From Phenylobacterium sp. (GTDB lineage: Bacteria > Pseudomonadota > Alphaproteobacteria > Caulobacterales > Caulobacteraceae), in NCBI GenBank assembly GCA_017991675.1, contig JAGOQB010000010.1:18344-82343 (forward strand): a stretch of 64,000 nt of DNA. The letters are read 5' to 3'. Position 1 is the stretch's first letter, and each line of letters opens with the position of its first letter. Shown here in pieces: positions 1 through 64,000 of the stretch. The translations under genes and the position numbers were made by a program. The notes under the pieces are model-generated. The model searched no databases. It was given only the letters and a program-made list of their open reading frames with translations, and was not told the origin of the DNA.

Positions 1-1
1 T

Positions 2-148
2 CGGACGTCCTCGCCGGTCCTGGTCTGCGTGCCGAACCGGCGTTCTCGCCGCGATTTCAAACCGGAACCGCCGGGCTCTGGCGTTCCGCTGTATGGCCGC
101 TTGCGCGCCGCTGCAAGGCTGACGCGGTTGATCGAAGGGCGCAACTGA
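2..148 (+). CDS. C-terminal end of an upstream gene, cut by the window edge
   Basis: An open frame runs from the left edge to a TGA at 146-148, giving about 48 residues that end in a basic helix-like tail (RLRAAARLTRLIEGRN). The TGA shares its last base with the ATG at 148 of the next glycosyltransferase, the stop/start overlap used throughout this operon. That overlap is the main reason to believe the frame is real and that the next gene starts at 148. Too little protein is present to name a family; a further polysaccharide or glycosyltransferase gene is only a guess from the neighbourhood. Confidence 0.5.
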   Translation, partial: RTSSPVLVCVPNRRSRRDFKPEPPGSGVPLYGRLRAAARLTRLIEGRN

Positions 149-2070
149 TGCAAACCCAGGCCTGGAGTCGCACGGAAAGTTCGCACATGGCCGCCGCGGC
201 CTCACCAGATCGCGCCCACCGTCTGCTGGTGGTGGCGATGGATTTCGACTTCTACCGTCAGGCCCATCCGGACCTGACCTATGCCGATATCGACCCCGCC
301 GGACACTACGGCGCAGCCGGCTGGCGCGAAGGCCGTGATCCCGCGCCGTGGTTCTCGACCGACGCCTATCTCGAGCAAAATCCTGACGTGGCGCAGGCCG
401 GGGTCAATCCGTTCGTGCATTATCTGCGCAGCGGCTTTCGCGAGGGCAGGGCGATCGCGCCGTCGATCCGCGCCGGCGACTATTTCGCCTTGCTGGACGG
501 CGCCGGCGGCGGCCGGATCAGCGCCGCCGAGCATGCGGCCGCCGAGGCGTTTTTCGACCCGACCTTCTATCTGGCCGTGAACCCGGACGTGGGCGCGGCC
601 GGCGGCGACCCGCTCGATCACTTCCTGCGCCTTGGATGGCGTGAGGGGCGCGATCCCAGCTACGACTTCTCGGTCGCCGACTATCTGGAACTGAACCCCG
701 ACGTCGCCGCCGACGGGCGCCATCCGTTCATCCATTACGTCGTGCAGGGCCGTCACGAGAGCCGCACGATCAAGGCCGACTACGGCTTCCGTCAGCAGGT
801 GCTCGCCAACCTGAAGCCGTTTTCCGAGCGGCTGTCCGACTCCCGGCGCTGGGCGCGGCCGGTGGACATCTCGGCCGCCGGTCGGCTGGAGGAGGCGTTG
901 AGCGCTCCGCCCCACCAGGGCCTGCACATCACCTTCAGCCAGGACGACTACAGCCGATCCGTCGGCGGATCGCAGCTTTGCGTCCAGCGCGAGTCGGCCG
1001 AGTTCGCGCGGCTGGGCCGCAACCACCTGCACATTTATCCGGCCAACGGCTGGCCGACCGTCCTTTCAGGCGCGACCGAGACGCCGATGGGCGTGCTGCT
1101 CAACGGCGAGCGGGTGGGCGCGTTCACGCCTGGAGCCGTCGCCGAGGCGTTGCGGTCGGCGACGCCGGCCGGGCCGGGCAGCTTTGCGATCCACAACATG
1201 CTCGGCCATTCCAGTCGCGGCGTGATCGACATCGTCCGGTCGGCGGGCCTGAACGCTGGCTGGTTCTGGTTGCACGACATGGGTAGCCTGTGCGCCGGGG
1301 TCCATCTGCTTCGCAACGACGTCGAAAGCTGCGGCGCCCCGGCGCAGGGCAGCGCGGCGTGCGGCATCTGTGTGTACGGCCCGGCCCGCGCGGCGCATGT
1401 GCGCGAGCACCAGCGGCTGTTCGAGCGCCTGGATCTGACCATCGCCGCGCCCTCGCAGGTCGCGCTGGACACCTGGCGCGCGGGCGGCTGGCTCGAGGCG
1501 ATGAACATGCTGGTGCTGCCGCACGCCTCGCTGATCCCGGCTGCGTCGCCGACCCCCGCCGCATCTGCGACGCCGCGCCCCTTCCGGTTCGCCTTCCCGG
1601 GCACGCCGTCGGTGCACAAGGGCTGGCCGATTTTTCGCCACCTGGCGGCGCGCTTCGCCGATGATCCGCGCTACGAGTTCATCCACTTGGCCAGCAGGCC
1701 GGTGGCCGGATCGCTGGCGCAGTACCATCCGGTGACTGTGACCGCCGATGCGCCGCTGGCCATGCGCCAGGCGCTGCTCGACCTCGACATCGATGCGGCG
1801 ATGGTCTGGTCGCTGTGCATGGAGACCTTCTCTTTCGCCGCCTACGAGGCTGTCGCCGCCGGCGCGGCGGTGTTGACCGGCCCTGACAGCGGCAATGTCG
1901 CAGCCTTTGTTCGCGAGGGCGGCCACGGCGCGGTGCTGGACGACGAGTACGCGCTGGAGGCGCTGTTCGACAGCGGTGAGATCCTGCGGCTGGCGCGCGC
2001 CGAGCGCGGCGCGCAGACCTTCGATCTCGCCTTCAGCAAGCTCAGCGCCGAACTGGTGGAGGGGGCATGA
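148..2070 (+). CDS. Repeat-containing GT-B (GT4-like) glycosyltransferase
   Basis: 640 aa. Residues about 30-215 hold four copies of a roughly 45-residue module (aromatic-rich FDxxFYL, then NPDV, then HYLxxGxREGRDP). The rest is a GT-B glycosyltransferase: near residues 559-567 lies the EX7E pattern (E-TFSFAAY-E) typical of retaining GT4-like enzymes, followed by a Gly/Ala-rich nucleotide-sugar-binding stretch. It should transfer a sugar from an NDP-sugar in the cytoplasm during surface glycan assembly; donor and acceptor are unknown. The ATG at 148 overlaps the previous stop; internal ATGs at 187 and 238 are alternatives. Its stop overlaps the next start (ATGA). Confidence 0.8.
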   Translation: MQTQAWSRTESSHMAAAASPDRAHRLLVVAMDFDFYRQAHPDLTYADIDPAGHYGAAGWREGRDPAPWFSTDAYLEQNPDVAQAGVNPFVHYLRSGFREGRAIAPSIRAGDYFALLDGAGGGRISAAEHAAAEAFFDPTFYLAVNPDVGAAGGDPLDHFLRLGWREGRDPSYDFSVADYLELNPDVAADGRHPFIHYVVQGRHESRTIKADYGFRQQVLANLKPFSERLSDSRRWARPVDISAAGRLEEALSAPPHQGLHITFSQDDYSRSVGGSQLCVQRESAEFARLGRNHLHIYPANGWPTVLSGATETPMGVLLNGERVGAFTPGAVAEALRSATPAGPGSFAIHNMLGHSSRGVIDIVRSAGLNAGWFWLHDMGSLCAGVHLLRNDVESCGAPAQGSAACGICVYGPARAAHVREHQRLFERLDLTIAAPSQVALDTWRAGGWLEAMNMLVLPHASLIPAASPTPAASATPRPFRFAFPGTPSVHKGWPIFRHLAARFADDPRYEFIHLASRPVAGSLAQYHPVTVTADAPLAMRQALLDLDIDAAMVWSLCMETFSFAAYEAVAAGAAVLTGPDSGNVAAFVREGGHGAVLDDEYALEALFDSGEILRLARAERGAQTFDLAFSKLSAELVEGA

Positions 2071-3107
2071 AGGTCCTCTGCTATTCCAGCTTCACCTTCG
2101 CCTACCTCGATCGGGCCAGGGTGCTGTTCGCCAGTCTGCGCAAGTTTCACCCCGACTGGCGCCTCGTGGCGCTGATCACCGATGAGGCGCCGCCCGGCTT
2201 CCACCTGCGTCTCGTCGATGAGCCGTTCGACCAGGTCATCTACGCTCACGAGCTGGCGATTCCCGATTTCCGCGCCTGGCTCTTCAAGCACGACGTGGTC
2301 GAGGTCTGCACCGCCGTCAAAGGGCCCTTCCTGCACCAGGCCTGCGCGTCTGGCGCGGACGCGGTGATCTATCTGGATCCGGACACAGCGCTGTTCGAGA
2401 GCCTGGACCCGCTGCTGGCGCGGCTGGAACACAGCGACATCCTGCTGACCCCGCACCTGCTCGATCCGAACACCGAGCGTCAGGCGATCCTCGACAATGA
2501 CCTCTCGGCCTCGCGGACCGGCATCTTCAACCTCGGCTTCGTGATGATCCGCACGAACGGCGAGGGCGCCCGCTTCGCCGGGTGGTGGAACGACCGGTTG
2601 CTGGAGTTCTGCTACGACGATATTCCCGCTGGCCTCTTCGTAGACCAGAAGTGGTGCGACCACGTCCCGGCGCTGTTCGATCGGGTGGGGGTCGTGCGCG
2701 ACCCAGGCTACAACGTCGCCAGCTGGAACATCGGCCAGAGGACAGTGGCGATCGGTCGCGACGGGGCGATCACCGTCAACGGATCGCCGCTGCGTTTCTG
2801 GCACTTCACTAAGCTCGGGGCGACCGGCGACACGATGACGCGTCGCTATGCGGGCGACAATCACGCCGTCTACGAGATCTGGCGCTGGTACAAGGAACAG
2901 GTCGACGCCGCGCGCGATCCGATTATTCCGGATCGCTACTGGGCCTACGGCGCTTACAGCGACGGGACGCCGATTGAGAAGGCTCATCGGCTGGTCTGGC
3001 GCGACCGCGCCGATCTGCGGGCGCGATTCTCCGATCCGTTCGACGCAGACGACGGGTACCTCGACTGGCTGCGCGCCGAAGGGCTGGCCACGCGTCCGGC
3101 CGCTTGA
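2067..3107 (+). CDS. GT-A fold glycosyltransferase (GT8-like)
   Basis: 346 aa, starting in a 4-base ATGA overlap with the preceding glycosyltransferase. The N-terminus (MKVLCYSSFTFAYLDRARVL) is a typical GT-A start. Around residue 105 the motif IYLDPDTALF carries the DxD-type metal and nucleotide-sugar site, and downstream GIFNLGFVMI and FVDQKWCD resemble the acceptor-side signatures of GT8 and related families. It probably adds one residue to the glycan built by this operon. No signal peptide or membrane segment is evident, so it acts in the cytoplasm or at the inner face of the membrane. The sugar specificity cannot be read from the sequence. Confidence 0.75.
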   Translation: MKVLCYSSFTFAYLDRARVLFASLRKFHPDWRLVALITDEAPPGFHLRLVDEPFDQVIYAHELAIPDFRAWLFKHDVVEVCTAVKGPFLHQACASGADAVIYLDPDTALFESLDPLLARLEHSDILLTPHLLDPNTERQAILDNDLSASRTGIFNLGFVMIRTNGEGARFAGWWNDRLLEFCYDDIPAGLFVDQKWCDHVPALFDRVGVVRDPGYNVASWNIGQRTVAIGRDGAITVNGSPLRFWHFTKLGATGDTMTRRYAGDNHAVYEIWRWYKEQVDAARDPIIPDRYWAYGAYSDGTPIEKAHRLVWRDRADLRARFSDPFDADDGYLDWLRAEGLATRPAA

Positions 3108-3162
3108 CAGGCGAGCGTCCGCGCCCGACACGAAACCGAGAATGAAGGAGGGCCGGGCCATC

Positions 3163-4401
3163 ATGGCGGCCGACAACGGGGCCCCGGCGGCGCTCGAAGA
3201 CATCCAGCCGGCAGACGCGCTGCTCGACAAGATCGAGGCTTTGGTGCGGCTGTGCGCCACCCTGCAGGGCGCCAGCCAGCGCGTGTCGGCCGAAAGCGGT
3301 CTGAACCGCACCCGTCTGGGCGCGGCGCTGGCCGAGGCGCTGCTGGCTCGTGAGGCGCTTGAGGCCGAGGCGCAGAGCCTTGCTCTGACCGGATACCGCG
3401 CCGCCGCCCGGCCGTTCGCCAAGCCGCGCCGTTACAACCGGATCGCTCGCCGCATCGACGCGACGCTGGAACGCCTGGGGTCCTTCGGACGCGGAGCGGT
3501 CATTGCGCGCTCGGGGCTCTGGGGCTCGGCTCCCGGCGAGGCTGGCGGTCTTCGCGCCATGGCCGCCTATGCGCGGCGAGGCGGCGACGCCTCGGCCCAG
3601 CCGCCGGCGCTGTTCGATCAAGCCGGCTACCTGCAGGCGCGGCCCGATCTGGTCGGCAAGCGCATCAGTCCGCTGGCGCACTACCTGTTGCACGGCGCGG
3701 CCGAGGGCCTTGACCCGCATCCGCTGTTCGACACGGTTTTCTATCGCGAGCGCAACGCTGCGGCGCTGGCCGAGACCGGCCTGACTCCGCTTGAGCATTT
3801 CGTGCGGGTCGGAGCGGGCGAGGGGCGCGATCCGCACCCGCTGTTCGATGTCGCATACTATGTCCGCCAGGCGCCGGATCTTATCGCCAGCGGCGAGAAC
3901 CCGATTACGCACTATGAACGGGAGGGCGCGGCCCGGGGGCTTAGCCCGCATCGGCTGTTCGCCGCCGACTACTACGCCGACCAGGTCGCCCAGGCGGGCG
4001 GCGGAGGCGAGCCGTCGGTGCTCCACTATCTCTGGGTCGGCTCGGCGGCCGGCCTCAAGCCGCATCCGTTGTTCGATCCGGCCTGGTATCGCGAGCAGTA
4101 TCCCGACGTCGTCTCGATCGATCCGCTGGCGCACTTCCTGCTGGTCGGTGGCGGCGAGGGGCGTAGTCCGGGGCCGTGGTTCGACACCGCGCGGTACCTC
4201 GCGCAGCGCGTCGGCGGTCTGGAAGCCGGGCGCAATCCGTTGGTCGACTATCTGCAGGGCGGCGCCTGGCGGATCAGCGAGCCGTGGCTCGGCTGTCCTG
4301 AGCCGGGTTTCCTCGATCTGGCGGCCGAGTACGCCGGCCGCGCGGTCACCCCGCTGGAGCAGTGGGCCCGGCGGGGCGGGGCTCAGACGCCCAGGGCCTG
4401 A
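3163..4401 (+). CDS. Repeat-only protein made of NPDV/HYLxxGxxEGR modules
   Basis: The ATG at 3163 has an AAGGAGG ribosome site at 3145-3151; an in-frame ATG at 3142 is possible. The 412-aa product starts with a helical region (about residues 15-100) and then carries six or more copies of a 38-48-residue module: LFDxxxYxxxxPDL, PLxHYLxxGAxEGLDPHP. The same module begins the glycosyltransferase at 148-2070, but no catalytic domain is attached here. From general knowledge, similar modules occur in glycosyltransferases and in type I secretion cargo of alphaproteobacteria. The role is unknown; a glycan-binding or scaffold protein, or a secreted one given the secretion genes just downstream, are inferences. 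Its 3' end overlaps the convergent DUF6270 gene by 19 bases. Confidence 0.7.
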   Translation: MAADNGAPAALEDIQPADALLDKIEALVRLCATLQGASQRVSAESGLNRTRLGAALAEALLAREALEAEAQSLALTGYRAAARPFAKPRRYNRIARRIDATLERLGSFGRGAVIARSGLWGSAPGEAGGLRAMAAYARRGGDASAQPPALFDQAGYLQARPDLVGKRISPLAHYLLHGAAEGLDPHPLFDTVFYRERNAAALAETGLTPLEHFVRVGAGEGRDPHPLFDVAYYVRQAPDLIASGENPITHYEREGAARGLSPHRLFAADYYADQVAQAGGGGEPSVLHYLWVGSAAGLKPHPLFDPAWYREQYPDVVSIDPLAHFLLVGGGEGRSPGPWFDTARYLAQRVGGLEAGRNPLVDYLQGGAWRISEPWLGCPEPGFLDLAAEYAGRAVTPLEQWARRGGAQTPRA

Positions 4402-5150
4402 AGCTGGCCCCAGATCTCGCGGTAATAGTCTTCAACGTAGTGAAAGGGGCTGAGCCCCCAGCGATGGCCGACGTCTGCCAGGTGCAGCGCCGGCGGCGCG
4501 GCGATGCGGATCGCCTGAGGCGCGGCGGCGGCGAACGCCGCCTGATGCCGGGCGAGGATTGCATTGTAGTCAGCGATGGCGGCCGGCTTGCCCGTGAAGA
4601 TTTCGACCTCACCGAAAGCCCGTCGCGCACCGGTTTCGTCCAGATATTCGCGCGCCCACTGGGCCTCGTGAAGGATGAGCGTGGCGTCCGAGAGCGGGGT
4701 CATCCGCAGTAGGGCGGCCATTTGGTCGAGCCCCTGGCGCCAGATCAGGTCGACGGCTGGGCTGGCGCGCGGAATGCTGCGCGCGCCAGCCAGCGCTGGT
4801 TGGCCAAGATAGCCGCTGACGTCCAGCTCCCAGCTGTGGGTGGCGATCGTGTCCTGGACGGCCAGTAGGTCCAGCCGCTCGTCGATGAAGTCGAAGATGA
4901 TATGCGTGGGCCGGTGCGCGACAAGTGTCGCCAGGGCGCTCTTGTGTAGATCGGCGACCATCGAGCGATGAGGAAAGGCCGCAAGCTCGGGCGGCAGGTC
5001 CTCGCTCAGGTCGACGCCGCGAACGGGGGCTGCAAACAGGCTCGGCAGGCTCGTCCGGGAAATATAGAGCAGGTCCTGCGGCGGCGCTTCGCCCACGATC
5101 GGCCACACATCGCGGGTAATGCAGCTGCCGATTATGGCGACCCTGGGCAA
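4383..5150 (-). CDS. DUF6270 family protein
   Basis: 255 aa read leftwards. The N-terminus MPRVAIIGSCITRDVW and the segment HIIFDFIDERLDLL are hallmarks of the DUF6270 family, which often sits in capsule and O-antigen clusters. The GSC motif near the start resembles the serine-nucleophile block of SGNH/GDSL esterases, so esterase or acyl-transfer activity on a glycan is conceivable but not shown. It converges on the repeat protein, sharing 19 bases at the 3' ends, and diverges from the secretion operon across a 210-base intergenic region. No signal peptide is apparent. Confidence 0.7.
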   Translation of the reverse strand: MPRVAIIGSCITRDVWPIVGEAPPQDLLYISRTSLPSLFAAPVRGVDLSEDLPPELAAFPHRSMVADLHKSALATLVAHRPTHIIFDFIDERLDLLAVQDTIATHSWELDVSGYLGQPALAGARSIPRASPAVDLIWRQGLDQMAALLRMTPLSDATLILHEAQWAREYLDETGARRAFGEVEIFTGKPAAIADYNAILARHQAAFAAAAPQAIRIAAPPALHLADVGHRWGLSPFHYVEDYYREIWGQLQALGV

Positions 5151-5360
5151 TCCCTACTCCTCGCGCCTCGGGCGACGGCGATTAGAACTTCGACACGTGC
5201 GGCGCGAATTTTCGCCTTCGCGAGCGCCATTGACATCCTTAAGAGGCCCGATCATGTGTCGCGCGTTTTTGGCGCAATCCGCCTTGGACTTCGAGCACCT
5301 ATTTCGGCCATCGTCATCGCGGCCATCGGCGGCGACCATCCACGGAACGGCGCGGCGCGC
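5151..5360. promoter_or_regulatory. Divergent intergenic region before the secretion operon
   Basis: 210 bases between the divergent DUF6270 gene and the type I secretion ATPase. A perfect -35-like TTGACA lies at 5230-5235 on the plus strand; the -10 position (about 5253, CATGTG) is poor, so the promoter assignment is tentative. Confidence 0.3.
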
Positions 5361-7088
5361 ATGAAGATCTTCAATCCGTTCGCGGATATGCCCGACAATC
5401 CGCTCACTCGAGCGATCAAAGAGGGCTACAAGCCGCTCGCCTACGCCGGCGGGTTCAGCCTGGTCTCGAACCTGCTGTACTTGGCCCTGCCGATCTTCAC
5501 CTTCCAGATCTACGGGCGGGTGCTGTCCAGCTACAGCGTGCCGACGCTGCTGGTCCTGACCTTCATGGTCCTGCTGGCTTTCCTGATCTCAGGCCTGATC
5601 GACGACTTCCGGGCCAAGGTGTTGATCAACTACGGCGTGATCATGGACCAGCGGGTGTCGGGCCGGGTGTTTTCGGCGCTGTTCGACACGGTGATCCGCG
5701 GCAATCCGTCGGCGCGCTCGCAGGCGCTGCGCGACCTCGACGCCTTCCGCCAGATGCTGACCGGGCCGGCGTTCGGCACCATGTTCGACCTGCCGTGGAT
5801 GCCGGTGTTCATGATCGTGCTGCTGATCATCGATCCGATCATCGGTCTGGTGACGATCGGCGGGGCGGTGCTGCTGTTCCTGATCACCCTGTTCCAGGAT
5901 CGGGCGACGCGGCCGGCGCTGAAGGAGGCCAACGACGCCGCCCTGCGCAGCTACGCCTTCACCGATGCGGCGCTGCGCAACGGCGAGGTCGTGCGGGCTA
6001 TGGGCATGGTCGAGCCGCTCGGCTCGCGCTGGGCGACCTTCCGCTCGGTCACAATGGAGCGCAGCGCCAGCGCCAGCGAACGCGCCAGCGTCATCAGCAA
6101 CGTCAGCAAGTTCGTGCGCCAGGCGATCCAGGTGCTGATCATCGCCATCGGCGCTTATCTGGTGGTCAAGGGCAAGATCCACTCGGGCCTGCTGTTCGCC
6201 AACATGATCCTGGCCGCGCGCGCGCTGCAGCCGATCGAGCGGCTGGTCGGGTCGTGGGATGCGCTGACCAATGGCTACCGCGCCTACCAGCGGCTCAACT
6301 CGCTGTTCGCCGACTATCGGCCGACCAAGGCCTCGACCACCCTGCCCAAGCCGCTCGGCCAGCTGTCCGTCGAGGGCGTCAATTTCGCGCCGCAGGGCGC
6401 GACGCGCTTCGTGCTGCAGGGCGTGAATTTCAAGATCGAGCCGGGCGAGATGCTCGGCATCATCGGCCCGTCCGGGGCCGGCAAGTCCTCACTCGCCCGC
6501 CTGATGGTCGGCATCTGGCAGCCGAACAACGGCAACGTCCGGCTCGACGGCGCCGACGTCTACAGCTGGGACCGCAGCGATTTCGGCCGCCATGTCGGCT
6601 ACCTGCCGCAGGACACCGAGCTGTTCTCCGGCAGCATTCGCGACAACATCGCCCGCTTCCGCGCCGACGTGGACGACGAGCAGGTGGTCCGCGCCGCACA
6701 GGTGGCGGGAGTTCACCAGCTGATCCTGCGGCTGCCGAGCGGCTATGACACCGACCTGGGCGAATCCGGCCACGTGCTGTCGGCTGGCCAGCGCCAGCGC
6801 GTCGGACTGGCGCGCGCCCTGCTGGGCAATCCGCGGCTGATCGTGCTCGATGAGCCCAATGCCGCCCTCGACGCTGAGGGCGAAGAGGCGCTGGTCAAGG
6901 CGCTCGACGCCCTGAAGGCCGGTGGTTCGACGATCGTCATCGTCTCCCACAAGCCGAGCGTGTTCCGCTCGGCCGACAAGATGCTGATGCTGCGCGACGG
7001 CCGGATGGAGATGTTCGGGCCGCGTGAACAGGTCATGGCGCGGGTCGTGCAGCCCGCGGCTCCCCGTGCGATCGAGGCCGGCCGATGA
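5361..7088 (+). CDS. Type I secretion ABC transporter (permease-ATPase, RsaD/PrtD-like)
   Basis: 575 aa from ATG 5361, close to the usual 570-580 aa of the PrtD/RsaD family; the open frame continues upstream, but that part is not conserved-looking. Several transmembrane helices cover residues about 35-300. The ATPase domain follows with Walker A GPSGAGKSS (about 369), signature LSAGQRQR (about 473) and Walker B LIVLDEP (about 493). It forms the inner-membrane ATPase of a type I exporter that moves unfolded RTX proteins straight to the outside. The membrane-fusion gene overlaps it by four bases, and the likely cargo gene is next. No outer-membrane TolC-like partner is encoded in the window. 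Confidence 0.92.
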   Translation: MKIFNPFADMPDNPLTRAIKEGYKPLAYAGGFSLVSNLLYLALPIFTFQIYGRVLSSYSVPTLLVLTFMVLLAFLISGLIDDFRAKVLINYGVIMDQRVSGRVFSALFDTVIRGNPSARSQALRDLDAFRQMLTGPAFGTMFDLPWMPVFMIVLLIIDPIIGLVTIGGAVLLFLITLFQDRATRPALKEANDAALRSYAFTDAALRNGEVVRAMGMVEPLGSRWATFRSVTMERSASASERASVISNVSKFVRQAIQVLIIAIGAYLVVKGKIHSGLLFANMILAARALQPIERLVGSWDALTNGYRAYQRLNSLFADYRPTKASTTLPKPLGQLSVEGVNFAPQGATRFVLQGVNFKIEPGEMLGIIGPSGAGKSSLARLMVGIWQPNNGNVRLDGADVYSWDRSDFGRHVGYLPQDTELFSGSIRDNIARFRADVDDEQVVRAAQVAGVHQLILRLPSGYDTDLGESGHVLSAGQRQRVGLARALLGNPRLIVLDEPNAALDAEGEEALVKALDALKAGGSTIVIVSHKPSVFRSADKMLMLRDGRMEMFGPREQVMARVVQPAAPRAIEAGR

Positions 7089-8458
7089 AAATGGATTTCA
7101 ACGCGCCGAAGCCTTACGTCACGCCGCAGTTCGACGATAAGGACCTCGTTCCCCTCGATCCGGTCCTGGCCCAGCGCATGCGCCGGCCGGTGATGGCCGG
7201 GGCGGCGGTGGTCGGGGTGTTCGTGGTCGGACTGACCCTGTTCGCCGCGGTCGCCAAGGTCGACAGCGCCGTGGTCGCGCCCGGCATCGTGCGCGTCGAG
7301 GACAACCGCAAGACCATCCGCCACCGCGAGGGCGGCACGATCAAGACGATCAACGTCAAGGAAGGCCAGCACGTCCGGCAGAATCAGGTGCTGCTGACCT
7401 TCGACGAGGTGCAGCCGCGCGCCAGCACCGACGTGCTGCAGAACCAGTACGACACCCTGACCGCGCAGCTGGCGCGGTTCCAGGCCGAGGCGACGGACCA
7501 GAAGACGCTGGTGATTCCGGCCGAGCTGACGGCCCGCGCGCCCAATGATCCGCGGGTCGCGGGGATCATCCGCGACCAGGAGTTCCTGTTCACCTCGCGC
7601 CTGCAGTTCTTCGAGACCCAGGGCGCGGTGCTCGCCCAGAAGCTGCAGCAGCTGGAGACCCAGATCAGCGGCGTGCAGGCGCAGGTCGATGCGGTCCGCG
7701 AGTCGGACCGCCTGACCCGCGAGGAACTGGCCGGCTACCAGACGCTCTACGAGAAGGGCTATGCGCCCAAGACGCTGATCCTGCGCTACCAGCGCTCGCT
7801 GGCGGACTTGGCCGGCCGCAAGGGCCAGCTGATCGCCGAGATCACCCGCCTGCGCGAGCAGATCGGCGAAACGCGGCTGCAGATCACCACCCTGAAGGAG
7901 CAGCGGATCACCCAGGCGGCCGAAGGCCTGCGCCAGATGCAGACCGGCCTGGCCGAGGCGACGCCGAAGCTGGCGGCGGCCCGCCAGATGCTCAACGCCG
8001 CGACCGTGCGCTCGCCGGCCGACGGCTACGTGCTCGACCTCACCCAGTTCACCATCGGCGGCGTCGTCGCCCCCGGCGAGCGGCTGCTGAGCGTGGTTCC
8101 GGCCAATGCGCCGCTGATCGTCACGGGCCGAATCAAGCCCCAGGACGTCGACGTCGTGAAGCCGGGCATGATGGCCCGAGTCCGACTCTCGGCCTTCAAT
8201 TCGCGCCGCACGCCGCCGGTCGACGCCACGGTCATGACCGTCTCGGCCGACCAACTGGTCGACGAAAAGACCGGTGAGGGCTACTTCCGCGTCGACCTGA
8301 AGATCCCGCCGCAGGAGCTCGTGAAGCTGCCCAAGGGCGACAAGCTAAGCCCCGGCATGCCGGCTGAAACCATGATTGTTACAGGTAACAGGTCGATCCT
8401 GTCCTACGTCGTCAGCCCGCTCACTGACACTATCCGGGACGCTCTGCGCGAGGACTGA
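7085..8458 (+). CDS. Type I secretion membrane fusion protein (HlyD/RsaE-like)
   Basis: 457 aa, translationally coupled to the ATPase gene by an ATGA overlap. One N-terminal membrane helix (about residues 36-58, VMAGAAVVGVFVVGLTLF) is followed by the HlyD layout: a lipoyl/barrel half (APGIVRVEDNRKTIRHREGG), a long coiled-coil hairpin (about 115-300), the second barrel half (ATVRSPADGYVLDLT) and a beta domain. It should bridge the ABC transporter and a TolC-type channel across the periplasm. RsaE of Caulobacter, the closest relative known to me by name, has a similar length. The downstream RTX gene is the evident substrate. Confidence 0.92.
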   Translation: MKMDFNAPKPYVTPQFDDKDLVPLDPVLAQRMRRPVMAGAAVVGVFVVGLTLFAAVAKVDSAVVAPGIVRVEDNRKTIRHREGGTIKTINVKEGQHVRQNQVLLTFDEVQPRASTDVLQNQYDTLTAQLARFQAEATDQKTLVIPAELTARAPNDPRVAGIIRDQEFLFTSRLQFFETQGAVLAQKLQQLETQISGVQAQVDAVRESDRLTREELAGYQTLYEKGYAPKTLILRYQRSLADLAGRKGQLIAEITRLREQIGETRLQITTLKEQRITQAAEGLRQMQTGLAEATPKLAAARQMLNAATVRSPADGYVLDLTQFTIGGVVAPGERLLSVVPANAPLIVTGRIKPQDVDVVKPGMMARVRLSAFNSRRTPPVDATVMTVSADQLVDEKTGEGYFRVDLKIPPQELVKLPKGDKLSPGMPAETMIVTGNRSILSYVVSPLTDTIRDALRED

Positions 8459-8677
8459 TCCGTTAACAATTGGTGTGCAGGAAACGCAGCCATGAAGGGG
8501 GTTTGCACCCGTTTTTGGTGTTGCGCATCAACCGAGGTTCCGATACGCATTCCTCGGGCTCGTTTAACCTTCGCCACGACCTTGTTGTGATGTAAGGAAA
8601 GGACCGCTGGGACCGCTCCATTGGAAAATGGTGGCCAGGCGTTTCGGGGGTCCATGTGACACAGACTGGAGAGAAGC
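8459..8677 (+). promoter_or_regulatory. Long leader/promoter region of the RTX gene
   Basis: 219 bases between the exporter operon and the RTX gene. The only clear element is the ribosome site GGAGAG at 8669-8674, four bases before the ATG at 8678. I see no convincing -35/-10 pair. The length allows a separate promoter and an untranslated leader, as expected for an abundant surface protein. Confidence 0.35.
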
Positions 8678-10450
8678 ATGGCTACTTACTTCTTCGAGAC
8701 GATCACGACGGCGCAGGCCGCGGCCTTCGGGGCCGGTGATACGCTCGTTTTCACGACCGCGACGGCGACCGCCGCTTCGGTGGTCGCAACTATCAACCCG
8801 CAGACCATCACGACGCCGGAAACGGTTTCGCTGACCTTCGGCGGCAAGACTGTTGTGTTCAGCAACGCTCTGCTGGGCAAAACGGTCTCCTTCCCGGACC
8901 AATCGGGCCTGTTCCTCGGCACCACCGGCCCTGATCCGTTCAACGGTGGCGATGCCAACGATGTGGCCCAGGGCAATGACGGTGTCGACACCTTCAAAGG
9001 CGGTAAGGGCAACGACTATCTGCATGGCAACAAGGGCGACGATGACCTTGATGGCGAAGCCGGCAACGACACCCTGCTTGGCGGTCAAGGCGACGACGTC
9101 ATCAAGGGCGGCGACGGTGCGAACTTCATCCATGGCAACATGGGCATCGACGACATCACCGCCGGGTCCGGCAACGACCTGATCTACGGTGGTCAAGGTG
9201 ACGACGTCATCGTGGCCGGTGCTGGCGACGACCAAGTCTATGGCGATCTGGACGCTGACGACATCGAAGGCGGTGACGGCAACGACACCCTGTTCGGCGG
9301 CCAAGGCGTGGACCTCCTCAAAGGCGAAGCTGGCAACGACAGCATTGATGGCGGTGATAACAACGACGACATCGATGGCGGTTCTGGCAACGACACCCTG
9401 TTCGGTGGCCAGGGCGACGATGTCATCAAGGGCGATGCCGGAAACGATCTGATCAACGGCAATCAAGGCCTCGACAACATCCAGGGCGGAGCGGGTAACA
9501 ACACCATCTCCGGCGGCCAGGACAGCGACACCATCACGGTGGCGGCCGATGGCGCGAATTGGCTCCATGGCAACATGGGCGATGACAACGTCACGGGCGG
9601 TGCGGGCAACGACACCATCTACGGTGGCCAGGGTGCCGATACCCTGACTTCGGGCGACGGCGTGAACCAAGTCTTCGGCGACCTCGGCGATGACAGCATC
9701 CTTGGTGGTTCTGACGCCGACACCATCTATGGTGGTGCTGGCAAGGACATCATCAACGGTGGCGCCGGCAAGAACGTCATCGATGGTGGTGAAGACAGCG
9801 ACACGATCTCGGTCGGCGCTGGCAACAGCACCATTTCGGGTGGCGCGGGTGATGACTCCATCACGGGCGGCTCGGGCGGCAACACCATCGACGGTGGTGA
9901 CGGCGCCGACACGATCAACGCTTCGGCTGGCACAGCTAGCGCCACGCTCAGCGGCGGCGCCGGTAACGACAGCATCCTCGGTGGTGGTGCTGCTGACACC
10001 CTGTCGGGTGGCGACGGCAACGACACCCTGGTCGGCGGCGCTGGTAACGACGTCATTGGCGGCGGTCCGGGCAACGACACCATCACCGGTGGTCTTGGCA
10101 ACGACACCCTCACCGGCGGTGCTGGTGCGGATGAGTTCCGCTTCGTGGCCGCGGACTCGGGTCTTGTCGTTGGCAGCATCGACTTCATCAACAGCTGGGA
10201 AGCTGCTGATAAGCTGAACTTCGGTATTGGCGGCACGGCCGCGAACTACTCGGAAATCACCGCTGCGAGCTACTCCGACGCGCTCGCCGACGCCACCACG
10301 CTGATGGGTGCTGGCCGTGATATCGTCGCGGCCCAGGTTGGCGCCGATGTCGTGGTGTTTGTGGGTACGGTCGCCGGCATCGTCCCCGTGACTTCGATCG
10401 CGCTGGTCGGGGCTAACCTGAGCTCGATCAGCGAAACCAACTTCATCTAA
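8678..10450 (+). CDS. RTX calcium-binding protein, probable type I secretion cargo
   Basis: 590 aa. After an N-terminal domain of about 85 residues rich in Ala/Thr/Val, residues about 88-490 are nearly continuous RTX nonapeptides of the GGxGxDxLx kind ([18 protein letters not shown]), around 40 in total, which bind calcium and fold outside the cell. The last 100 residues (from DEFRF to NFI) form a non-repetitive C-terminal cap where type I secretion signals normally lie. There is no Sec signal peptide. Its place directly after an RsaD/RsaE-like exporter and within a surface-glycan region suggests an S-layer or other abundant surface protein, though RsaA itself is larger (about 1026 aa). Lysine and aromatic residues are scarce, as usual for RTX proteins. 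Confidence 0.88.
9080..9730 (+). repeat. Six-copy 36-residue super-repeat inside the RTX domain
   Basis: Within the nonapeptide array, units starting GGQGxDxx recur every 36 residues (108 bases; one unit has 37), each built from four nonapeptides. The fourth nonapeptide usually ends GNDTLF or GNDTIY and the second or third often carries GNMG or GDLD. Six units fill 9080-9730. This suggests recent duplication of a four-nonapeptide block rather than of single nonapeptides. Confidence 0.7.
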
Positions 10451-10465
10451 GGTCCTAGACCTTAG
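10447..10465 (+). repeat. 8-bp inverted repeat over the RTX stop codon
   Basis: CTAAGGTC, three bases, GACCTTAG: a perfect 8-bp inverted repeat containing the TAA stop at 10448-10450. It sits just before the terminator hairpin and could stabilise the mRNA 3' end. Confidence 0.5.
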
Positions 10466-10473
10466 AAGAACTG

Positions 10474-10502
10474 AGGGCCGTCCTTCGGGGCGGCCCTTTT
10501 TT
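10474..10502 (+). terminator. Rho-independent terminator of the RTX gene
   Basis: A 10-bp stem (AGGGCCGTCC with GGGCGGCCCT, one G-T pair), a TTCG tetraloop and a run of six T. It starts 24 bases after the stop and is the clearest intrinsic terminator in the window. Confidence 0.92.
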
Positions 10503-10852
10503 CATGCGCGTAGCTCCGGAGCCCAGCGGATGCTGGCCTCAACGGCCCGAACTGTGCAGGGAAAGGGCCAGCGCTGCTGTGCCGCCAAATGAAATCGGGC
10601 GGCGAAGCTGATGCCTCGCCGCCCGATCAATGCGACACAGCCATGGAGAGCAAGGCTGACACCGAACTGTAACGCATCGCGACTCACCCGCCTAGGGGCG
10701 GACGGGCTGGCCGGGGCGTCTAACGGATTTGTGAGCGGGGCCGTAGCGCCCCTCAGTCTCAGAGATGAATTGAGAAGGCGCGGGTAATGACCACCTTCCC
10801 GTCCCGCTTTACCAGATAGGTTGCGCGGCACTCGCCCGGGGCCCACGGCGCG
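10503..10852. other. Gene-free stretch between convergent genes
   Basis: 350 bases between the RTX terminator and the 3' end of the M23 peptidase gene. Open frames here are short, lack ribosome sites and have no recognisable content. I see no RNA gene or mobile element. Confidence 0.5.
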
Positions 10853-11818
10853 TTAGAGCGCTTGCCGACGGAACATCATGTACTGCGCCTTGGCCCGCCC
10901 GAGCGGCGACTGATCGCCGGCCGCGACGGTCTTGCCATCGGGGCCGACGACGGTGATCTGCTGGACATCGCCGCCTCGCAGATTGATGGCGCGCACGTAG
11001 GCGATCAGCGTGGGCGAGTTGCGGGTTGCCGGCGCGATGCCGCCAGCCTCGATCGCTTCCATCGACACCGGGGCGCCGGCGAAGCCCGCATTGAGCACGA
11101 CGCCCGCCTTGTAGCCCATCGCCTGGGCGGCCGCCGGCGTCCACATTCCCGCTGAAGTGGCCGGATCGCAGGTTCCGAGCGGCAGGTTGGGGGCGGAAGG
11201 GTCCACCATCTTGCCGTTGCGCCGCACCGTGACATGAGCGTGCGGGTACTCGGTGGCGCCCGAGAGCCCGATGGCGGCGAGCGACTGACCGACCGCCACC
11301 TCGTCGCCGACCTTTACTTCAAGACTGCCCTTGGCGAGGTGGCAGTACCGCGTTTCCCACCCGCCGCCATGATCGATCACCACGCCGTTGCCACAGTCCT
11401 GGCCGTTCAAGGCCGCGTGGCCGATCTCCGTCACCGAAACGTCCGCTACGCCGTCGCGCAGACGGGCGACCCGTCCGGCGGCCGCGGCCAGCACGGCGAC
11501 TCCGGTGTGCTGCGCCGCCATATCGGGAATGCGGATGTCGACGCCGCCGTGCCCCTCGTAGGTATTCGAGCCGCAGCGATAGTCTTTCGCCCCGGGGCCT
11601 GGGCCGCGGTCGACATAGTTCTGCACTTCGCAGTCCCGGCCGACCGTGCAGGCGACCGGAAACGCCAGCTGCAGCCCCGTCGCCGCATCTGCGCTGGAGC
11701 CGGCAGCGGCGGCGGACGCCAATGCGGCGGCCTCAGGGCTCGGCGCCGGCGCGGCGCGCGCGTGGTCACCAGATGGCGCGCAGGCCATCATCGCACCGGC
11801 AAGCAAGGGCTGCTCCAT
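10853..11818 (-). CDS. M23 family metallopeptidase, possible lipoprotein
   Basis: 321 aa from ATG 11818. The short N-terminus (MEQPLLAGAMMACAPSG) resembles a lipoprotein signal with Cys at position 13, but the lipobox is not ideal. An Ala/Pro linker follows, then an M23 (LytM/peptidase) domain: GHGGVDIR with the zinc-binding His/Asp, GNGVVIDHGGGWETRYCHL, and PHAHVTVR carrying the HxH pair. M23 enzymes cut peptide cross-links of peptidoglycan or act as divisome/envelope activators. The sulfotransferase gene lies 40 bases upstream on the same strand, so they may be co-transcribed. An ATG pair at about 11789-11791 is an alternative start. Confidence 0.8.
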   Translation of the reverse strand: MEQPLLAGAMMACAPSGDHARAAPAPSPEAAALASAAAAGSSADAATGLQLAFPVACTVGRDCEVQNYVDRGPGPGAKDYRCGSNTYEGHGGVDIRIPDMAAQHTGVAVLAAAAGRVARLRDGVADVSVTEIGHAALNGQDCGNGVVIDHGGGWETRYCHLAKGSLEVKVGDEVAVGQSLAAIGLSGATEYPHAHVTVRRNGKMVDPSAPNLPLGTCDPATSAGMWTPAAAQAMGYKAGVVLNAGFAGAPVSMEAIEAGGIAPATRNSPTLIAYVRAINLRGGDVQQITVVGPDGKTVAAGDQSPLGRAKAQYMMFRRQAL

Positions 11819-11858
11819 CTCCCCCAGCCTCGCGGCCCCGCGGGGCCGGATTATGGCC

Positions 11859-12608
11859 TCACCCGAACGAGACGCCGGCCAGTCGCGCCAAGCGCGCCAT
11901 GTCCTCGGCATAGACCTCTCGCAGGAACGCAACGTCGTCTTCAGGGAGTGCCGCCCCCACATCTTGGCCGACATGGACGTCTCGATGCTCGACAGGACCT
12001 CGGGGCGGCGCGCCAAGAAATTTGCCGGCCGCGTCCAGGGTAAGGCCTGGCTCCCGCCGCAGATCGTCGGCCTGCAGCAGCAGCACTTGCTCGCGGGGGA
12101 ACAGGCCGAACAGCCGCTCGATCTGCTCGCCGTAGAAGCCGCGTTCGACATAAGAGAACTCTCGGTGCGCGCCCCAGGGCTCGGCGTCGAACAACCGCCG
12201 CCGCCCTTGCCGGATGCACCACGAGAACGGGTGCGTCTCGACCCCGCGCGAGGTCTCCATCCGCCAGTGCGACCAGGCCCGTTCCACAGGGTCGCGCAGC
12301 ATGACGATCAGTTGGACGTCGGGGTTGTACGCGGCGATCCGTTCCAGACAGCGCGGCCAGTAGAGATAGATCGGCGTCGCCTCGCCGCGGATCGCCGGCC
12401 GCTCCCACTCGAACTGTGCGTGATAGGGGCTGTAGTCCGGCGCCGCCCAATCGACCGACTCATCGTCGAAGAAGTGGACCTCCTTTGTCGCCGACAGCGA
12501 ATAGGCCGGATCGTCGGAGAGGTAGTCGAAGAGCGCGGTCGTCCCCGCCTTCTGCACCCCGGCGATGATAAAGTTCACGCGCGACGCCAAACCCGGCCCC
12601 CAAATCAA
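11859..12608 (-). CDS. PAPS-dependent sulfotransferase
   Basis: About 249 aa. The 5'-phosphosulfate loop GVQKAGTTALFDYL and the 3'-phosphate motif MLRDPVERAWSHW are both intact, as in the Sulfotransfer_1 family. It should move sulfate from PAPS to a hydroxyl, here probably on a surface polysaccharide. The frame opens with TTG at 12608; a GTG at 12578 placed just before NFIIAGVQKAGTT would give a more usual N-terminus. Divergent from the deoxysugar operon across 135 bases and upstream of the M23 gene on the same strand. Confidence 0.85.
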   Translation of the reverse strand: MIWGPGLASRVNFIIAGVQKAGTTALFDYLSDDPAYSLSATKEVHFFDDESVDWAAPDYSPYHAQFEWERPAIRGEATPIYLYWPRCLERIAAYNPDVQLIVMLRDPVERAWSHWRMETSRGVETHPFSWCIRQGRRRLFDAEPWGAHREFSYVERGFYGEQIERLFGLFPREQVLLLQADDLRREPGLTLDAAGKFLGAPPRGPVEHRDVHVGQDVGAALPEDDVAFLREVYAEDMARLARLAGVSFG

Positions 12609-12743
12609 CTCGCTCGCGGCGATCGGTCCCTGGATACGGCTTCATCGCGCAAACGACACGAGATAATAGAGGCATGATTTCGCTGTCGGGGCGGGCAGGC
12701 TATCTGCTTGCCCTGACGCATCCGCACAAAAGGCCTGAAGAAC

Positions 12744-13511
12744 TTGATCACAACCATCGACGAAGAGCGCGGCGAGGTCATCGTCAAGAACGGCGAGACC
12801 GAGGTTCGTCACAGCCTGGCGAGCGCCGAAGGCTTCGCGGCGGCGTCCAAGGCCTGGCTGCGCGCCACCTGGGATTCGAAGTACGTCTATTCGTTCGCCT
12901 GGATGGGCCGTCCGATCATCCAGCTGCCGGAAGATATGATTCGTCTGCAGGAGGTGATCTACGCTCTGCAGCCCGACGTTCTGGTCGAGACCGGCGTCGC
13001 TCACGGCGGTTCGCTGATTTTCTACGCCTCGCTGTTCGAGGCGATGGGCAAGGGCCGCGTCGTCGGCGTCGACATCGAGATCCGCCCGCACAATCGCGCG
13101 GCCATTGAGGCGCATCCGATGAAGAAGCGCATCGAGCTCATTGAAGGCTCGTCGACCGCGCCGGAGGTGCTGGATCAGGTCAAGGCGCTGATCAAGCCGG
13201 GCGAGAAGGTCCTGGTCGTCCTCGACTCCAACCACACCCATGCCCACGTCCTCGAAGAGCTGCGTCTCTACGGCGAACTGATCGAAGTCGGCTCCTACGT
13301 CGTCGCCACCGACGGCATCATGGCCCAGGTCAAGGGCGGCCCGCGCACGGCCGACGACTGGGACTGGAACAACCCGCAAAAGGCGGTCCACGACTTCGTG
13401 GCGCAAGACAAGCGCTTCATCGTCGAAGAGCCGGCCTTCCCGTTCAACGAGGGCGTGGTGACCGAGCGGGTGACCTATTGGCCCGACGCCTTCGTCAAGC
13501 GGATCGCCTGA
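12744..13511 (+). CDS. CmcI/rhamnosyl O-methyltransferase family protein
   Basis: 255 aa from a TTG with GAAG a few bases upstream. The SAM-binding core is visible as VLVETGVAHGGSLIFYASLFEAMGKG then VVGVDIEI (about residues 75-115), with LVVLDSNHTHAHV further on; these are signatures of the cephalosporin hydroxylase/CmcI and rhamnosyl O-methyltransferase family. It is the first gene of a run of seven closely spaced genes for nucleotide-sugar modification, so O-methylation of a surface sugar is the likely job. The acceptor is not known. Confidence 0.8.
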   Translation: MITTIDEERGEVIVKNGETEVRHSLASAEGFAAASKAWLRATWDSKYVYSFAWMGRPIIQLPEDMIRLQEVIYALQPDVLVETGVAHGGSLIFYASLFEAMGKGRVVGVDIEIRPHNRAAIEAHPMKKRIELIEGSSTAPEVLDQVKALIKPGEKVLVVLDSNHTHAHVLEELRLYGELIEVGSYVVATDGIMAQVKGGPRTADDWDWNNPQKAVHDFVAQDKRFIVEEPAFPFNEGVVTERVTYWPDAFVKRIA

Positions 13512-13513
13512 GC

Positions 13514-14287
13514 ATGAAGGTCGTCCTGCTGGCCGGCGGTCTGGGCACGCGGATCTCCGAGGAAAGTCACCTCAAGCCCAAGCCCATGATCGAGGTGGGC
13601 GGCCGGCCGATCCTCTGGCACATCATGAAGCTGTACTCGCACTACGGCTTCAACGATTTCATCGTCTGCCTGGGCTACAAGGGCTACGTGGTGAAGGAGT
13701 ACTTCGCCAACTATGTCCTGCATAACGCCGACCTGACGGTCGATCTGGCCAAGGGCAGCGTCGAGTACCACGCCACCAACCACGAGCCCTGGCGCGTGAC
13801 CCTGGTCGACACCGGGGCCGACACCATGACCGGCGGCCGGCTGAAGCGCGTGGCCCAGTACCTCAACCCGAACGAGCCGTTCTGCCTGACCTATGGCGAC
13901 GGTGTCAGCGACATCGACCTCGGCGCCCTGGTCGAGTTCCACAAGGCGCACGGCAAGGAGGCGACAGTCAGCGCGGTTTCGCCCCCCGGCCGCTTCGGCG
14001 CGCTGGAGATCATCGAGGGCGCGGTCCAGCGCTTCATCGAAAAGCCTCCTGGCGACAACGGCCTGATCAACGGCGGCTTCTTCGTGCTGGAGCCGCAGGT
14101 CGTCGAGCGCATCAAGGACGATTCGACCGTCTGGGAACTGGAGCCGCTGGAAGGTCTGGCCCGCGACGGCCAGCTCATGGCCCGTCCACACGACGGCTTC
14201 TGGGCGGCGATGGACACCCTGCGCGACAAGAACACGCTCGAGGCCCTTTGGGCGTCGGGCAAGGCGCCTTGGAAACTCTGGGAATGA
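13514..14287 (+). CDS. rfbF: Glucose-1-phosphate cytidylyltransferase
   Basis: 257 aa from ATG 13514, the usual length for RfbF. The nucleotidyltransferase signature LAGGLGTRISEESHLKPKPM opens the protein, followed by the family-specific GRPILWHIMKLYSHYG and TYGDGVSDID. It makes CDP-glucose from CTP and glucose 1-phosphate, the first step of CDP-6-deoxyhexose synthesis. It begins two bases after the upstream stop and overlaps rfbG by four bases. Confidence 0.95.
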   Translation: MKVVLLAGGLGTRISEESHLKPKPMIEVGGRPILWHIMKLYSHYGFNDFIVCLGYKGYVVKEYFANYVLHNADLTVDLAKGSVEYHATNHEPWRVTLVDTGADTMTGGRLKRVAQYLNPNEPFCLTYGDGVSDIDLGALVEFHKAHGKEATVSAVSPPGRFGALEIIEGAVQRFIEKPPGDNGLINGGFFVLEPQVVERIKDDSTVWELEPLEGLARDGQLMARPHDGFWAAMDTLRDKNTLEALWASGKAPWKLWE

Positions 14288-15342
14288 ACCGGCCGACCCC
14301 TGCCTTCTGGGCGGGAAAACGCGTGCTGCTGACCGGCCACACCGGCTTCAAAGGCTCGTGGTCGGCGGTCTGGCTGGCGCAGATGGGCGCGCAGGTCACC
14401 GGCCTGTCCCTGGCGCCCGACCAGACGCCGGCCTTGTTCGACCAGGCCGGCGTCGCCGATCTGGTCGATTCGCACTTCGTCGACCTGCGCGACCAGGCTG
14501 CGGTCCAGGCGCTGGCCTCGGCCCGCCAGTTCGATCTCGTGCTGCATATGGCGGCGCAACCGATCGTCCGGACCTCGATCGAGGACCCGGTCGGCACCTT
14601 CGCCTCCAACATCATGGGCACGGCCCACCTGCTGCAGGCGCTGCGCGCCCAGCCGGCGCTGGCTGCGGTCCTCGTCGTGACCTCCGACAAGGTCTACGCC
14701 AATAACGAGCAGGGCAGGGCCTTCGCGGAGTCCGACGCGCTCGGCGGCAAGGATCCCTATTCGGCTTCCAAGGCGGCGGCCGAAATCGTCACCCAGAGCT
14801 TCGCCCGCAGTTTCTATGAGAAGGCCGGCGTGCCGCTGGCCACCGCCCGCGGCGGCAATGTCATCGGCGGCGGCGACTTCTCGCGCGACCGGCTGGTGGC
14901 CGACATCGTTCGCGCCGGCCAGGCCCAGGCCGTCACCGTTCTGCGCCATCCGGACGCCACGCGCCCCTGGCAGCATGTTCTGGACTGCGTCGCCGGCTAC
15001 CTCGTCTATCTGGAACGGCTGGCCACGGACCCGGCCGCCCCGCGCGCCCTGAACTTCGGCCCGCGCCCAGGCGGCCCGGAGGTCAGCGTCGGCGAACTCG
15101 CCACCCGCGCCACCCAGGCGCTCGGCGCCAAGCCCTGGCGCCACGAACCCGATCCCCACTCGCTGGAGGCCAAGTCCCTCGGCATCGACGCCAGCCTGGC
15201 CCGCCAGGTCCTCGGCTTCGAAAGCCGCCTGGACGCGCCCGCGGCGGTGGACTGGACCATGGACTGGTACCGCGCCCAGGCCGACGGCGGCGACGCCCTG
15301 GCCCTGATGCGCGACCAGATCTCGCGATACGAAAGCCTTTGA
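14284..15342 (+). CDS. rfbG: CDP-glucose 4,6-dehydratase
   Basis: 352 aa from an ATG overlapping the rfbF stop. The Rossmann motif LLTGHTGFKGSW near residue 15 and the catalytic YSASKAAAE (Tyr and Lys) near 160 are those of RfbG, an extended SDR. It turns CDP-glucose into CDP-4-keto-6-deoxyglucose with bound NAD. No RfbH-type C3 dehydrase follows, so the sugar is probably not a 3,6-dideoxyhexose; a C-methyltransferase comes next instead. Confidence 0.95.
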   Translation: MNRPTPAFWAGKRVLLTGHTGFKGSWSAVWLAQMGAQVTGLSLAPDQTPALFDQAGVADLVDSHFVDLRDQAAVQALASARQFDLVLHMAAQPIVRTSIEDPVGTFASNIMGTAHLLQALRAQPALAAVLVVTSDKVYANNEQGRAFAESDALGGKDPYSASKAAAEIVTQSFARSFYEKAGVPLATARGGNVIGGGDFSRDRLVADIVRAGQAQAVTVLRHPDATRPWQHVLDCVAGYLVYLERLATDPAAPRALNFGPRPGGPEVSVGELATRATQALGAKPWRHEPDPHSLEAKSLGIDASLARQVLGFESRLDAPAAVDWTMDWYRAQADGGDALALMRDQISRYESL

Positions 15343-16583
15343 TGACTGCTCCGACCTGCCGCTTCTGCCGCGCGCCGCTGACCCAGACCTTCATCGACCT
15401 GGGCGACCAGCCGCTGGCCAATTCGTACCTGACGAAGGCCCAGCTGGAGTCCGGCAAGGAGGGCTTCTACCCGCTGCACACCCGCGTCTGCGGGACCTGC
15501 TTCCTGGTCCAGGCCGACGATCCGGTCGCCGCCGACGCGATCTTCGACGAGGGCTACGCCTACTTCTCGGCCTACTCGGAGAGCTGGGTCGCGCACGCCA
15601 AGCGCTATGCCGAGGCGATGGCCGCCCGGTTCGGCCTGGGGCCGTCGTCGCTGGTCATCGAGGTCGCTTCCAACGACGGCTACCTGCTGCAGCACTTCAA
15701 GGCGATGGGCGTGCCGGTGCTGGGGATCGAGCCGACCGCCAACACCGCCGAAGTGGCGATCAAAGAGCGGGGCGTCCCCACCGAGGTCACCTTCTTCAAC
15801 GACGCGACCGGCCGTGACCTGAAGGCCCGCGGGATCGCCGCCGACCTGATGGCCGGCAACAACGTCCTGGCCCACGTGCCCGACATCGGCGACTTCGTGG
15901 CCGGCTTCCAGCACGTGCTGAAGCCCGAGGGCGTGCTGACCTTCGAATTCCCGCACCTGCTGAACCTGATCGAGAAGGTCCAGTTCGACACCATCTATCA
16001 CGAGCACTACTCGTATCTGTCGCTGCTGGCGGTCGAGAAGGTGCTGCGCGCCAACGGCCTGCGCCCGTTCGACGTCGAGCTGCTGGCCACGCATGGCGGC
16101 TCGCTGCGGCTGTTCTGCGCGCACGAGGCGTCCAGCCATCAGGAGACGCAAGCCCTGCGCGACCTGCGGGCCCGCGAGCACGCCGCCCGTCTCGACCAGC
16201 CGGCCGGCTACGAGGGCTTCGCCGCCCGTGTCGAGGAGGTCCGCCGCGATTTCCTGGCGTTCCTCGCCAAGGTCAAGAGCGAGGGCAAGACCGTGGCCGC
16301 CTACGGCGCGGCGGCCAAGGGCAACACCTTCCTGAACTATGCCGGCGTCACGCCGGCCGACATTGTGGCGGTGTTCGACGCCAATCCGCACAAGCAAGAC
16401 CGCTTCCTGCCGGGCACGCACATTCCGATCCACGCGCCGTCCGCGATCGCCGACCTCAAGCCCGACTACGTGGTCATCCTGCCCTGGAACCTGAAGGACG
16501 AGATCATGGGCCAACTGGCCTATATCCGCGACTGGGGCGGGCAGTTCGTGACCGCTGCGCCGGACACCAAGGTCGTCGGCTGA
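15342..16583 (+). CDS. NDP-hexose C-methyltransferase (zinc-binding, TylC3-like)
   Basis: 413 aa from ATG 15342, overlapping the rfbG stop. The N-terminus has two CxxC pairs (CRFC near 7, CGTC near 51) of the putative zinc-binding domain found in sugar C-methyltransferases. A SAM-binding methyltransferase core follows (VIEVASNDGYLLQHF, about 105-120; LMAGNNVLAHVPDI), then the C-terminal C-methyltransferase domain (VAAYGAAAKGNTFLNY). Family members add a methyl group to C3 of NDP-4-keto-6-deoxy sugars. Directly after rfbFG, the expected substrate is CDP-4-keto-6-deoxyglucose. Confidence 0.88.
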   Translation: MTAPTCRFCRAPLTQTFIDLGDQPLANSYLTKAQLESGKEGFYPLHTRVCGTCFLVQADDPVAADAIFDEGYAYFSAYSESWVAHAKRYAEAMAARFGLGPSSLVIEVASNDGYLLQHFKAMGVPVLGIEPTANTAEVAIKERGVPTEVTFFNDATGRDLKARGIAADLMAGNNVLAHVPDIGDFVAGFQHVLKPEGVLTFEFPHLLNLIEKVQFDTIYHEHYSYLSLLAVEKVLRANGLRPFDVELLATHGGSLRLFCAHEASSHQETQALRDLRAREHAARLDQPAGYEGFAARVEEVRRDFLAFLAKVKSEGKTVAAYGAAAKGNTFLNYAGVTPADIVAVFDANPHKQDRFLPGTHIPIHAPSAIADLKPDYVVILPWNLKDEIMGQLAYIRDWGGQFVTAAPDTKVVG

Positions 16584-17119
16584 TGCAGTTCACGGCGACC
16601 GACATCGACGGCGTCGTGATCGTCGACCTGGACCTGATGAGCGACGAGCGCGGCGCGTTCGCGCGCCTGCATTGCCCGGACGAGTTCGCCGCCGCCGGAC
16701 ATCCGTTCGTCCCGCAGCAGACCAGCCTGTCGCGCAACCTGCGGGCCGGCACCCTGCGCGGCATGCACTTCGAGGCGGCGCCGCACGAAGAGGCCAAGCT
16801 TGTTCGGGTCGTCCGCGGGCGGATCTTCGACGTCGCCGTCGACCTGCGCCCGTCCAGCCCGACCCACCGCCGCTGGATCGGGACCGAGCTGTCGGGCGAC
16901 AACGGCCGCGCCCTGCTGATCGGCAAGGGCATGGCGCACGGCTTCATCACCCTGGAGGACGACACCGACGTCCTCTATCAGATCGACCGCATTTTCGTGC
17001 CCGGCCACGGCCGCGGCGTGCGCTGGAACGATCCAGCCTTCGGCATCGACTGGCCGCTGGCGCCGAGCGTCATCTCACAGCGGGATGCGGACTATCCCGA
17101 CCTGGACGGCGCCGCCTAG
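16583..17119 (+). CDS. dTDP-4-dehydrorhamnose 3,5-epimerase-like protein (RfbC family)
   Basis: 178 aa. The cupin fold signatures of RmlC/RfbC are present: DERGAFARL, QTSLSRNLRAGTLRGMHFE with the active-site His in LRGMHF, KLVRVVRGRIFDVAVDLR and GMAHGFITLEDDTDVLY. With an upstream CDP-sugar pathway it probably epimerises C5 and/or C3 of a 4-keto-6-deoxyhexose after methylation. It starts on the last base of the methyltransferase stop codon. Confidence 0.85.
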   Translation: MQFTATDIDGVVIVDLDLMSDERGAFARLHCPDEFAAAGHPFVPQQTSLSRNLRAGTLRGMHFEAAPHEEAKLVRVVRGRIFDVAVDLRPSSPTHRRWIGTELSGDNGRALLIGKGMAHGFITLEDDTDVLYQIDRIFVPGHGRGVRWNDPAFGIDWPLAPSVISQRDADYPDLDGAA

Positions 17120-17128
17120 ACTGCCTGC

Positions 17129-17620
17129 ATGCTCGACATCGATCCCACCGCCAAGATCTCGCCCCTGGCCGACATTGAACCCTCGGCCCGCGGCACCCTG
17201 ATGCGTATCGGCGCGCGGACGATGGTCGACGCCTTCGTGAAGATCAAACCTGCCGGCGGCATGGGCGAACTGGTCATCGGCGCCGATTGCGCGATCAATT
17301 CGGGCACGGTGATCTACACCGGCAACGGCGTGAAGCTGGGCGATGCGGTGCTGATCGCCGCCAACTGCACCCTGGCGCCGACCAACCACGCCTTCGGCGA
17401 CCGCGAGCGCCGGATCCGCGACCAGGGGTTCCTGCCGTCCAAGGGCGGCATCGTCATCGGCGACGACGTCTGGCTGGGGGCCAATGTCGTGGTTCTGGAC
17501 GGGGCCGACATCGGGACCGGCTGCGTCGTCGCCGCCGGCGCGGTCGTGCGCGGCAAGCTGGAGCCCTATTCGATCTATGCCGGGGTTCCGGCCCAGCGCG
17601 TCGGCGCGCGCGGCGAATGA
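17129..17620 (+). CDS. Left-handed beta-helix acyltransferase
   Basis: 163 aa. Hexapeptide-repeat pattern (VIGADCAINSGTVIY, KLGDAVLIAANCTL, VIGDDVWLGANVVVLDGADIGTGCVVAAGAVV) with the conserved NHAF segment that supplies the catalytic His of the maltose/galactoside acetyltransferase group. It probably acetylates a sugar hydroxyl or amino group. It starts nine bases after the epimerase gene and overlaps the next gene by four bases. Confidence 0.85.
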   Translation: MLDIDPTAKISPLADIEPSARGTLMRIGARTMVDAFVKIKPAGGMGELVIGADCAINSGTVIYTGNGVKLGDAVLIAANCTLAPTNHAFGDRERRIRDQGFLPSKGGIVIGDDVWLGANVVVLDGADIGTGCVVAAGAVVRGKLEPYSIYAGVPAQRVGARGE

Positions 17621-18429
17621 GCCGCTACACCGTCATCGGCGCCGGCGGCTTCATCGGCTCGCGTCTCGTCGCGGCGCTGAGCGCGCGCGGCGAGGAGGTG
17701 TACGCCCCGGCCCGCGGCGACGCGGCGCTGTTCACGCGGGATCTCGGCCGGGTCTTCTACTGCGCCGGCCTCACCGGCGATTTCATGGTCCGGCCCTACG
17801 ACACGGTCGAGGCGCATGTCGGGCTGCTGAACGCGGTGCTGCGCGATGCGACCTTCGAGCGGCTGATCTACCTCTCCTCGACGCGGGTCTATGACAGCCT
17901 CGGCCCGCGCGGCGGCAAGGAGAGCGACGTCCTCGAGTTCGACGTCGCCGCCCCGCGCAACGTCTACGACCTCTCCAAGGCGCTGGGCGAGAACCTCTGC
18001 CTGGCGCGCTCGGGCGGCCGCGCGGCGGTGGCGCGGCTGGCGAATGTATTCGCCTGGACCGACGACGCCGGCGGCTTCCTGTCGGACCTGCTCAAGCGGG
18101 CGCGACGGGAAAAGACCATCACCCTCGACAGTTCGCCCCAGGCCGGCCGCGACTACATCCACGCCGCTGACGTGATCGCCGCGCTGCTGGCCATGGACGC
18201 GCAGGACGCCGACGGGATCGTCAACATCGCCCGCGGCGAGGCGCTGTCGAACGGCGACGTCGCGGCGGTGATGGACAAGGCCGGCTGGACCCTGACCCTG
18301 ACCGGCCACGGCGCGCCGCACGGTTCGGTGTGCGACATCACCCGGCTGCGGTCGCTGGGCGTCGAACCGCAGGATGCGCGCGCGGTCATCGCGCGCGCGC
18401 TCGCCGAACCCGGCTTCTTCCTCGGCTAG
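17617..18429 (+). CDS. NAD-dependent epimerase/dehydratase (SDR), probable 4-ketoreductase
   Basis: 270 aa from ATG 17617. The N-terminal dinucleotide fold VIGAGGFIGSRLVAAL and the catalytic block NVYDLSKALGE (YxxxK) mark an extended SDR of the RmlD/UDP-sugar epimerase type. As the last gene of the deoxyhexose operon it is a good candidate for the final 4-keto reduction of the CDP-sugar. Its last bases overlap the convergent TPR glycosyltransferase by four. Confidence 0.82.
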   Translation: MSRYTVIGAGGFIGSRLVAALSARGEEVYAPARGDAALFTRDLGRVFYCAGLTGDFMVRPYDTVEAHVGLLNAVLRDATFERLIYLSSTRVYDSLGPRGGKESDVLEFDVAAPRNVYDLSKALGENLCLARSGGRAAVARLANVFAWTDDAGGFLSDLLKRARREKTITLDSSPQAGRDYIHAADVIAALLAMDAQDADGIVNIARGEALSNGDVAAVMDKAGWTLTLTGHGAPHGSVCDITRLRSLGVEPQDARAVIARALAEPGFFLG

Positions 18430-20741
18430 GCCGCGGCGGCGATCTTACCGCTGGCCCGGGCGCGGGCGACGGCGCCCTCCAGCATCTCGTAGAAATCGGC
18501 GGCGAACTGCTGGGTCTGGCCGAGCGGGCTGGCCTTCAGCATGTCGCGCAGATTGACGCGCAGCTCGGCGCGTCGGGCCGGGTCCTTGGCGAGCTTCAGG
18601 GCGATCTCGACGAATTCGTCCGGGGTGCGTGCGCACAGGTCGCCGAGCCCAGCGTTGGTCAGGATCGAGTAGCTGAGCCGCTCGAACATCGCCTCGCCGA
18701 CCAGGGTCACCGCCGGCACGCCCATCCACAGCGACTCGCAGGTCGTGGTGCCGCCGGTCTGCGGGAAGGTGTCCAGCGAGATGTCGATCTCGTTGTAGAA
18801 CGGCAGGTGCGCGCCGCGGATGTCCTCGAACCGCACGCGCTCCTCGCTCACGCCCTCGGCCGCGAACAGCTCGAGCATGCTCTTGCGGAAGGTCGGCGTG
18901 CCGCCTTCGGGGCGGATGAACAGGAACTGGGCGTTCTCGACCGAGGCGGTCACCCGCGCCCAGGCGCGAACCATCTCGCGGCTGTACTTGTAGGGATTGT
19001 TGGCGGTGCCGAAGGTCAGGAAACCCTGGCGCTGCTCGGGCGTGCCCTCGGTGATCGGGCGCGGCGGGAAGGCCTGCTCGCCCATCGCGATCCAGCTCTT
19101 GGGCATCAGCAGCGGCTCTTCGATCAACAGGTCGCGGCCGGTCGGCGCGACGTAGGGATCGAGGATCAGGTGGTCGATGGTCTCAAGGCCGGCCGAATGC
19201 GGATAGCCGAGCCAGCTGGCCTGCAGGGGCGCCGGCTTGAAGGCCATGACGCCGAGCTTGTTCATGTGCGTCGAGCCGCCCAGTTCGATCAGCATGTCGA
19301 GCTGGTCGTTGGCGATCATCTGGGCCGCGTCGCGGTCGCTGATGTCCTTTTCCCAGCGGAAGACGTCGGCGAGCTCGGCGATCCGCGTCTGCGTCTGATC
19401 GGCGTTGTCGCCCTGATAGTAGGAGTAGCAGTAGACCTCGAACCGGCTGCGATCGAGATGCTCGAACAGCGGCATCGCGAAGTACGCGACCGGGTGATTG
19501 CGCAGGTCCGACGACATGAAGCCGATCCGCAGCTTGCCGTTGTCGGGCCGCGGGGCCGGACGTTCGATCGGCCAGCGCTCGACGCTCTTGGCGACCGCGC
19601 GGCCCCAGACCCGATGCATCTCCAGCAGATCCAGGCGGTCCTCCTGGCCGGTGATCCGGGCCAGGTGGCCGAGCAGGGCGGTGTGTTTGCCGGAATTGGC
19701 CCAGCTGTAGCCAACCTCCGAGAAGCTGCCGAGCGTGTCGGCGGTGTCGTAGTCGCCCAGCCGGATCAAAATTTCCAACGCGACTTTTAGGCCCGACGGG
19801 TTCAGCTTCACGGTCGGGTCAAGCGCCGCCTTGAGGATCTGGTAGGCGCGCTCCAGATGCTCGGCCTCATTGCCGTAGCGCGAGCGGGCCAGGCTTTCGG
19901 CCAGAGCGATGTGGTACTCGAAATTGTCGGGCGCGAGCTTTAGCGAGATCTCCATGTGCTCGTTGCCGCGCTTGCGGTCGTAGTCGCTGATCACGCCGCC
20001 GAGCTGATGGTGCAGCCAGGCTTGGTCGTCATAGCGATCGCGCAGCGAGATCAGATAGGCTTCGGCGTCGCGCAGCCGCCCCGAGCGGCGTAGCGCGGTG
20101 GTCCGCGCCTCGTGCAGCCGAACGGCGTCGGGATTGACCGCCAGCGCCTGGTCGATCACGGCCAGGGCCTCTGGGTAGCCATGCCGCTCGGAGGTCACCG
20201 CCGCCAGGTCGAGCCAGGCGTCGACATAATCGCCCCTCAGCTTCACCGCGAGGTTCAGCCGCATCAGCGCCTTGTCGAGGTCGCCGGAGAACCAGTAGGC
20301 GCGGCCGAGGTTGCGTTGCGCCTCAGGCGAGCCCGGCTGCAGGCGGACAATCTTGGTGAACACCTCCACCGCGGCCGGGCCGTTGCGCATGTCGTTATAG
20401 ACGTTGCCGCGATTGCTCAGCGCCGAGGTGTTCTTGGGATTGATCTTCTCGGCGACGCGGAACGCCTTGATCGCCTCTTCAAACCGCTTGGCGCGGCGAT
20501 GGGAGACGCCAAGCACGTTCCAGAGGTCGTAGTCCTTGGGATAGAGCTCGACGCCGACCGCGGCCCAGCGGCCCATCTGCTCGATGCGGTTGTTGCGGAA
20601 CAGCATGGCGGTAAAGTTGCGATAGACTCCGACCGGCGCCTTGGAATCCTGTTCCAGCTCAGCCTCGATCAGCCGCACGCCTTCTTCGAAGTTTCCGGCC
20701 TTGAGGGCGGCTTCTGCAGGCGCAAATCTATCGATCGACAT
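18426..20741 (-). CDS. TPR-containing O-linked glycosyltransferase (GT41-like)
   Basis: 771 aa from ATG 20741. The first 340 residues are tetratricopeptide repeats (GVSHRRAKRFEEAIKAFRVA and similar). The C-terminal half is a SPINDLY/OGT-type GT41 domain: LRIGFMSSDLRNHPVAYF, QASWLGYPHSAGL, FGTANNPYKYSREM and DTFPQTGGTTTCESLWMGVP. Such enzymes glycosylate Ser/Thr of proteins in the cytoplasm; in Caulobacter the related FlmG modifies flagellins. Here the neighbours make a deoxysugar and a secreted RTX protein, so a surface protein is another possible target. It reads towards the deoxyhexose operon. Confidence 0.88.
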   Translation of the reverse strand: MSIDRFAPAEAALKAGNFEEGVRLIEAELEQDSKAPVGVYRNFTAMLFRNNRIEQMGRWAAVGVELYPKDYDLWNVLGVSHRRAKRFEEAIKAFRVAEKINPKNTSALSNRGNVYNDMRNGPAAVEVFTKIVRLQPGSPEAQRNLGRAYWFSGDLDKALMRLNLAVKLRGDYVDAWLDLAAVTSERHGYPEALAVIDQALAVNPDAVRLHEARTTALRRSGRLRDAEAYLISLRDRYDDQAWLHHQLGGVISDYDRKRGNEHMEISLKLAPDNFEYHIALAESLARSRYGNEAEHLERAYQILKAALDPTVKLNPSGLKVALEILIRLGDYDTADTLGSFSEVGYSWANSGKHTALLGHLARITGQEDRLDLLEMHRVWGRAVAKSVERWPIERPAPRPDNGKLRIGFMSSDLRNHPVAYFAMPLFEHLDRSRFEVYCYSYYQGDNADQTQTRIAELADVFRWEKDISDRDAAQMIANDQLDMLIELGGSTHMNKLGVMAFKPAPLQASWLGYPHSAGLETIDHLILDPYVAPTGRDLLIEEPLLMPKSWIAMGEQAFPPRPITEGTPEQRQGFLTFGTANNPYKYSREMVRAWARVTASVENAQFLFIRPEGGTPTFRKSMLELFAAEGVSEERVRFEDIRGAHLPFYNEIDISLDTFPQTGGTTTCESLWMGVPAVTLVGEAMFERLSYSILTNAGLGDLCARTPDEFVEIALKLAKDPARRAELRVNLRDMLKASPLGQTQQFAADFYEMLEGAVARARASGKIAAAA

Positions 20742-20837
20742 CAAGGCTTCCTATCGGCGGAGACGATCCAGCTCGGATCGCGCTCGGAGTGCGGCGCAAC
20801 TTAGTGACGCCCGCCCACGGCGCCAACTATGGCGCGC

Positions 20838-21104
20838 TTATCCGTCGCGGAAACGCCACTTCAGCGCGAGGATGACGGCCGACAGCATCAGGCAGACGCT
20901 GTTGGCCGCGATGACCGGCCAGCTGCCGGTCAGCACGCCGTAGATCGTCCACAGCGTGAACCCGGTCACGGTCACCACGTACATCCGTAGGCTGATCGCC
21001 GCGGCGTCCCTTTCGCGCCAGATCTTGACGATCTGCGGCGTGAAGCTGGCCATCGAGCACAGCGCTGCGACGGTTCCGATCATGTCGGCGAGATAGAGAG
21101 CCAT
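20838..21104 (-). CDS. SemiSWEET sugar transporter
   Basis: 88 aa from ATG 21104; the open frame extends further upstream but that part is not SWEET-like. Three transmembrane helices and the conserved TPQIVKIW motif match bacterial SemiSWEETs, which dimerise to move sugars across the inner membrane. The short size is normal for the family. It lies between the glycosyltransferase and the sulfate-binding protein gene, all on the minus strand. Confidence 0.85.
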   Translation of the reverse strand: MALYLADMIGTVAALCSMASFTPQIVKIWRERDAAAISLRMYVVTVTGFTLWTIYGVLTGSWPVIAANSVCLMLSAVILALKWRFRDG

Positions 21105-21175
21105 GGCGGCAGAACGGCCCGTCGCAGCGCCGGTTGCGCCCACGCAGAAGGGCGCGTGCGCGGGGAGACGCAGGA

Positions 21176-22219
21176 TCAGCGCGGCTTGTAGATCCTGTCG
21201 AAGACGCCGCCGTCGCCGAAGTGGGTCGCCTGGGCCTTCTTCCAGCCGCCGAAGGCCTCGTCGATCGTCACCAACGGGATCTTCGGGAACTTCTTGGCCC
21301 ACTTGGCCGCCGCCGCGGGGTCGCGCGGGCGATAGTGGTTCTTGCCGATCAGGTCCTGGGCCAGCGGGCTGTAGAGGAAGTTCAGATAGCCCTCGGCGAT
21401 GGTGCGGGTCTTCTTGCGGTCGACCACCTTGTCGACCAGCGCCACCGGCGGTTCGGCCAGGATCGACATCGACGGATAGACGATGTCCACCTTGCCGGGG
21501 CCCAGCTCCTCAATGGCGAGGTAGGCCTCGTTCTCCCACGACAGCAGCACGTCGCCGATGCCGCGCTGGACGAAGGTGGTGGTCGAGCCGCGCGCCCCGG
21601 TGTCGAGCACCGGCACGTGCTTGAACAGTTCCTCGACGAAGGCCTGCGGGTTGCGGCCGTTCTTCTGGGCCCAGGCCCAGGCGGCCAGGTAGTTCCAGCG
21701 CGCGCCGCCCGAGGTCTTCGGGTTGGGGGTGATGACGTCGATGCCCGGTTTCACCAGGTCGCCCCAGTCCTTGATCTTCCAAGGATTGCCCTTGCGGACC
21801 AGGAACACGATCGTCGAGGTGTAGGGCGTCGAATTGTTGGGCAGGCGCGATTGCCAGTTGGCCGGCAGCAGCTTGGCCTTGGCGGCGATCTCGTCGATGT
21901 CGCTGGCCAGCGCCAGGGTGACGACGTCGGCCTGCAGGCCGTCGATCACCGAGCGGGCCTGCTTGCCAGAGCCGCCATGGCTCTGCTGGATCGTCAGGTC
22001 CTGGCCGACCTTGTCCTTCCAGTACTTGGCGTAGGCGGCGTTGATGTCCTTGTAGAGCTCACGCGTGGGATCGTAGCTGACGTTCAGCAGCGTAATCGCC
22101 TTCTTGCCCTGGGCGGCGGCGGGGCCGGCCAGCAGGGCCGGCGCGGCAACGGCCGCGGCGCCGGCGGTCCCTGCGGCGAGCACGCCGCGGCGGGACAGGT
22201 CTTGTCGGTTCTGGCTCAT
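21176..22219 (-). CDS. sbp: Sulfate ABC transporter substrate-binding protein
   Basis: 347 aa. A Tat-like leader (SRRGVLAAG, then Ala-rich core ending AAAQG) sends it to the periplasm. The mature part follows Sbp closely: [87 protein letters not shown] and [11 protein letters not shown]. It binds sulfate for a CysTWA-type importer, none of which is encoded in this window. It lies 72 bases downstream of the phosphate-type porin on the same strand, suggesting co-expression of an outer-membrane anion pore with a periplasmic oxyanion binder. Confidence 0.9.
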
Positions 22220-22291
22220 GGGTCGAGGTCCTTGGGTCTCGTGGCCGGGGCGACGCGACCGGCCGTAGCCGCGCCGCCCCTGCCGTTGGGG

Positions 22292-23806
22292 TTAGAAGGC
22301 GTACTGCGTGCGCAGGGAGTAGATGTTGAAGTCCTGGCCGACCTGGGCGCCGGCGGGCGGCGTCGCCGCACCGGCCCCGAAGGCCGTACCGCCAGGGGAC
22401 AGACGGTCCACCGAGACGTCCTGGAAGGCCGCCTGGAACCGCAGCACGTTGTTGACGTACCAGTTCAGGCCCAGGGTGAAGATCTCCTGTTCGCCGCCGC
22501 GGATCGCCGAGGCGACCGGCGCCGTGCCAGGCGAGCCGGCGAGATAGTTCAGGTCCAGCACCGAATAACGCAGGCCCAGCTCCCAGGCTCCCCAGGTCCC
22601 CTTCTTGAGGTCGAAGGGCTTGGCCGGGCGGGGGGCGTCGAAGGTGCCGGCGCTGTAGCGGCGCGGCTCGCCGGTGAGGGTCCAGCCGGCCTGCGCGTAC
22701 CAGCCGGAGAAGTCCGGATCGCTCAGCGCGCCCTTACGGTCGACGTCGATGTCGAAGTACTCGGTCTGGACGTAGAGGTTTTTCCACTGGGCGCCGAACT
22801 CGGCCCCGATGGCGGTCAGGCCGTCGGCGTCGATGTTGCCGGTGTCGATCAGGCGCGTGCCGTCGACGCGGATTTCAGGACGATCGCGCAGGCGGATGTT
22901 GGTGGTGGCCGGGGCGCCGGTGACGTCCGGGCCGCCGGCGGCCGGGTTGAACACGATCGAGGTGTTGACCCCGACGTGGATCAGGGCGTCGTCGCGGCGG
23001 AACGGCACATAGGTCAGGCGGCCGACGAAGGCGGTCTGCTCATCGAAGCTCGAGGTGCCGATGATGTTGCCGGTGATCGCCGCAGTGCCGGTCCAGTTGT
23101 CGCCGCCGGCCAGCAGGGCGACCGCGGTGCGGCCGTCGCCGGCGGCGATGGCGCGGACGGTCTCGGACGGCGAGGCGCGCTCGACGAACAGCGACCCATT
23201 GGTGGAGACCGCCTCTTCCAGGCCCGACGGCGGCGAGAAGGCGCCGATCCGCAGCTTCAGGTTCGCGACCGGAAAGCCGTACTGCACCCAGGCGGCGCTG
23301 ATCTTGCCGGCTTCTTCCGTGCCGGAACCGCCGAAATCGTAGAGGAAGTTGTAGTCGAAGGCGCCGAACGCCTTGCCCTCGATGCCGATCCGGGCGCGGC
23401 GGAAGTTGGCGCCGTCCGACAGGTCGCGGGCGTGGTCGTTTTCGCTGGCGTCGCCGAACGAGCCGCGGCGGAAGTCGGTGGCCAGCGGGCCGGCGGCGTC
23501 CTGGTCGTAGTGGGCGGCGTCGAGCTGGAACACGCCGCGGAACGAAGCGGTGAAGGCCCCGTCGGCAGTGGAAATGGTCGGACGGCCGTTGGCCAGCGAC
23601 ACCGTCGTGGCGGTCGCTTCCTTGCGGACGTCGGCGATGTTGTTGGCGGTCGACTGCTTGAGGTCGGCGATCTGCGACTGCAGCGCTGACAGTTGCTCCT
23701 CAAGCGCCTTGATGCGCGCATCGGTCGCCTCGTCGGCGGCCGCCAGTCCGGGCCAGGCGAAAGCGATGGCCGCTGCGCCGGTGATGAGTTTGGTTTTCCA
23801 CGTCAT
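22292..23806 (-). CDS. OprO/OprP-type phosphate-selective porin
   Basis: 504 aa from ATG 23806. Signal peptide (MTWKTKLITGAAAIAFAWPGLAAADE), then a short coiled coil (IKALEEQLSALQSQIADLKQ) typical of this porin family, then alternating beta strands ending in YSLRTQYAF with the C-terminal Phe needed for outer-membrane insertion. Segments such as ARIGIEGKAFGAFDYNFLYDF and LKLRIGAFSPPSGLEEAVS are characteristic. It should form an anion-selective trimeric pore. A Pho-box-like element stands between it and divergent phoR. The length fits OprP-family members in alphaproteobacteria. Confidence 0.88.
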   Translation of the reverse strand: MTWKTKLITGAAAIAFAWPGLAAADEATDARIKALEEQLSALQSQIADLKQSTANNIADVRKEATATTVSLANGRPTISTADGAFTASFRGVFQLDAAHYDQDAAGPLATDFRRGSFGDASENDHARDLSDGANFRRARIGIEGKAFGAFDYNFLYDFGGSGTEEAGKISAAWVQYGFPVANLKLRIGAFSPPSGLEEAVSTNGSLFVERASPSETVRAIAAGDGRTAVALLAGGDNWTGTAAITGNIIGTSSFDEQTAFVGRLTYVPFRRDDALIHVGVNTSIVFNPAAGGPDVTGAPATTNIRLRDRPEIRVDGTRLIDTGNIDADGLTAIGAEFGAQWKNLYVQTEYFDIDVDRKGALSDPDFSGWYAQAGWTLTGEPRRYSAGTFDAPRPAKPFDLKKGTWGAWELGLRYSVLDLNYLAGSPGTAPVASAIRGGEQEIFTLGLNWYVNNVLRFQAAFQDVSVDRLSPGGTAFGAGAATPPAGAQVGQDFNIYSLRTQYAF

Positions 23807-23954
23807 GTGGTTCTTGCCCCTCGTTCTTGTTGGAGTTCGTTCAAACTCGACCGCATGTAGACGCGATAATTCCCATCGGAAAAATCGAGTTTGACTTGAA
23901 GCGGTCGTAGATTTCCTGACAGCGCGCCTCGATCGCAGCCCCGCGCTTGGGTCG

Positions 23955-23972
23955 CTGTCATCCCGATGACAT
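23955..23972 (+). promoter_or_regulatory. Pho-box-like element between the porin gene and phoR
   Basis: CTGTCAT, four bases, ATGACAT: the first half is a perfect Pho half-site; the second matches 5 of 7 as a direct repeat at the 11-base spacing used by PhoB, and is also nearly an inverted copy. It is 15 bases before the phoR frame and about 150 before the porin start, so it could serve either. Confidence 0.5.
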
Positions 23973-23987
23973 AAGGGTCGGGCTTGG

Positions 23988-25421
23988 TTGTTCGTTGTGT
24001 TGCAGGATCGATTCGCCTTGGCGCTTCCGCCGTCGTCTTCGCGGTCAGCTCTCCCGGCCTGGCTTGGCTCGGTCGGACCTGTTCTGACGGCTGGAGCCGC
24101 AGGCGTGTTCGCCATCCTCGGCTTCGCCGTGCTGGTCGGCGCCAGTGCGCAGGCGGTCTCATGGATGCTGCTGGTGGTCTGCGGCGTCACCGGGCTGGCG
24201 GCCTGGCACGTGGCCGAGCGCGTCGGTATGCCGACGCCCAGCGCCAGCGCCTTCGAGCGCGCCACGCACGAGGACGCGCCGCCCTATGCGAGCCTGATCG
24301 ACGCCCTGCCGGACCCGGTATTGGTAATCGCCGCCCATGAGCCAGATGACCTCACAGGGCGGCGTTTCGTGCTGGTTAACGCCGCCGCCCGGGAAACACT
24401 CCGCGTACAATATGACGCAGGGATGCTGGTGACAGTGATCCGTGACCCGGACGTGCTCGAAGCCGTCGACAAGGCGCTGTTCGGGCAGGTCGAGGCCGAG
24501 GCCGTATACGAGATGGGCGGCGCCCAGGAACGCGTCATGCGGGCCATCGCCAAGCCTGTCGGACAGGCAGCCGACGGCGCGCCGCTGGCCCTGCTGGTGC
24601 TGCGCGACGAGACCGACATCCGCCGGGCAGAGCGTACGCGGGCCGATTTCCTGGCCAACGCCAGCCATGAGCTGCGCACGCCGCTGGCCTCGCTGTCGGG
24701 TTTCATCGAGACCCTGCGCGGCCACGCCAAGGACGACGCCGGTGCGCGCGAGAAGTTCCTGTCGATCATGCAGGCCCAGGCCGAGCGGATGTCGCGGCTG
24801 ATCGACGACCTGCTGTCGCTGAGCCGCATCGAGCTCAACGAGCACATCGCCCCGCACGGCGAGGTCGACCTGATCATGGCGGTGATGGACGTGCTGGACT
24901 CGCTAGGGCCGCTGGCGCGCGATCGCGGGGTGCGGCTGGAGCCCGTCGACCTGCCGGGACGCGGCGCGGTCATGGTGGCCGGCGACCGCGACCAGATCAT
25001 CCAGGTCATCCAGAACCTGGTCGACAACGCCATCAAGTACACGCCGACCGACAAGGCGGTGCGGATCTCGCTGCGCAGCGGGGTGTCGGCTGGCGCCGCG
25101 GCGGCGGTCGGTGATCCGCGTGCGTCGCGCTTCTCGCTGCTGACGCCGGACCGCGCCTCGGACCTCTACGCGGCGCTGCGGGTGTCGGACGCCGGCGTCG
25201 GCCTGGCGCGCGAGCATCTGCCGCGGCTGACCGAGCGGTTCTATCGCGTCGAGGGCCAGAAGAGCGGCGAGCGCTCGGGCACGGGCCTCGGCCTGGCCAT
25301 CGTCAAGCACATCGTCAACCGGCACCGCGGCGGACTGGCGGTCGAGAGCGTGCCGGGCGAGGGCGCGACCTTCACCGCCTACTTCCCCCTTGTCCGCGCG
25401 GAGCCGCCGGCTGAGGGATGA
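23988..25421 (+). CDS. phoR: Phosphate regulon sensor histidine kinase
   Basis: 477 aa from a TTG at 23988 (start uncertain; no ATG precedes the first membrane helix). Two hydrophobic helices (about residues 24-75), then a PAS-like region (about 95-205), then the HisKA box FLANASHELRTPLASLSGF with phosphoacceptor His near 227, N box QNLVDNAIKYT and G boxes DAGVGLAREHL and GTGLGLAIVKH. It phosphorylates PhoB under phosphate limitation. The gene is separated from pstCAB-phoU-phoB by a divergent TonB receptor gene. Confidence 0.93.
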   Translation: MFVVLQDRFALALPPSSSRSALPAWLGSVGPVLTAGAAGVFAILGFAVLVGASAQAVSWMLLVVCGVTGLAAWHVAERVGMPTPSASAFERATHEDAPPYASLIDALPDPVLVIAAHEPDDLTGRRFVLVNAAARETLRVQYDAGMLVTVIRDPDVLEAVDKALFGQVEAEAVYEMGGAQERVMRAIAKPVGQAADGAPLALLVLRDETDIRRAERTRADFLANASHELRTPLASLSGFIETLRGHAKDDAGAREKFLSIMQAQAERMSRLIDDLLSLSRIELNEHIAPHGEVDLIMAVMDVLDSLGPLARDRGVRLEPVDLPGRGAVMVAGDRDQIIQVIQNLVDNAIKYTPTDKAVRISLRSGVSAGAAAAVGDPRASRFSLLTPDRASDLYAALRVSDAGVGLAREHLPRLTERFYRVEGQKSGERSGTGLGLAIVKHIVNRHRGGLAVESVPGEGATFTAYFPLVRAEPPAEG

Positions 25422-25459
25422 TCGGGCGGCCGGCGCCGTGCAGCCGATAGGCCCAAGGC

Positions 25460-25505
25460 CCCCTCACCCTCCCCTCTCCCCGAGGGGAGAGGGGAGGGTG
25501 AGGGG
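25460..25505. repeat. 22-bp perfect palindromic repeat after phoR
   Basis: Two 22-base arms of C/T-rich (left) and G/A-rich (right) sequence, exactly complementary, separated by GA. The arms start CCCCTCACCC and end GGGTGAGGGG. Such G-rich palindromes are dispersed in many proteobacterial genomes and often work as transcription or mRNA stop structures; here it lies 38 bases after phoR. Confidence 0.7.
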
Positions 25506-25532
25506 AGGCGGCGCGGAGCGACGCTAATTCCC

Positions 25533-25568
25533 ACACAAACAAACATCCCCGGGACGACGCCCGGGGAT
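25533..25568 (-). terminator. Terminator of the TonB receptor gene
   Basis: A perfect 9-bp stem (ATCCCCGGG with CCCGGGGAT, loop of six) followed, in the minus direction, by GTTTGTTTGTGTGG. It stands 39 bases past the receptor's stop. It may also stop phoR transcription from the other side. Confidence 0.75.
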
Positions 25569-25606
25569 CAGTTGGCGGGGAAGTCCGGCTCTAGAATTCG
25601 CCGGCT

Positions 25607-28051
25607 TTAGAACTTGAAGGTCAGTGAGGCCCCGTAGGTCCGGGTCTGTCCCGGGAAGCGGACCACGACGTTGGCGTTGCTGCTGACCGCGCTCCAGTAA
25701 TACTCGTCGGTCAGGTTGCGGCCCCAGAGCGACAGCTCCCAGCGGTCGTCCAGCGCGTGCAGGCCGAGGCTGGCGTTCAGCACGCCGTAGTCCTCGATCA
25801 CGAAGCGCGGGTCGCCCTCCAGGTCGGCGTGCGACTTGGACTGGTAGCGGCCGGCGATCGCGGCCTGCAGGCCGAGGTTCTCGCTCAGGTCGCGGCTGTA
25901 GAGCGCCGTCAGGCCGCCCTGGAACTTCGGGCTGTAGAGGAACGGCTTGCCGTCGAAGTCCATCGGCCGGCCGGCGGCGTTGATGCCGATGTAGTTCTTG
26001 ACCTCGGTGTGCAGGAAGGTGGCCGAACCGATCAGGGTCAGGCCTTGCGTCGCGCGCCAGGTCACCTCGCCATCCAGGCCGTAGGCCTCGGACTCCGGCA
26101 CGTTGGCGAGCCGGGAGAGGGCCGTATAGATCGGGTCGGCGAAATAGACGCTGAGCTGCTTGTCCTCGTAGTCGTAATAGAAGGCGCTGACATTGGCCTG
26201 CACGCGCCGCTCGAACAGCACCGCCTTCACGCCGACCTCGTAGGCGGTCAGTAGTTCCTGGGTCGCCGGCGCGTTCTGGGTCGAGATGTTGGCCGCATTG
26301 ATCGGCGTCGCGCCGGCCTTGGCCCCGCGCGAGATCGAGCCGAACACCAGCACGCCCTCGGCCGGGGTCCAGTCCAGCGCCACCCGCCAGGCGACGTTGT
26401 CCTCATCGAGCGTCGAGGTGACCAGGCCGAAGGCGCGCTTGGCCGGATCGAAGGTGTTGCAGTCGTTGGGCCCGATCGGCGCCACCATGCCGTAGGCCTG
26501 GAAGAACAGCGCCCGGTTCACGACATTGACGTTGGGCAGCATGCTGCCGTTCACGTCCCGCGAGCAGCCGGCATAGTCCTGCTTGTCCTGGGTGTAGCGG
26601 ATGCCGGCGGTCAGCTTGAACTGCTCGTTGAAGCGGTAGTCGCCGTTGGCGAACAGGCTCCAGGTGTCGGTCTCGATACGGCCGATGTCCTGGTAGGTCC
26701 GGAACGACTGGTTCAGCTGGGTCGGGGTGTAGCCGCCGGAGTTGAACGGCGTGGCCAGCAGCGGCTGGCCGACCGTCCGGATCAGGGTGACGTTGGCGTT
26801 CTGGCCCAGCAGGGTGCGGTTGGAATCGAGGATTCGGTCGCGGGCGACATAGCCGCCGACCAGCCAGAAGACGTTCTCGCCCGACCCTTCCAGGTGGATT
26901 TCCTGGGCGATCGATTCGATGTCGCCCTGGGCATGCTGGATCAGGATCTCGTAGGGCGCGCCGCTCCAGTCGAACTTCGCGTTGCGCTCAAGCTTGTTGT
27001 AGCTGGTCAGCGAGACGAGCTGCATATCGCCGCCGATGTCCCAATCGATCCGCACCTTGCCGGCGTAGAAGTCGTTGTTCTCGCGCAGCGGGCCGCCGAT
27101 GCCGATCCCGACCCCGATGTCGGCCGAGCGCACCGACAGCGGCGCCCAGTCGGCCTGGTCGGCCTTGGTCGGAGCGTTGGCGGCGATATAGGCGGCCAGG
27201 CCCGGGGCGTTGAACGGGCTGCCGGTGGTGGCGGGGGTGAAGCCGATGCCCTGCGCCGCGACGGTGTCGGACTTGTTGCGCCAGGCGGTCAGCGAGACGT
27301 CGATGGACAGCGTGTCGGCGGGTTGCAGCGCCAGCGAGGCGCGAGCGCCGTAGCGGTGCACCTCGCCCTGGCGCTCGCCGCGGGAGTTGCTGATCTGCCA
27401 ACCCTCGTCGCTGTCCTCGGTGCGGAACGCCAGGCGGCCCTGGACGCGGTCGGCGATCGGGCCGCTGACATAGCCCTCGAAGTTACGGGTCTTGTAGTTG
27501 CCGATCTCGCCGGTGATCGCCGCCTGAAAGTCCTCGGTCGGCTTGCGGGTGACGAAGTCGATCAGGCCGGCGGTGGTGTTGCGGCCATAGAGCGTGCCCT
27601 GCGGGCCCTTCAGCACTTCCACCCGTTCCAGGTCGTAGATCGGCCCGGTGTTCATCATCGGATAGGCGTAGGCGACCTCGTCGGTATAGGTGCCGACGGT
27701 CGAGGTGGCCGACATGTTGATCGTGTTGAAGCCGATTCCGCGCAGGGTGTAGGTCGGCACCCCCTGATAGCTCTGCGACACGCTGAAGCTGGGCGCGAAG
27801 GTGCTCAGATCCTTCACGTTGGTGACGTGCAGCTTCTCCAGGGTCTCGCCGGTGACGGCCTGGATGCCCATGCCGACGGCGTTGGCGGTCTCTTCCCGGC
27901 GCTGGGCGGTGACGACGACCGCCTCGATCTCGGTGGCGCTCTGGCCCGCCCCCTGGCCCGATGATTGAGCCGCGGCAGGCGCGGCCGAAAACAGTGCGGC
28001 CGTACTGACGCCCAGCGCCAGCAGTCCGCGCAGGCTGAATTGTCCTGGCAT
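25607..28051 (-). CDS. TonB-dependent outer-membrane receptor
   Basis: 814 aa from ATG 28051, preceded by an excellent GGAGGAGGAAG ribosome site. Signal peptide MPGQFSLRGLLALGVSTAAL...AAPAAAQ, TonB box region EAVVVTAQRREE, plug domain with LERVEVLKGPQGTLYGRNTT, then a 22-strand-type barrel ending RTYGASLTFKF. It takes up a substrate too large or scarce for porins with energy from TonB. It is divergent from pstC with a good Pho box between them, so uptake of a phosphorylated compound or a phosphate complex is a reasonable inference; the ligand itself is unknown. Confidence 0.9.
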   Translation of the reverse strand: MPGQFSLRGLLALGVSTAALFSAAPAAAQSSGQGAGQSATEIEAVVVTAQRREETANAVGMGIQAVTGETLEKLHVTNVKDLSTFAPSFSVSQSYQGVPTYTLRGIGFNTINMSATSTVGTYTDEVAYAYPMMNTGPIYDLERVEVLKGPQGTLYGRNTTAGLIDFVTRKPTEDFQAAITGEIGNYKTRNFEGYVSGPIADRVQGRLAFRTEDSDEGWQISNSRGERQGEVHRYGARASLALQPADTLSIDVSLTAWRNKSDTVAAQGIGFTPATTGSPFNAPGLAAYIAANAPTKADQADWAPLSVRSADIGVGIGIGGPLRENNDFYAGKVRIDWDIGGDMQLVSLTSYNKLERNAKFDWSGAPYEILIQHAQGDIESIAQEIHLEGSGENVFWLVGGYVARDRILDSNRTLLGQNANVTLIRTVGQPLLATPFNSGGYTPTQLNQSFRTYQDIGRIETDTWSLFANGDYRFNEQFKLTAGIRYTQDKQDYAGCSRDVNGSMLPNVNVVNRALFFQAYGMVAPIGPNDCNTFDPAKRAFGLVTSTLDEDNVAWRVALDWTPAEGVLVFGSISRGAKAGATPINAANISTQNAPATQELLTAYEVGVKAVLFERRVQANVSAFYYDYEDKQLSVYFADPIYTALSRLANVPESEAYGLDGEVTWRATQGLTLIGSATFLHTEVKNYIGINAAGRPMDFDGKPFLYSPKFQGGLTALYSRDLSENLGLQAAIAGRYQSKSHADLEGDPRFVIEDYGVLNASLGLHALDDRWELSLWGRNLTDEYYWSAVSSNANVVVRFPGQTRTYGASLTFKF

Positions 28052-28179
28052 GATCTTCCTCCTCCGGCGCCGCGCCTCTGTCGTGCGCGTGCGGCCTATC
28101 CAGGACGAAGGGTGCGCAGTTCTCGAGGCCGCGCCTAGCTGACGGAAGTGATAGGGCGGCCCCCCACATGGTAATGAAA

Positions 28180-28197
28180 CTGTCATCGAACTGTCGC
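28180..28197 (+). promoter_or_regulatory. Pho box upstream of pstC
   Basis: CTGTCAT, CGAA, CTGTCGC: two direct half-sites at the 11-base period of PhoB boxes, the first perfect and the second 5 of 7. It lies 64 bases before pstC, in the correct orientation for it, and about 130 bases before the divergent TonB receptor start. A weaker third half-site (TGGTAAT) precedes it at 28169. Confidence 0.8.
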
Positions 28198-28260
28198 AGG
28201 CGGACAGCATAAGGCGGGCAACTTCCGGCCCGGGCGGGCAGAGGGGCGATCAGCCTCTCG

Positions 28261-29736
28261 ATGGCCTGGCTCGCGCAACGGCATGGACCTTCGATGCTCA
28301 CCTGGATCGCCCTGACCGCGCTGCTGCTGTTCTCGCTGGCCACCTACATGGCCGGCCGCCGCCGCGCGGTCGCCGCCACCGCCGGCAAGCCGGCTCAGCT
28401 GCATTCGCTGCCCGGCTACTACGGCAGCTACGCCGCCCTCTGGGCGGGCGTGCCCGCCGCGCTGCTGATCCTGCTGTTCGCGATGTTCGGCGGGCGGCTG
28501 GAGGAGGGGCTGCTGCGCCTCGATCCGCCGGCCGCGGTGCAGGAACTGACGGCCCCGCAGCAGGACGTCTTCTTCGACGACGCGCGCGCCATCGCCCATG
28601 GCGGAACGCCCAGCGAGACCATCTACGACGGGGCGCTGAAGACCGCGCTTGAGGACAAGGCCGCCAAGTCGCAGCAGATCGCCGGCCTGATCCAGTACGG
28701 CTCCATCGGCCTGGGCGCGATCCTGGCGCTGGCCGGGGTGTTCATCGCCTATCCGCGCATTTCCCCGCAGTTCCGCGCCCGCAACAAGGTCGAGGGCTGG
28801 GTCGCGGGCCTGTTCATCGTCTGCTCGGTCACCGCCATCCTGACCACCGCCGGGATCATCGCCTCGCTGGTCTGGGAAAGCTGGCGCTTCTTCCAGGCCG
28901 TGCCGGTGCACGAGTTCCTGTTCGGCACCGAGTGGAACCCGCAGATCGCCATGCGCGCCGACCAGTTCGCCGGGGCCGGCGCTTTTGGAGCCGTGCCGCT
29001 GTTCGTCGGCACCTTCCTGATCATGCTGATCGCCATGCTGGTCGCCGCCCCCATCGGCCTGTTCTCGGCGATCTACCTGTCGGAGTACGCCAGCTCCTGG
29101 ACACGCTCGGTGGTCAAGCCGCTGCTGGAGATCCTCGCCGGCGTGCCGACCGTGGTCTACGGCTTCTTCGCCGCCCTGACCGTCGGGCCGCTGTTCCGCT
29201 CGTTCTTCAACTGGATCGGCGCCCAGCTGGCCGGCGGCAGCTTCGATGGCCTCGCCCAATACCTGATGCAGGTGCAGAACCAGATGGCCCTGGTCGCCGG
29301 GGCGGTGATGGGGATCATGCTGATCCCCTTCGTCTCCTCGCTCAGCGACGACATCATCAACGCCGTGCCGCAGTCGCTGCGCGACGGCAGCCTGGCCATG
29401 GGCGCGACGCGCTCCGAAACGGTTAAGAAGGTTGTGCTGCCGGCGGCCTTGCCGGGGATCATGGCCGCCCTGCTGCTGGCCGTGTCCCGCGCCGTCGGCG
29501 AGACCATGATCGTCACCATGGCCGCCGGCCTGCAGGCCCGCATGACCCTCAATCCGCTGGACACCGTCACCACCGTGACCGTCCAGATCGTGACCCTCCT
29601 CACCGGCGACCAGGAGTTCGACAGCCCCAAGACCCTGTCGGCCTTCGGCCTTGGCCTCACCCTCTTCGCGGTGACGCTGATGCTGAACATCGTCGCCCTG
29701 CGCATCGTGCAGAAATACCGGGAACAGTATGACTGA
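28261..29736 (+). CDS. pstC: Phosphate ABC transporter permease PstC
   Basis: 491 aa, longer than enterobacterial PstC because of an N-terminal part with extra membrane helices and a periplasmic segment (about residues 1-220), as in Caulobacter-type PstC. The permease core has the EAA-loop region SLAMGATRSETVKKVVLPAALPGI. It forms the inner-membrane channel with PstA. ATG 28261 is used; an ATG at 28294 is possible. It overlaps pstA by eight bases. Confidence 0.95.
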   Translation: MAWLAQRHGPSMLTWIALTALLLFSLATYMAGRRRAVAATAGKPAQLHSLPGYYGSYAALWAGVPAALLILLFAMFGGRLEEGLLRLDPPAAVQELTAPQQDVFFDDARAIAHGGTPSETIYDGALKTALEDKAAKSQQIAGLIQYGSIGLGAILALAGVFIAYPRISPQFRARNKVEGWVAGLFIVCSVTAILTTAGIIASLVWESWRFFQAVPVHEFLFGTEWNPQIAMRADQFAGAGAFGAVPLFVGTFLIMLIAMLVAAPIGLFSAIYLSEYASSWTRSVVKPLLEILAGVPTVVYGFFAALTVGPLFRSFFNWIGAQLAGGSFDGLAQYLMQVQNQMALVAGAVMGIMLIPFVSSLSDDIINAVPQSLRDGSLAMGATRSETVKKVVLPAALPGIMAALLLAVSRAVGETMIVTMAAGLQARMTLNPLDTVTTVTVQIVTLLTGDQEFDSPKTLSAFGLGLTLFAVTLMLNIVALRIVQKYREQYD

Positions 29737-31021
29737 CGCCGCCCTGACGCCCCCCGCGACCAGCCTGCGCCAGACCGTCGAGGCGCGGCTGAAGAAGCGC
29801 CACGCCCAGGAAATGCGCTTCCGCCTCTATGGCCGCCTGGCCATCGTGGTCGCGCTGTCGTTCCTGGCGATCCTGCTCGGCCGGATCGTGACCCAGGGCT
29901 ATTCGACCTTCGTCGACTACCAGATCACCGTCCCGGTGCACCTGGACGCCAGCAAGATCGACAAGGCCGATCCGACCGGCGCCAACTACGACATGCTGGT
30001 CGCCAACTCGGTGCTGGCCAAGCTGGGCGAGACCGACGACGAGTTCGGGAACACGTCGGGCAAGGTCATGGAGATCATGTCCAACGACCTCGGCTTCCAG
30101 CTGTTGAAGATGGTGCGCGAGGACCCCAGCCTGATCGGCAAGACGGTCACCGTCACCGGTCCGGTGAAGTCCGACGCCGCCCTCTACTTCAAGGGCCAGA
30201 TCAAGCGCGCCACGCCCGAGGACGAGCGCAAGCTGGACGACCAGCAGCTGGACTGGATGGACAAGCTGAAGGCCTCCGGCGCGGTCAGCTCCGGCTTCAA
30301 TATCGGCTTCCTGACCCGCTCGGACTCCACCGAACCGGAGCAGGCCGGCGTGCTGGGCGCCATCGTCGGCTCGCTGATGATGCTGCTGGTCACCGCCACC
30401 CTGGCGATCCCGATCGGGGTGCTGGCGGCGACCTATCTCGAAGAGTTCGCGCCGAAGAACCGCTGGACCGACCTGATCGAGGTCAACATCAACAACCTGG
30501 CCGCCGTGCCGTCGATCGTCTACGGCCTGCTCGGCCTGGCGGTGTTCATCAACTGGCTGTCGGTGCCGCGCTCTTCGCCGCTGGTCGGCGGCCTGGTGCT
30601 GGCGCTGATGTCGCTGCCGACCGTGATCATCGCCACCCGCTCGGCCCTGAAGGCGGTGCCGCCCTCGATCCGCGAGGCCGCGCTCGGGGTCGGCGCCTCG
30701 CGCACCCAGACGGTGTTCCACCACGTGCTGCCGCTGGCCATGCCCGGCGTGATGACCGGCTCGATCCTCTCCCTGGCCCACGCCCTGGGCGAGACCGCCC
30801 CGCTGCTGATGATCGGCATGGTCTCGTTCGTGCCCGGCGTGCCGGAAGGTTTCACCGGCGCGGCCACCGTCCTGCCCGTTCAGGTGTTCATCTGGGAGAA
30901 CGCGTCCGAGCGCGGCTTCCATGAACGCACCGCCGCCGCCATCCTCGTGCTGCTGGTCTTCATGATCGTCATGAACCTGGCCGCCATCCTCGTGCGACGC
31001 CGCTTCGAGCGGCGGTGGTGA
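29729..31021 (+). CDS. pstA: Phosphate ABC transporter permease PstA
   Basis: 430 aa. One membrane helix near residue 40, a periplasmic domain of about 130 residues, then the permease helices with the EAA-type loop [26 protein letters not shown]. The segment [16 protein letters not shown] is typical of PstA. It pairs with PstC and starts eight bases before the pstC stop, showing translational coupling. The N-terminal extension mirrors that of PstC. Confidence 0.95.
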
Positions 31022-31025
31022 GACG

Positions 31026-31904
31026 ATGCGCCTGAGTTTCCCGAGGTTTCCCATGCCCAGCCAGCGAGATGACGCCATGGCTCACGACACCGCCGCCGCC
31101 CCTATCCACATCGCCGTCGACCGCGGTCACGCGGCCCTGCCCAGCGCGCCGGTCAAGATCCGCGCCCGCGACGTCAGCGTCTTCTACGGCGAGAAGCAGG
31201 CGTTGTTCGACGTCTCCCTCGACGTGCCGGAGAACTCGGTCACCGCGCTGATCGGCCCGTCGGGCTGCGGCAAGTCGACCTTCCTGCGCTCGATCAACCG
31301 GATGAACGACACCATCCCGGGCGCCAAGGTCACCGGCCGCATCGAGCTGGACGGCGAGGACGTCAACGACCGCTCCATCGACCCGGTGGTGCTGCGCGCC
31401 CGCGTCGGCATGGTGTTCCAGAAGCCGAACCCGTTCCCCAAGACGATCTTCGAGAACGTCGCCTACGGCCCGCGCATCCACGGCATCGCCACCGGCAAGG
31501 CCGAGCTGGAAGCCATCGTCGAATCCTCGCTGAAGCGCGCGGGCCTCTGGGCCGAGGTCGCCGACCGCCTGCACCAGCCGGGCACCGGTCTGTCCGGCGG
31601 CCAGCAGCAGCGCCTGGTCATCGCGAGAGCCATCGCCGTGTCGCCGGAAGTCATCCTGATGGACGAGCCGTGCTCGGCCCTCGACCCGATCGCCACCGCG
31701 CGGATCGAGGAACTGATCGACGAGTTGCGCAACCAGTACTGCATCGTCATCGTCACCCACTCGATGGCCCAGGCCGCGCGGGTGTCGCAGAAGACCGCCT
31801 TCTTCCATCTGGGCAAGCTGGTGGAGGCCGGGCCCACCGGCGAGATCTTCACCAACCCGCGCGACAGCCGCACCCAGGACTACATCACCGGCCGCTTCGG
31901 CTAG
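31026..31904 (+). CDS. pstB: Phosphate ABC transporter ATP-binding protein
   Basis: 292 aa. Walker [10 protein letters not shown] near 77, signature LSGGQQQR and Walker [14 protein letters not shown], with the PstB-specific RSINRMND and [19 protein letters not shown]. The annotated start gives a 35-40-residue N-terminal tail; ATGs at 31053 and 31077 would give a more usual length. It powers phosphate import and, with PhoU, signals phosphate status to PhoR. Confidence 0.96.
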
Positions 31905-31914
31905 GGGCAGGGAC

Positions 31915-32610
31915 ATGAACGAGCACATCGTCAAATCCTACGAAGACGAACTGAACACCCTGACCGCCGACTGCGCGCGGATGGGCGGGCTGACCGAGGC
32001 CCAGGTCGGCGACGCCCTCGACGCCGTGGTCAAGCGCGACCAGGCGCTGGCCGAGTCGGTGGTCGGCCGCGACGAGCGGCTGGACGTCCTGGAGGCCGAC
32101 ATCGAGCGCAAGGCGATCCGCCTGATCGCGCTGCGCCAGCCGATGGCCAACGACCTGCGCAAGACCGTGGCGGCGATGAAGATCGCCTCGAACCTCGAAC
32201 GCTGCGGGGATCTCGCCAAGAACATCGCCAAGCGCACCATGATCCTCAACGAGGCCGAGCCGATCAGTCCGCTGACCCGCTCGATCGAGCGCATGGGCCG
32301 CCTGGTGCTGGGCCGTCTGAAGGACGTGCTGGACGCCTACACCGGCTCCGACCTCGACCGCGCCCTGGCGGTCTGGTCGCGTGACGACGAGGTCGACGAG
32401 CACTACAACAGCCTGTTCCGCGAGCTGCTGACCTACATGATGGGCGACCCGCGCACGATCACCGCCTGCGCCCACCTGCTGTTCGTGGCCAAGAACCTCG
32501 AGCGCATCGGCGACCACGCCACCAACATCGCCGAGATCATCCACTACGAAATCACCGGCGAGGAGATGATCTCCGCCGACCGGCCCAAGACCGACGCGCT
32601 GAGCGTCTAG
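31915..32610 (+). CDS. phoU: Phosphate signalling protein PhoU
   Basis: 231 aa, all helical, with two copies of the PhoU metal-binding motif: IASNLERCGDLAKNIAKR (about 90) and FVAKNLERIGDHATNIAE (about 190). It links PstSCAB to PhoR and keeps the kinase off when phosphate is plentiful. Ten bases separate it from pstB. Confidence 0.96.
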   Translation: MNEHIVKSYEDELNTLTADCARMGGLTEAQVGDALDAVVKRDQALAESVVGRDERLDVLEADIERKAIRLIALRQPMANDLRKTVAAMKIASNLERCGDLAKNIAKRTMILNEAEPISPLTRSIERMGRLVLGRLKDVLDAYTGSDLDRALAVWSRDDEVDEHYNSLFRELLTYMMGDPRTITACAHLLFVAKNLERIGDHATNIAEIIHYEITGEEMISADRPKTDALSV

Positions 32611-32622
32611 GAGTCCGCTGAC

Positions 32623-33315
32623 TTGACGCCCTTTATTCTGGTGGTCGAGGACGAAGACGCCCTCTCGACCCTGCTGCAGTACAACCTCGACAAGGAAGGC
32701 TACGACGTGGTCGTGGCCGCCGACGGCGAGGAGGCTCTGACCCTGGTCTCCGAGCGGCTGCCCGACATCATCATCCTCGACTGGATGCTGCCGAAGATCT
32801 CCGGGATCGAGGTCTGCCGGCGCCTGCGCCAGCGCTCGGAAAGCCGCAACGTCCCGATCATCATGCTCACCGCCCGCGGCGAGGAGAGCGACCGGATCCG
32901 CGGCCTCGACACCGGCGCTGACGACTACATCGTCAAGCCGTTCGCGATGAGCGAGCTGTCGGCCCGCATCCGTGCGGTGCTGCGCCGCATCCGGCCGGGC
33001 CTGGCCGAGGATCGGGTCCACATCGGCGACCTGACCATCGACCGCGTCGCCCACCGGGTGAAGCGGGCCGGCAAGGAGATCCACCTCGGTCCCACCGAGT
33101 TCCGCCTGCTCGACTACCTGATGCAGCACCCGGGCCGGGTGTTCAGCCGCGAGCAACTACTCGACGCGGTCTGGGGCTCGGACGTCTATGTCGAGGCGCG
33201 CACCGTCGACGTCCATGTCGGGCGCCTGCGCAAGGCGCTGAACAAGGAAGAGGCGATGGTAGATCCGATCCGCACCGTGCGCTCGGCCGGCTACTCGCTG
33301 GACATGGACGCCTGA
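32623..33315 (+). CDS. phoB: Phosphate regulon response regulator
   Basis: 230 aa from a TTG start 12 bases after phoU. Receiver domain with phosphoacceptor Asp near 53 (IILDWMLPKISG) and conserved Lys (YIVKPFAMSEL near 105); OmpR/PhoB winged-helix domain with LGPTEFRLLDYLMQHPGRVFSR and EARTVDVHVGRLRKAL. It binds Pho boxes such as those before pstC and phoR. Confidence 0.96.
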   Translation: MTPFILVVEDEDALSTLLQYNLDKEGYDVVVAADGEEALTLVSERLPDIIILDWMLPKISGIEVCRRLRQRSESRNVPIIMLTARGEESDRIRGLDTGADDYIVKPFAMSELSARIRAVLRRIRPGLAEDRVHIGDLTIDRVAHRVKRAGKEIHLGPTEFRLLDYLMQHPGRVFSREQLLDAVWGSDVYVEARTVDVHVGRLRKALNKEEAMVDPIRTVRSAGYSLDMDA

Positions 33316-33322
33316 TGCAGTT

Positions 33323-33388
33323 GCTCCCCCGTTTGGGGGAGCTGTCAGCGTAGCTGACTGAGGGGGCTTGCAGCGCTCGCCCCCTCAG
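33323..33388. repeat. Composite intergenic hairpin repeat after phoB
   Basis: Three consecutive perfect hairpins: GCTCCCCC/GGGGGAGC (33323-33342), GTCAGC/GCTGAC (33344-33358) and CTGAGGGGGC/GCCCCCTCAG (33358-33388). It lies between convergent phoB and the HD gene and could end transcription from both sides. The arrangement resembles dispersed intergenic repeats of caulobacterial genomes. Confidence 0.7.
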
Positions 33389-33411
33389 AAGGGGAGGGGG
33401 GCAGCGCCCGC

Positions 33412-34002
33412 CTACGCCTCCTCGCGCTTGTAGATCGACCGCTTCGGCCGCTCCATCACCCGGCGCAGCATCGGCTCGAACGCCTCCAGCGGCATCGACT
33501 GGTAGGCCGGGTCGAAGCTGTTCTGGTCGTACAGGTGGCAGAACTGGGCCGTGTATTCGAAGTCCGGATGGCCGCGGAACTGCTCGCGCATGTCGCGGTC
33601 CAGGCCGAGGTAGTGGAAGAAGTAGTAGCCCTGGAAGATGCCGTGCTTGTCGAGCATCCAGTGGTGCCGCTCCGACACGTAGGGCTTCATGATCACCGCG
33701 CCGATTTCGGCGTGGTTGGCCGGGCCGAGGATGTCGCCGATGTCGTGCATCAGCGCACAGACCACGTACTCCTCGTCGCGGCCGTCCTTGAACGCCCGGG
33801 TGGCGGTCTGCAGCGAGTGCTCCAGCCGGTCGACCGGATAGCCGCCGTCGTCGCCCTGCAGCATCTTCAGGTGGCCGATCAGCCGGTCGGGCAGGGCGCG
33901 GTTGAACGGGCCGGCGGCCTTCATGATGGCGCTCCAGTCGTCCTGGACGCCCTCGGTCATGGCCGTGAACTTGGCCTTCGCCTGGATCTCGCCGTCGGCC
34001 AT
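33412..34002 (-). CDS. HD-domain protein, PhnZ/MIOX-like
   Basis: 196 aa from ATG 34002, chosen for its GGGAGG ribosome site; an upstream ATG at 34032 would add ten residues. Metal ligands of an HD domain are in order: RLEHSLQ, ALMHDIGD, NHAEIGA, ERHHWMLDKHG and a late Asp in YDQNSFD. The spacing resembles the HD-type diiron oxygenases (PhnZ, inositol oxygenase) at least as much as HD phosphohydrolases. PhnZ breaks the C-P bond of a phosphonate, which would suit a location next to pho genes, but no PhnY partner is present here. The assignment beyond HD is inference. Confidence 0.65.
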   Translation of the reverse strand: MADGEIQAKAKFTAMTEGVQDDWSAIMKAAGPFNRALPDRLIGHLKMLQGDDGGYPVDRLEHSLQTATRAFKDGRDEEYVVCALMHDIGDILGPANHAEIGAVIMKPYVSERHHWMLDKHGIFQGYYFFHYLGLDRDMREQFRGHPDFEYTAQFCHLYDQNSFDPAYQSMPLEAFEPMLRRVMERPKRSIYKREEA

Positions 34003-34119
34003 GGCCGCCTCCCTAAGGTTTGTTTCGCTCATCGTGCGGCGAGGGCGGCGAGGCGTCAAAACAAAAGGACCCGCCGGCGCGGGGCGGGCGGGTCCTGATG
34101 CGGTCGGATGGTCGCGAGC

Positions 34120-34644
34120 CTAGGCGATGGCCAGGGCGCCCTTGCGACGCTGGGTGCGGATCGCGACCCCGGCGCCGGTGAAGCCGATGATCATCATCGC
34201 CCAGGTGGCCGGTTCGGGAACCGCCGAGCCGAAGGTCAGGGTGCCGCTGTAGGAGCCGTTGCCGCCGCTCTGGCCGGAGACTTCCAGCTTCTGCGCGCCG
34301 GCGGCGATCGGCAGGTTGAACAGCGAGCGGAACTCGACATCGCCGCTCGACATCAGGGCCAGCTCGACGCCGTTCAGCTTCACCGAGGTGAAGTTGATGT
34401 TGGTCGAGGGGGCGCCCAGGGTCAGGATCGAGCTGATGGTCGCGCCGCCGGCGCCGTTGACCGGGAAGACGAAGTCGAAGACGTGCGAGAAGCCGCCGCC
34501 GGCGACGGCGGTGTCGCCGAACACGCCGGTGATCGAGCCGTCGGCGGCCGGGGCGGTCAGCTTGATGTATTGCGCGGCGTTGGCGGCCGGAGCGGCGGCC
34601 AACATCGAGGCGGCGAGCGCGGCCCCGACAAACAGCTTCTTCAT
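34120..34644 (-). CDS. PEPxxWA-CTERM exported protein
   Basis: 174 aa. Signal peptide MKKLFVGAALAASMLAAAPAANAA, a beta-rich body containing the SHVFDFVFPV segment seen in this group, and a C-terminal sorting tag VPEPATWAMMIIGFTGAGVAIRTQRR: PEPxxWA, a hydrophobic helix and basic end. Such proteins are processed by an exosortase/archaeosortase-type system and usually end up in the envelope or exopolysaccharide. No sortase gene is in the window. The function is unknown. Confidence 0.9.
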   Translation of the reverse strand: MKKLFVGAALAASMLAAAPAANAAQYIKLTAPAADGSITGVFGDTAVAGGGFSHVFDFVFPVNGAGGATISSILTLGAPSTNINFTSVKLNGVELALMSSGDVEFRSLFNLPIAAGAQKLEVSGQSGGNGSYSGTLTFGSAVPEPATWAMMIIGFTGAGVAIRTQRRKGALAIA

Positions 34645-34966
34645 AGGGTACTCCAGGCTACTGGTGCGCCGAACTCGGGCGCAATCTTGAATTGTTTCAC
34701 GAGCAACGACGCTATTGGGGCGTGCACATAGCCGCCTGCGACCATTCGGCGCAACAGGGTTAGCAAGAATTTACTATGAAGAATTGTAACGCCCGAACCA
34801 CGGCGCGTAGAACCCGCGGATAGCGGGCAAGAACCTGCGCCCGCCGCGCGCATGGCGCCGCCATCCCGAGAATCGTCCACCGCCCGCCGCCGCCGCTTGA
34901 GCCGCAGGCCTGGAATCGCTAGATGGAGGTCCTTGGTGCGCCCGCTCTCTCGACGGCGCGCCCGGT
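34645..34966. other. Gene-free stretch upstream of tRNA-Gly
   Basis: About 320 bases. The part near 34760-34795 is AT-rich (AAGAATTTACTATGAAGAAT) and may hold the promoter of the PEP-CTERM gene on the minus strand. I see no other element. Confidence 0.4.
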
Positions 34967-35041
<75 letters not shown>

Positions 35042-35223
35042 ATGTTTCAATGACTTGGCCGGCCACCAGGCGCTCCATTTTGGAGCGTTTGGGAGTCCGT
35101 TTTGCAAAATGGTTCGCGGGGCGTTCTGGGCGCGCGCGGCGGGGAGCGTGCAGTTCCGAGCGTACGGGCATGTAGGGCTTGTGGGAGCTACGTGTCTGCG
35201 TTTTGATCCCGGGGATCCGGTCT

Positions 35224-35294
35224 GGCTCCTAACCGACCTTCGCAGGGTCTGCTTCGCCAAGAGCGCTGGAACCTAAGTCCGTGCGTCCGCATGG
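35224..35294 (+). repeat. Dispersed repeat, copy 1
   Basis: First copy of a degenerate repeat of about 70 bases. Shared blocks with copy 2 include GGCTC, CCGAC, TTCG, GTCT, ACTTCGC/GCTTCGC, GCGCTGGAACCTA (35263-35275) and a trailing GT-GCGTCCGCAT. No coding content. Confidence 0.55.
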
Positions 35295-35363
35295 GGCTCG
35301 TAGCCGACATTCGGAGAGTCTACTTCGCGGCTGGCGCTGGAACCTATATCCAGTACGACTTCC
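35295..35363 (+). repeat. Dispersed repeat, copy 2
   Basis: Directly adjacent to copy 1 and in the same orientation, with GCGCTGGAACCTA at 35334-35346 followed by TATCCAGTACGAC. The tandem arrangement suggests a small duplicated unit. Confidence 0.55.
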
Positions 35364-35447
35364 TCTCGAATCTTCACTGACGTTGGAACAGTCAGGATTC
35401 GGACGTCCACGCTGACGGCCAGGATGACGACAGGGGTAGAATGGACG

Positions 35448-35552
35448 CTGAAGCCGGGTGACGGGCAGGCCGGGGCGCAGCACCAGGGTGGGCTGCACAT
35501 CGAGTTGACGGCGCACCAGTTGTTGGCCGGTCTGGTTCACGGTGTTCTGCAC
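35448..35552 (-). pseudogene. trbI: Fragment of conjugal transfer gene trbI
   Basis: The minus-strand frame contains NTVNQTGQQLVRRQLDVQPT followed by LVLRPGLPV. This matches the C-terminal end of TrbI/VirB10 proteins, which form the type IV secretion channel that spans the envelope. Only about 33 residues are recognisable; the reading breaks before the normal C-terminus. It is a remnant of an integrative element next to tRNA-Gly. Confidence 0.65.
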
Positions 35553-35571
35553 GCTGCAGGAAGTCAGCTGT

Positions 35572-35775
35572 CTCGGCGCCGTCAGTGTGGTGGTGGACGA
35601 GGCTCAGGACGACCTCGGTCTTGGCGTCAGTCTTCAGCCCCTTCAGCGGCAAGAAGCGGGCCTCGTCGTCGCGTTGGCGCGGAACCGGCATATGCACGAA
35701 GTTGAGCGGACGTTTGAGGCCGGCCACTACCGCGTTGACCACGGTGACAATGTTCAGCGTGTCTTTCGGCTCCAT
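35572..35775 (-). pseudogene. Fragment of a MetE-like (cobalamin-independent methionine synthase family) gene
   Basis: The minus-strand frame has NIVTVVNAVVAGLKRPLNFV, then HMPVPRQRDDEARFLPL and EVVLSLVHHHTDG, characteristic of the UROD/MetE-like family of unknown role (typical form HMPVPRDRDDDAYFAPL). Only about 68 residues remain, and similarity stops where the trbI fragment begins, so this is a junction of two broken genes. Confidence 0.55.
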
Positions 35776-35839
35776 GGCTTTTTCGTCTCACCCGGCCGCG
35801 CGCGGCGGCTGCGGCGCGGGGAAGCGATAGTGGTTGCAA

Positions 35840-35849
35840 TGAACGTTCA
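35840..35849. promoter_or_regulatory. Palindrome TGAACGTTCA upstream of the nitronate monooxygenase
   Basis: A perfect 10-bp palindrome within AATGAACGTTCACTCA, 136 bases before the ATG at 35986. The form is common for TetR-family operators. The spacing differs from the 15-bp palindrome of the catabolic region, so it probably has another binding protein. Confidence 0.4.
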
Positions 35850-35985
35850 CTCACTGCCCGACCGGCGCGTCGCCTCACTGAAACTGAAGGCCCACTGAAT
35901 TTATCTAAGATTGACTGCACTAGGCTTTCTGTGGGCGATCGGCTAGGGCGCATTCCGCAACGGAAGGCGAACAGGGAGGAGCACC

Positions 35986-36969
35986 ATGATCAAAACCCGC
36001 ATCACCGAGATGTTCGGTGTCGAGACGCCGCTCGTCATGGGAGGCATGACCGGGGTCGGCTATGCGCCACTGGTGGCCGCCGTAGCCAACGCCGGCGCGC
36101 TTGGCTTCATCACCGCGCACCATTCGCCGACTGCCGACGCGCTGTGGGACGAGATCAAGCGCTGCAAGGAACTGACCGACAAGCCGTTCGGGATCAATCT
36201 GACCTTGCTGCCGTCGCTCAACCCGATCCCCTACGACGAGTACCGCCTGGCGATCATCGAGTCCGGCATCAAGATCGTCGAGACCGCCGGCCGAAATCCG
36301 ACCGACCACCTGCCGGCCTTCAAGGAGGCGGGGGTTAAGGTGATCCACAAGTGCACCTCGGTGCGCCACGCCCTCACCGCCGCCAAACACGGCGTGGACG
36401 TCATCTCGATCGACGGCTTCGAGTGCGCCGGCCACCCCGGCGAGGACGACGTCGGCCTGGTGGTGCTGCTGCCGGCGACGGTCGACGCGGTCGATATCCC
36501 GGTCATCGCCTCGGGCGGCATGGCCGACGGCCGCAGCCTGGCCGCGGCCCTGGCCTTGGGCGCCGAAGGCGTCAACATGGGCACGCGTTTCATGGCCACG
36601 CAGGAATGCGCCATCCATGAGAATGTGAAGAAGAAGATCGTCGAGAATACTGAGCGCGACACGCTGCTGACCAATCGCACGCTGCGCAACACCAGCCGGG
36701 TGGCGCGCAACGCGGTGTCCGAGGAGGTCGTGCGCATCCAGCAAGACCCGACCAAGACGATCGAGGACGTCCGCCACCTGGTAGCCGGGGTCCGCGGCCG
36801 GACCAATGTCATGGGCAAGGGCGACACCGACGACGGCATCTGGACCGTCGGCCAGAGCCAGGGCCTGATCCACGACATCCCGACCTGCGCGGAGGTGGTG
36901 AGCAACATCATGCGCCAGGCCGAGAACGTCCTCGATCGCGGCGTGCGCCGCATCCGGCACGACGCATAA
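35986..36969 (+). CDS. Nitronate monooxygenase family flavoprotein
   Basis: 327 aa with a strong GGGAGGAG ribosome site. The FMN-binding TIM barrel of the NMO/2-nitropropane dioxygenase family is clear: TPLVMGGMTGVGYAPLVAAV, FGINLTLLPS, KVIHKCTSVRHA, DGFECAGHPGEDD with the conserved His, PVIASGGMADGRSLAAAL and GAEGVNMGTRFMAT. Many such proteins in catabolic clusters are not real nitronate oxidases but reductases or oxidases of unsaturated acids. It shares an operon with the following enoyl-CoA hydratase, 56 bases away, and both lie between copies of a dispersed repeat. Confidence 0.85.
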   Translation: MIKTRITEMFGVETPLVMGGMTGVGYAPLVAAVANAGALGFITAHHSPTADALWDEIKRCKELTDKPFGINLTLLPSLNPIPYDEYRLAIIESGIKIVETAGRNPTDHLPAFKEAGVKVIHKCTSVRHALTAAKHGVDVISIDGFECAGHPGEDDVGLVVLLPATVDAVDIPVIASGGMADGRSLAAALALGAEGVNMGTRFMATQECAIHENVKKKIVENTERDTLLTNRTLRNTSRVARNAVSEEVVRIQQDPTKTIEDVRHLVAGVRGRTNVMGKGDTDDGIWTVGQSQGLIHDIPTCAEVVSNIMRQAENVLDRGVRRIRHDA

Positions 36970-37025
36970 CTCAACACTCACTCATGGCCTGCGCCTGGAG
37001 ACGACGGCGCGCCGCGGGAGACGAC

Positions 37026-37820
37026 ATGTCCAAAGTCATTGAGGTGTCCGACAAAGGGCACGTGCGGACGATCCGGCTGAACCGGCCGGAAAAGAAGAAC
37101 GCCCTCAGCGAGGAGCTGGCCTGGGGCGTCGTCGCGGCCGTCGATGCGGCGGCGATCGACGACAACGTCTGGGTGGTGGCGATCACCGGTTCTGGCGACG
37201 CTTTCAGCGCAGGCCTCGATCTCTCGGGTTCCGAGCCCTACTCGCCCTATCCGGCGATGACCACTCAACTGGACGACATAAGTTGGGTCGGCCAGTTCGT
37301 GCTCGCGATCCGCAAGCGCTGCGACAAGCCGGTGGTCGGCGGGATCAACGGGGTGGCGGTCGGCGCCGGACTCGGCCTGGCTATGGCCACGGACGTCCGC
37401 ATCGTCGCCTCGAGCGCCCGTCTGATGGCGGGCTACACCCGAATCGGAGGCTCGCCGGATGCGGGTCTCACCATCACCTTGCCGCAGGCCATGGGCTACG
37501 AGAAGGCGATGCGGTTCATGATGGAGAACCGCACCCTCGTCGGGCAAGAAGCGGTCGACTGGGGTATGGCCGGCGAGGTCGTAGACGACAGCGCCTTCAC
37601 AGAACGCCTGGCGGCCTACTGCGATCAACTCTGCGAGTGGTCGCCTATCACCCTGCGCCTGCTGAAGCGAGGCATCGCCAAGTCCTACGAGAACTCGGAC
37701 ATGGAGCAGCAGCTTCGCTACGAGCTCTCAAACATCTCCAGGGCCTTCGATAGCAAGGACGGACAGGAAGCCCGCCGCGCCTTCCTGGAGAAGCGCAAGC
37801 CGGTGTTCACCGGCGCCTGA
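37026..37820 (+). CDS. Enoyl-CoA hydratase/isomerase family protein
   Basis: 264 aa from ATG 37026 (GGGAG upstream). Crotonase fold: LNRPEKKNALSEEL, oxyanion-hole AFSAGLDLSG, GGINGVAVGAGLGLAMATD and GYTRIGGSPDAGLTITLP. The two glutamates of classical hydratases are replaced (Gly in AGLGLA; none before IGGSPDAG), while the Asp in SPDAG matches the PaaG-type isomerases. It may therefore shift a double bond rather than add water. Downstream of the nitronate monooxygenase gene. Confidence 0.82.
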   Translation: MSKVIEVSDKGHVRTIRLNRPEKKNALSEELAWGVVAAVDAAAIDDNVWVVAITGSGDAFSAGLDLSGSEPYSPYPAMTTQLDDISWVGQFVLAIRKRCDKPVVGGINGVAVGAGLGLAMATDVRIVASSARLMAGYTRIGGSPDAGLTITLPQAMGYEKAMRFMMENRTLVGQEAVDWGMAGEVVDDSAFTERLAAYCDQLCEWSPITLRLLKRGIAKSYENSDMEQQLRYELSNISRAFDSKDGQEARRAFLEKRKPVFTGA

Positions 37821-37871
37821 CCTGGCGCCGATGGACGAGACCGCGTCGACGGCCTCGTCCACGAGGTTCAA

Positions 37872-37928
37872 TGCGACGTCCGCTCTTCGGGCAGCGCTGG
37901 AACCTATACCCAGTGCGTCCGCATCGGG
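37872..37928 (+). repeat. Dispersed repeat, copy 3
   Basis: GCGCTGGAACCTA at 37894-37906, followed by TACCCAGTGCGTCCGCAT, which joins features of copies 1 and 2. It lies just after the enoyl-CoA hydratase gene, so the two-gene cassette is bracketed by directly repeated copies. Confidence 0.55.
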
Positions 37929-38133
37929 CGCCAAGCGGCCATTTCTGAAGTACGTTTCTAGGCGATAACCGCGGCCGAGGAGTGTCGTCGGCGCAGGGAT
38001 GTCCTAGGGCGCATTTTTCAGTGAGCGGCCGGGTGTCGCGCTCGCTAGGGGCGATGGTTCTGGAAAAATAACATATAAATCAATTTCTTGGTGCCTATTT
38101 TCGAAAGCGGGGCGAGGTTGCCGAATGCGCTTG

Positions 38134-38148
38134 TCGAATGGCATTCGA
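38134..38148. promoter_or_regulatory. Catabolic operator site A
   Basis: TCGAATGGCATTCGA, a perfect 7+1+7 palindrome preceded by CTTG, 86 bases before the receptor's signal-peptide ATG at 38234. It differs from the consensus TCGAACGnCGTTCGA by one symmetric pair. Confidence 0.65.
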
Positions 38149-38233
38149 AAATTCTCCATCGCTTCTACAGAGCTGCGCGCGCTGGGCGACGCAGGCTGAT
38201 CGAGCCCGGCGAAGACCGGCGATGGAGGGGGCG

Positions 38234-38335
38234 ATGTCGAAGTCCACGTACCTGATGGGCGCGGCCGTGGCGTTAGTTATTGCGCGCCGGCCTGGGCGCA
38301 ATCACCCCCTGAGGGGACGTTCATTGAGGAATTGA
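38234..38335 (+). pseudogene. Signal-peptide start of the TonB receptor, out of frame with the body
   Basis: ATG 38234 with GGAGGGGG upstream encodes MSKSTYLMGAAVALVI, a classic signal-peptide start, but the frame then runs to a stop at 38335. The continuation expected for a receptor (CAPAWAQ, then EELIVTAQKREES) is read in the neighbouring frame from about 38282. One missing base near 38275-38285 would join them. Confidence 0.75.
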
Positions 38336-40941
38336 TCGTCACGGCGCAGAAGCGCGAGGAGTCCATGCAGGACGTCCCGATCGCGGTCTCCGCCTTCGGT
38401 GAGAAGGCGCTGAAGGCGCAGGGGCTCGATGGCCCTAAGGACCTCGTACTGTCCGTTCCAAACGTTTCGTTCCAGCGGCGCGCAACCGACGCCAACTTCC
38501 AGATCCGCGGCATCGGAACCCAAGCAGCCACCCTAGGCGGTGAGAATGGGGTCGGCATCCACGTCAACAACGCGCCACTTACAACCAGCTTAATTGCCGA
38601 GGCCGAGTTCTACGATATGGAACGGGTCGAGGTTCTTCGGGGGCCGCAAGGGACCCTTTATGGACGGAACGCGACGGGCGGCGTCGTCAACCTGATCACC
38701 AACAAGCCCTCTGACCAAAGGTCCGGTTCGGTCACGGCCGAGTTTGGGAACTACGATACCCGAAAGCTCACCGGATACGTGAACCTGCCCCTGGGCGACA
38801 TGGTCGACCTCAGGGTCGCCGGGTTCGGGCTGCAGCGTGAAGGCTACAGCCTGAACACCCTAAATGGGGCGCGCGTCGATAGCCGCAAGATCTGGGCGGG
38901 TCGCGTCACCGGGGCGTTCCGCCCGACCGAAAATTTCGTCGCGACACTGATGTGGGACGGATTCTCCGAGGACGATACACGCGGCGCCAGGAAGAACCTC
39001 TGCGTTAAAGATGTCGGCCGGACGGAAGTCCTGGGCGTGCCCACGGGAGATGCGCAGGCGGTTTTAACCCAGGGCTGTCTGCCGTCGAGCGTCTATGCTG
39101 ACAACGTCTATGGCTCGACCAACTCGCTCGCGACTTTCTCGGGGATCGTGGGGCGATTAGGGGGCTTGCAGCCTGTTGACTCCTTCGCCGGTAAGCAGGT
39201 TTCGCGGAACCTTCGGGAGACCGAGTTGGTCGGGAGGCCTATCTATCGCCCCCGGGTGGATCTCTATCAGCTCAATCTGGAGTGGAGTCCGACCGACGCA
39301 CTGAAGGCCACGTCTCTCACGAGCTACAACGAGAACGAGCTCTATACACGGGAGGATTACACCGGCGGCTACCCGTCCGTCGCGTTCCCCAACTCGCCTC
39401 TGGCGCCGACGGGAACTCTTACCGATACGCAGTTTGGGACCACTGACCGATTGCAGGCGATCTATGGGGCCACTGGCCACTCCACCCAGTGGACTCAGGA
39501 ACTGCGGCTGCAGTCGAATTTCGAAGGGCCGATCAACTTCAACGTTGGCGGCATCTACGTGCGATACCAGGCGGACTATAAGAGCTATGTGGCCTCGAAT
39601 GTGGCCAACGCCTTGACGCCTGTCCTGGTGCCGGACGCCTATGTTGATACGCTGCCGGAGCCCGACTACACGGGCCACAACTACTTTTTCAGCCAGGAGG
39701 CCTATCGGCTGACCTCGAAGGCCGCGTTCGGCGAGGTCTACTGGACGCCCACTGAAAGCCTGCGTTTTACCCTTGGCCTTCGCTATACGGATGATCAGAA
39801 GAAGTCCGTGGGCTCCGGATCCACCCTGTTCGAGCCGGGGCGGGGGCCAATCTTCGACCCTGAGCAGCGAGTCGGATTCAAGGAGACCACGGGGCGCCTG
39901 AACGTTGACTGGAGCCCCACACTGAGCTTCACGGACAGCACGCTCGTCTATGCGTCATTGGCGAGGGGCTACAAGGCTGGCGGGTTCAACCCCCCGGGGG
40001 TCGTCAGCCTGGGCCTAAACCCGTCCTACGACCCGGAATTCGTCAACGCCATCGAGGTGGGCACCAAGAACACGCTGCTCGATGGGCGGTTGCTGCTGAA
40101 TATCACTGCCTTCCACTACAAGTATGAGGGCTACCAGATGGCGCGGCCCGTGAACCGCAGCTTGTTCAACGAGAACGTAGACGCCACGATCAAGGGCCTT
40201 GAGGTCGAGACCATCTTCGAACCCGTGAAGGGCCTGAGATTCAACGCGAATCTCGGCCTCCTCGATAGCAAAATTGAGAAAGGCGAGGTGGTCGACACGT
40301 TCAATCGTACCCGCGACGACCCCCGCTATGTCTATATCAGTTCGCTCTCAGGCGGCTGCATCCTCAATGCCCAGGGCCTAGCGAACCTGCTGGCGACGCC
40401 GTCGGGACCCGGCGTCGTGGAAGCTACGGCGTGCACCGGGCCTGCCGACATGGCGAATGTGCTTTCCGCGGTGGGGGCTTCGCCTGAAGCGGCTGCATCC
40501 CTTGCGGCTGGCGTCTACACCTATGGTCCGGGGGTTTCCCTGTTCTCGAATGGAGCAGGTGAAGGGTTGATCCAGAGCCTTCCGGGCAACCAATTGCCTA
40601 ACGCCCCGAAGATGACGGCTTCGCTTGGTGCGCAATACCGCTGGCAGGTCAGTGATGATTGGGAAGCGACCGTCCGCGGGGACTTCTATTGGCAGGACGA
40701 GAGCTACGCCCGGTACAACAACGCCTGGTTCGATCGGATCCATGCCTGGAGCAACGTCAACGCGATGATTTCGGTAGAGAACGTCGAAGCCCAGGTCACA
40801 ATCCAGCTCTATGTGAAGAACGCCCTCAATGAGGATACCATCGTAGGTGTGGAAATCGCCGATGAGAACCTGGGGGCGATCCGGCAGCCGGCCCTCCTGG
40901 ATCCCCGAACCTACGGCATCTCGATAACCAAGAGCTTTTAG
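38332..40941 (+). CDS. TonB-dependent receptor, body separated from its signal peptide by a frameshift
   Basis: 869 aa if read from the TTG at 38332. TonB box IVTAQKREES, plug with MERVEVLRGPQGTLYGRNAT, then a long beta-barrel ending TYGISITKSF with terminal Phe. The family is the CirA/FecA-like group used by Caulobacterales and sphingomonads for organic nutrients. Without the upstream signal peptide the protein could not reach the outer membrane, so the gene is either inactive, frameshifted in translation, or affected by a sequence error. An operator-like palindrome precedes it, and it is the first unit of the catabolic region, so it may import the growth substrate. Confidence 0.85.
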   Translation: MIVTAQKREESMQDVPIAVSAFGEKALKAQGLDGPKDLVLSVPNVSFQRRATDANFQIRGIGTQAATLGGENGVGIHVNNAPLTTSLIAEAEFYDMERVEVLRGPQGTLYGRNATGGVVNLITNKPSDQRSGSVTAEFGNYDTRKLTGYVNLPLGDMVDLRVAGFGLQREGYSLNTLNGARVDSRKIWAGRVTGAFRPTENFVATLMWDGFSEDDTRGARKNLCVKDVGRTEVLGVPTGDAQAVLTQGCLPSSVYADNVYGSTNSLATFSGIVGRLGGLQPVDSFAGKQVSRNLRETELVGRPIYRPRVDLYQLNLEWSPTDALKATSLTSYNENELYTREDYTGGYPSVAFPNSPLAPTGTLTDTQFGTTDRLQAIYGATGHSTQWTQELRLQSNFEGPINFNVGGIYVRYQADYKSYVASNVANALTPVLVPDAYVDTLPEPDYTGHNYFFSQEAYRLTSKAAFGEVYWTPTESLRFTLGLRYTDDQKKSVGSGSTLFEPGRGPIFDPEQRVGFKETTGRLNVDWSPTLSFTDSTLVYASLARGYKAGGFNPPGVVSLGLNPSYDPEFVNAIEVGTKNTLLDGRLLLNITAFHYKYEGYQMARPVNRSLFNENVDATIKGLEVETIFEPVKGLRFNANLGLLDSKIEKGEVVDTFNRTRDDPRYVYISSLSGGCILNAQGLANLLATPSGPGVVEATACTGPADMANVLSAVGASPEAAASLAAGVYTYGPGVSLFSNGAGEGLIQSLPGNQLPNAPKMTASLGAQYRWQVSDDWEATVRGDFYWQDESYARYNNAWFDRIHAWSNVNAMISVENVEAQVTIQLYVKNALNEDTIVGVEIADENLGAIRQPALLDPRTYGISITKSF

Positions 40942-41374
40942 TGCGTGCTTGCACCGCGTCTCGAGGTGTGGGCCTTGAGACGCGGTGTTGGTCCGGCGCC
41001 TTTCGCGCACACGGGCCATGACGTCTCCGGTTGACGGCCGCGCTGAATGTCCTCGCTGTCTCCCTCAGGCCACCTAGCCCCGGGCCATCCCCGGGGCGTT
41101 TTTCGGCTGCAACAGGGCGTCGCTAGCTCCGACCCCAGCAAGACTCCATGTCGAATTTGGCGACCTCTAGCAGGTGCGACTATCCCGCCGGCCGCCCGTC
41201 TAGGCGTGTATAGCAGGGAGTTCCGGCGGCGCGAGGTCGCTCCACCTTCAGCCCTCGGCGACTGATGACGACGCCAGAGCGCGGGACTGTTTCCGCAGGC
41301 GCCAAGGGCAGGGCCGCCGGGCCAGGCGGGTTAGCGCCGGACGGCCAGGCAGCACAGTGACCGGGGTTCCAACC
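40942..41374. other. Intergenic region after the TonB receptor
   Basis: 433 bases between convergent genes. Apart from the terminator at 41077-41103 I see no gene or repeat. Confidence 0.5.
41077..41103 (+). terminator. Terminator downstream of the TonB receptor
   Basis: A perfect 8-bp stem, GCCCCGGG with CCCGGGGC around a five-base loop, followed by GTTTTT. It lies 136 bases after the receptor stop. Confidence 0.75.
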
Positions 41375-41884
41375 TTAGCGAACGTCCGCCGGGCGTTCGG
41401 TGACAACACCCACGGCGAGGGCCATGACGACCAGCTCGCCGTTCTGGTCGCGATACTCGGTAATACTCTCCGAGAACTTCAACCTGCCTCCCCGCTTGCT
41501 CTCGCGTTCCCATGAGTCGCCAGCTCTCGTGGTGACGGACAGCACGTCGCCGGGGCGCACGTGGCGATAGTATTCGTAGTGCTGTTCGGCGTGGAGACCC
41601 CCGCTATCGCTGCTACCGTCGCCCTTGGCCTCAGTGTCCTTGTGCGGTGGCGTACCGGTCGGATTCCGACCCGAACCGAACCAGGGGCGGCTAGGCTTGG
41701 GGCGTAGGAAATAGTCTGGATCGAACTGTGCGCTTGCCTCGACGAAGGTCGGCGGGGCGATGATTCCGCCAGCTTCCGTGCTCGCTGCCGATTGGGGGTC
41801 GCAATAGACCGGATTCTCGTCGCCGACTGAGCGGGCGAACATCAGGATGTGACTGAACTCTACAGGGAAGGTATTGGCGGCCAT
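41375..41884 (-). CDS. FAS1-like/MaoC hot-dog protein lacking the catalytic His
   Basis: 169 aa. The N-terminal hot-dog half resembles FAS1-like dehydratase subunits: EFSHILMFARSVGDENPVYCD, IAPPTFVEASAQFDPDY, and later QHYEYYRHVRPGDVLSVTTRAGDSWERESKRGG. In active hydratases the block reads D-x4-H (as GDYNPLH in the protein at 51771); here it is GDENPVY, so the His is missing. In steroid degradation such inactive subunits pair with an active MaoC partner, and the gene at 51771 is a candidate. A degenerate operator site lies 74 bases upstream. Confidence 0.75.
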   Translation of the reverse strand: MAANTFPVEFSHILMFARSVGDENPVYCDPQSAASTEAGGIIAPPTFVEASAQFDPDYFLRPKPSRPWFGSGRNPTGTPPHKDTEAKGDGSSDSGGLHAEQHYEYYRHVRPGDVLSVTTRAGDSWERESKRGGRLKFSESITEYRDQNGELVVMALAVGVVTERPADVR

Positions 41885-41957
41885 GGGTTCCTCTCGAGGA
41901 TGCGCCGCCGGCGTCGGTGACGCACTCGACCCGCATCCTGGCTCAAGGACAACCGGC

Positions 41958-41972
41958 TCGATGCACGTTCGG
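41958..41972 (-). promoter_or_regulatory. Catabolic operator site H (degenerate)
   Basis: On the minus strand it reads CCGAACGTGCATCGA, preceded by CTTG. It matches 10 of 14 consensus positions and stands 74 bases before the hot-dog gene start at 41884. It is the weakest of the set. Confidence 0.35.
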
Positions 41973-42234
41973 CAAGGAGGTCGAGGTGGCGCAGCCGAGA
42001 GTGCAGGCTGGCAGCAGCCTTATCCCACTCGGAGCGGCTCGCGCGCTTGTTGCCGGGCTGCGTGACCTACTCGATGTCGCCACTCCTCGCGACCGGCGAA
42101 GAAGACGGACGCTGCATCCGCCGCCTGTGCTGACAGCGTCTTTTGCTGATCAGCTCAACTCCATGCGCCTCTGGGGTCTCGACGACTTTGGTCCGGGTCA
42201 CGAGGTTTTTCCGGACGGTAAGTAATCCATCTGT

Positions 42235-42249
42235 TCGAACGATATTCGA
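42235..42249. promoter_or_regulatory. Catabolic operator site B
   Basis: TCGAACGATATTCGA, 12 of 14 consensus positions with both outer arms (TCGAA/TTCGA) perfect. It is 300 bases before the monooxygenase ATG. Confidence 0.55.
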
Positions 42250-42548
42250 CGATCCTCACTGTTGCGGTTGATCGAAGGGACGTGGATGACGCCGCAGCAA
42301 ATCAGCCGTGACGTGCGGTTCTTCGCGCGAGAGGGGCCCGTGCTTCTATCTGTTCGGAGCAGATCGATATGACGGGAGCGCGCGTACCGACTACGCCGTC
42401 GATGCTTGATGCCGACGTGCAGCGGCGGGCTGAAGTCCTGCGGCTTTTCCCAGTGTCGTGCCGCCTTCCTGAAACGCTGAGGGTATCAAGGCCGCGTTGG
42501 TCGAGCCGTCAGTGATCATTTGTTCCGTGGACGAGGGCCTTTGAACCC

Positions 42549-44048
42549 ATGAACCAAGTACTCGCGTCTCAAACAGACGCTGCTGCGGAAGTGCAGCATT
42601 TCGACGTTCTGATCGTCGGCGCCGGCATCGCGGGGATTGGCTCCGCCTACCACATGAAGACGCAGGCTCCGGACAAGACGTTCGCGGTCCTCGAAGCGAG
42701 GGATGGGTTCGGCGGGACCTGGCGCACGCACCGCTACCCGGGCGTGCGATCCGACAGCGATCTGCATACATTCGGCTATCGGTTCAAGGCGTGGCGCGGT
42801 GCGCCGATCGCGACGGCGCCGGAGATCCTCACTTACATGGGTGAGGTGATTGCCGAGAATGATCTCGCCCAGTTCATTCGTTATGACACCAGGATTCAGT
42901 CGGCGCGGTGGTCGAGCGTCGAGCGTCGGTGGACGGTTGAGACAATCAACATGCTGACCGGTCAGCGCCACGCGTTGACGACCGGCTTCCTTTGGATGTG
43001 CCAAGGCTACTACAAGCACGATCAGGGCTACACGCCTTCCTGGTCCGGGATGAGCGAGTTCCAGGGGCAGATCGTCCATCCGCAGACTTGGCCTGAGGAC
43101 CTCGACTACCGGGGTAAGCAAGTGGTTGTGATCGGCTCCGGTGCCACGGCAGCGACGTTGGTGCCGTCGCTCGCCGACAGGGTGGCGCACGTCACCATGT
43201 TGCAGCGCTCGCCGACCTATTTCACGCCGGGCGACAATCGAAACGAGCTCGCCGAGACCTTGCGCGAACTTGAGGTCGATCCTGCTTGGACGCACGAGAT
43301 CGTTCGACGGAGCATCCTGAGCAACGACGCAAAGATGACCCGGCGCACGCTGGAAAATCCAAACAAGGCTCGCGAAGAGCTACTTGGAGTGGTGCGCAAC
43401 ATTCTGGGCGAGGAGTATGTCGCCCAGCACTTCACGCCCAGCTATGCGCCGTGGCGCCAACGCGTCTGCTTTGTACCCAATGGCGATTTCTTCGAAGCAA
43501 TCAAGGCGGGTAAGGCCGCAGTCGTCACAGATGAGATCGAGAGCTTCACGAAGACCGGTATCCGCTTGAAATCCGGTGAGACGCTGGAGGCCGACATCGT
43601 CATAACCGCGACCGGCTTTGACCTTAGCGTCATGGGTGACATCGAGTTCTCGGTCGACAACGAGCCTCTCGATTTCGCCGACACGGTCACCTACCGCGGT
43701 ATGATGTTCACCGGCGTTCCGAACCTTGTTTGGGTGTTCGGATACTTTAGGGCGAGTTGGACGCTGCGGGCGGACCTCGTTGGCGACTTCGTGCCCCGCC
43801 TGCTCCGACACATGGACGCCAAGGGCATGGACCAGGTTGAACCGGTTCTCCGGCCAGAGGACGCCGACATGGCGCTTGAGCCGTGGATGGATCCAGAAAA
43901 CTTCAACCCCGGGTACCTCACGCGCAGCATGCATCTGATGCCGAAGAGCGGGGCTAAACCGGAATGGCGTCACACGCAGGACTACTGGTCCGAAAAGGAC
44001 GTGTTCCCCGCAATTGATCTAGATGGGCCCGAGTTCCTCTATCGATAA
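42549..44048 (+). CDS. Baeyer-Villiger-type flavin monooxygenase (EthA-like)
   Basis: 499 aa. FAD site VGAGIAGIG near residue 24, NADPH site VVIGSGATAATL near 195, and between them the Baeyer-Villiger fingerprint FxGxxxHxxxWP as FQGQIVHPQTWP (171-182). The EthA-like GFGGTWRTHRYPGVRSDSDLH and late ATGFDL are present. It should insert oxygen next to a ketone to form an ester or lactone, using NADPH and O2. In this cluster it may act on a cyclic or methyl ketone; the substrate is unknown. No close neighbour shares its strand, so it is probably a single-gene unit. Confidence 0.88.
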   Translation: MNQVLASQTDAAAEVQHFDVLIVGAGIAGIGSAYHMKTQAPDKTFAVLEARDGFGGTWRTHRYPGVRSDSDLHTFGYRFKAWRGAPIATAPEILTYMGEVIAENDLAQFIRYDTRIQSARWSSVERRWTVETINMLTGQRHALTTGFLWMCQGYYKHDQGYTPSWSGMSEFQGQIVHPQTWPEDLDYRGKQVVVIGSGATAATLVPSLADRVAHVTMLQRSPTYFTPGDNRNELAETLRELEVDPAWTHEIVRRSILSNDAKMTRRTLENPNKAREELLGVVRNILGEEYVAQHFTPSYAPWRQRVCFVPNGDFFEAIKAGKAAVVTDEIESFTKTGIRLKSGETLEADIVITATGFDLSVMGDIEFSVDNEPLDFADTVTYRGMMFTGVPNLVWVFGYFRASWTLRADLVGDFVPRLLRHMDAKGMDQVEPVLRPEDADMALEPWMDPENFNPGYLTRSMHLMPKSGAKPEWRHTQDYWSEKDVFPAIDLDGPEFLYR

Positions 44049-44586
44049 CCACATTGACGAGGCCGGCAGCTATGGGCGTCGCGCTCGCAGTAGGTAGGAA
44101 GCTACGAACGTCTCCGCGAAAGTCCACGTCGCGGGTGCAGCCGCTAGGTAGGGAGGCTGGCGAGTTGGCGGCGCGCTCTACGGCATTGAGGACCGTCCGA
44201 TAAGGGAAGCGATCCCCCCGGAATTTCTACGCGCAACGGCGCTGTTCTTGCTGGGGTAGAGGACGCATACGGCATTGAGGACGGTTTCATCGAACCGCGG
44301 CGCTGCCGTTGGTCCCAGCGCGTAGTGCTTAGTGAAGAGATCTCTCGGTATCAGCGGACCGAGAAATCATACGTTGCGGCGGTCGTGCGATGGACCTTGC
44401 CGCTGCGAGCCCCCGAGGCGCTTCCTTGCTGCGGCACGAGCTGGCCTGAGCCGGCTTGCGCCAACTCGATTCAGGCGAAGGCGAGCAAAATCAAAGCTAT
44501 GGAAGTATTTGGGGTTTTCGAACGCCATTCGAGGGCTGAGACCCATTCTCCAGGTAAGAGGATTGGACCGGAGGGAGGTTACTGGC
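44049..44586. other. Intergenic region between the monooxygenase and SDR genes
   Basis: 538 bases. It contains the operator-like palindrome at 44518-44532. The SDR open frame extends back into this region, but the residues are not SDR-like. No other element is visible. Confidence 0.45.
44518..44532. promoter_or_regulatory. Catabolic operator site C
   Basis: TCGAACGCCATTCGA, 13 of 14 consensus positions, 54 bases before the SDR start at 44587, a position where bound protein would block transcription. Confidence 0.65.
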
Positions 44587-45447
44587 ATGGGGTTGTTAGA
44601 CGGCAAGGTCGCCATCGTCACAGGCGCGGGCGGCGGGCTTGGTGAGGCCTACGCCAGGCTCTTCGCCCAGCAGGGTGCTCGGGTGGTTGTCAACGACCTG
44701 GGCGGCGCACGCGATGGATCGGGCTCCGACCGCTCGGCCGCGGAACGCGTTGCAGCGGCGATCCGGCAGGACGGCGGAGACGCGGTCGCCAATGGCGATG
44801 ACGTTTCTACGGTGGAGGGAGGGGAGCGTATCCTCGCCGCGGCCCTCGACGCATTCGGCCAGATCGACATCCTTGTGTGCAACGCCGGCATCCTCCGCGA
44901 CCGGACCTTTGCCAAAACCAGCGAGGCCGACTGGGACGCGGTTATCCGGGTGCATTTGAAGGGCGCCTATTGCTGCGCCCTGCCGGTGTGGAATTGGATG
45001 AAGGACAACGGGCGTCCAGGCGTGATCGTCATGACTTCCTCGACGTCCGGCCTCTACGGCAATTTCGGCCAAGCCAACTACGGGGCGGCGAAAGCGGGCA
45101 TCTACGGCCTCGTTCGTGTGCTTTCGATCGAGGGCCAGAAGTACGGCATCCGCGTCATGGGCTTGGCGCCTGCGGCGCTCACCCGGATGACCGAGGACTT
45201 GCCTGGAATGGGTGAGGCGGCCGCTGACGAAATGAGCAGCCCCGAGAACATAGCCCCCAGTGTGCTCTTCATGGTCTCGGATCTCGCCGCCGGTTACAGC
45301 GGCAGGATCCTTGGCGTGTCCTGGGAAGGCGTCAGCGAGATTAAGATGATGGAGACAGTCGGGTTTCGACCCGGCCGACCCTACACGGCTCAGGATGTGG
45401 CTGACCACGCTTCCGAGGTGTTCTTCCCCGAACAGGCGCGGGCCTAG
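44587..45447 (+). CDS. Short-chain dehydrogenase, multifunctional-enzyme type 2-like
   Basis: 286 aa from ATG 44587 with GGAGGGAGG upstream. NAD(P) motif TGAGGGLGEAYAR near 13, NDLGG, NNAG-equivalent VCNAGILRD near 96, catalytic Ser/Tyr/Lys in TSSTSGLYGNFGQANYGAAK. The long NDLGGARDGSG insert and ENIAPSVLFMVSD resemble the (3R)-hydroxyacyl-CoA dehydrogenase part of peroxisomal HSD17B4. It would oxidise a 3-hydroxyacyl-CoA made by the MaoC hydratase, or a secondary alcohol. Confidence 0.85.
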   Translation: MGLLDGKVAIVTGAGGGLGEAYARLFAQQGARVVVNDLGGARDGSGSDRSAAERVAAAIRQDGGDAVANGDDVSTVEGGERILAAALDAFGQIDILVCNAGILRDRTFAKTSEADWDAVIRVHLKGAYCCALPVWNWMKDNGRPGVIVMTSSTSGLYGNFGQANYGAAKAGIYGLVRVLSIEGQKYGIRVMGLAPAALTRMTEDLPGMGEAAADEMSSPENIAPSVLFMVSDLAAGYSGRILGVSWEGVSEIKMMETVGFRPGRPYTAQDVADHASEVFFPEQARA

Positions 45448-45630
45448 CTGGCCGTTGAGGCTCGGTGGATTGCGCCCAGCATTTGTGGAGACTCGCCGGT
45501 TTGCCTCCGAACCCGCCGGTGGGCGCACTCAGACATTTCGACCGACCCGTTCCAGGGTGACAGACGCGATCGTGAGCCTGGCAACTCATTGTTGCCAGGC
45601 TCCGAATGCTGAGAACGCGCCCGGGCAGGT

Positions 45631-46959
45631 TCAGCCGCGCCAGCGCAGGTGACGTCCTACCAGTAGCGCGAGGACGACCGTCGGCGCCGTGATGGCGGCG
45701 TTCACAAAGAAGGGGGCGTCCGGCATCCAGGCGAACAGCGCCAGCGCCAACTGGGGACCAACGAGACGCGACAACGAGTCTATCGCGTTCTTGAGACCGA
45801 GCGTCTGGCCTTGGCGATCGGGGCCAGCGGCGCGGGAGACCAGCGACGTAGCGTTCGGGTTAGCGAGTGCTGCCCCCGTGGACATCAAGGCCATGAGAAT
45901 GACCATGACCGGCCAGTTGGGCGAGAACGGTTGGGCCAGGAGGCACACCATCATGACGGCGTTGCCGAACGCTAGCATGTTGGCCTCGCCGAAACGGCGC
46001 GACAGGGGCCCGGTTATCAAAAGCAGCGCCACCGTCGAGGCGACGGCCGAGGCTGTGAAGCAGTAGCCGATCGCAGCTGTCGACCAAGCATACCGGTCCA
46101 CGGCCCAGAAGCCGAACATGGACTCGAAGCCGTTGAACGCCACGCCGACGATGAACGTGAGCAGTATCAACGGCCCGATCACGGGGTCTTGGAGGGAGGC
46201 ACGCGCGGCGATCCAAGGGCTCTCATGTCCGGTCGGTCGGTCGGCATGGGCCCGGCTCTCACGCAGAAGGATCAGGATCAGCATGGCTGCGAGCGCCATG
46301 AGCCCGGCCGCTACGAGCAACGGAAGCCGAAAGCCCGCCGTACCGATCTCGGGGCGGGCCAGCAGGCCGCCGAGGCCGGGTCCGAACATGTAGCCGAAGT
46401 GGTAGGCTGCGCCGAGCAGCCCCAATCGACCTGTCCGTTGGGCCACAGGTGTCACATCGGCGATGTAGCCGCTGACCACCGCACTGTTGCCGCCGACGAC
46501 GCCGCCTAGGAAGCGGATCAGGGTTGCGATGACGATGCTGGGTGCGAAGGCCACCGCGAGAACGCATGCGCAGTTGGCGGCCAAGGTGAAGACCAGCACC
46601 GGCTTGCGCCCAATCCGGTCTGAGAGTCGTCCCCAAACGAGTTCGCCGAAGAACGCGCCAACGGCCCAGGCCGAGAACAGCAAGCCAATTTGCCATGTCG
46701 GGGCATCGAACGAGCGTGCATAGAACGGCAAGAGCGGCACGATGACGCCAAAGCCCAATGTGTTGAGCATCATCACCAGCAGCAATGCCGGCAACGCCTT
46801 TCGTGAGGCGCGAAGAGCGAGCTCTTCAGGCGTCGTGAGCTGGGCGGGAACAGTGCCAGCAGGCGGAAAGCGAGGCTGTTGGGAACGCTTCGTTAGATCA
46901 GGCAAGGGGGCACGACCAGATTCTGCGGCGCGCCAGAGGGCTTCTCCAGCGCGCGCCAT
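45631..46959 (-). CDS. MFS transporter (TetA/multidrug-like)
   Basis: 442 aa with 12 predicted helices. MFS motif A is present as GRLSDRIGRKPVL, and the start of helix 1 (LNTLGFGVIVPLLPFYAR) resembles the drug:H+ antiporter-1 (TetA) group. The first 55 residues are an unusual hydrophilic tail before helix 1, so the true start may be further in. It converges on the SDR gene. It may export an intermediate or import the substrate. Confidence 0.82.
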   Translation of the reverse strand: MARAGEALWRAAESGRAPLPDLTKRSQQPRFPPAGTVPAQLTTPEELALRASRKALPALLLVMMLNTLGFGVIVPLLPFYARSFDAPTWQIGLLFSAWAVGAFFGELVWGRLSDRIGRKPVLVFTLAANCACVLAVAFAPSIVIATLIRFLGGVVGGNSAVVSGYIADVTPVAQRTGRLGLLGAAYHFGYMFGPGLGGLLARPEIGTAGFRLPLLVAAGLMALAAMLILILLRESRAHADRPTGHESPWIAARASLQDPVIGPLILLTFIVGVAFNGFESMFGFWAVDRYAWSTAAIGYCFTASAVASTVALLLITGPLSRRFGEANMLAFGNAVMMVCLLAQPFSPNWPVMVILMALMSTGAALANPNATSLVSRAAGPDRQGQTLGLKNAIDSLSRLVGPQLALALFAWMPDAPFFVNAAITAPTVVLALLVGRHLRWRG

Positions 46960-47097
46960 TAGCCGCCATCGCAGGATTGCGGCGGCGAAATCTGCGCTCC
47001 TAGCCGGGCGCGGGAGCGCTCGCTTCCACGTCAGTACTCACTGGACGCGGACGCTTCGACCGGCCGTCGTATCTGCGACGGCTAGCCTTTCGTGGTG

Positions 47098-48537
47098 TCA
47101 CTCTGCTGCAGTCGTTTCCGGCGCGTAGCCGAGCATGGCCTTCGTCTCGAGATACTCGGCGAAGCCGTAGTCGCCCCACTCGCGCCCGTTGCCGCTCATC
47201 TTGTAGCCACCGAACGGAGCGGTGAAATCGTCGCCGCCGTTGATCGACACCTGCCCGGCCCGCAGTTGTGCCGCTACCTTCCGGACAACGGCCTGATCGG
47301 AACCCGAGACGTAGGCCGCCAGGCCATACTCGGTGTCGTTCCCGATCTTCACCGCCTCGTCGATGTTGTCGTAGCCAAGGATCGACAGGACCGGGCCGAA
47401 GATTTCTTCCCTTGCGATCGTCATGTCATTGGTCACGTTCGCGAACACGGTGGGTTTCACAAAGAAGCCTTTGTCGAGTCCGGCCGGCCGGCCGACGCCG
47501 CCGGTGACGAGCGTCGCGCCCTCGTCGATCCCGACCTGGATGAGGTGCTGGATTTTCTCCCACTGGCTCTTGTTGACCACCGGGCCCATGTCGGCATTGC
47601 CGTTCGGATCACCAACTGAGATCGCCTTGGCCGTCGCCTTGGCGATGACAATCGCCTCTTCCATCTTCGCTCTCGGCACCAGCATCCGTGTCGGCGCGTT
47701 GCAGGACTGGCCCGAGTTCGCCATCAGGTGCTGGACCCCACCACCGATGGCGGCCTGGAAGTCGGCGTCTTCCAATATGATGTTCGGGCTCTTGCCGCCC
47801 AGCTCCTGGGAAACACGCTTCACCGTCGGCGCGGCGGCCCTCGCCACCTCGACGCCGGCGCGCGTCGAGCCAGTGAACGACACCATGTCGATGCCCGGAT
47901 GGCTGGAGAGCGCAGCGCCGACCTCGAGGCCCGTCCCGTTGATCATGTTGAAGACGCCCGCCGGAACACCGGCCGTATGCAGGACCTCAGCCCATATCTG
48001 GGCTGAGAACGGCGCCTCCTCGGAGGGCTTCAAGACCATGGTGCAGCCAGTCGCGAGCGCAGGGACCACCTTGCAGGCGATCTGGTTGATCGGCCAGTTC
48101 CACGGCGTGATGAGGCCGCAAACGCCGATCGGTTCCTTGACGATGCGGGTAGCGCCGCGATCCTCTTCGAACCGAAAGGTCTTCAGCACCTCGATGCCGG
48201 CGGACAGGTGGGCGACGCCGATCGCCGCCTGCGCCTCTTGAGCGAGGTTGGCCGGCGCGCCCATTTCCTCGGTGATCGCATTGGCGATGTCGACGTAGCG
48301 CTTCTGGTACTCAGTCAGGATACGCTGCAGCAGGTCGATCCGTTCGTTGCGGCTCGTCTGCGAGTAGCTGGCAAAGGCCGCCTTCGCGGCCGCGACCGCC
48401 TTGTCCACGTCGCCAGCAGCGCCGGCGGAGATGCGGCCAGCCACCGCCTCCGTCGCCGGGTTGATGACTTCCAGCAGCTTAGGGGTCAGGGGATCGACCC
48501 ATTGGCCGTCGATGTAGAATTTCACGTATTCGCGCAC
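47098..48537 (-). CDS. Aldehyde dehydrogenase
   Basis: 479 aa from the GTG at 48537 (GAGGGA nine bases upstream); an ATG at 48555 would add six residues. Class-typical blocks: ITPWNWPINQIACKVVPALATGCTMVLKPSE, FTGSTRAGVEV, catalytic Glu in QELGGKSPNI (about 245) and catalytic Cys in NSGQSCNAPTR (about 279). It oxidises an aldehyde to an acid with NAD(P). It is downstream of the alcohol dehydrogenase gene on the same strand (35 bases), forming an alcohol-to-acid pair. Confidence 0.92.
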   Translation of the reverse strand: MREYVKFYIDGQWVDPLTPKLLEVINPATEAVAGRISAGAAGDVDKAVAAAKAAFASYSQTSRNERIDLLQRILTEYQKRYVDIANAITEEMGAPANLAQEAQAAIGVAHLSAGIEVLKTFRFEEDRGATRIVKEPIGVCGLITPWNWPINQIACKVVPALATGCTMVLKPSEEAPFSAQIWAEVLHTAGVPAGVFNMINGTGLEVGAALSSHPGIDMVSFTGSTRAGVEVARAAAPTVKRVSQELGGKSPNIILEDADFQAAIGGGVQHLMANSGQSCNAPTRMLVPRAKMEEAIVIAKATAKAISVGDPNGNADMGPVVNKSQWEKIQHLIQVGIDEGATLVTGGVGRPAGLDKGFFVKPTVFANVTNDMTIAREEIFGPVLSILGYDNIDEAVKIGNDTEYGLAAYVSGSDQAVVRKVAAQLRAGQVSINGGDDFTAPFGGYKMSGNGREWGDYGFAEYLETKAMLGYAPETTAAE

Positions 48538-48572
48538 GGAGAGTTCCCTCTTCATCCACAATGTTCAATGGG

Positions 48573-49655
48573 TCAGTCGAAGACGATCACGGAGCGGGCT
48601 AGTTCGCCGCTCTTCATGTCGGCGAAGCCCTCATTGATCTGGTCGAGCCGGATGCGGCGCGAGATCAGCTGGTCGAGCTTCAGCTTGCCGGACATGTAAA
48701 ACTCGACGAGCCGCGGCATGTCGACGGGGAAGCGATTGGATCCCAGCATCGAGCCCTGGATGCGCTTTTCGCTTAGGAAATCGACCCCCGGGAGGCTGAT
48801 GTTCTGGCCGTAGGGGATCATTCCGATCACGTTGGCGACGCCCCCGCGCGCGAGCATCATGAAAGCTTGTTCGGCGGTCCTGGCCAGGCCGATCGCCTCG
48901 AAGCTGTGATGCACGCCGCCCTTCGTCAGTTCGAGGACGGCTTCGACCGCGTCGAACTGCGATGCGTCGACAAAGTCCGTCGCCCCGAACTCCTCGGCCA
49001 GCTTCCCCTTGGACGCGACCCTATCGACGGCGATAATCCGGCCTGCGCCGGCAATTGCAGCGCCATTGATCGCGGCCAGGCCCACGCCGCCGCAGCCAAT
49101 GACGGCGACCGTCTCGCCTGCCCGCACGTTGGAGGTGTTCATCGTCGCCCCGACGCCGGTCATCACCGAACAGCCGATCAGGGCGGCGCGATCGAGCGGC
49201 ATGTCCCGTCGAATGGCCACACAGGCATGTTCGTGAACCAGCATCTGCTCGGCGAACGAGGACAGGTTCAGATACTGGGGCAGGGCGGCGCCGTTCAGCG
49301 CGAGCCGGGGTTCCTCTGCGTCGCCACGCGAGGTTTCGGGCGACTCGCAGAGGGAAAGGCGACCGGTCAGGCAGTGCTCGCAGTGGCCGCAGAATGCAGA
49401 CAGGCATGTGATCACGTGATCGCCAGGCTTGACGGTGCGCACCTCGGAGCCGACGGCCTCAACCACCCCGGCGCTTTCATGGCCCAGCACCGCAGGCAAC
49501 GGGTGGGAGTACGAGCCTTCGATGAAGTGAAGGTCCGAATGGCAGAGGCCGGCCGCCTTGGTGGTGATCAGAACCTCGCGCGGCCCCGGCTTACTGATCT
49601 GGACGTTCTCAATCTGAAGCGGTTGGCCCACTTCCCGGAGCACGGCAGCCTTCAT
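48573..49655 (-). CDS. Zinc-dependent alcohol dehydrogenase
   Basis: 360 aa from ATG 49655 with AAGGGAGG upstream. Catalytic zinc ligands in AAGLCHSDLH and GHESAGVVE, structural zinc in CGHCEHCLTGRLSLC (about 91-105), NAD-binding VIGCGGVGLAAINGAAIAGA. It resembles the class III/benzyl-alcohol-type ADHs. Together with the ALDH downstream it would oxidise the alcohol produced by the P450 to a carboxylic acid. An operator-like site lies about 110 bases upstream. Confidence 0.9.
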   Translation of the reverse strand: MKAAVLREVGQPLQIENVQISKPGPREVLITTKAAGLCHSDLHFIEGSYSHPLPAVLGHESAGVVEAVGSEVRTVKPGDHVITCLSAFCGHCEHCLTGRLSLCESPETSRGDAEEPRLALNGAALPQYLNLSSFAEQMLVHEHACVAIRRDMPLDRAALIGCSVMTGVGATMNTSNVRAGETVAVIGCGGVGLAAINGAAIAGAGRIIAVDRVASKGKLAEEFGATDFVDASQFDAVEAVLELTKGGVHHSFEAIGLARTAEQAFMMLARGGVANVIGMIPYGQNISLPGVDFLSEKRIQGSMLGSNRFPVDMPRLVEFYMSGKLKLDQLISRRIRLDQINEGFADMKSGELARSVIVFD

Positions 49656-49763
49656 AGTTCCTCCCTTTCGACGCTCCTCGAGCGCGGTGTCTGGACAGCG
49701 AAACGACGCCGCCATCCGCGCAAAATGCGAAGCCGGAGCGCAGCGAAGGGAAGAGAGCGGGAC

Positions 49764-49778
49764 TCGAACGACGTTCCA
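49764..49778 (-). promoter_or_regulatory. Catabolic operator site D
   Basis: TCGAACGACGTTCCA on the plus strand, 13 of 14 consensus positions. Read towards the ADH gene it is preceded by GCTTGTG and continues GAGTCCC, almost the same context as site G. Confidence 0.7.
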
Positions 49779-49926
49779 CAAGCGGCTCGACAGGCGCCTG
49801 GCAGGTCCGGCCGGGTCAGCGCGGCGAGACGCTGGCGAGCGTCCCGCAAGAGGCACCGTCGGGGCGTTGGCGACATGCTTCATGCCGTCCGGGACGAGCC
49901 GGGGGCTGGACGATCCCGAGTTCAGA

Positions 49927-51510
49927 TCAAATCTGTTTGGATCTGCCTTCCCAGTATGAAGCTCTCACCTTGTTTCGCTGGATCTTGCCGGCCTCGCTTC
50001 GCGGCAGGTCGGTCACGAAGTCCAGGCTCCGCGGCGTCTTGAAGCTAGGCAGGATGCGGCGCGCGTAGCCAAGGATATCGTCCGCCAGTTGTTCGGAGGG
50101 CGTGACGCCGCTCCTTAGTAAGATCACCGCCTTTACCTGCTCGCCCCACTCGTCGTGAGGCACGCCGATGGTCGCCGAGTCCGCGACCGCCGGGTGCTTT
50201 GCGAGTTCGTTGTCGATCTCCTGCGGATAGATGTTCACCCCGCCGGAGATGATGACCTCCGCCGATCGGCCGGTCAGGAAGAGGTAGTCCTCCTCGTCGA
50301 AGTACCCGATGTCGCCTTGGGTGAAGTAGCCGCCGACCCTGGAGGCGTCGGTCTTTTCCTGGTCTTTGTAATAGGTGAAGCCACCGTTTTCGGGCAGCTG
50401 ATGGTAGATCGTGCCGGGCACGTTGCGCGGGCACTCCGCGCCGTATTCGTCGAGGGCCTTGGCGCTGAGCGGGGTGGCGCGCTTGCCGACCGATCCCGGT
50501 CTCGTCAGCCATTCCTGGCTGTCGATCGTGAAGTAGCCGCCTTCGGAACTTGCATAGTACTCGTGAATGATCGGGCCAAACCACTCGATCATCGCGATCT
50601 TCACTTCCGGCGGGCATGGCGCCGCTCCGTGGACGATATACGCGAGCGACGACACATCATACGTTGCACGCACAGCTTCCGGCAGTTCCAGCAGCCGCTG
50701 GAACATGATCGGAACCATGTGCATGTGGGTCACGTGGAAGCTCGCGATGGTCGCGAGCACCGTTTCGGAATCCCACTTGTCGAGAAACACTAGGGGACAG
50801 CCCACGGCCAGCGCTGCGCTCACATCGTAGTGGAGCGGCGCTGCGTGATAGGCTGGGCCGGCGCACATCTGGACGCTGGCTTCAGGGGAATAACCGAGCG
50901 GCGTAAACGCAGAGCGGGGGCTCCAGGAATCGTAGCCCTCGTGCAACACGCCCTTCGGGCGGCCTGTGGTGCCCGAGGTATAGAGCATGACACCGCCCAC
51001 TACGGGCTCGTCGATGTCCTCAGAGTCGAACGCCGCGAGCGTCGTGCGGTAATCTTCGCAATCAGGATTCGGCTCACCGATCACCAGCTTTGCGGCCAAG
51101 CCATTGAGCATAGCAAGGGCGGACCGCACCGCCGGTGTCCTGGACTCAGCGATCACCGCCTTGGCGTCGCAGTCTTCGACGATGTAGGCGATCTCTTGTG
51201 CGGTAAGGTGCCAGTTGATCGGCGTGAGCCGTAATCCCGCACGCCGGGTCGCGGCGAGCGCCTCGATGAACTCACACCGGTTCGAACAGATGAGTGCGAC
51301 GGCGTCTCCGGTGTTCAAGCCACGTTGCCGAAGCAGGCGGGCGAGTTGGTTGGCGCTGGCGTTTATTTGACGGAACGTATGGGCCTTGCCGTCGGGATCG
51401 TAGACCGCGACCGCGTCGGGTCTTTCGACCGCCCACGCCGCCAGCGTCATGCCGACCGCCGCGGCGGCGTCGTGCCGCTTGTCGATATCTGCTTGGTCTC
51501 GCCAACCCAT
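49927..51510 (-). CDS. AMP-forming acyl-CoA synthetase
   Basis: 527 aa from ATG 51510; the open frame extends upstream but without family similarity. P-loop TSGTTGRPKG near 175-184, SSEGG and the adenylation motifs YFTQGDIGYFDEEDYLFLTGRSAEVIISGGVNIYP; C-terminal Lys in SEAGKIQRNKVR. It activates a carboxylic acid to its CoA thioester with ATP. Its place beside ADH, ALDH and a divergent MaoC hydratase suggests it charges the acid made by the two dehydrogenases. Confidence 0.9.
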   Translation of the reverse strand: MGWRDQADIDKRHDAAAAVGMTLAAWAVERPDAVAVYDPDGKAHTFRQINASANQLARLLRQRGLNTGDAVALICSNRCEFIEALAATRRAGLRLTPINWHLTAQEIAYIVEDCDAKAVIAESRTPAVRSALAMLNGLAAKLVIGEPNPDCEDYRTTLAAFDSEDIDEPVVGGVMLYTSGTTGRPKGVLHEGYDSWSPRSAFTPLGYSPEASVQMCAGPAYHAAPLHYDVSAALAVGCPLVFLDKWDSETVLATIASFHVTHMHMVPIMFQRLLELPEAVRATYDVSSLAYIVHGAAPCPPEVKIAMIEWFGPIIHEYYASSEGGYFTIDSQEWLTRPGSVGKRATPLSAKALDEYGAECPRNVPGTIYHQLPENGGFTYYKDQEKTDASRVGGYFTQGDIGYFDEEDYLFLTGRSAEVIISGGVNIYPQEIDNELAKHPAVADSATIGVPHDEWGEQVKAVILLRSGVTPSEQLADDILGYARRILPSFKTPRSLDFVTDLPRSEAGKIQRNKVRASYWEGRSKQI

Positions 51511-51568
51511 CGCACCCAAAATCCTTGCTATCGGCCCGCCCTGTGTGGCCCGGCGAAAGGTCAGGCGT

Positions 51569-51583
51569 TCGAATCGCGTTCTA
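51569..51583 (-). promoter_or_regulatory. Catabolic operator site E1
   Basis: TCGAATCGCGTTCTA on the plus strand, 11 of 14 consensus positions. Towards the acyl-CoA synthetase gene it is preceded by CCGCTTGTA, as at site D, and lies 59 bases before the ATG. Confidence 0.5.
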
Positions 51584-51645
51584 CAAGCGGCCGGTGTTGC
51601 GGGCGTGCTGACGCATCGGAATGATCGATCTCTGTCGGGGTATTG

Positions 51646-51660
51646 CGAAACGCCGTTCGA
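51646..51660 (+). promoter_or_regulatory. Catabolic operator site E2
   Basis: CGAAACGCCGTTCGA, 11 of 14 consensus positions, preceded by ATTG; 111 bases before the MaoC hydratase start at 51771. Two sites in one divergent region fit one for each gene. Confidence 0.5.
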
Positions 51661-51770
51661 GGACAAAGCCTAGACGCTCCAACACACCGAGCGTGCCGCC
51701 TGAAGGTCGTTCCGCCGCGCCACGCCAAGCGGGGACCCTATCGTGCACGCCAAGAAGGAGGAGTCAGGCT

Positions 51771-52193
51771 ATGGCGCTTTCCGCTAGCAAGCTGAACGTG
51801 GGCGATGTCCATACCGCCCGTGTCGTCGAGGACCTGAAGCGCACCCAGATCGTCCAGTATGCGGGCGCGTCCGGCGACTACAATCCGCTACATACCGACG
51901 AGATATTCACCACCAAGGCGGCGGGTTATCCATCGGTATTCGCGCACGGCATGCTGACCATGGGCATGACCGGCAAGATGCTCACCGACTATGTGGGCGA
52001 CGCGCGCCTGACCAAGTACGGCGTGCGCTTCACCAGCCAAGTTTGGCCCGGTGACACCCTCGACGCCACCGCGACCGTGAAGGCGATAAGCGAAAAGGAC
52101 GGCGTCAGGCTGGTCGAGCTCGACGTCTCCACCTTCAACCAGGACGGCGTCGTAGTGTTGAGTGGATATGCTGAGGCGAGCCTGGATCCTTGA
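51771..52193 (+). CDS. MaoC-family (R)-specific enoyl-CoA hydratase
   Basis: 140 aa from ATG 51771 with AAGGAGGAG upstream. The hydratase-2 motif is complete: YAGASGDYNPLHTDEIF with catalytic Asp and His, then FAHGMLTMG. It should add water to a 2-enoyl-CoA. It may pair with the His-less hot-dog protein at 41375-41884, as heteromeric hydratases do in steroid catabolism. Divergent from the acyl-CoA synthetase. Confidence 0.88.
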   Translation: MALSASKLNVGDVHTARVVEDLKRTQIVQYAGASGDYNPLHTDEIFTTKAAGYPSVFAHGMLTMGMTGKMLTDYVGDARLTKYGVRFTSQVWPGDTLDATATVKAISEKDGVRLVELDVSTFNQDGVVVLSGYAEASLDP

Positions 52194-52269
52194 GGGCACC
52201 AGGCGTTCTCACGTTCTGTCCGGGATCGACGATCGGAGACGAACCCGATCGTCGGTAGCGCTTTAGAGC

Positions 52270-53472
52270 TCAGCTAGGGCTGACCCTTGCCGACCCATCC
52301 TGCGGGGGCGTTTGGTCAGAGCGCACGAAGGAGAGGGCGACGCACGACATGACGGCGCCGCCCACCGCGAGCCATGCGAGGTTTTGATAGACGCCGCCGC
52401 GCACGAGGTAGCCCGCGAGCGCCGGCGCCCCGGCGCCGATCAGCATCGACCACGATGTGGCGGCCGCAGCTAGGCCACCGCTGCGGTCGCGGGCGATTGC
52501 GAGGGCGGTCAGGAACGGCATAGTGAACATATAGCAGAACGCCTGCGCTCCTATGGCGACCATATAAACCGCCTGATCCCAGGCGACGCTCAGGAGCGTC
52601 GTCGCGCCCCCGAACAAGACCAGGCCCGTGAACGCCCAGAACTTTTCGCGACCAGGTCGCGCGAGCCAGACGGCGCACGCGCCGCCCACGATGCCCATCA
52701 TCGCTGCGCCCGCAAGGAAGTCGCCGATAGTCGCCGTCTGCAGCCCCAGCCGCACGCCGATGCGTTCGGTGAAATAGTAGACGCCGCCGGACCCAATGCT
52801 GAGGCCGACAAACGACAGAACGACTGGCGAGCGCAGCATTGCCGTGAGAGGAAGGGCCTGGTGCACGCTCTCGCGAGCGTGGCGGTTGGGCAGGGCGAGC
52901 GTTAGCAGGCCAGCGACAAGGAAAATCGCCGCCTGAGCCATGAACAAGCCATATCGACCACTGGCCTGCGCCAGATGGGCGACCGGCGACGTTAGGCCAG
53001 CCACCAGGAGCGTGGTTCCGACCGTCACCATCGCGGCGGTCCGGTCGACACGCACAGCGGTCGCAAGCGCAGCGGAATAGCAGGCCAACAGCGCGCCGCA
53101 CCCTATACCGACGATCGCTGCGGAGGCGGTGAGCGCGGCCTGGGACACAGCGAACGCCTGCCAGATATTGGCCAGTACAACAGCGACGCAAGCCGCGATC
53201 CCGAAGGCTCTGGCCGATATACGGTGCAACTGCGTCGAAAGCGCGATCCCGACGAGCGCGGTGAAGAGGCTTTGCTGGGCCATGAGCGTGCCAACCTGTG
53301 AGCTGGTCAGGTGTAGCTCGTCCTGGAACCGTCCGATAATCAGGGGCGCAGTGGTCAGGTAGAGGCTGTTGACCAGAGATAGGCCGATCAGACCGGCAAA
53401 TAGCCGCCGTGGCGGCGACAGGAGACCAAGTTTGCGGTCGTGCGTCGCCATCGTGCTGCGAACCTCCGCCAT
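52270..53472 (-). CDS. MFS transporter
   Basis: 400 aa from ATG 53472, two bases before the thiolase stop; an ATG at 53451 is the other choice. Twelve hydrophobic helices; the N-terminal RLFAGLIGLSLVNSLYLTTAPLIIGRF and the segment GSGGVYYFTERIGVRLGL are those of a sugar/aromatic-acid-type or drug-type MFS protein with weak motif A. The DUF35-thiolase-MFS order on the minus strand suggests one operon. The substrate is unknown. Confidence 0.8.
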   Translation of the reverse strand: MAEVRSTMATHDRKLGLLSPPRRLFAGLIGLSLVNSLYLTTAPLIIGRFQDELHLTSSQVGTLMAQQSLFTALVGIALSTQLHRISARAFGIAACVAVVLANIWQAFAVSQAALTASAAIVGIGCGALLACYSAALATAVRVDRTAAMVTVGTTLLVAGLTSPVAHLAQASGRYGLFMAQAAIFLVAGLLTLALPNRHARESVHQALPLTAMLRSPVVLSFVGLSIGSGGVYYFTERIGVRLGLQTATIGDFLAGAAMMGIVGGACAVWLARPGREKFWAFTGLVLFGGATTLLSVAWDQAVYMVAIGAQAFCYMFTMPFLTALAIARDRSGGLAAAATSWSMLIGAGAPALAGYLVRGGVYQNLAWLAVGGAVMSCVALSFVRSDQTPPQDGSARVSPS

Positions 53473-53473
53473 C

Positions 53474-54616
53474 CTAATGAGCTTCGTTCGAGAAGATGAT
53501 CGTCCCTGACGCGGCGAACATGCCTCCGACGCCATGAGCGACGCTGATCTTTGCCCCCGGCACTTGCGCCGGAGCGATCCCGCGCATCTGGCGGACGCTC
53601 TCCTGCAGCGCGTACATCCCGTACATGCCTGAGTGCATGTACGACAGGCCGCCGCCATTGGTGTTCATCGGCAGCTTGCCGCCAATCGACGTGGCGCCGC
53701 TCCTTATAAAGTCGGCCGCCTCGCCCTCTTCACAAAAGCCGAGGTTCTCCAGGCCGTAGAGAGGGAGGTGTGCAAAGGCGTCATAGATCATCAGATGATC
53801 GACGTCGGCGGGGGCGATCCCAGCCTCCTCGAACGCCTTGGCTCCGCTGATCCGGAAGGCCGTCGAGCGCGTGAAATCGTACATCTGGCTGATGAGCGGT
53901 GTTTCCACGCTTTCCCCCGTTCCCAGGATGAAGACCGGCTTCTGCGGGAAGTCCCTTGCCCTGTCCGCAGAGGTCAGAATCAGCGCGCCTCCGCCGTCTG
54001 TGACCAGGCAGCACATCAGTTTCGTGAAGGGCCACGCGATCATCTCCGCGCGCAGCACGTCTTCGACTGTGAGGGGGGCCTGATGCTTGGCCCGCGGGTT
54101 CATGGCGGCCCACTGGCGCTGGACGACCGCGACGCGCGCGAGATCCTCAATGCTGTAGTTGCGCGCCTTGAGGTACCGGAGGACTGGCACGGTGAACATG
54201 GTCGGCGGGCCGGTGACGCCGTATGGCGCCTCGAACTGTCCAGACAGGCTCGACCGCGACGAGACGTACTCGGCGGCGCCTACGCCGGACCGACCACTTT
54301 CGCCATGGGTGATCAAGATCGTGCGGGCAAGCCCTTCATTGATCGCCGCCGCCGCGTGTCGCACGTGGAGCATGAAGGAGCAGCCGCCGACATTGGTGTC
54401 GTCCACGTAAGTTGGCTTGATCCCAAGGTAGAACGCCAAGTCGATGGCGCTGATGCCCGCGGTGGCGACGCCATCGATGTCCGACGGCTGCAATCCGGCG
54501 TCCGCGAGGGCGTTCAGGGCCGCGTCGGCGTGAAGGCCGATTTCGGAGACGTCGGAAATGCGGCCGAGCTGAGTGGTCTCGGCGGCTCCCACGACTGCGA
54601 CGCTATTGCGCATCAT
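53474..54616 (-). CDS. SCP2/Ltp2-like thiolase-fold protein
   Basis: 380 aa. Thiolase fold of the non-classical 'lipid-transfer' type: VGAAETTQLGRISDVS, NVGGCSFMLHVRHAAAAI, GGGALILTSADRA, DAFAHLPLYGLENLGFCEEGE, NTNGGGLSYMHSGMYGMYAL and ISVAHGVGGMFAASGT. The nucleophile position of normal thiolases is Gly by my alignment, with a Cys one residue later, and the C-terminal active-site Cys is missing (HGVGG). Ltp2-like aldolases, which release propionyl-CoA by retro-aldol cleavage of steroid side chains, have this character. It overlaps the DUF35 gene by 14 bases, their usual partner. Confidence 0.85.
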   Translation of the reverse strand: MMRNSVAVVGAAETTQLGRISDVSEIGLHADAALNALADAGLQPSDIDGVATAGISAIDLAFYLGIKPTYVDDTNVGGCSFMLHVRHAAAAINEGLARTILITHGESGRSGVGAAEYVSSRSSLSGQFEAPYGVTGPPTMFTVPVLRYLKARNYSIEDLARVAVVQRQWAAMNPRAKHQAPLTVEDVLRAEMIAWPFTKLMCCLVTDGGGALILTSADRARDFPQKPVFILGTGESVETPLISQMYDFTRSTAFRISGAKAFEEAGIAPADVDHLMIYDAFAHLPLYGLENLGFCEEGEAADFIRSGATSIGGKLPMNTNGGGLSYMHSGMYGMYALQESVRQMRGIAPAQVPGAKISVAHGVGGMFAASGTIIFSNEAH

Positions 54617-55031
54617 CGCTTTGCACCTTCACGGGTTGGAAGAAGGGGAGCCAGACGTCCTCGCCCTGGGCGGAGAATGTCACCTTCAACGGCATGTCGA
54701 GTTTCAGCATCTCGGGCGTCTGCGGACATCCGACGATGTTGGTCATCATCGTCGGGCCTTCACTCAGCTTCACCACGGCGATGGCGTAGGGCTCGTCTCC
54801 CATGTCGGGGCGAGGCCGCATGTTGATGACGTACGACCAGAGGATCGCATCGCCGGTGCTTTCAAAGACCTCGATATCGCGGGAGCCGCAGTTCGGGCAG
54901 AACGGGCGTGGAGGAAAGTAAGCGCCGCCGTCGCAAGTGGTGCAGCGTTGAAGGCGAAGCTCGCCAAGCCTGCAGCCCTCCCAGAAGCGCCGGGTTTCGG
55001 GTGTAGCCTCAGGTAATGATCTCGGCGGCAT
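54603..55031 (-). CDS. DUF35 zinc-ribbon/OB-fold protein, partner of the thiolase
   Basis: 142 aa. Rubredoxin-like zinc ribbon (LQRCTTCDGGAYFPPRPFCPNCGS) followed by an OB fold (AILWSYVINMRP, PYAIAVVKLSEGPTMMTNIVG). Such proteins bind acyl-CoA and form tight complexes with SCP2-type thiolases or Ltp2 aldolases; in mycobacteria the equivalent is the C-terminal domain of ChsH2. First gene of the DUF35-thiolase-MFS unit. Confidence 0.9.
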   Translation of the reverse strand: MPPRSLPEATPETRRFWEGCRLGELRLQRCTTCDGGAYFPPRPFCPNCGSRDIEVFESTGDAILWSYVINMRPRPDMGDEPYAIAVVKLSEGPTMMTNIVGCPQTPEMLKLDMPLKVTFSAQGEDVWLPFFQPVKVQSDDAQ

Positions 55032-55467
55032 TGCGTCCTCGACACGTGGGAACCTCCTGGCGCTGGCCTAGCCGCCGGTTCCGACATCGGGGGGCCTTCA
55101 GGTCGCGCTGGAATGGATGTGTCCTCATCGGGATTGCTGAAACGGTGTTCGAAAAGCCAAAAAATGTGGTGGGGGGCTGTAGTCGCGGTGGGCGATCAAT
55201 CGGTCGCTGTCGGGGGGCGTGACTGCCAACGGCGACCGAGGTCCGGCGTCGATTCGTCGGACGTGGCAAAGACGCGCGCTGAGTGATGGGCGTTGACGAA
55301 AGTTAAGGCCGTCTGCCAGCGTGCGAAGTGGTTTTTGACGGCGAGTAAGAATTCGAAGGCGAACAATACCTTGGCTGGGCGTTCGTGCGTGACGTGCGTG
55401 CGGGAGGCGATCCACGACGGGAGACCGTCGGACCTTTGCGTCCCAATGAGACCCCGTGATGGCTTGA
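55032..55467. other. Divergent intergenic region, DUF35 / TetR
   Basis: 436 bases. It holds operator site F at 55138-55152. A TTGACG at 55288-55293 could be a -35 for the TetR gene, but no clear -10 follows. No gene is supported. Confidence 0.45.
55138..55152. promoter_or_regulatory. Catabolic operator site F
   Basis: TGAAACGGTGTTCGA, 11 of 14 consensus positions, preceded by ATTGC. It stands 107 bases before the DUF35 gene and about 330 before the TetR gene. Confidence 0.5.
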
Positions 55468-55485
55468 TTGACGGATGAAGCAATT

Positions 55486-56127
55486 ATGAGACTGAACGCC
55501 AAACATGCCGCGTATGAAATTCATAGCGTTAGGACGAGAACGCTCGATGCTGCGGCTATAATTCTAGCGCAGCGTGGTGTTGAAGAGTTCAGCCTGAGAG
55601 AGGTTGCGGACAAGGCCCGGATCGGTGTTGCTTCGATCTATCACTACTTTTCCAATAAAGAAGATTTGTTTCTAAATCTGGCGATTGAGGGCTACGAAGA
55701 CCTTCATAGTAACATCATCAGCTTTCAGGATCGCCCGGAGTATCCCTCCTGCATGGAGGCGGCCGAGGCGGCGTATTTCTCTTTTGTGGAACACAAGCCG
55801 GCGTTGTTCTCGCTGATGTTCAACGAGCGGCTGATGGCGCGGCACGAAGAGTTGAGGGCCGCGGAGCGGAGGACTTTCCTAGCATACCAGGAGACGATCG
55901 AGTCCGATGGGCGCTTTCCCCCTGCAGCGCGCGTCAACGTGGCAAGCGCCCTATGGGCGCTCGGGCGCGGCATTGCGGCGATGTATTATTCCGAGCCGGA
56001 CAACCGCGTCTTGATGCAGATGTTGGAAGCGATCTGGGCCGGCACGGCCTATCTGATTGATCGATCAGACTACCCTGGCGAGGGCGTCGACGCCTTGCTC
56101 AAAGAGCCCAAGATGGCGACCGGCTGA
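55486..56127 (+). CDS. TetR/AcrR family transcriptional regulator
   Basis: 213 aa from ATG 55486 (a TTG at 55468 is also open). The DNA-binding domain is typical: RTRTLDAAAIILAQRGVEEFSLREVADKARIGVASIYHYFSNKEDLF (helix-turn-helix about residues 36-57). The ligand domain (about 75-200) resembles regulators of acyl-CoA metabolism. It lies inside the catabolic region with operator-like sites on both sides (55138 and 56138), so it is the best candidate to bind the 15-bp palindrome. This is not proven. Its base composition is lower in GC than the surface and pho genes. Confidence 0.88.
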   Translation: MRLNAKHAAYEIHSVRTRTLDAAAIILAQRGVEEFSLREVADKARIGVASIYHYFSNKEDLFLNLAIEGYEDLHSNIISFQDRPEYPSCMEAAEAAYFSFVEHKPALFSLMFNERLMARHEELRAAERRTFLAYQETIESDGRFPPAARVNVASALWALGRGIAAMYYSEPDNRVLMQMLEAIWAGTAYLIDRSDYPGEGVDALLKEPKMATG

Positions 56128-56137
56128 CACGGGCTTG

Positions 56138-56152
56138 CGGAACGGCGTTCGA
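56138..56152 (+). promoter_or_regulatory. Catabolic operator site G
   Basis: CGGAACGGCGTTCGA, 12 of 14 consensus positions, preceded by GCTTG and followed by GTCTC. It lies just after the TetR stop and 180 bases before the acyl-CoA dehydrogenase start. Confidence 0.65.
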
Positions 56153-56331
56153 GTCTCCTCCGTGGGCCATCGGCGCTAGGGGGCGGTTGAGAGCGACGCC
56201 TCGAGGAACTCGCAGCAACGTGGGGACTATGCGCTTGGGCGGACGCGGATGCGTCGGGCCAACTCTCCAACCAGCCGTCGGCTGGGCGCGGTGGATCGCG
56301 CCTTGGCGGACGTCAACACGAGAGAAGCGCT

Positions 56332-57525
56332 ATGAATCTGGCTGTAAGGCTCGATGAAAGTCTTGAGGTCTTTCGTAATGAAGCGCGTGAATGGCTTGAA
56401 GCGAATTTCCCTTCATCGTTGAAGGCGATGGCCCCGATGGCGGGGGAAGAGGCGCCCTTGCCCAAGGGTGGCGACCTGGGACGTTGGAGGCAGGTCGTCG
56501 GCGAGAGGGGGTGGGCGACGCCGACCTGGCCTGTCCAATACGGCGGCGCTGGCCTTTCGACCGAGAGCGCGGGCGTTCTCCGGCAGGAGATGAGGCGTAT
56601 CGGCGCATGGATTCCGGTCGACGTCTTCGGTGTCACAATGATCGGTCCGACGCTTCTCGAGTACGGCAATGAAGCGCAGAAGCAGCAGCACATCCCGCGG
56701 ATCGCCCGCGGTGACGTCGTATGGTGCCAGGGATACTCCGAACCCGGCGCTGGATCTGACCTTGCGAGCCTGAGGACGCAGGCGACCGATCATGGCGACC
56801 ATTTCGTGGTTACGGGCCAGAAGATCTGGACGTCAGGCGCTCAGCACGCCGACTGGTGCTTCTGTCTGGTCCGCACGGACAATACCAAGAAGCAAGAGGG
56901 CATCTCGTTCCTGCTCATCGACATGACGTCGCCGGGGGTGGAGGTGAGGCCGATCCGGCTGATCTCTGGAGACTCGCCTTTCTGCGAGGTGTTCTTCACC
57001 GATGTGAAGGTGCCGAAGGAGAACCTCGTCGGGGCCCTCAACGGCGGTTGGACGATCGGTAAGCGCCTGCTGCAATACGAGCGGGAATCCTTGGCTGACG
57101 AGGGCGAGGGCCATCAGCACCCCCTTCACGAGGTCGCGAAGCAATATGTCGGCGTCGACAGCGAGGGGCGTCTGGCCGATCAGGAGTTGCGGGTGCGTAT
57201 CGCGGCCAACCACATGGACGTGCGAGCCCTACAACTTACGCTCCTCCGTGCAGCTGCGGAAGCCAAGGGCGCCCAGGGTCCAACCACAACGACGTCGGTG
57301 ATGAAGAACGCGGCTTCGCGCATCGAGCAGGGCCGGGCCGAACTCCTCATCGAGACGATGGGGCATCAGGGCCTAGGTTGGGACGGGCCGGAGTTCGCGG
57401 CGGCCGAGTTGGGAAGCGTCCGCAGTTGGCTCGGCGGCAAGGCGATGACCATTTATGGCGGGTCCACCGAGGTCCAGAACAACATCATCTCGAAGCGCAT
57501 TCTCGGCCTGCCGGAGAGTCGCTGA
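56332..57525 (+). CDS. Acyl-CoA dehydrogenase, subunit-like partner 1
   Basis: 397 aa. ACAD domains in order: N-terminal helices, the FAD/substrate segment QGYSEPGAGSDLASLRTQA (about 138), VTGQKIWTSGAQHADW, and the C-terminal MTIYGGSTEVQNNIISKRIL. The Glu found in the YEGT motif of many ACADs is absent here (YGGST). This type pairs with a second, different ACAD subunit in heterotetramers such as ChsE1-ChsE2 of cholesterol side-chain degradation. The second ACAD gene follows 209 bases later on the same strand. Confidence 0.87.
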   Translation: MNLAVRLDESLEVFRNEAREWLEANFPSSLKAMAPMAGEEAPLPKGGDLGRWRQVVGERGWATPTWPVQYGGAGLSTESAGVLRQEMRRIGAWIPVDVFGVTMIGPTLLEYGNEAQKQQHIPRIARGDVVWCQGYSEPGAGSDLASLRTQATDHGDHFVVTGQKIWTSGAQHADWCFCLVRTDNTKKQEGISFLLIDMTSPGVEVRPIRLISGDSPFCEVFFTDVKVPKENLVGALNGGWTIGKRLLQYERESLADEGEGHQHPLHEVAKQYVGVDSEGRLADQELRVRIAANHMDVRALQLTLLRAAAEAKGAQGPTTTTSVMKNAASRIEQGRAELLIETMGHQGLGWDGPEFAAAELGSVRSWLGGKAMTIYGGSTEVQNNIISKRILGLPESR

Positions 57526-57734
57526 CCGATGCGCCGCGGGCGTGCTTCACCGCAATGCGGGCGCTCAAAGGGGGCGTGGTCAGGGGGCTAAATGGCGTGT
57601 TCGCATTCGTCGAGCGCGCGTCTCTGCGCCAATGCGGCGGACCTGGCTGAAGCGGGCATCGCCCCGGCGTGACCGGCGCGGTGTCCTCCAACCTTAATCG
57701 GCTGAGCGCCAACAGTGATTGAAAGGGAATATCT

Positions 57735-58871
57735 ATGGCTGTCCTTACTGACGAACAGAGCATGCTGCGCGACGCCGCGCGCATCTGGACCCAGGAGAGG
57801 TCGCCGGTCAGCGCCTTCCGAAAGCTCCGCGACGGGGGTTCGGAGCTAGGTTACGACCCGGCGGCTTTCGCCGAGATGGCGGAGATGGGCTGGGCTGGCG
57901 TCATCATACCCGAGGCGTTCGGCGGCTCGGATTTCGGATACCTGAGTCTGGGCCTGGTCCTTGAGGAGACTGGCCGCACCCTGACCGCCTCGCCCTTGCT
58001 GGCGAGCGCCCTAGCCGCCGCCAGCGCCCTGGTTCTGGGCGGCAGCGAAGCCCAGAAGAACGCTTACCTGCCAGAGATCGCTGCTGGCCGGCTGGTCGGT
58101 GCTCTGGCGGTCGACGAGGGCCCGCGCCATGCGCCGTCAAAAGTCGCGCTTGCGGCTGCCAGGACGGCCGGCGGCTACAGCCTGTCGGGCGCCAAGACCC
58201 ATGTGCTGGAAGGCGGCGCGGCCGGCCTGTTCGTCGTGTCCGCCCGCACCTCGGGCGTGCCGAATGACACCGACGGTATCACCCTGTTCCTGGTTCCGGG
58301 CGACGCCAGGGGGCTCATTCGCAAGAGGCTGGAGCTGGTCGACAGCCGAGGCGCAGCCAACCTGTCCTTCGACAATGTCGAGGTTAGCGCCGACGCTGTG
58401 CTGGGGGAGGTCGGCCGCGGCTGGGAACTGCTGGAGAAAATCCTGGATCGGGCCCGTGCGGGCCTGGCCGCCGAGATGCTCGGCGCGGCGGAGCAGGCGT
58501 TCGAGATCACCATGGACTACCTGAAGGTGCGCGTGCAGTTCGATCAGGTGATCGGCAGTTTCCAGGCTCTCCAACACCGCGCGGCCACGATGTTCACCGA
58601 CCTGGAGCTGGCGCGCAGCTGTGTCGAAGCGGCTCTGGAGGCCATCGATACAGACGCGCTCGACGCGGCCGAGCTGGTCTCGCTGGCGAAGGCCAAGATG
58701 GGCGACCTTCTGCACCTGGTCTCCAATGAGATGGTTCAGATGCACGGCGGTATCGGCATGACCGACGAGCATGACGCAGGCCTCTACCTCAAACGGGCTC
58801 GCGCCGCGGAGGCCGCCTTTGGCAACCAGTCGTTTCATCGCGACCGGTATGCGCGGCTGAACGGCTTCTGA
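57735..58871 (+). CDS. Acyl-CoA dehydrogenase, subunit-like partner 2
   Basis: 378 aa with GAAAGGGA upstream. N-terminal ACAD helices (LTDEQSMLRDAARIW), MGWAGVIIPEAFGGSDFGYLSL, a shortened middle domain (ALAVDEGPRHAP in place of the usual TEPGAGSD block) and the C-terminal QMHGGIGMTDEHDAGLYLKRA typical of FadE28-like subunits. The missing FAD-contact motif in the middle suggests it works with partner 1 rather than alone. It should oxidise a branched or bulky acyl-CoA. Confidence 0.87.
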   Translation: MAVLTDEQSMLRDAARIWTQERSPVSAFRKLRDGGSELGYDPAAFAEMAEMGWAGVIIPEAFGGSDFGYLSLGLVLEETGRTLTASPLLASALAAASALVLGGSEAQKNAYLPEIAAGRLVGALAVDEGPRHAPSKVALAAARTAGGYSLSGAKTHVLEGGAAGLFVVSARTSGVPNDTDGITLFLVPGDARGLIRKRLELVDSRGAANLSFDNVEVSADAVLGEVGRGWELLEKILDRARAGLAAEMLGAAEQAFEITMDYLKVRVQFDQVIGSFQALQHRAATMFTDLELARSCVEAALEAIDTDALDAAELVSLAKAKMGDLLHLVSNEMVQMHGGIGMTDEHDAGLYLKRARAAEAAFGNQSFHRDRYARLNGF

Positions 58872-58929
58872 GCGGGGGGCGGCCGCGGTGAAGGCGACTA
58901 TGGAGCTCCAAGGCGCGGCCTTCCCGGGC

Positions 58930-59565
58930 CTATGGGCGCGCGCAGAGGTAGCGCTCAAGAAGTGCGACGATCATGAGCTTCAGTTCTCGCACCAGCAGAG
59001 CTGCCTCGCCCTTGGGGCGCCGCAGGGCGATTTCCAGGATGCGGTTCGCAGACTCCATAACGGTTTGGCAGAGCGCCGCCATGTGCGGCGGCTCAAGGTC
59101 GAGGCCAACGGCTTTCAGGCCTGCGGCGAGATCGTCTTCCAGTTCCTTGCTACTCAGGAGATCCAAGGCGCGGATTTCGGGGCTCGCCTCGGCGGCGACG
59201 CGAAGCGCGGCATATCCGGGCAGACCCAAGGCGCCCTGAAAGTACCCGTCGATGGCCTGTTCGATGCCGCGCCGCCAATCCCCGGAGTCGCCCAGCCGGC
59301 GGAGGTCGCCGATCCAGGCCCTTTCAGCGGCCCGAATCTCCTCGGTCAGCGCGACCAGAATTGCGTGCTTGTTTGGAAAGTAACGATAGATCGCCCGTGG
59401 CCCAAGACCTGCTCGTTCAGCGAGAAGGTTCGTGTTGAAACCATCCATGCCGACTTCTGCAAGCAACTCCGCAGATACTTCAAGAATGCGCGAGTGGGTG
59501 GCGCGGCTACGAGCTTGTTGCGGCTTGGATCGCGGCTTGAGCGCATTCGGGAGCATGAGCGTCAT
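58930..59565 (-). CDS. TetR/AcrR family transcriptional regulator
   Basis: 211 aa from ATG 59565; a further ATG at 59556 is possible, and the longer open frame upstream is not convincing. HTH domain THSRILEVSAELLAEVGMDGFNTNLLAERAGLGPRAIYRYFPNKHAIL (about residues 20-65). It is divergent from the P450-ferredoxin operon, so local control of those genes is likely. A palindrome at 59634-59650 over the probable P450 promoter is its possible site. Confidence 0.88.
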   Translation of the reverse strand: MTLMLPNALKPRSKPQQARSRATHSRILEVSAELLAEVGMDGFNTNLLAERAGLGPRAIYRYFPNKHAILVALTEEIRAAERAWIGDLRRLGDSGDWRRGIEQAIDGYFQGALGLPGYAALRVAAEASPEIRALDLLSSKELEDDLAAGLKAVGLDLEPPHMAALCQTVMESANRILEIALRRPKGEAALLVRELKLMIVALLERYLCARP

Positions 59566-59608
59566 TACACCGAGGATCCCGGCAACGCCACAAGGCGGCC
59601 GGCGGTGA

Positions 59609-59650
59609 TTGACATCGTGCGGGACCGCAAATAGGAAAGTAAATGCTTCC
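59609..59650 (+). promoter_or_regulatory. Probable P450 promoter with an overlapping palindrome
   Basis: TTGACA at 59609-59614, then 17 bases to a weak -10-like TAGGAA at 59632-59637. The inverted GGAAAG...GCTTCC (59634-59650) overlaps the -10, where a divergent TetR protein could block transcription. Confidence 0.45.
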
Positions 59651-59686
59651 ATTGTGAGGCGCTAGAGATCGATAGGGAGAGGTGCG

Positions 59687-60946
59687 ATGGGCGACGGGTT
59701 CGGATCGATGGACGAGGCGCGCAAAAGGGCGCGCGCAATCCCTATCGAAAACATCGACGTGACCGACGTCGCCCTCTGGGCCAACGATACGGTGCTGCCG
59801 TACTTCGAGCGCCTGCGCGCTGAAGATCCGGTCCACCTGTGTCCTGCGGACCGGCATCCGCACGGCCCCTTCTGGTCGGTCACGCGCTACGAAGACATCG
59901 TCGCCGTGGACACCAATTACGAGGCGTTTTCGTCGTACCCGTCCATTGGCCTCGAGGATCCGGTCGGGAGGGAACTCCCGATGTTCATTGCCATGGATCC
60001 GCCGAAGCATGACGCGCAGCGCAAGGTGGTCAGCCCCATCGTCGCGCCGCATAATCTTCAGGAGATGGAGCCGCTGATCCGTGGCCGGATCCAGAAGACC
60101 CTGGACGAGCTACCGATCGGCGAACCTTTCGACTGGGTCGATCGTGTATCCATCGAACTGACGGGGCAGATGCTGGCGACCCTGTTCGACTTCCCCTTCG
60201 AGGACCGGCGTAAGCTCACCTATTGGTCGGATGTCAGTGTCGCAAGCCCGCCCGACGGCGAGTACACCGAGGATTTCGTGGCGCACAACCGTGCGGTGAT
60301 GGACGAGTGCTTGGAGTACTTCAAGCGGCTTTGGCGGGAGCGAGCGAACGCGCCGCCGAGGGGCGACCTGATCTCGATGTTGGCTCATGGGGAATCGACT
60401 AGGAATATGCCGTCTGAGGAGTACCTCGGTAACCTCATCCTGCTCATCGTTGGCGGCAACGACACGACCCGAAATACGATGTCGGGTTCGATCCTGGCCA
60501 TGGACCGGAACCCGGGCGAGCGCGCCAAGCTCGACGCCAATCCTGGGCTGATCCCCTCAATGGTCTCCGAAACGGTCCGCTGGCAGACGCCGCTGGCGTA
60601 CATGCGCCGGACCGCGACCCGTGACGTGGAGCTCGCAGGCAAGGCCATCCGCGAGGGCGAGAAGGTGGTGATGTGGTACCTTTCCGGGAACCGTGACGAG
60701 ACCGTCATCGAGCGGGCGAACGACTACTGGATCGATCGGCCCAACGTGCGCCGCCACCTGTCGTTCGGCTTCGGAATTCACCGCTGCGTCGGCAACCGCC
60801 TTGCGGAACTTCAGTTGAAGATCCTCTGGGAGGAAATCCTGACCCGTTTCCCCTCGATCAACGTGGTCGGCGAGCCGAAGCGGGTCCACAGCAATTTTGT
60901 CCGCGGATACGAGAGCATGCAGGTCGTGATCCCGCGGCGCCTCTGA
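59687..60946 (+). CDS. Cytochrome P450
   Basis: 419 aa with GGGAGAGG upstream. I-helix VGGNDTTRN near 256 (oxygen activation), K-helix ETVRW (ExxR), and heme-binding loop [17 protein letters not shown] with the proximal Cys near 367. It is a soluble bacterial P450 of the same general kind as CYP125/CYP142-type steroid or terpenoid hydroxylases, but sequence alone does not fix the CYP family. It should hydroxylate a hydrophobic substrate with electrons from the ferredoxin encoded eight bases downstream. No ferredoxin reductase is in the window. Confidence 0.93.
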
Positions 60947-60954
60947 CCCATTTT

Positions 60955-61290
60955 ATGAGCAACGAGAACATGCCCAAAGTCACCTTTATCACTCACGAAG
61001 GTTCTGCTCGCGAGGTCGAGGCGAAGACTGGGGTCTCCGTCATGGAGACCGCGGTCAAGAACGGCGTCCCGGGAATCGATGGGGACTGTGGTGGCGCCGC
61101 CGCTTGCGCCACCTGCCATATCTACGTCGATCCGGCGTGGAGCGAGGCCGTCGGTTCCCGAACCGACCTGGAAGAGAGCATGCTGGAGTTTGCCGAAGGC
61201 ACGCGCCCAAACTCGCGCCTCGCCTGCCAGATCCGCATGCACGACGATCTCGATGGGCTCATCGTGCACCTGCCCGAACATCAGCACTAG
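60955..61290 (+). CDS. 2Fe-2S ferredoxin (adrenodoxin type)
   Basis: 111 aa. Cluster ligands in [11 protein letters not shown] (C-x5-C-x2-C) with the fourth in RLACQIR, the adrenodoxin/putidaredoxin pattern; the acidic helix [11 protein letters not shown] binds partners. It passes electrons to the P450 and follows it by eight bases in one operon. Confidence 0.95.
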
Positions 61291-61314
61291 GATTAGACCG
61301 CAGAGTCGGACTGG

Positions 61315-61677
61315 GTGACGGCAAACCTGCTGGATACCCGTCCGGGCCTGCGGGCGACGCTCGGCATTGAGAGGGTCCGAAAGGCCGGCCGCGTGCCCCC
61401 CCCCCCACGGAGCGGGCACTACGCAGAAAGGTTCGACAATCCGGCTAGCGTGCGCATCACGGACGAGGGCGACTTGCTCCCCGTCTGGTCTTCTCTGTGG
61501 TCTGAGCTGTCGACGGGTGGGCTAGCGTATAAGGTGCGCCAAAGCGACTTCCTTGATTGGTTCAAAGCGTCTTCCGGCGGCCTGCACGGTGAAGTCTCGC
61601 ACTATCTGCTCGCCGGGTCCGACACATGCGTTGAGGTGATCTCCAACGAGGCACCAACTTGTGGGTTCTTACCCTAG
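61315..61677 (+). CDS. Uncharacterised small protein
   Basis: 120 aa from a GTG 24 bases after the ferredoxin gene. Not recognised. The N-terminal third contains a run of four prolines coded by an 11-base C tract; the rest (HYAERFDNPASVRITDEGDL, LDWFKASSGGLHGEVSHYLL) looks like a globular domain. It may be the start of the accessory right-hand segment or a damaged gene rather than part of the P450 operon. Confidence 0.35.
   Translation: MTANLLDTRPGLRATLGIERVRKAGRVPPPPRSGHYAERFDNPASVRITDEGDLLPVWSSLWSELSTGGLAYKVRQSDFLDWFKASSGGLHGEVSHYLLAGSDTCVEVISNEAPTCGFLP
61396..61406 (+). repeat. Run of 11 C bases
   Basis: The longest homopolymer noticed in the window, inside the small open frame at 61315-61677. 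A change of one base would shift that frame, so it could vary in length or be a sequencing weak spot. Confidence 0.6.
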
Positions 61678-61839
61678 ATCGGGAGCGCGGCGGTGGACAG
61701 GTCAGCCCTGCAAGAGAGCACTCTCGTCTACGCTGATTGTCCGCTTCTCGGCGCCACGCCAATTTCCGCAGTTGGCGCTGAACGGTCCTCGATCAGTCCC
61801 ACTTCAAGCTGCCTGAGGTGGCGAGTGGCGGGGCTGTCG

Positions 61840-63225
61840 CTAATCGATGAGGAGTTCGATGCTAGAAATCGAGACCCCTGGTCGCACGAGCACGGCGTAC
61901 GCCTCGCCGCTTTCGGGCTTCGGCGCCTTCATCCGTCCGTCGATGCCCGGATAAGCGTCCTGAAAGAACGCCGTCCGCCCGCCACCTTCCTGCAGTTCGC
62001 CAAGCAGTCCTGTGCTCACGCCCTGGCGTAGGCGGGCCCGCCGATAGGCGTGATTTCCGGCCTCGAGCGGCGCGAGAAGCGGGACTACTACGTCCTCTCC
62101 GCGCCAGGTCTCACCATGGGACTCGAAGGTCTGCAGCCGCGCGGCGTCCTCGCCGATGGCAACCTGAACTCGACCGCGCTGACTCGGCCCTTCCAGCGCG
62201 GGTAGGCCCATCGGTCGATCAATCTCGGTGATCGCGACGGAGGTCCGGAACGCGCCAGCCGCCCCCAGCAGGCGGCCCACCTGCATCCGGACGATGGGTT
62301 CGCGCAGTTCCTGTAGCTTCACAGTCGAAGCGATCTCGACAGCTTCTTCCTGCTCTGGAGCCGGATCCATCACGGTCGTCTGCGCGCCACGGGCGTTGGT
62401 TTCCAGAGTGAGTAAGGAGCCAACTACGAGCCGTTGGCCCACCACTCTGCGCTCCGCGGCGGGAGTGCCGAAGACGAGGGAGCGCTTCTGGTCCTGGCCA
62501 GCTGCCATCGCCTTCGCGAGCGCGGATTCAGAACTCTGTGTGCCCTTGATCTCGATGATGTGTGTCTTCCCGCGCTGATCGGTGGCGGCGAAGTCCGCCA
62601 TTTTCATTGACCCGACCTTTGGCGGCAGTCCACCGGACGACGCTAGCAGGCCGAGACCGTTCATCCGATGCAGGAAGGCGCGCCCGTCGACGCAGGCGAC
62701 GTAGTCGAACGCGCTGTAGAGCACGGACATCCCGAGGCCGACGCCGAAGTCGTCGCTCGCGATCGCCTTCTGGTGCGCATCGGTCTCCTTCCAACCGCTT
62801 CGGAACTTCAATTGCGGGCTGTCCGAGATGGCGTGAAGATACCGCAGAAGCGGCCACATCCGAGCGACTCCAGACTGTATGTTGAGCACCGGTGTCGTGT
62901 GCTCGCCGATGCGAAGCAGCATATCAAGTAGATGAATGGGATACGGACCTCGCAACGCCGCTAGCGGTCGCGGAAGGGGATGCCTGAATCCCGGCGGCTG
63001 CGACCGCCAGCTCGGCGTGTCGACGTGAACCGCGATGGCGCGATTGAAGGCGCTCACAATCCCCCGCGTTGCGAAGCTTCCAGGGTAAACTGGATCGTAG
63101 GCGTTGTGCTGGCTAGTCCGGTGTCCGGCTGTTTTCTTCGTCAGCTTGGATTGCGGGCCGGCAGCATCCACTGTTTGAATGTAATTGAACGTACCGCAAG
63201 TCGCACCTAGAGCACGACAGTGCAA
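61840..63225 (-). CDS. Uncharacterised protein with a possible PD-(D/E)xK nuclease motif
   Basis: 461 aa from a TTG start; the start is uncertain. Not a family I recognise. The middle has MADFAATDQRGKTHIIEIKG (about residue 210), fitting the D...ExK active site of PD-(D/E)xK nucleases, followed by an Ala/Lys-rich helix. The N-terminal half (FRHPLPRPLAALRGPYPIHL, NIQSGVARMWPLLRYLHA) and C-terminal half are unlike known nucleases. It lies in a segment bounded by an IS end and may belong to a defence-type locus; that is inference. Confidence 0.5.
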   Translation of the reverse strand: MHCRALGATCGTFNYIQTVDAAGPQSKLTKKTAGHRTSQHNAYDPVYPGSFATRGIVSAFNRAIAVHVDTPSWRSQPPGFRHPLPRPLAALRGPYPIHLLDMLLRIGEHTTPVLNIQSGVARMWPLLRYLHAISDSPQLKFRSGWKETDAHQKAIASDDFGVGLGMSVLYSAFDYVACVDGRAFLHRMNGLGLLASSGGLPPKVGSMKMADFAATDQRGKTHIIEIKGTQSSESALAKAMAAGQDQKRSLVFGTPAAERRVVGQRLVVGSLLTLETNARGAQTTVMDPAPEQEEAVEIASTVKLQELREPIVRMQVGRLLGAAGAFRTSVAITEIDRPMGLPALEGPSQRGRVQVAIGEDAARLQTFESHGETWRGEDVVVPLLAPLEAGNHAYRRARLRQGVSTGLLGELQEGGGRTAFFQDAYPGIDGRMKAPKPESGEAYAVLVRPGVSISSIELLID

Positions 63226-63281
63226 GGAAGAGCAGCCGACGCGGCGGGGGAAGCAGATCTATCGGGCCCGGAAAGCGACGC

Positions 63282-63896
63282 GTGACAGACGATCAGATCG
63301 CTGATGATCCCGGTAGCCGTTCCTATGATCGCGCGATGGCCTTCATACGCCGCTTCTATGACCGCCAACGGATCGAGCTCGGTCAGTCGACGCCTGGCTA
63401 TATGGTCGCGGCCGAGGCGGACAGGGACATTAGCAATGCCGAACTCGCGCCGCTCTTCGCCTTCGTCGACGAACTTACCGCCTTGTTCCGGTTTCTGTCA
63501 TTAGGATTGATCGCCGCGGTGCCAAATCCGACGGCCGACAGCATCTTGTTCTATCGGGTTTGCGTGAAGGCTATGTCCAATTTGGCCTCCATCCGGTCAC
63601 TATGCGCGCTTGGTTTCGACGGCAATGCCCGCATCCAGCTGCGACTTCACTACGAGACGATGGTGCTGTGGTCGCGGCTCCGCATCGATACTGACGCGAG
63701 GCGAGTGTTTCATGATGCGGTCACTCCGAAAGCAGCCAACCACTTTTGGCATACTCACCTACGCGATCGGAAATCTGAGAAGGCGCTAGTTGCCTTTGCA
63801 TCTGAAAGTGGCGGCTGGATCGGCGCTGAGGAGCCGTTCGCCGCCCGCACCGCGACCCTTCTCGGAGTCTCGTTGTCAAACGGCGTTCAAAACTGA
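63282..63896 (+). CDS. Truncated uncharacterised helical protein (DUF5677-like), cut by an IS
   Basis: 204 codons from a GTG start. The region ASIRSLCALGFDGNARIQLR followed by LHYETMVLWSRL resembles DUF5677/HEPN-like helical proteins. The last residues (about seven, from SLSNGVQN on) and the stop belong to the IS21-type end starting near 63874, so the natural C-terminus is lost. Divergent from the nuclease-like gene. Function unknown. Confidence 0.5.
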   Translation: MTDDQIADDPGSRSYDRAMAFIRRFYDRQRIELGQSTPGYMVAAEADRDISNAELAPLFAFVDELTALFRFLSLGLIAAVPNPTADSILFYRVCVKAMSNLASIRSLCALGFDGNARIQLRLHYETMVLWSRLRIDTDARRVFHDAVTPKAANHFWHTHLRDRKSEKALVAFASESGGWIGAEEPFAARTATLLGVSLSNGVQN

Positions 63897-64000
63897 CCCC
63901 CGATCGGCGTCCAATATTGACCCCTCTAGCCTCTGTTCCCGGACCGGCGGCGAGGCGCGTAGCGGTCAGCTAGCGCAGCGCGTCGCCGCCTAGTGAGCCG
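63874..64000. mobile_element. End of an IS21-family-like insertion sequence, continuing past the window
   Basis: Begins with TGTCAAAC and carries two direct repeats, CGGCGTTCAAAACTGACCCC (63881-63900) and CGGCGTCCAATATTGACCCC (63905-63924). The multiple TCAAxxxTGACCCC repeats are typical of IS21-type termini. No transposase is within the window. The element interrupts the gene at 63282. Confidence 0.65.

Follow-up and report, generated by a model that had tools for sequence, protein, structure and literature searches.

CYP153 enzymes are common alkane hydroxylases, and the TetR proteins KstR and KstR2 control lipid-type catabolic regulons through operators with AAC..GTT half-sites, which have an AACnnGTT spacing in the case of KstR. 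The closest operator precedent for the palindrome studied here is that of SCO7222, a TetR protein of Streptomyces coelicolor for which the available text describes protection of three copies of TGGAACGnCGTTCCA and repression of the monooxygenase gene SCO7223 (PMC3511530). According to the available part of the literature on alkane oxidation, AlkX of Dietzia and AlkU of Rhodococcus jostii RHA1 govern alkB-type alkane hydroxylase operons, and the inverted repeats GATTTacAAATC and ACAAATcTtcAtATTTGT have been proposed for AlkU in RHA1 (PMC6921075). For CYP153 genes, a review names AraC-type activators as the regulators in its available text and mentions a Mycolicibacterium with one adjacent TetR gene, whose role is unshown (PMC8784404).

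Here we examine a 64,000-nucleotide stretch of Phenylobacterium sp. DNA (the window), in which a sequence-only reading had proposed a palindrome-marked regulon with the TetR protein at 55486 as candidate binder. Comparative evidence from genome sequences supports that proposal. With a probability of roughly 85 per cent, the palindrome is the operator of a local TetR repressor (55486–56127) of a CYP153-linked oxidation regulon, and the same candidate repressor–site pair is found again beside CYP153 (alkane hydroxylase) genes of related bacteria.

Palindromic sites and the genes beside them

Nine sites had been listed for the palindrome, and eight of them (38134, 42235, 44518, 49764, 51569, 51646, 55138, and 56138) are present, with 11–13 of 14 fixed positions matching. 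A matrix built from TetR orthologue loci only, to which the bit scores of individual sites refer, recovers all eight at 15.0 bits or more. The ninth, 41958, was excluded because its 10/14 match is common in the window and it scores only 3.7 bits, against 15.0–22.9 bits for the other eight. Comparison with shuffled sequence, which had been suggested as a check, places the loose consensus only slightly above chance: with up to three mismatches, the plain consensus occurs 10 times in the window against 6.4 expected, and 8 of 100 shuffles reach 10. Later steps relied on matrices, genome-wide patterns, and comparative tests instead of loose counting, and it is the quality and placement of the sites that are informative.

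All eight sites are intergenic, although intergenic DNA makes up only 4,204 of the 23,300 bases between 38000 and 61300 (chance probability 1e-6). Allowing at most two mismatches, 17 distinct sites exist genome-wide, 6 of them within this 26-kb stretch (binomial probability 4e-9). The extended pattern TTnnnGAAYnnnRTTCGA has five exact sites in the 3.03-Mb genome, all in the cluster, and relaxing it by one mismatch brings the number of strand matches to 22, compared with 1 for a reversed control pattern. Two matches run contrary to this distribution: one above 15 bits in a coding region at 20642 (16.0 bits) and one that is intergenic and outside the cluster (C3:456732; 17.4 bits). The six sites with at most two mismatches include one at 63876 that was absent from the earlier list. 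It matches 12 of 14 positions, lies at the end of an open reading frame with its last base 110 bases from the contig end, and was kept out of the site set; a 161-base search of the genome for a second copy of its surroundings, where an insertion-sequence end was suspected, found none.

At the left end of the cluster, TCGAATGGCATTCGA (38134..38148, plus strand; 20.8 bits; exact match to the extended pattern) stands before the gene of a TonB-dependent receptor, a proposed regulon member (38332..40941, plus; PF00593/PF07715), with TTG at a −35-like place and AT at +25/+26. The site TCGAACGATATTCGA (42235..42249, not assigned to a strand; 22.9 bits), which lacks the TT flank and has one mismatch to the extended pattern, lies between a minus-strand gene for a FAS1_DH-region hot-dog protein (41375..41884; PF13452; 351 bases away) and a plus-strand gene for a flavin-binding, Baeyer–Villiger/FMO-like monooxygenase (42549..44048; PF00743; 300 bases away). 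It is the sole basis for counting the hot-dog gene as a possible target. Over about residues 8–245, the protein matches PDB entries that include steroid and phenylacetone monooxygenases, and it may have an AlmA-like role. Further on, TCGAACGCCATTCGA (44518..44532, plus; 22.5 bits) is followed 55 bases later by a short-chain dehydrogenase (SDR) gene (44587..45447, plus; PF00106); the neighboring MFS transporter gene (45631..46785, minus; PF07690) has no site of its own, and for both genes the start is the one given by the gene caller. The minus-strand site TGGAACGTCGTTCGA (49764..49778; 22.2 bits) lies before a unit of zinc alcohol dehydrogenase (ADH; 48573..49655, minus; PF00107/PF08240) and aldehyde dehydrogenase (ALDH; 47098..48555, minus; PF00171), 109 bases from the ADH start.

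Two sites lie close together: TAGAACGCGATTCGA (51569..51583, minus; 16.7 bits), 59 bases from the start of an acyl-CoA synthetase gene (49927..51510, minus; PF00501), and CGAAACGCCGTTCGA (51646..51660, plus; 15.0 bits), 111 bases from that of a MaoC-type hydratase gene (51771..52193, plus; PF01575). The candidate operator at 55138..55152 (minus; 19.1 bits), which shows TTT and AT at promoter-like places when read in minus orientation, is 107 bases from a minus-strand unit encoding an MFS transporter, a thiolase, and a ChsH2-type DUF35/OB-fold protein (52270..55031; PF07690; PF22691, PF01796) and 334 bases from the plus-strand tetR gene. Directly 3' of tetR, CGGAACGGCGTTCGA (56138..56152, plus; 18.4 bits) precedes by 180 bases the first of two acyl-CoA dehydrogenase genes (56332..58871, plus; PF02770/PF00441), whose products are PimC- and PimD-like (best NCBIfam matches TIGR03204 and TIGR03203, each below its cut-off). 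The earlier count of seven of nine sites within 180 bases of a start codon was roughly right: by our own gene calls, with the DUF35 start at 55031 added, six of the eight have a start that close in at least one direction, and for the sites at 38134 and 42235 the distance to the called start is 217 and 300 bases, respectively.

The TetR protein and its relatives

The proposed palindrome binder (55486..56127, plus; alternative start TTG at 55468) has a TetR-family DNA-binding domain (Pfam TetR_N, 54.4 bits against a curated cut-off of 24) and an all-helical model with a pLDDT of 83.6. The best PDB match of the model is FasR, and most of the 50 matches listed are named TetR-type regulators, with TM-scores by query length of 0.38–0.65. 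Its scores against NCBIfam families are far from those of KstR (24.1 bits; NF033703 cut-off 280), PsrA (26.5 bits; cut-off 300), or Bacillus FadR (26.3 bits; cut-off 200).

Candidate operators flank the tetR gene both in the window and in its relatives. In a word search made without the window motif, and free of the circularity of the window matrix, GAACnnnGTTC was the top palindrome beside relatives of the 55486 TetR (19 of 23 loci), the best word of any kind reaching 9–13 in 20 Markov-regenerated sets. All 28 orthologue loci, fetched via an alignment with the 55486 protein as its first entry, carry sites (Phenylobacterium, Caulobacter, Parvibaculum, and others, with some loci near-identical), and all 52 matches in them are intergenic. 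This count and the orthologue-matrix scores are partly circular, because the matrix sites were first chosen with the window matrix. Sites also occur in 9 of 52 loci with unrelated TetRs, a weak control in that many of these loci are of other phyla and base composition and the gene caller had the window as its training sequence. (Alignments A1 and A2 leave out L085 and the first L086 TetR; A2 by choice also leaves out L079, L088, and the second window TetR.)

Better controls are the TetR loci of the same genome and CYP153 loci with and without a TetR of this clade. Among 30 own-genome TetR loci scanned (of 51 TetR_N matches), nearby sites of at least 14 bits occur only at 55486; none of the other 29 reaches that score, and the C24 locus has one site of 13.7 bits. 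The cluster itself contains a CYP153-type P450 gene (59687..60946, plus; PDB 6hqg, 3.7e-182), closest in sequence to CYP153 (CYP153A7 chain, 3rwl, 2.2e-161, against 2.3e-67 for a CYP125-type chain). In other genomes, among the matches listed and not deduplicated except that L048, identical to L093, was left out, 29 of 31 CYP153 genes that have a clade TetR no more than 2 kb away are preceded by a site, as against 0 of 29 similar CYP153 genes with no clade TetR in the fetched flanks of about 1.5 kb (L192–L220, among the best-scoring matches to the window P450). In two loci, L114 and L065, the TetR adjoins CYP153, yet the P450 has no upstream site. No palindrome lies upstream of the cluster's own CYP153 gene, beside which a second TetR gene is divergently placed (58930–59565 as called, minus). 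Taken together, the orthologue, CYP153, and own-genome loci point to one regulon with 55486 as the candidate binder. The operator does not mark out one orthologue group, since, at 13 bits, 17 of 19 loci of a more distant TetR group (31–39 per cent identical) carry the same one.

Predicted promoter layout and regulation

The earlier remark that several sites follow CTTG or ATTG proved correct, and the flank is a conserved feature. Of 62 distinct sites, 46 have a TT flank directed at the nearer gene and 6 have one directed away from it, while at 10 the flank gives no information; T occupies +26 in 37 of 49 sites (13 per cent expected). These counts were deduplicated across strands and leave out window sites 20642 and 63876 as well as a single site within a called gene. 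In the window, the TT flank is present at 7/8 sites and the T at +26 at 5/8. Because the sites follow a −35-like TT(G) and a T is conserved at 26, the layout suggests repression through blocking of RNA polymerase.

The sites, their placement, and their co-occurrence with this TetR clade are observed, and to these we add, by inference, binding by the 55486 TetR, repression, an inducer, and a substrate. When the inducer is absent, TetR dimers would occupy the eight operators, seven of which, following a −35-like TT(G), would lie in the spacer ahead of the −10 region. Bound TetR would stand in the way of RNA polymerase at the units for the receptor, the monooxygenase, the SDR, and ADH-ALDH, and likewise at the acyl-CoA synthetase, MaoC, DUF35-thiolase-MFS, and acyl-CoA dehydrogenase units. 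Release is expected upon binding of a small hydrophobic pathway molecule, such as the substrate, a fatty acid, or an acyl-CoA. The cluster probably equips the cell to take up an alkane-like or isoprenoid-like compound, oxidize it terminally, and degrade it by beta-oxidation. Its ChsH2-like and FMO genes had brought a steroid pathway into consideration; the CYP153 gene favors terminal oxidation over it.

A different regulator could read the palindromes: the second TetR, which sits in the cluster, a paralogue such as the C23 TetR (44 per cent identical, with the close variant operator TCAAATCGGATTCGA), or a non-TetR protein. That distant TetRs share the operator lends this some weight, but the second TetR is only 22 per cent identical to the first and its own divergent promoter has no site, the C23 locus has only the variant (the orthologue matrix gives it 12.0 bits and the window matrix 15.0), and the alignment used to fetch the 28 site-bearing loci had the 55486 protein at its head. 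We therefore consider another reader improbable. Slightly less probable still is that the TetR activates, or both activates and represses, by binding where the site overlaps with the −35 element. TTG often flanks the site and some TetR-family proteins do activate (AtrA raised its reporter, as the available text of PMC3511530 has it), but the site keeps a constant position within the inferred −35/−10 spacer, where a bound protein normally blocks, and SCO7222, whose operator is the closest precedent, is a repressor. Chance occurrence in GC-rich DNA, with which the near-chance loose count in the window would agree, is refuted by the way the sites cluster in the genome, by their position between genes, and by their conservation beside orthologues, and we give it almost no credence.

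On the reading of 55486 as a local repressor, a TetR with a known operator would give a direct handle on the timing of alphaproteobacterial degradation of alkane-like compounds; TetR and promoter would be a candidate pair for biosensors, and the operator could be used to assign unknown genes to CYP153-linked pathways. More broadly, we see even odds that these proteins form a widespread, undescribed alphaproteobacterial TetR lineage devoted to CYP153-linked hydrocarbon oxidation, with a fixed TTG – operator – AT layout, in which repeated duplication has produced paralogous sensors that share one operator code in an overlapping network. If so, paralogous sensors for hydrophobic substrates overlap within one genome.

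Comparison with known systems

The freely accessible literature searched yielded no earlier description of this TetR–operator pair, and several known regulators were considered and discarded as explanations of the motif. The motif had been called unlike that of KstR, and rightly so: all eight window sites read AAY-N3-RTT, against N2 in the KstR pattern as then quoted, and the protein falls below the KstR cut-off. PsrA and PheR, an IclR protein, were also set aside. EdcR of the alphaproteobacterium Caenibius tardaugens is likewise a TetR protein that represses a catabolic cluster, but its proposed operator, TnnCnnTACnAnTnGTAnnGnnA, differs from the window site in the available text (PMC8700777). 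AlkX and AlkU share with the window system a TetR repressor of terminal alkane oxidation, but their targets are not CYP153 genes, and the AlkU repeats, as far as the available text gives them, are unlike the window site. CypR of Alcanivorax and Dietzia does regulate CYP153 genes, but is described in the available text as an AraC-type activator, unlike the window TetR (PMC8784404).

The resemblance to SCO7222, as far as its available description goes, extends to a TetR-family repressor, a 15-bp palindrome in several copies with a GAACGnCGTTC core and N3 spacing, and a monooxygenase gene downstream. The window consensus differs from the SCO7222 operator by one outer base per half-site (TCG in the window, TGG in SCO7222). 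G at that outer position is common in sites of the window TetR's relatives, and one half of the 49764 site, read on the minus strand, matches the SCO7222 operator fully. The two systems differ also in arrangement, with three sites at one divergent promoter for SCO7222, in the description available, and eight spread across a cluster in the window.

Distribution of the palindrome in the window and the genome

The sequence-only reading had placed nine copies of a palindrome before catabolic transcription units, of which eight (38134, 42235, 44518, 49764, 51569, 51646, 55138, and 56138) hold up with 11–13 of 14 fixed letters, whereas the ninth (41958) matches at only 10, like many places in the window. 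With up to three mismatches, the consensus occurs 10 times in the window versus 6.4 in shuffled DNA (8 of 100 shuffles reach 10). Because this loose count is only slightly above that of shuffled DNA, stronger tests of the motif were needed. A matrix made from 34 non-redundant sites of relatives, with the window sites left out (the orthologue matrix), recovered all eight sites at 15.0–22.9 bits. Its further matches in the window are 20642 (16.0 bits), a coding place, and 63876 (14.5 bits). The latter palindrome (TCAAACGGCGTTCAA, 63876–63890; 12 of 14 letters) is located where an ORF ends, with 110 bases left before the contig stops, and may be either a regulon site or the end of a mobile element.

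The window (C10:18344–82343) stops at the end of its contig in a 3.03-Mb assembly that is 71 per cent complete. Allowing up to two mismatches, the genome holds 17 distinct consensus sites, and six of them fall within 38–64 kb of the window (five of those already proposed, plus 63876). The consensus read backward, as a control, gives seven matches in the whole genome at the same stringency. The pattern TTnnnGAAYnnnRTTCGA, drawn up after the sites had been seen, has six exact strand matches at five sites, all in the catabolic cluster (approximately 38–61 kb). One mismatch adds 42235 and 51646 in the cluster and 13 scattered elsewhere, for 22 strand matches in total versus one for the reversed control. 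In 134,897 fetched bases outside the cluster, the orthologue matrix reaches at least 15 bits at a single place, C3:456732 (TCGAACGCCGTTCTG, L004:1501–1515; 17.4 bits), which is intergenic and 19 bases from the start of a minus-strand gene; weaker intergenic places are C24:21812 (13.7 bits) and C11:176205 (13.4 bits). Given these counts and out-of-cluster matches, the motif is mainly, but not strictly, a property of one cluster.

Association of the proposed operator with a TetR clade and CYP153 genes

The TetR-family protein at 55486–56127, proposed earlier as the binder, has a match at 1e-12 in 54 of 149 genomes, among them a group of 10 others of the same genus (43–52 per cent identity). In a profile search of contigs, orthologue hosts were Phenylobacterium, Caulobacter, Parvibaculum, Rhodobiaceae, Hyphomonadaceae, Sphingomonas corticis, and others. 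When a matrix built from the eight window sites was applied with a 15-bit threshold, all 28 orthologue loci (L089–L116, several near-identical, e.g. L102–L104 and L099/L100) had at least one site. All 52 matches are intergenic, with called intergenic DNA making up 51 of 466 kb. Loci of unrelated TetRs (L117–L168) have a match in 9 of 52 cases, or 9 matches in 855 kb. A word search blind to the window motif covered 15.8 kb of intergenic sequence close to the TetR gene at 23 orthologue loci. Its top palindromic word was GAACNNNGTTC, present at 19 loci; across 20 Markov-regenerated sets, the leading word, palindromic or not, reached 9–13. Among 30 TetR loci scanned in the window's own genome, where 51 TetR_N matches exist, only that of the window has sites of at least 14 bits.

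A more distant TetR group (L057–L075), 31–39 per cent identical to the 55486 TetR, has a GAACnnnGTTC operator of at least 13 bits in 17 of 19 loci; some of these operators precede CYP153 and others are at loci without it. A paralogue on contig C23 (44 per cent identical) and its like in another genome (L079) pair with a variant operator, TCAAATCGGATTCGA, located at L088:6898–6912 (C23:79898) before the TonB receptor gene adjoining the C23 TetR. The same letters recur on the opposite strand beside the L079 counterpart.

Relatives in Parvibaculum and Caulobacter have the TetR gene next to a CYP153 gene, with the operator approximately 40–110 bases before the latter. A site lies upstream of 29 of 31 CYP153 genes with a clade TetR within 2 kb (not deduplicated, and taking in the more distant TetR group), the exceptions being L065 and L114. 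At 29 CYP153 loci that resemble the window's P450, the 1.5-kb flanks contain neither a clade TetR (0/29) nor an operator site (0/29). The TetR–operator pair is conserved next to CYP153 in genera other than that of the window, which the sequence-only reading had no means of seeing. Relatives also have homologues of the ACS-ACAD1-ACAD2 (L112, L113, L115), ADH-ALDH (L082–L084), SDR and ACADs (L078), and FMO (L086) of the window near sites and TetR, and therefore part of the regulon content is conserved; most of the remaining relatives' loci have just TetR and CYP153 in common. Locus L078 (genome G022), with two clade TetR genes near each other, seven sites of at least 13 bits in 20 kb, and SDR and both acyl-CoA dehydrogenase homologues, is the richest related cluster among those fetched.

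Clustering in the genome, presence at every orthologue locus, and blind recovery of GAACNNNGTTC establish the motif as real. The suggestion of one regulon, with the 55486 TetR as the likely binder, is supported by the comparison with relatives, in which the operator travels with the clade of this TetR.

Proposed promoter layout, cluster genes, and candidate ligand

Of 62 distinct sites, 46 have a one-sided TT flank oriented toward the nearer gene start and 6 have one oriented away from it. Another 7 lack a one-sided flank, and for 3 there is no gene start within 300 bases. Counting the first base of the site as +1, T occupies +26 in 37 of 49 usable sites (13 per cent expected) and A occupies +25 in 27. 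Together, the flank and the AT at +25/+26 would place a TTG −35 element and a −10 element ending in AT on either side of a 17-base spacer that contains the operator. Seven window sites have a TTG or TTT flank (38134, 44518, 49764, 51569, 51646, 55138 on the minus strand, and 56138), and five of these also have T at +26 (38134, 51569, 51646, 55138 on the minus strand, and 56138); 42235 has no TT flank.

By Pfam and PDB searches, the cluster encodes, in order, a TonB receptor, FAS1_DH-type hot-dog protein, flavin monooxygenase, SDR, MFS, ALDH, ADH, acyl-CoA synthetase, MaoC, MFS, thiolase, DUF35/OB-fold protein, TetR, two acyl-CoA dehydrogenases, a second TetR (58930–59565, minus), and a P450 of CYP153 type (59687–60946). 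The whole looks like a system that takes up a hydrophobic compound, the inferred substrate, and breaks it down by terminal oxidation and beta-oxidation. The likely signal-peptide start of the TonB receptor, ATG 38234, with an AWAQ-like cleavage site (38234–38365; read by eye), is in a reading frame other than that of the called ORF, so either the gene is frame-shifted or the assembly has an indel there. If this ATG is the start, the operator would lie approximately 86 bases from it. The second TetR and CYP153 genes diverge across a 121-base gap by called starts (59566–59686), in which we found neither the palindrome nor, for arms up to 30 bases apart, an inverted repeat of more than 6 bases; the cluster's P450 may therefore be controlled by another regulator.

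The model of the 55486 TetR has the TetR family fold (mean pLDDT 83.6). Its nearest solved structures are headed by FasR, one entry of which was solved with C20-CoA, and include the Bacillus FadR fatty-acid regulators. A putative acyl-CoA or fatty-acid ligand would be consistent with these neighbours.

Comparison with known systems

Among the matches listed from open-licence literature, we found no description of this operator tied to a CYP153 cluster, an absence that is weak evidence. PMC8784404 describes AraC-type regulators of CYP153. A new TetR regulon, of an already known type, is well supported. In Streptomyces coelicolor, three copies of TGGAACGnCGTTCCA are reported to be protected by SCO7222, a TetR-family protein that also reduces expression of SCO7223, a divergent monooxygenase gene (PMC3511530); this operator is near-identical to the window palindrome.
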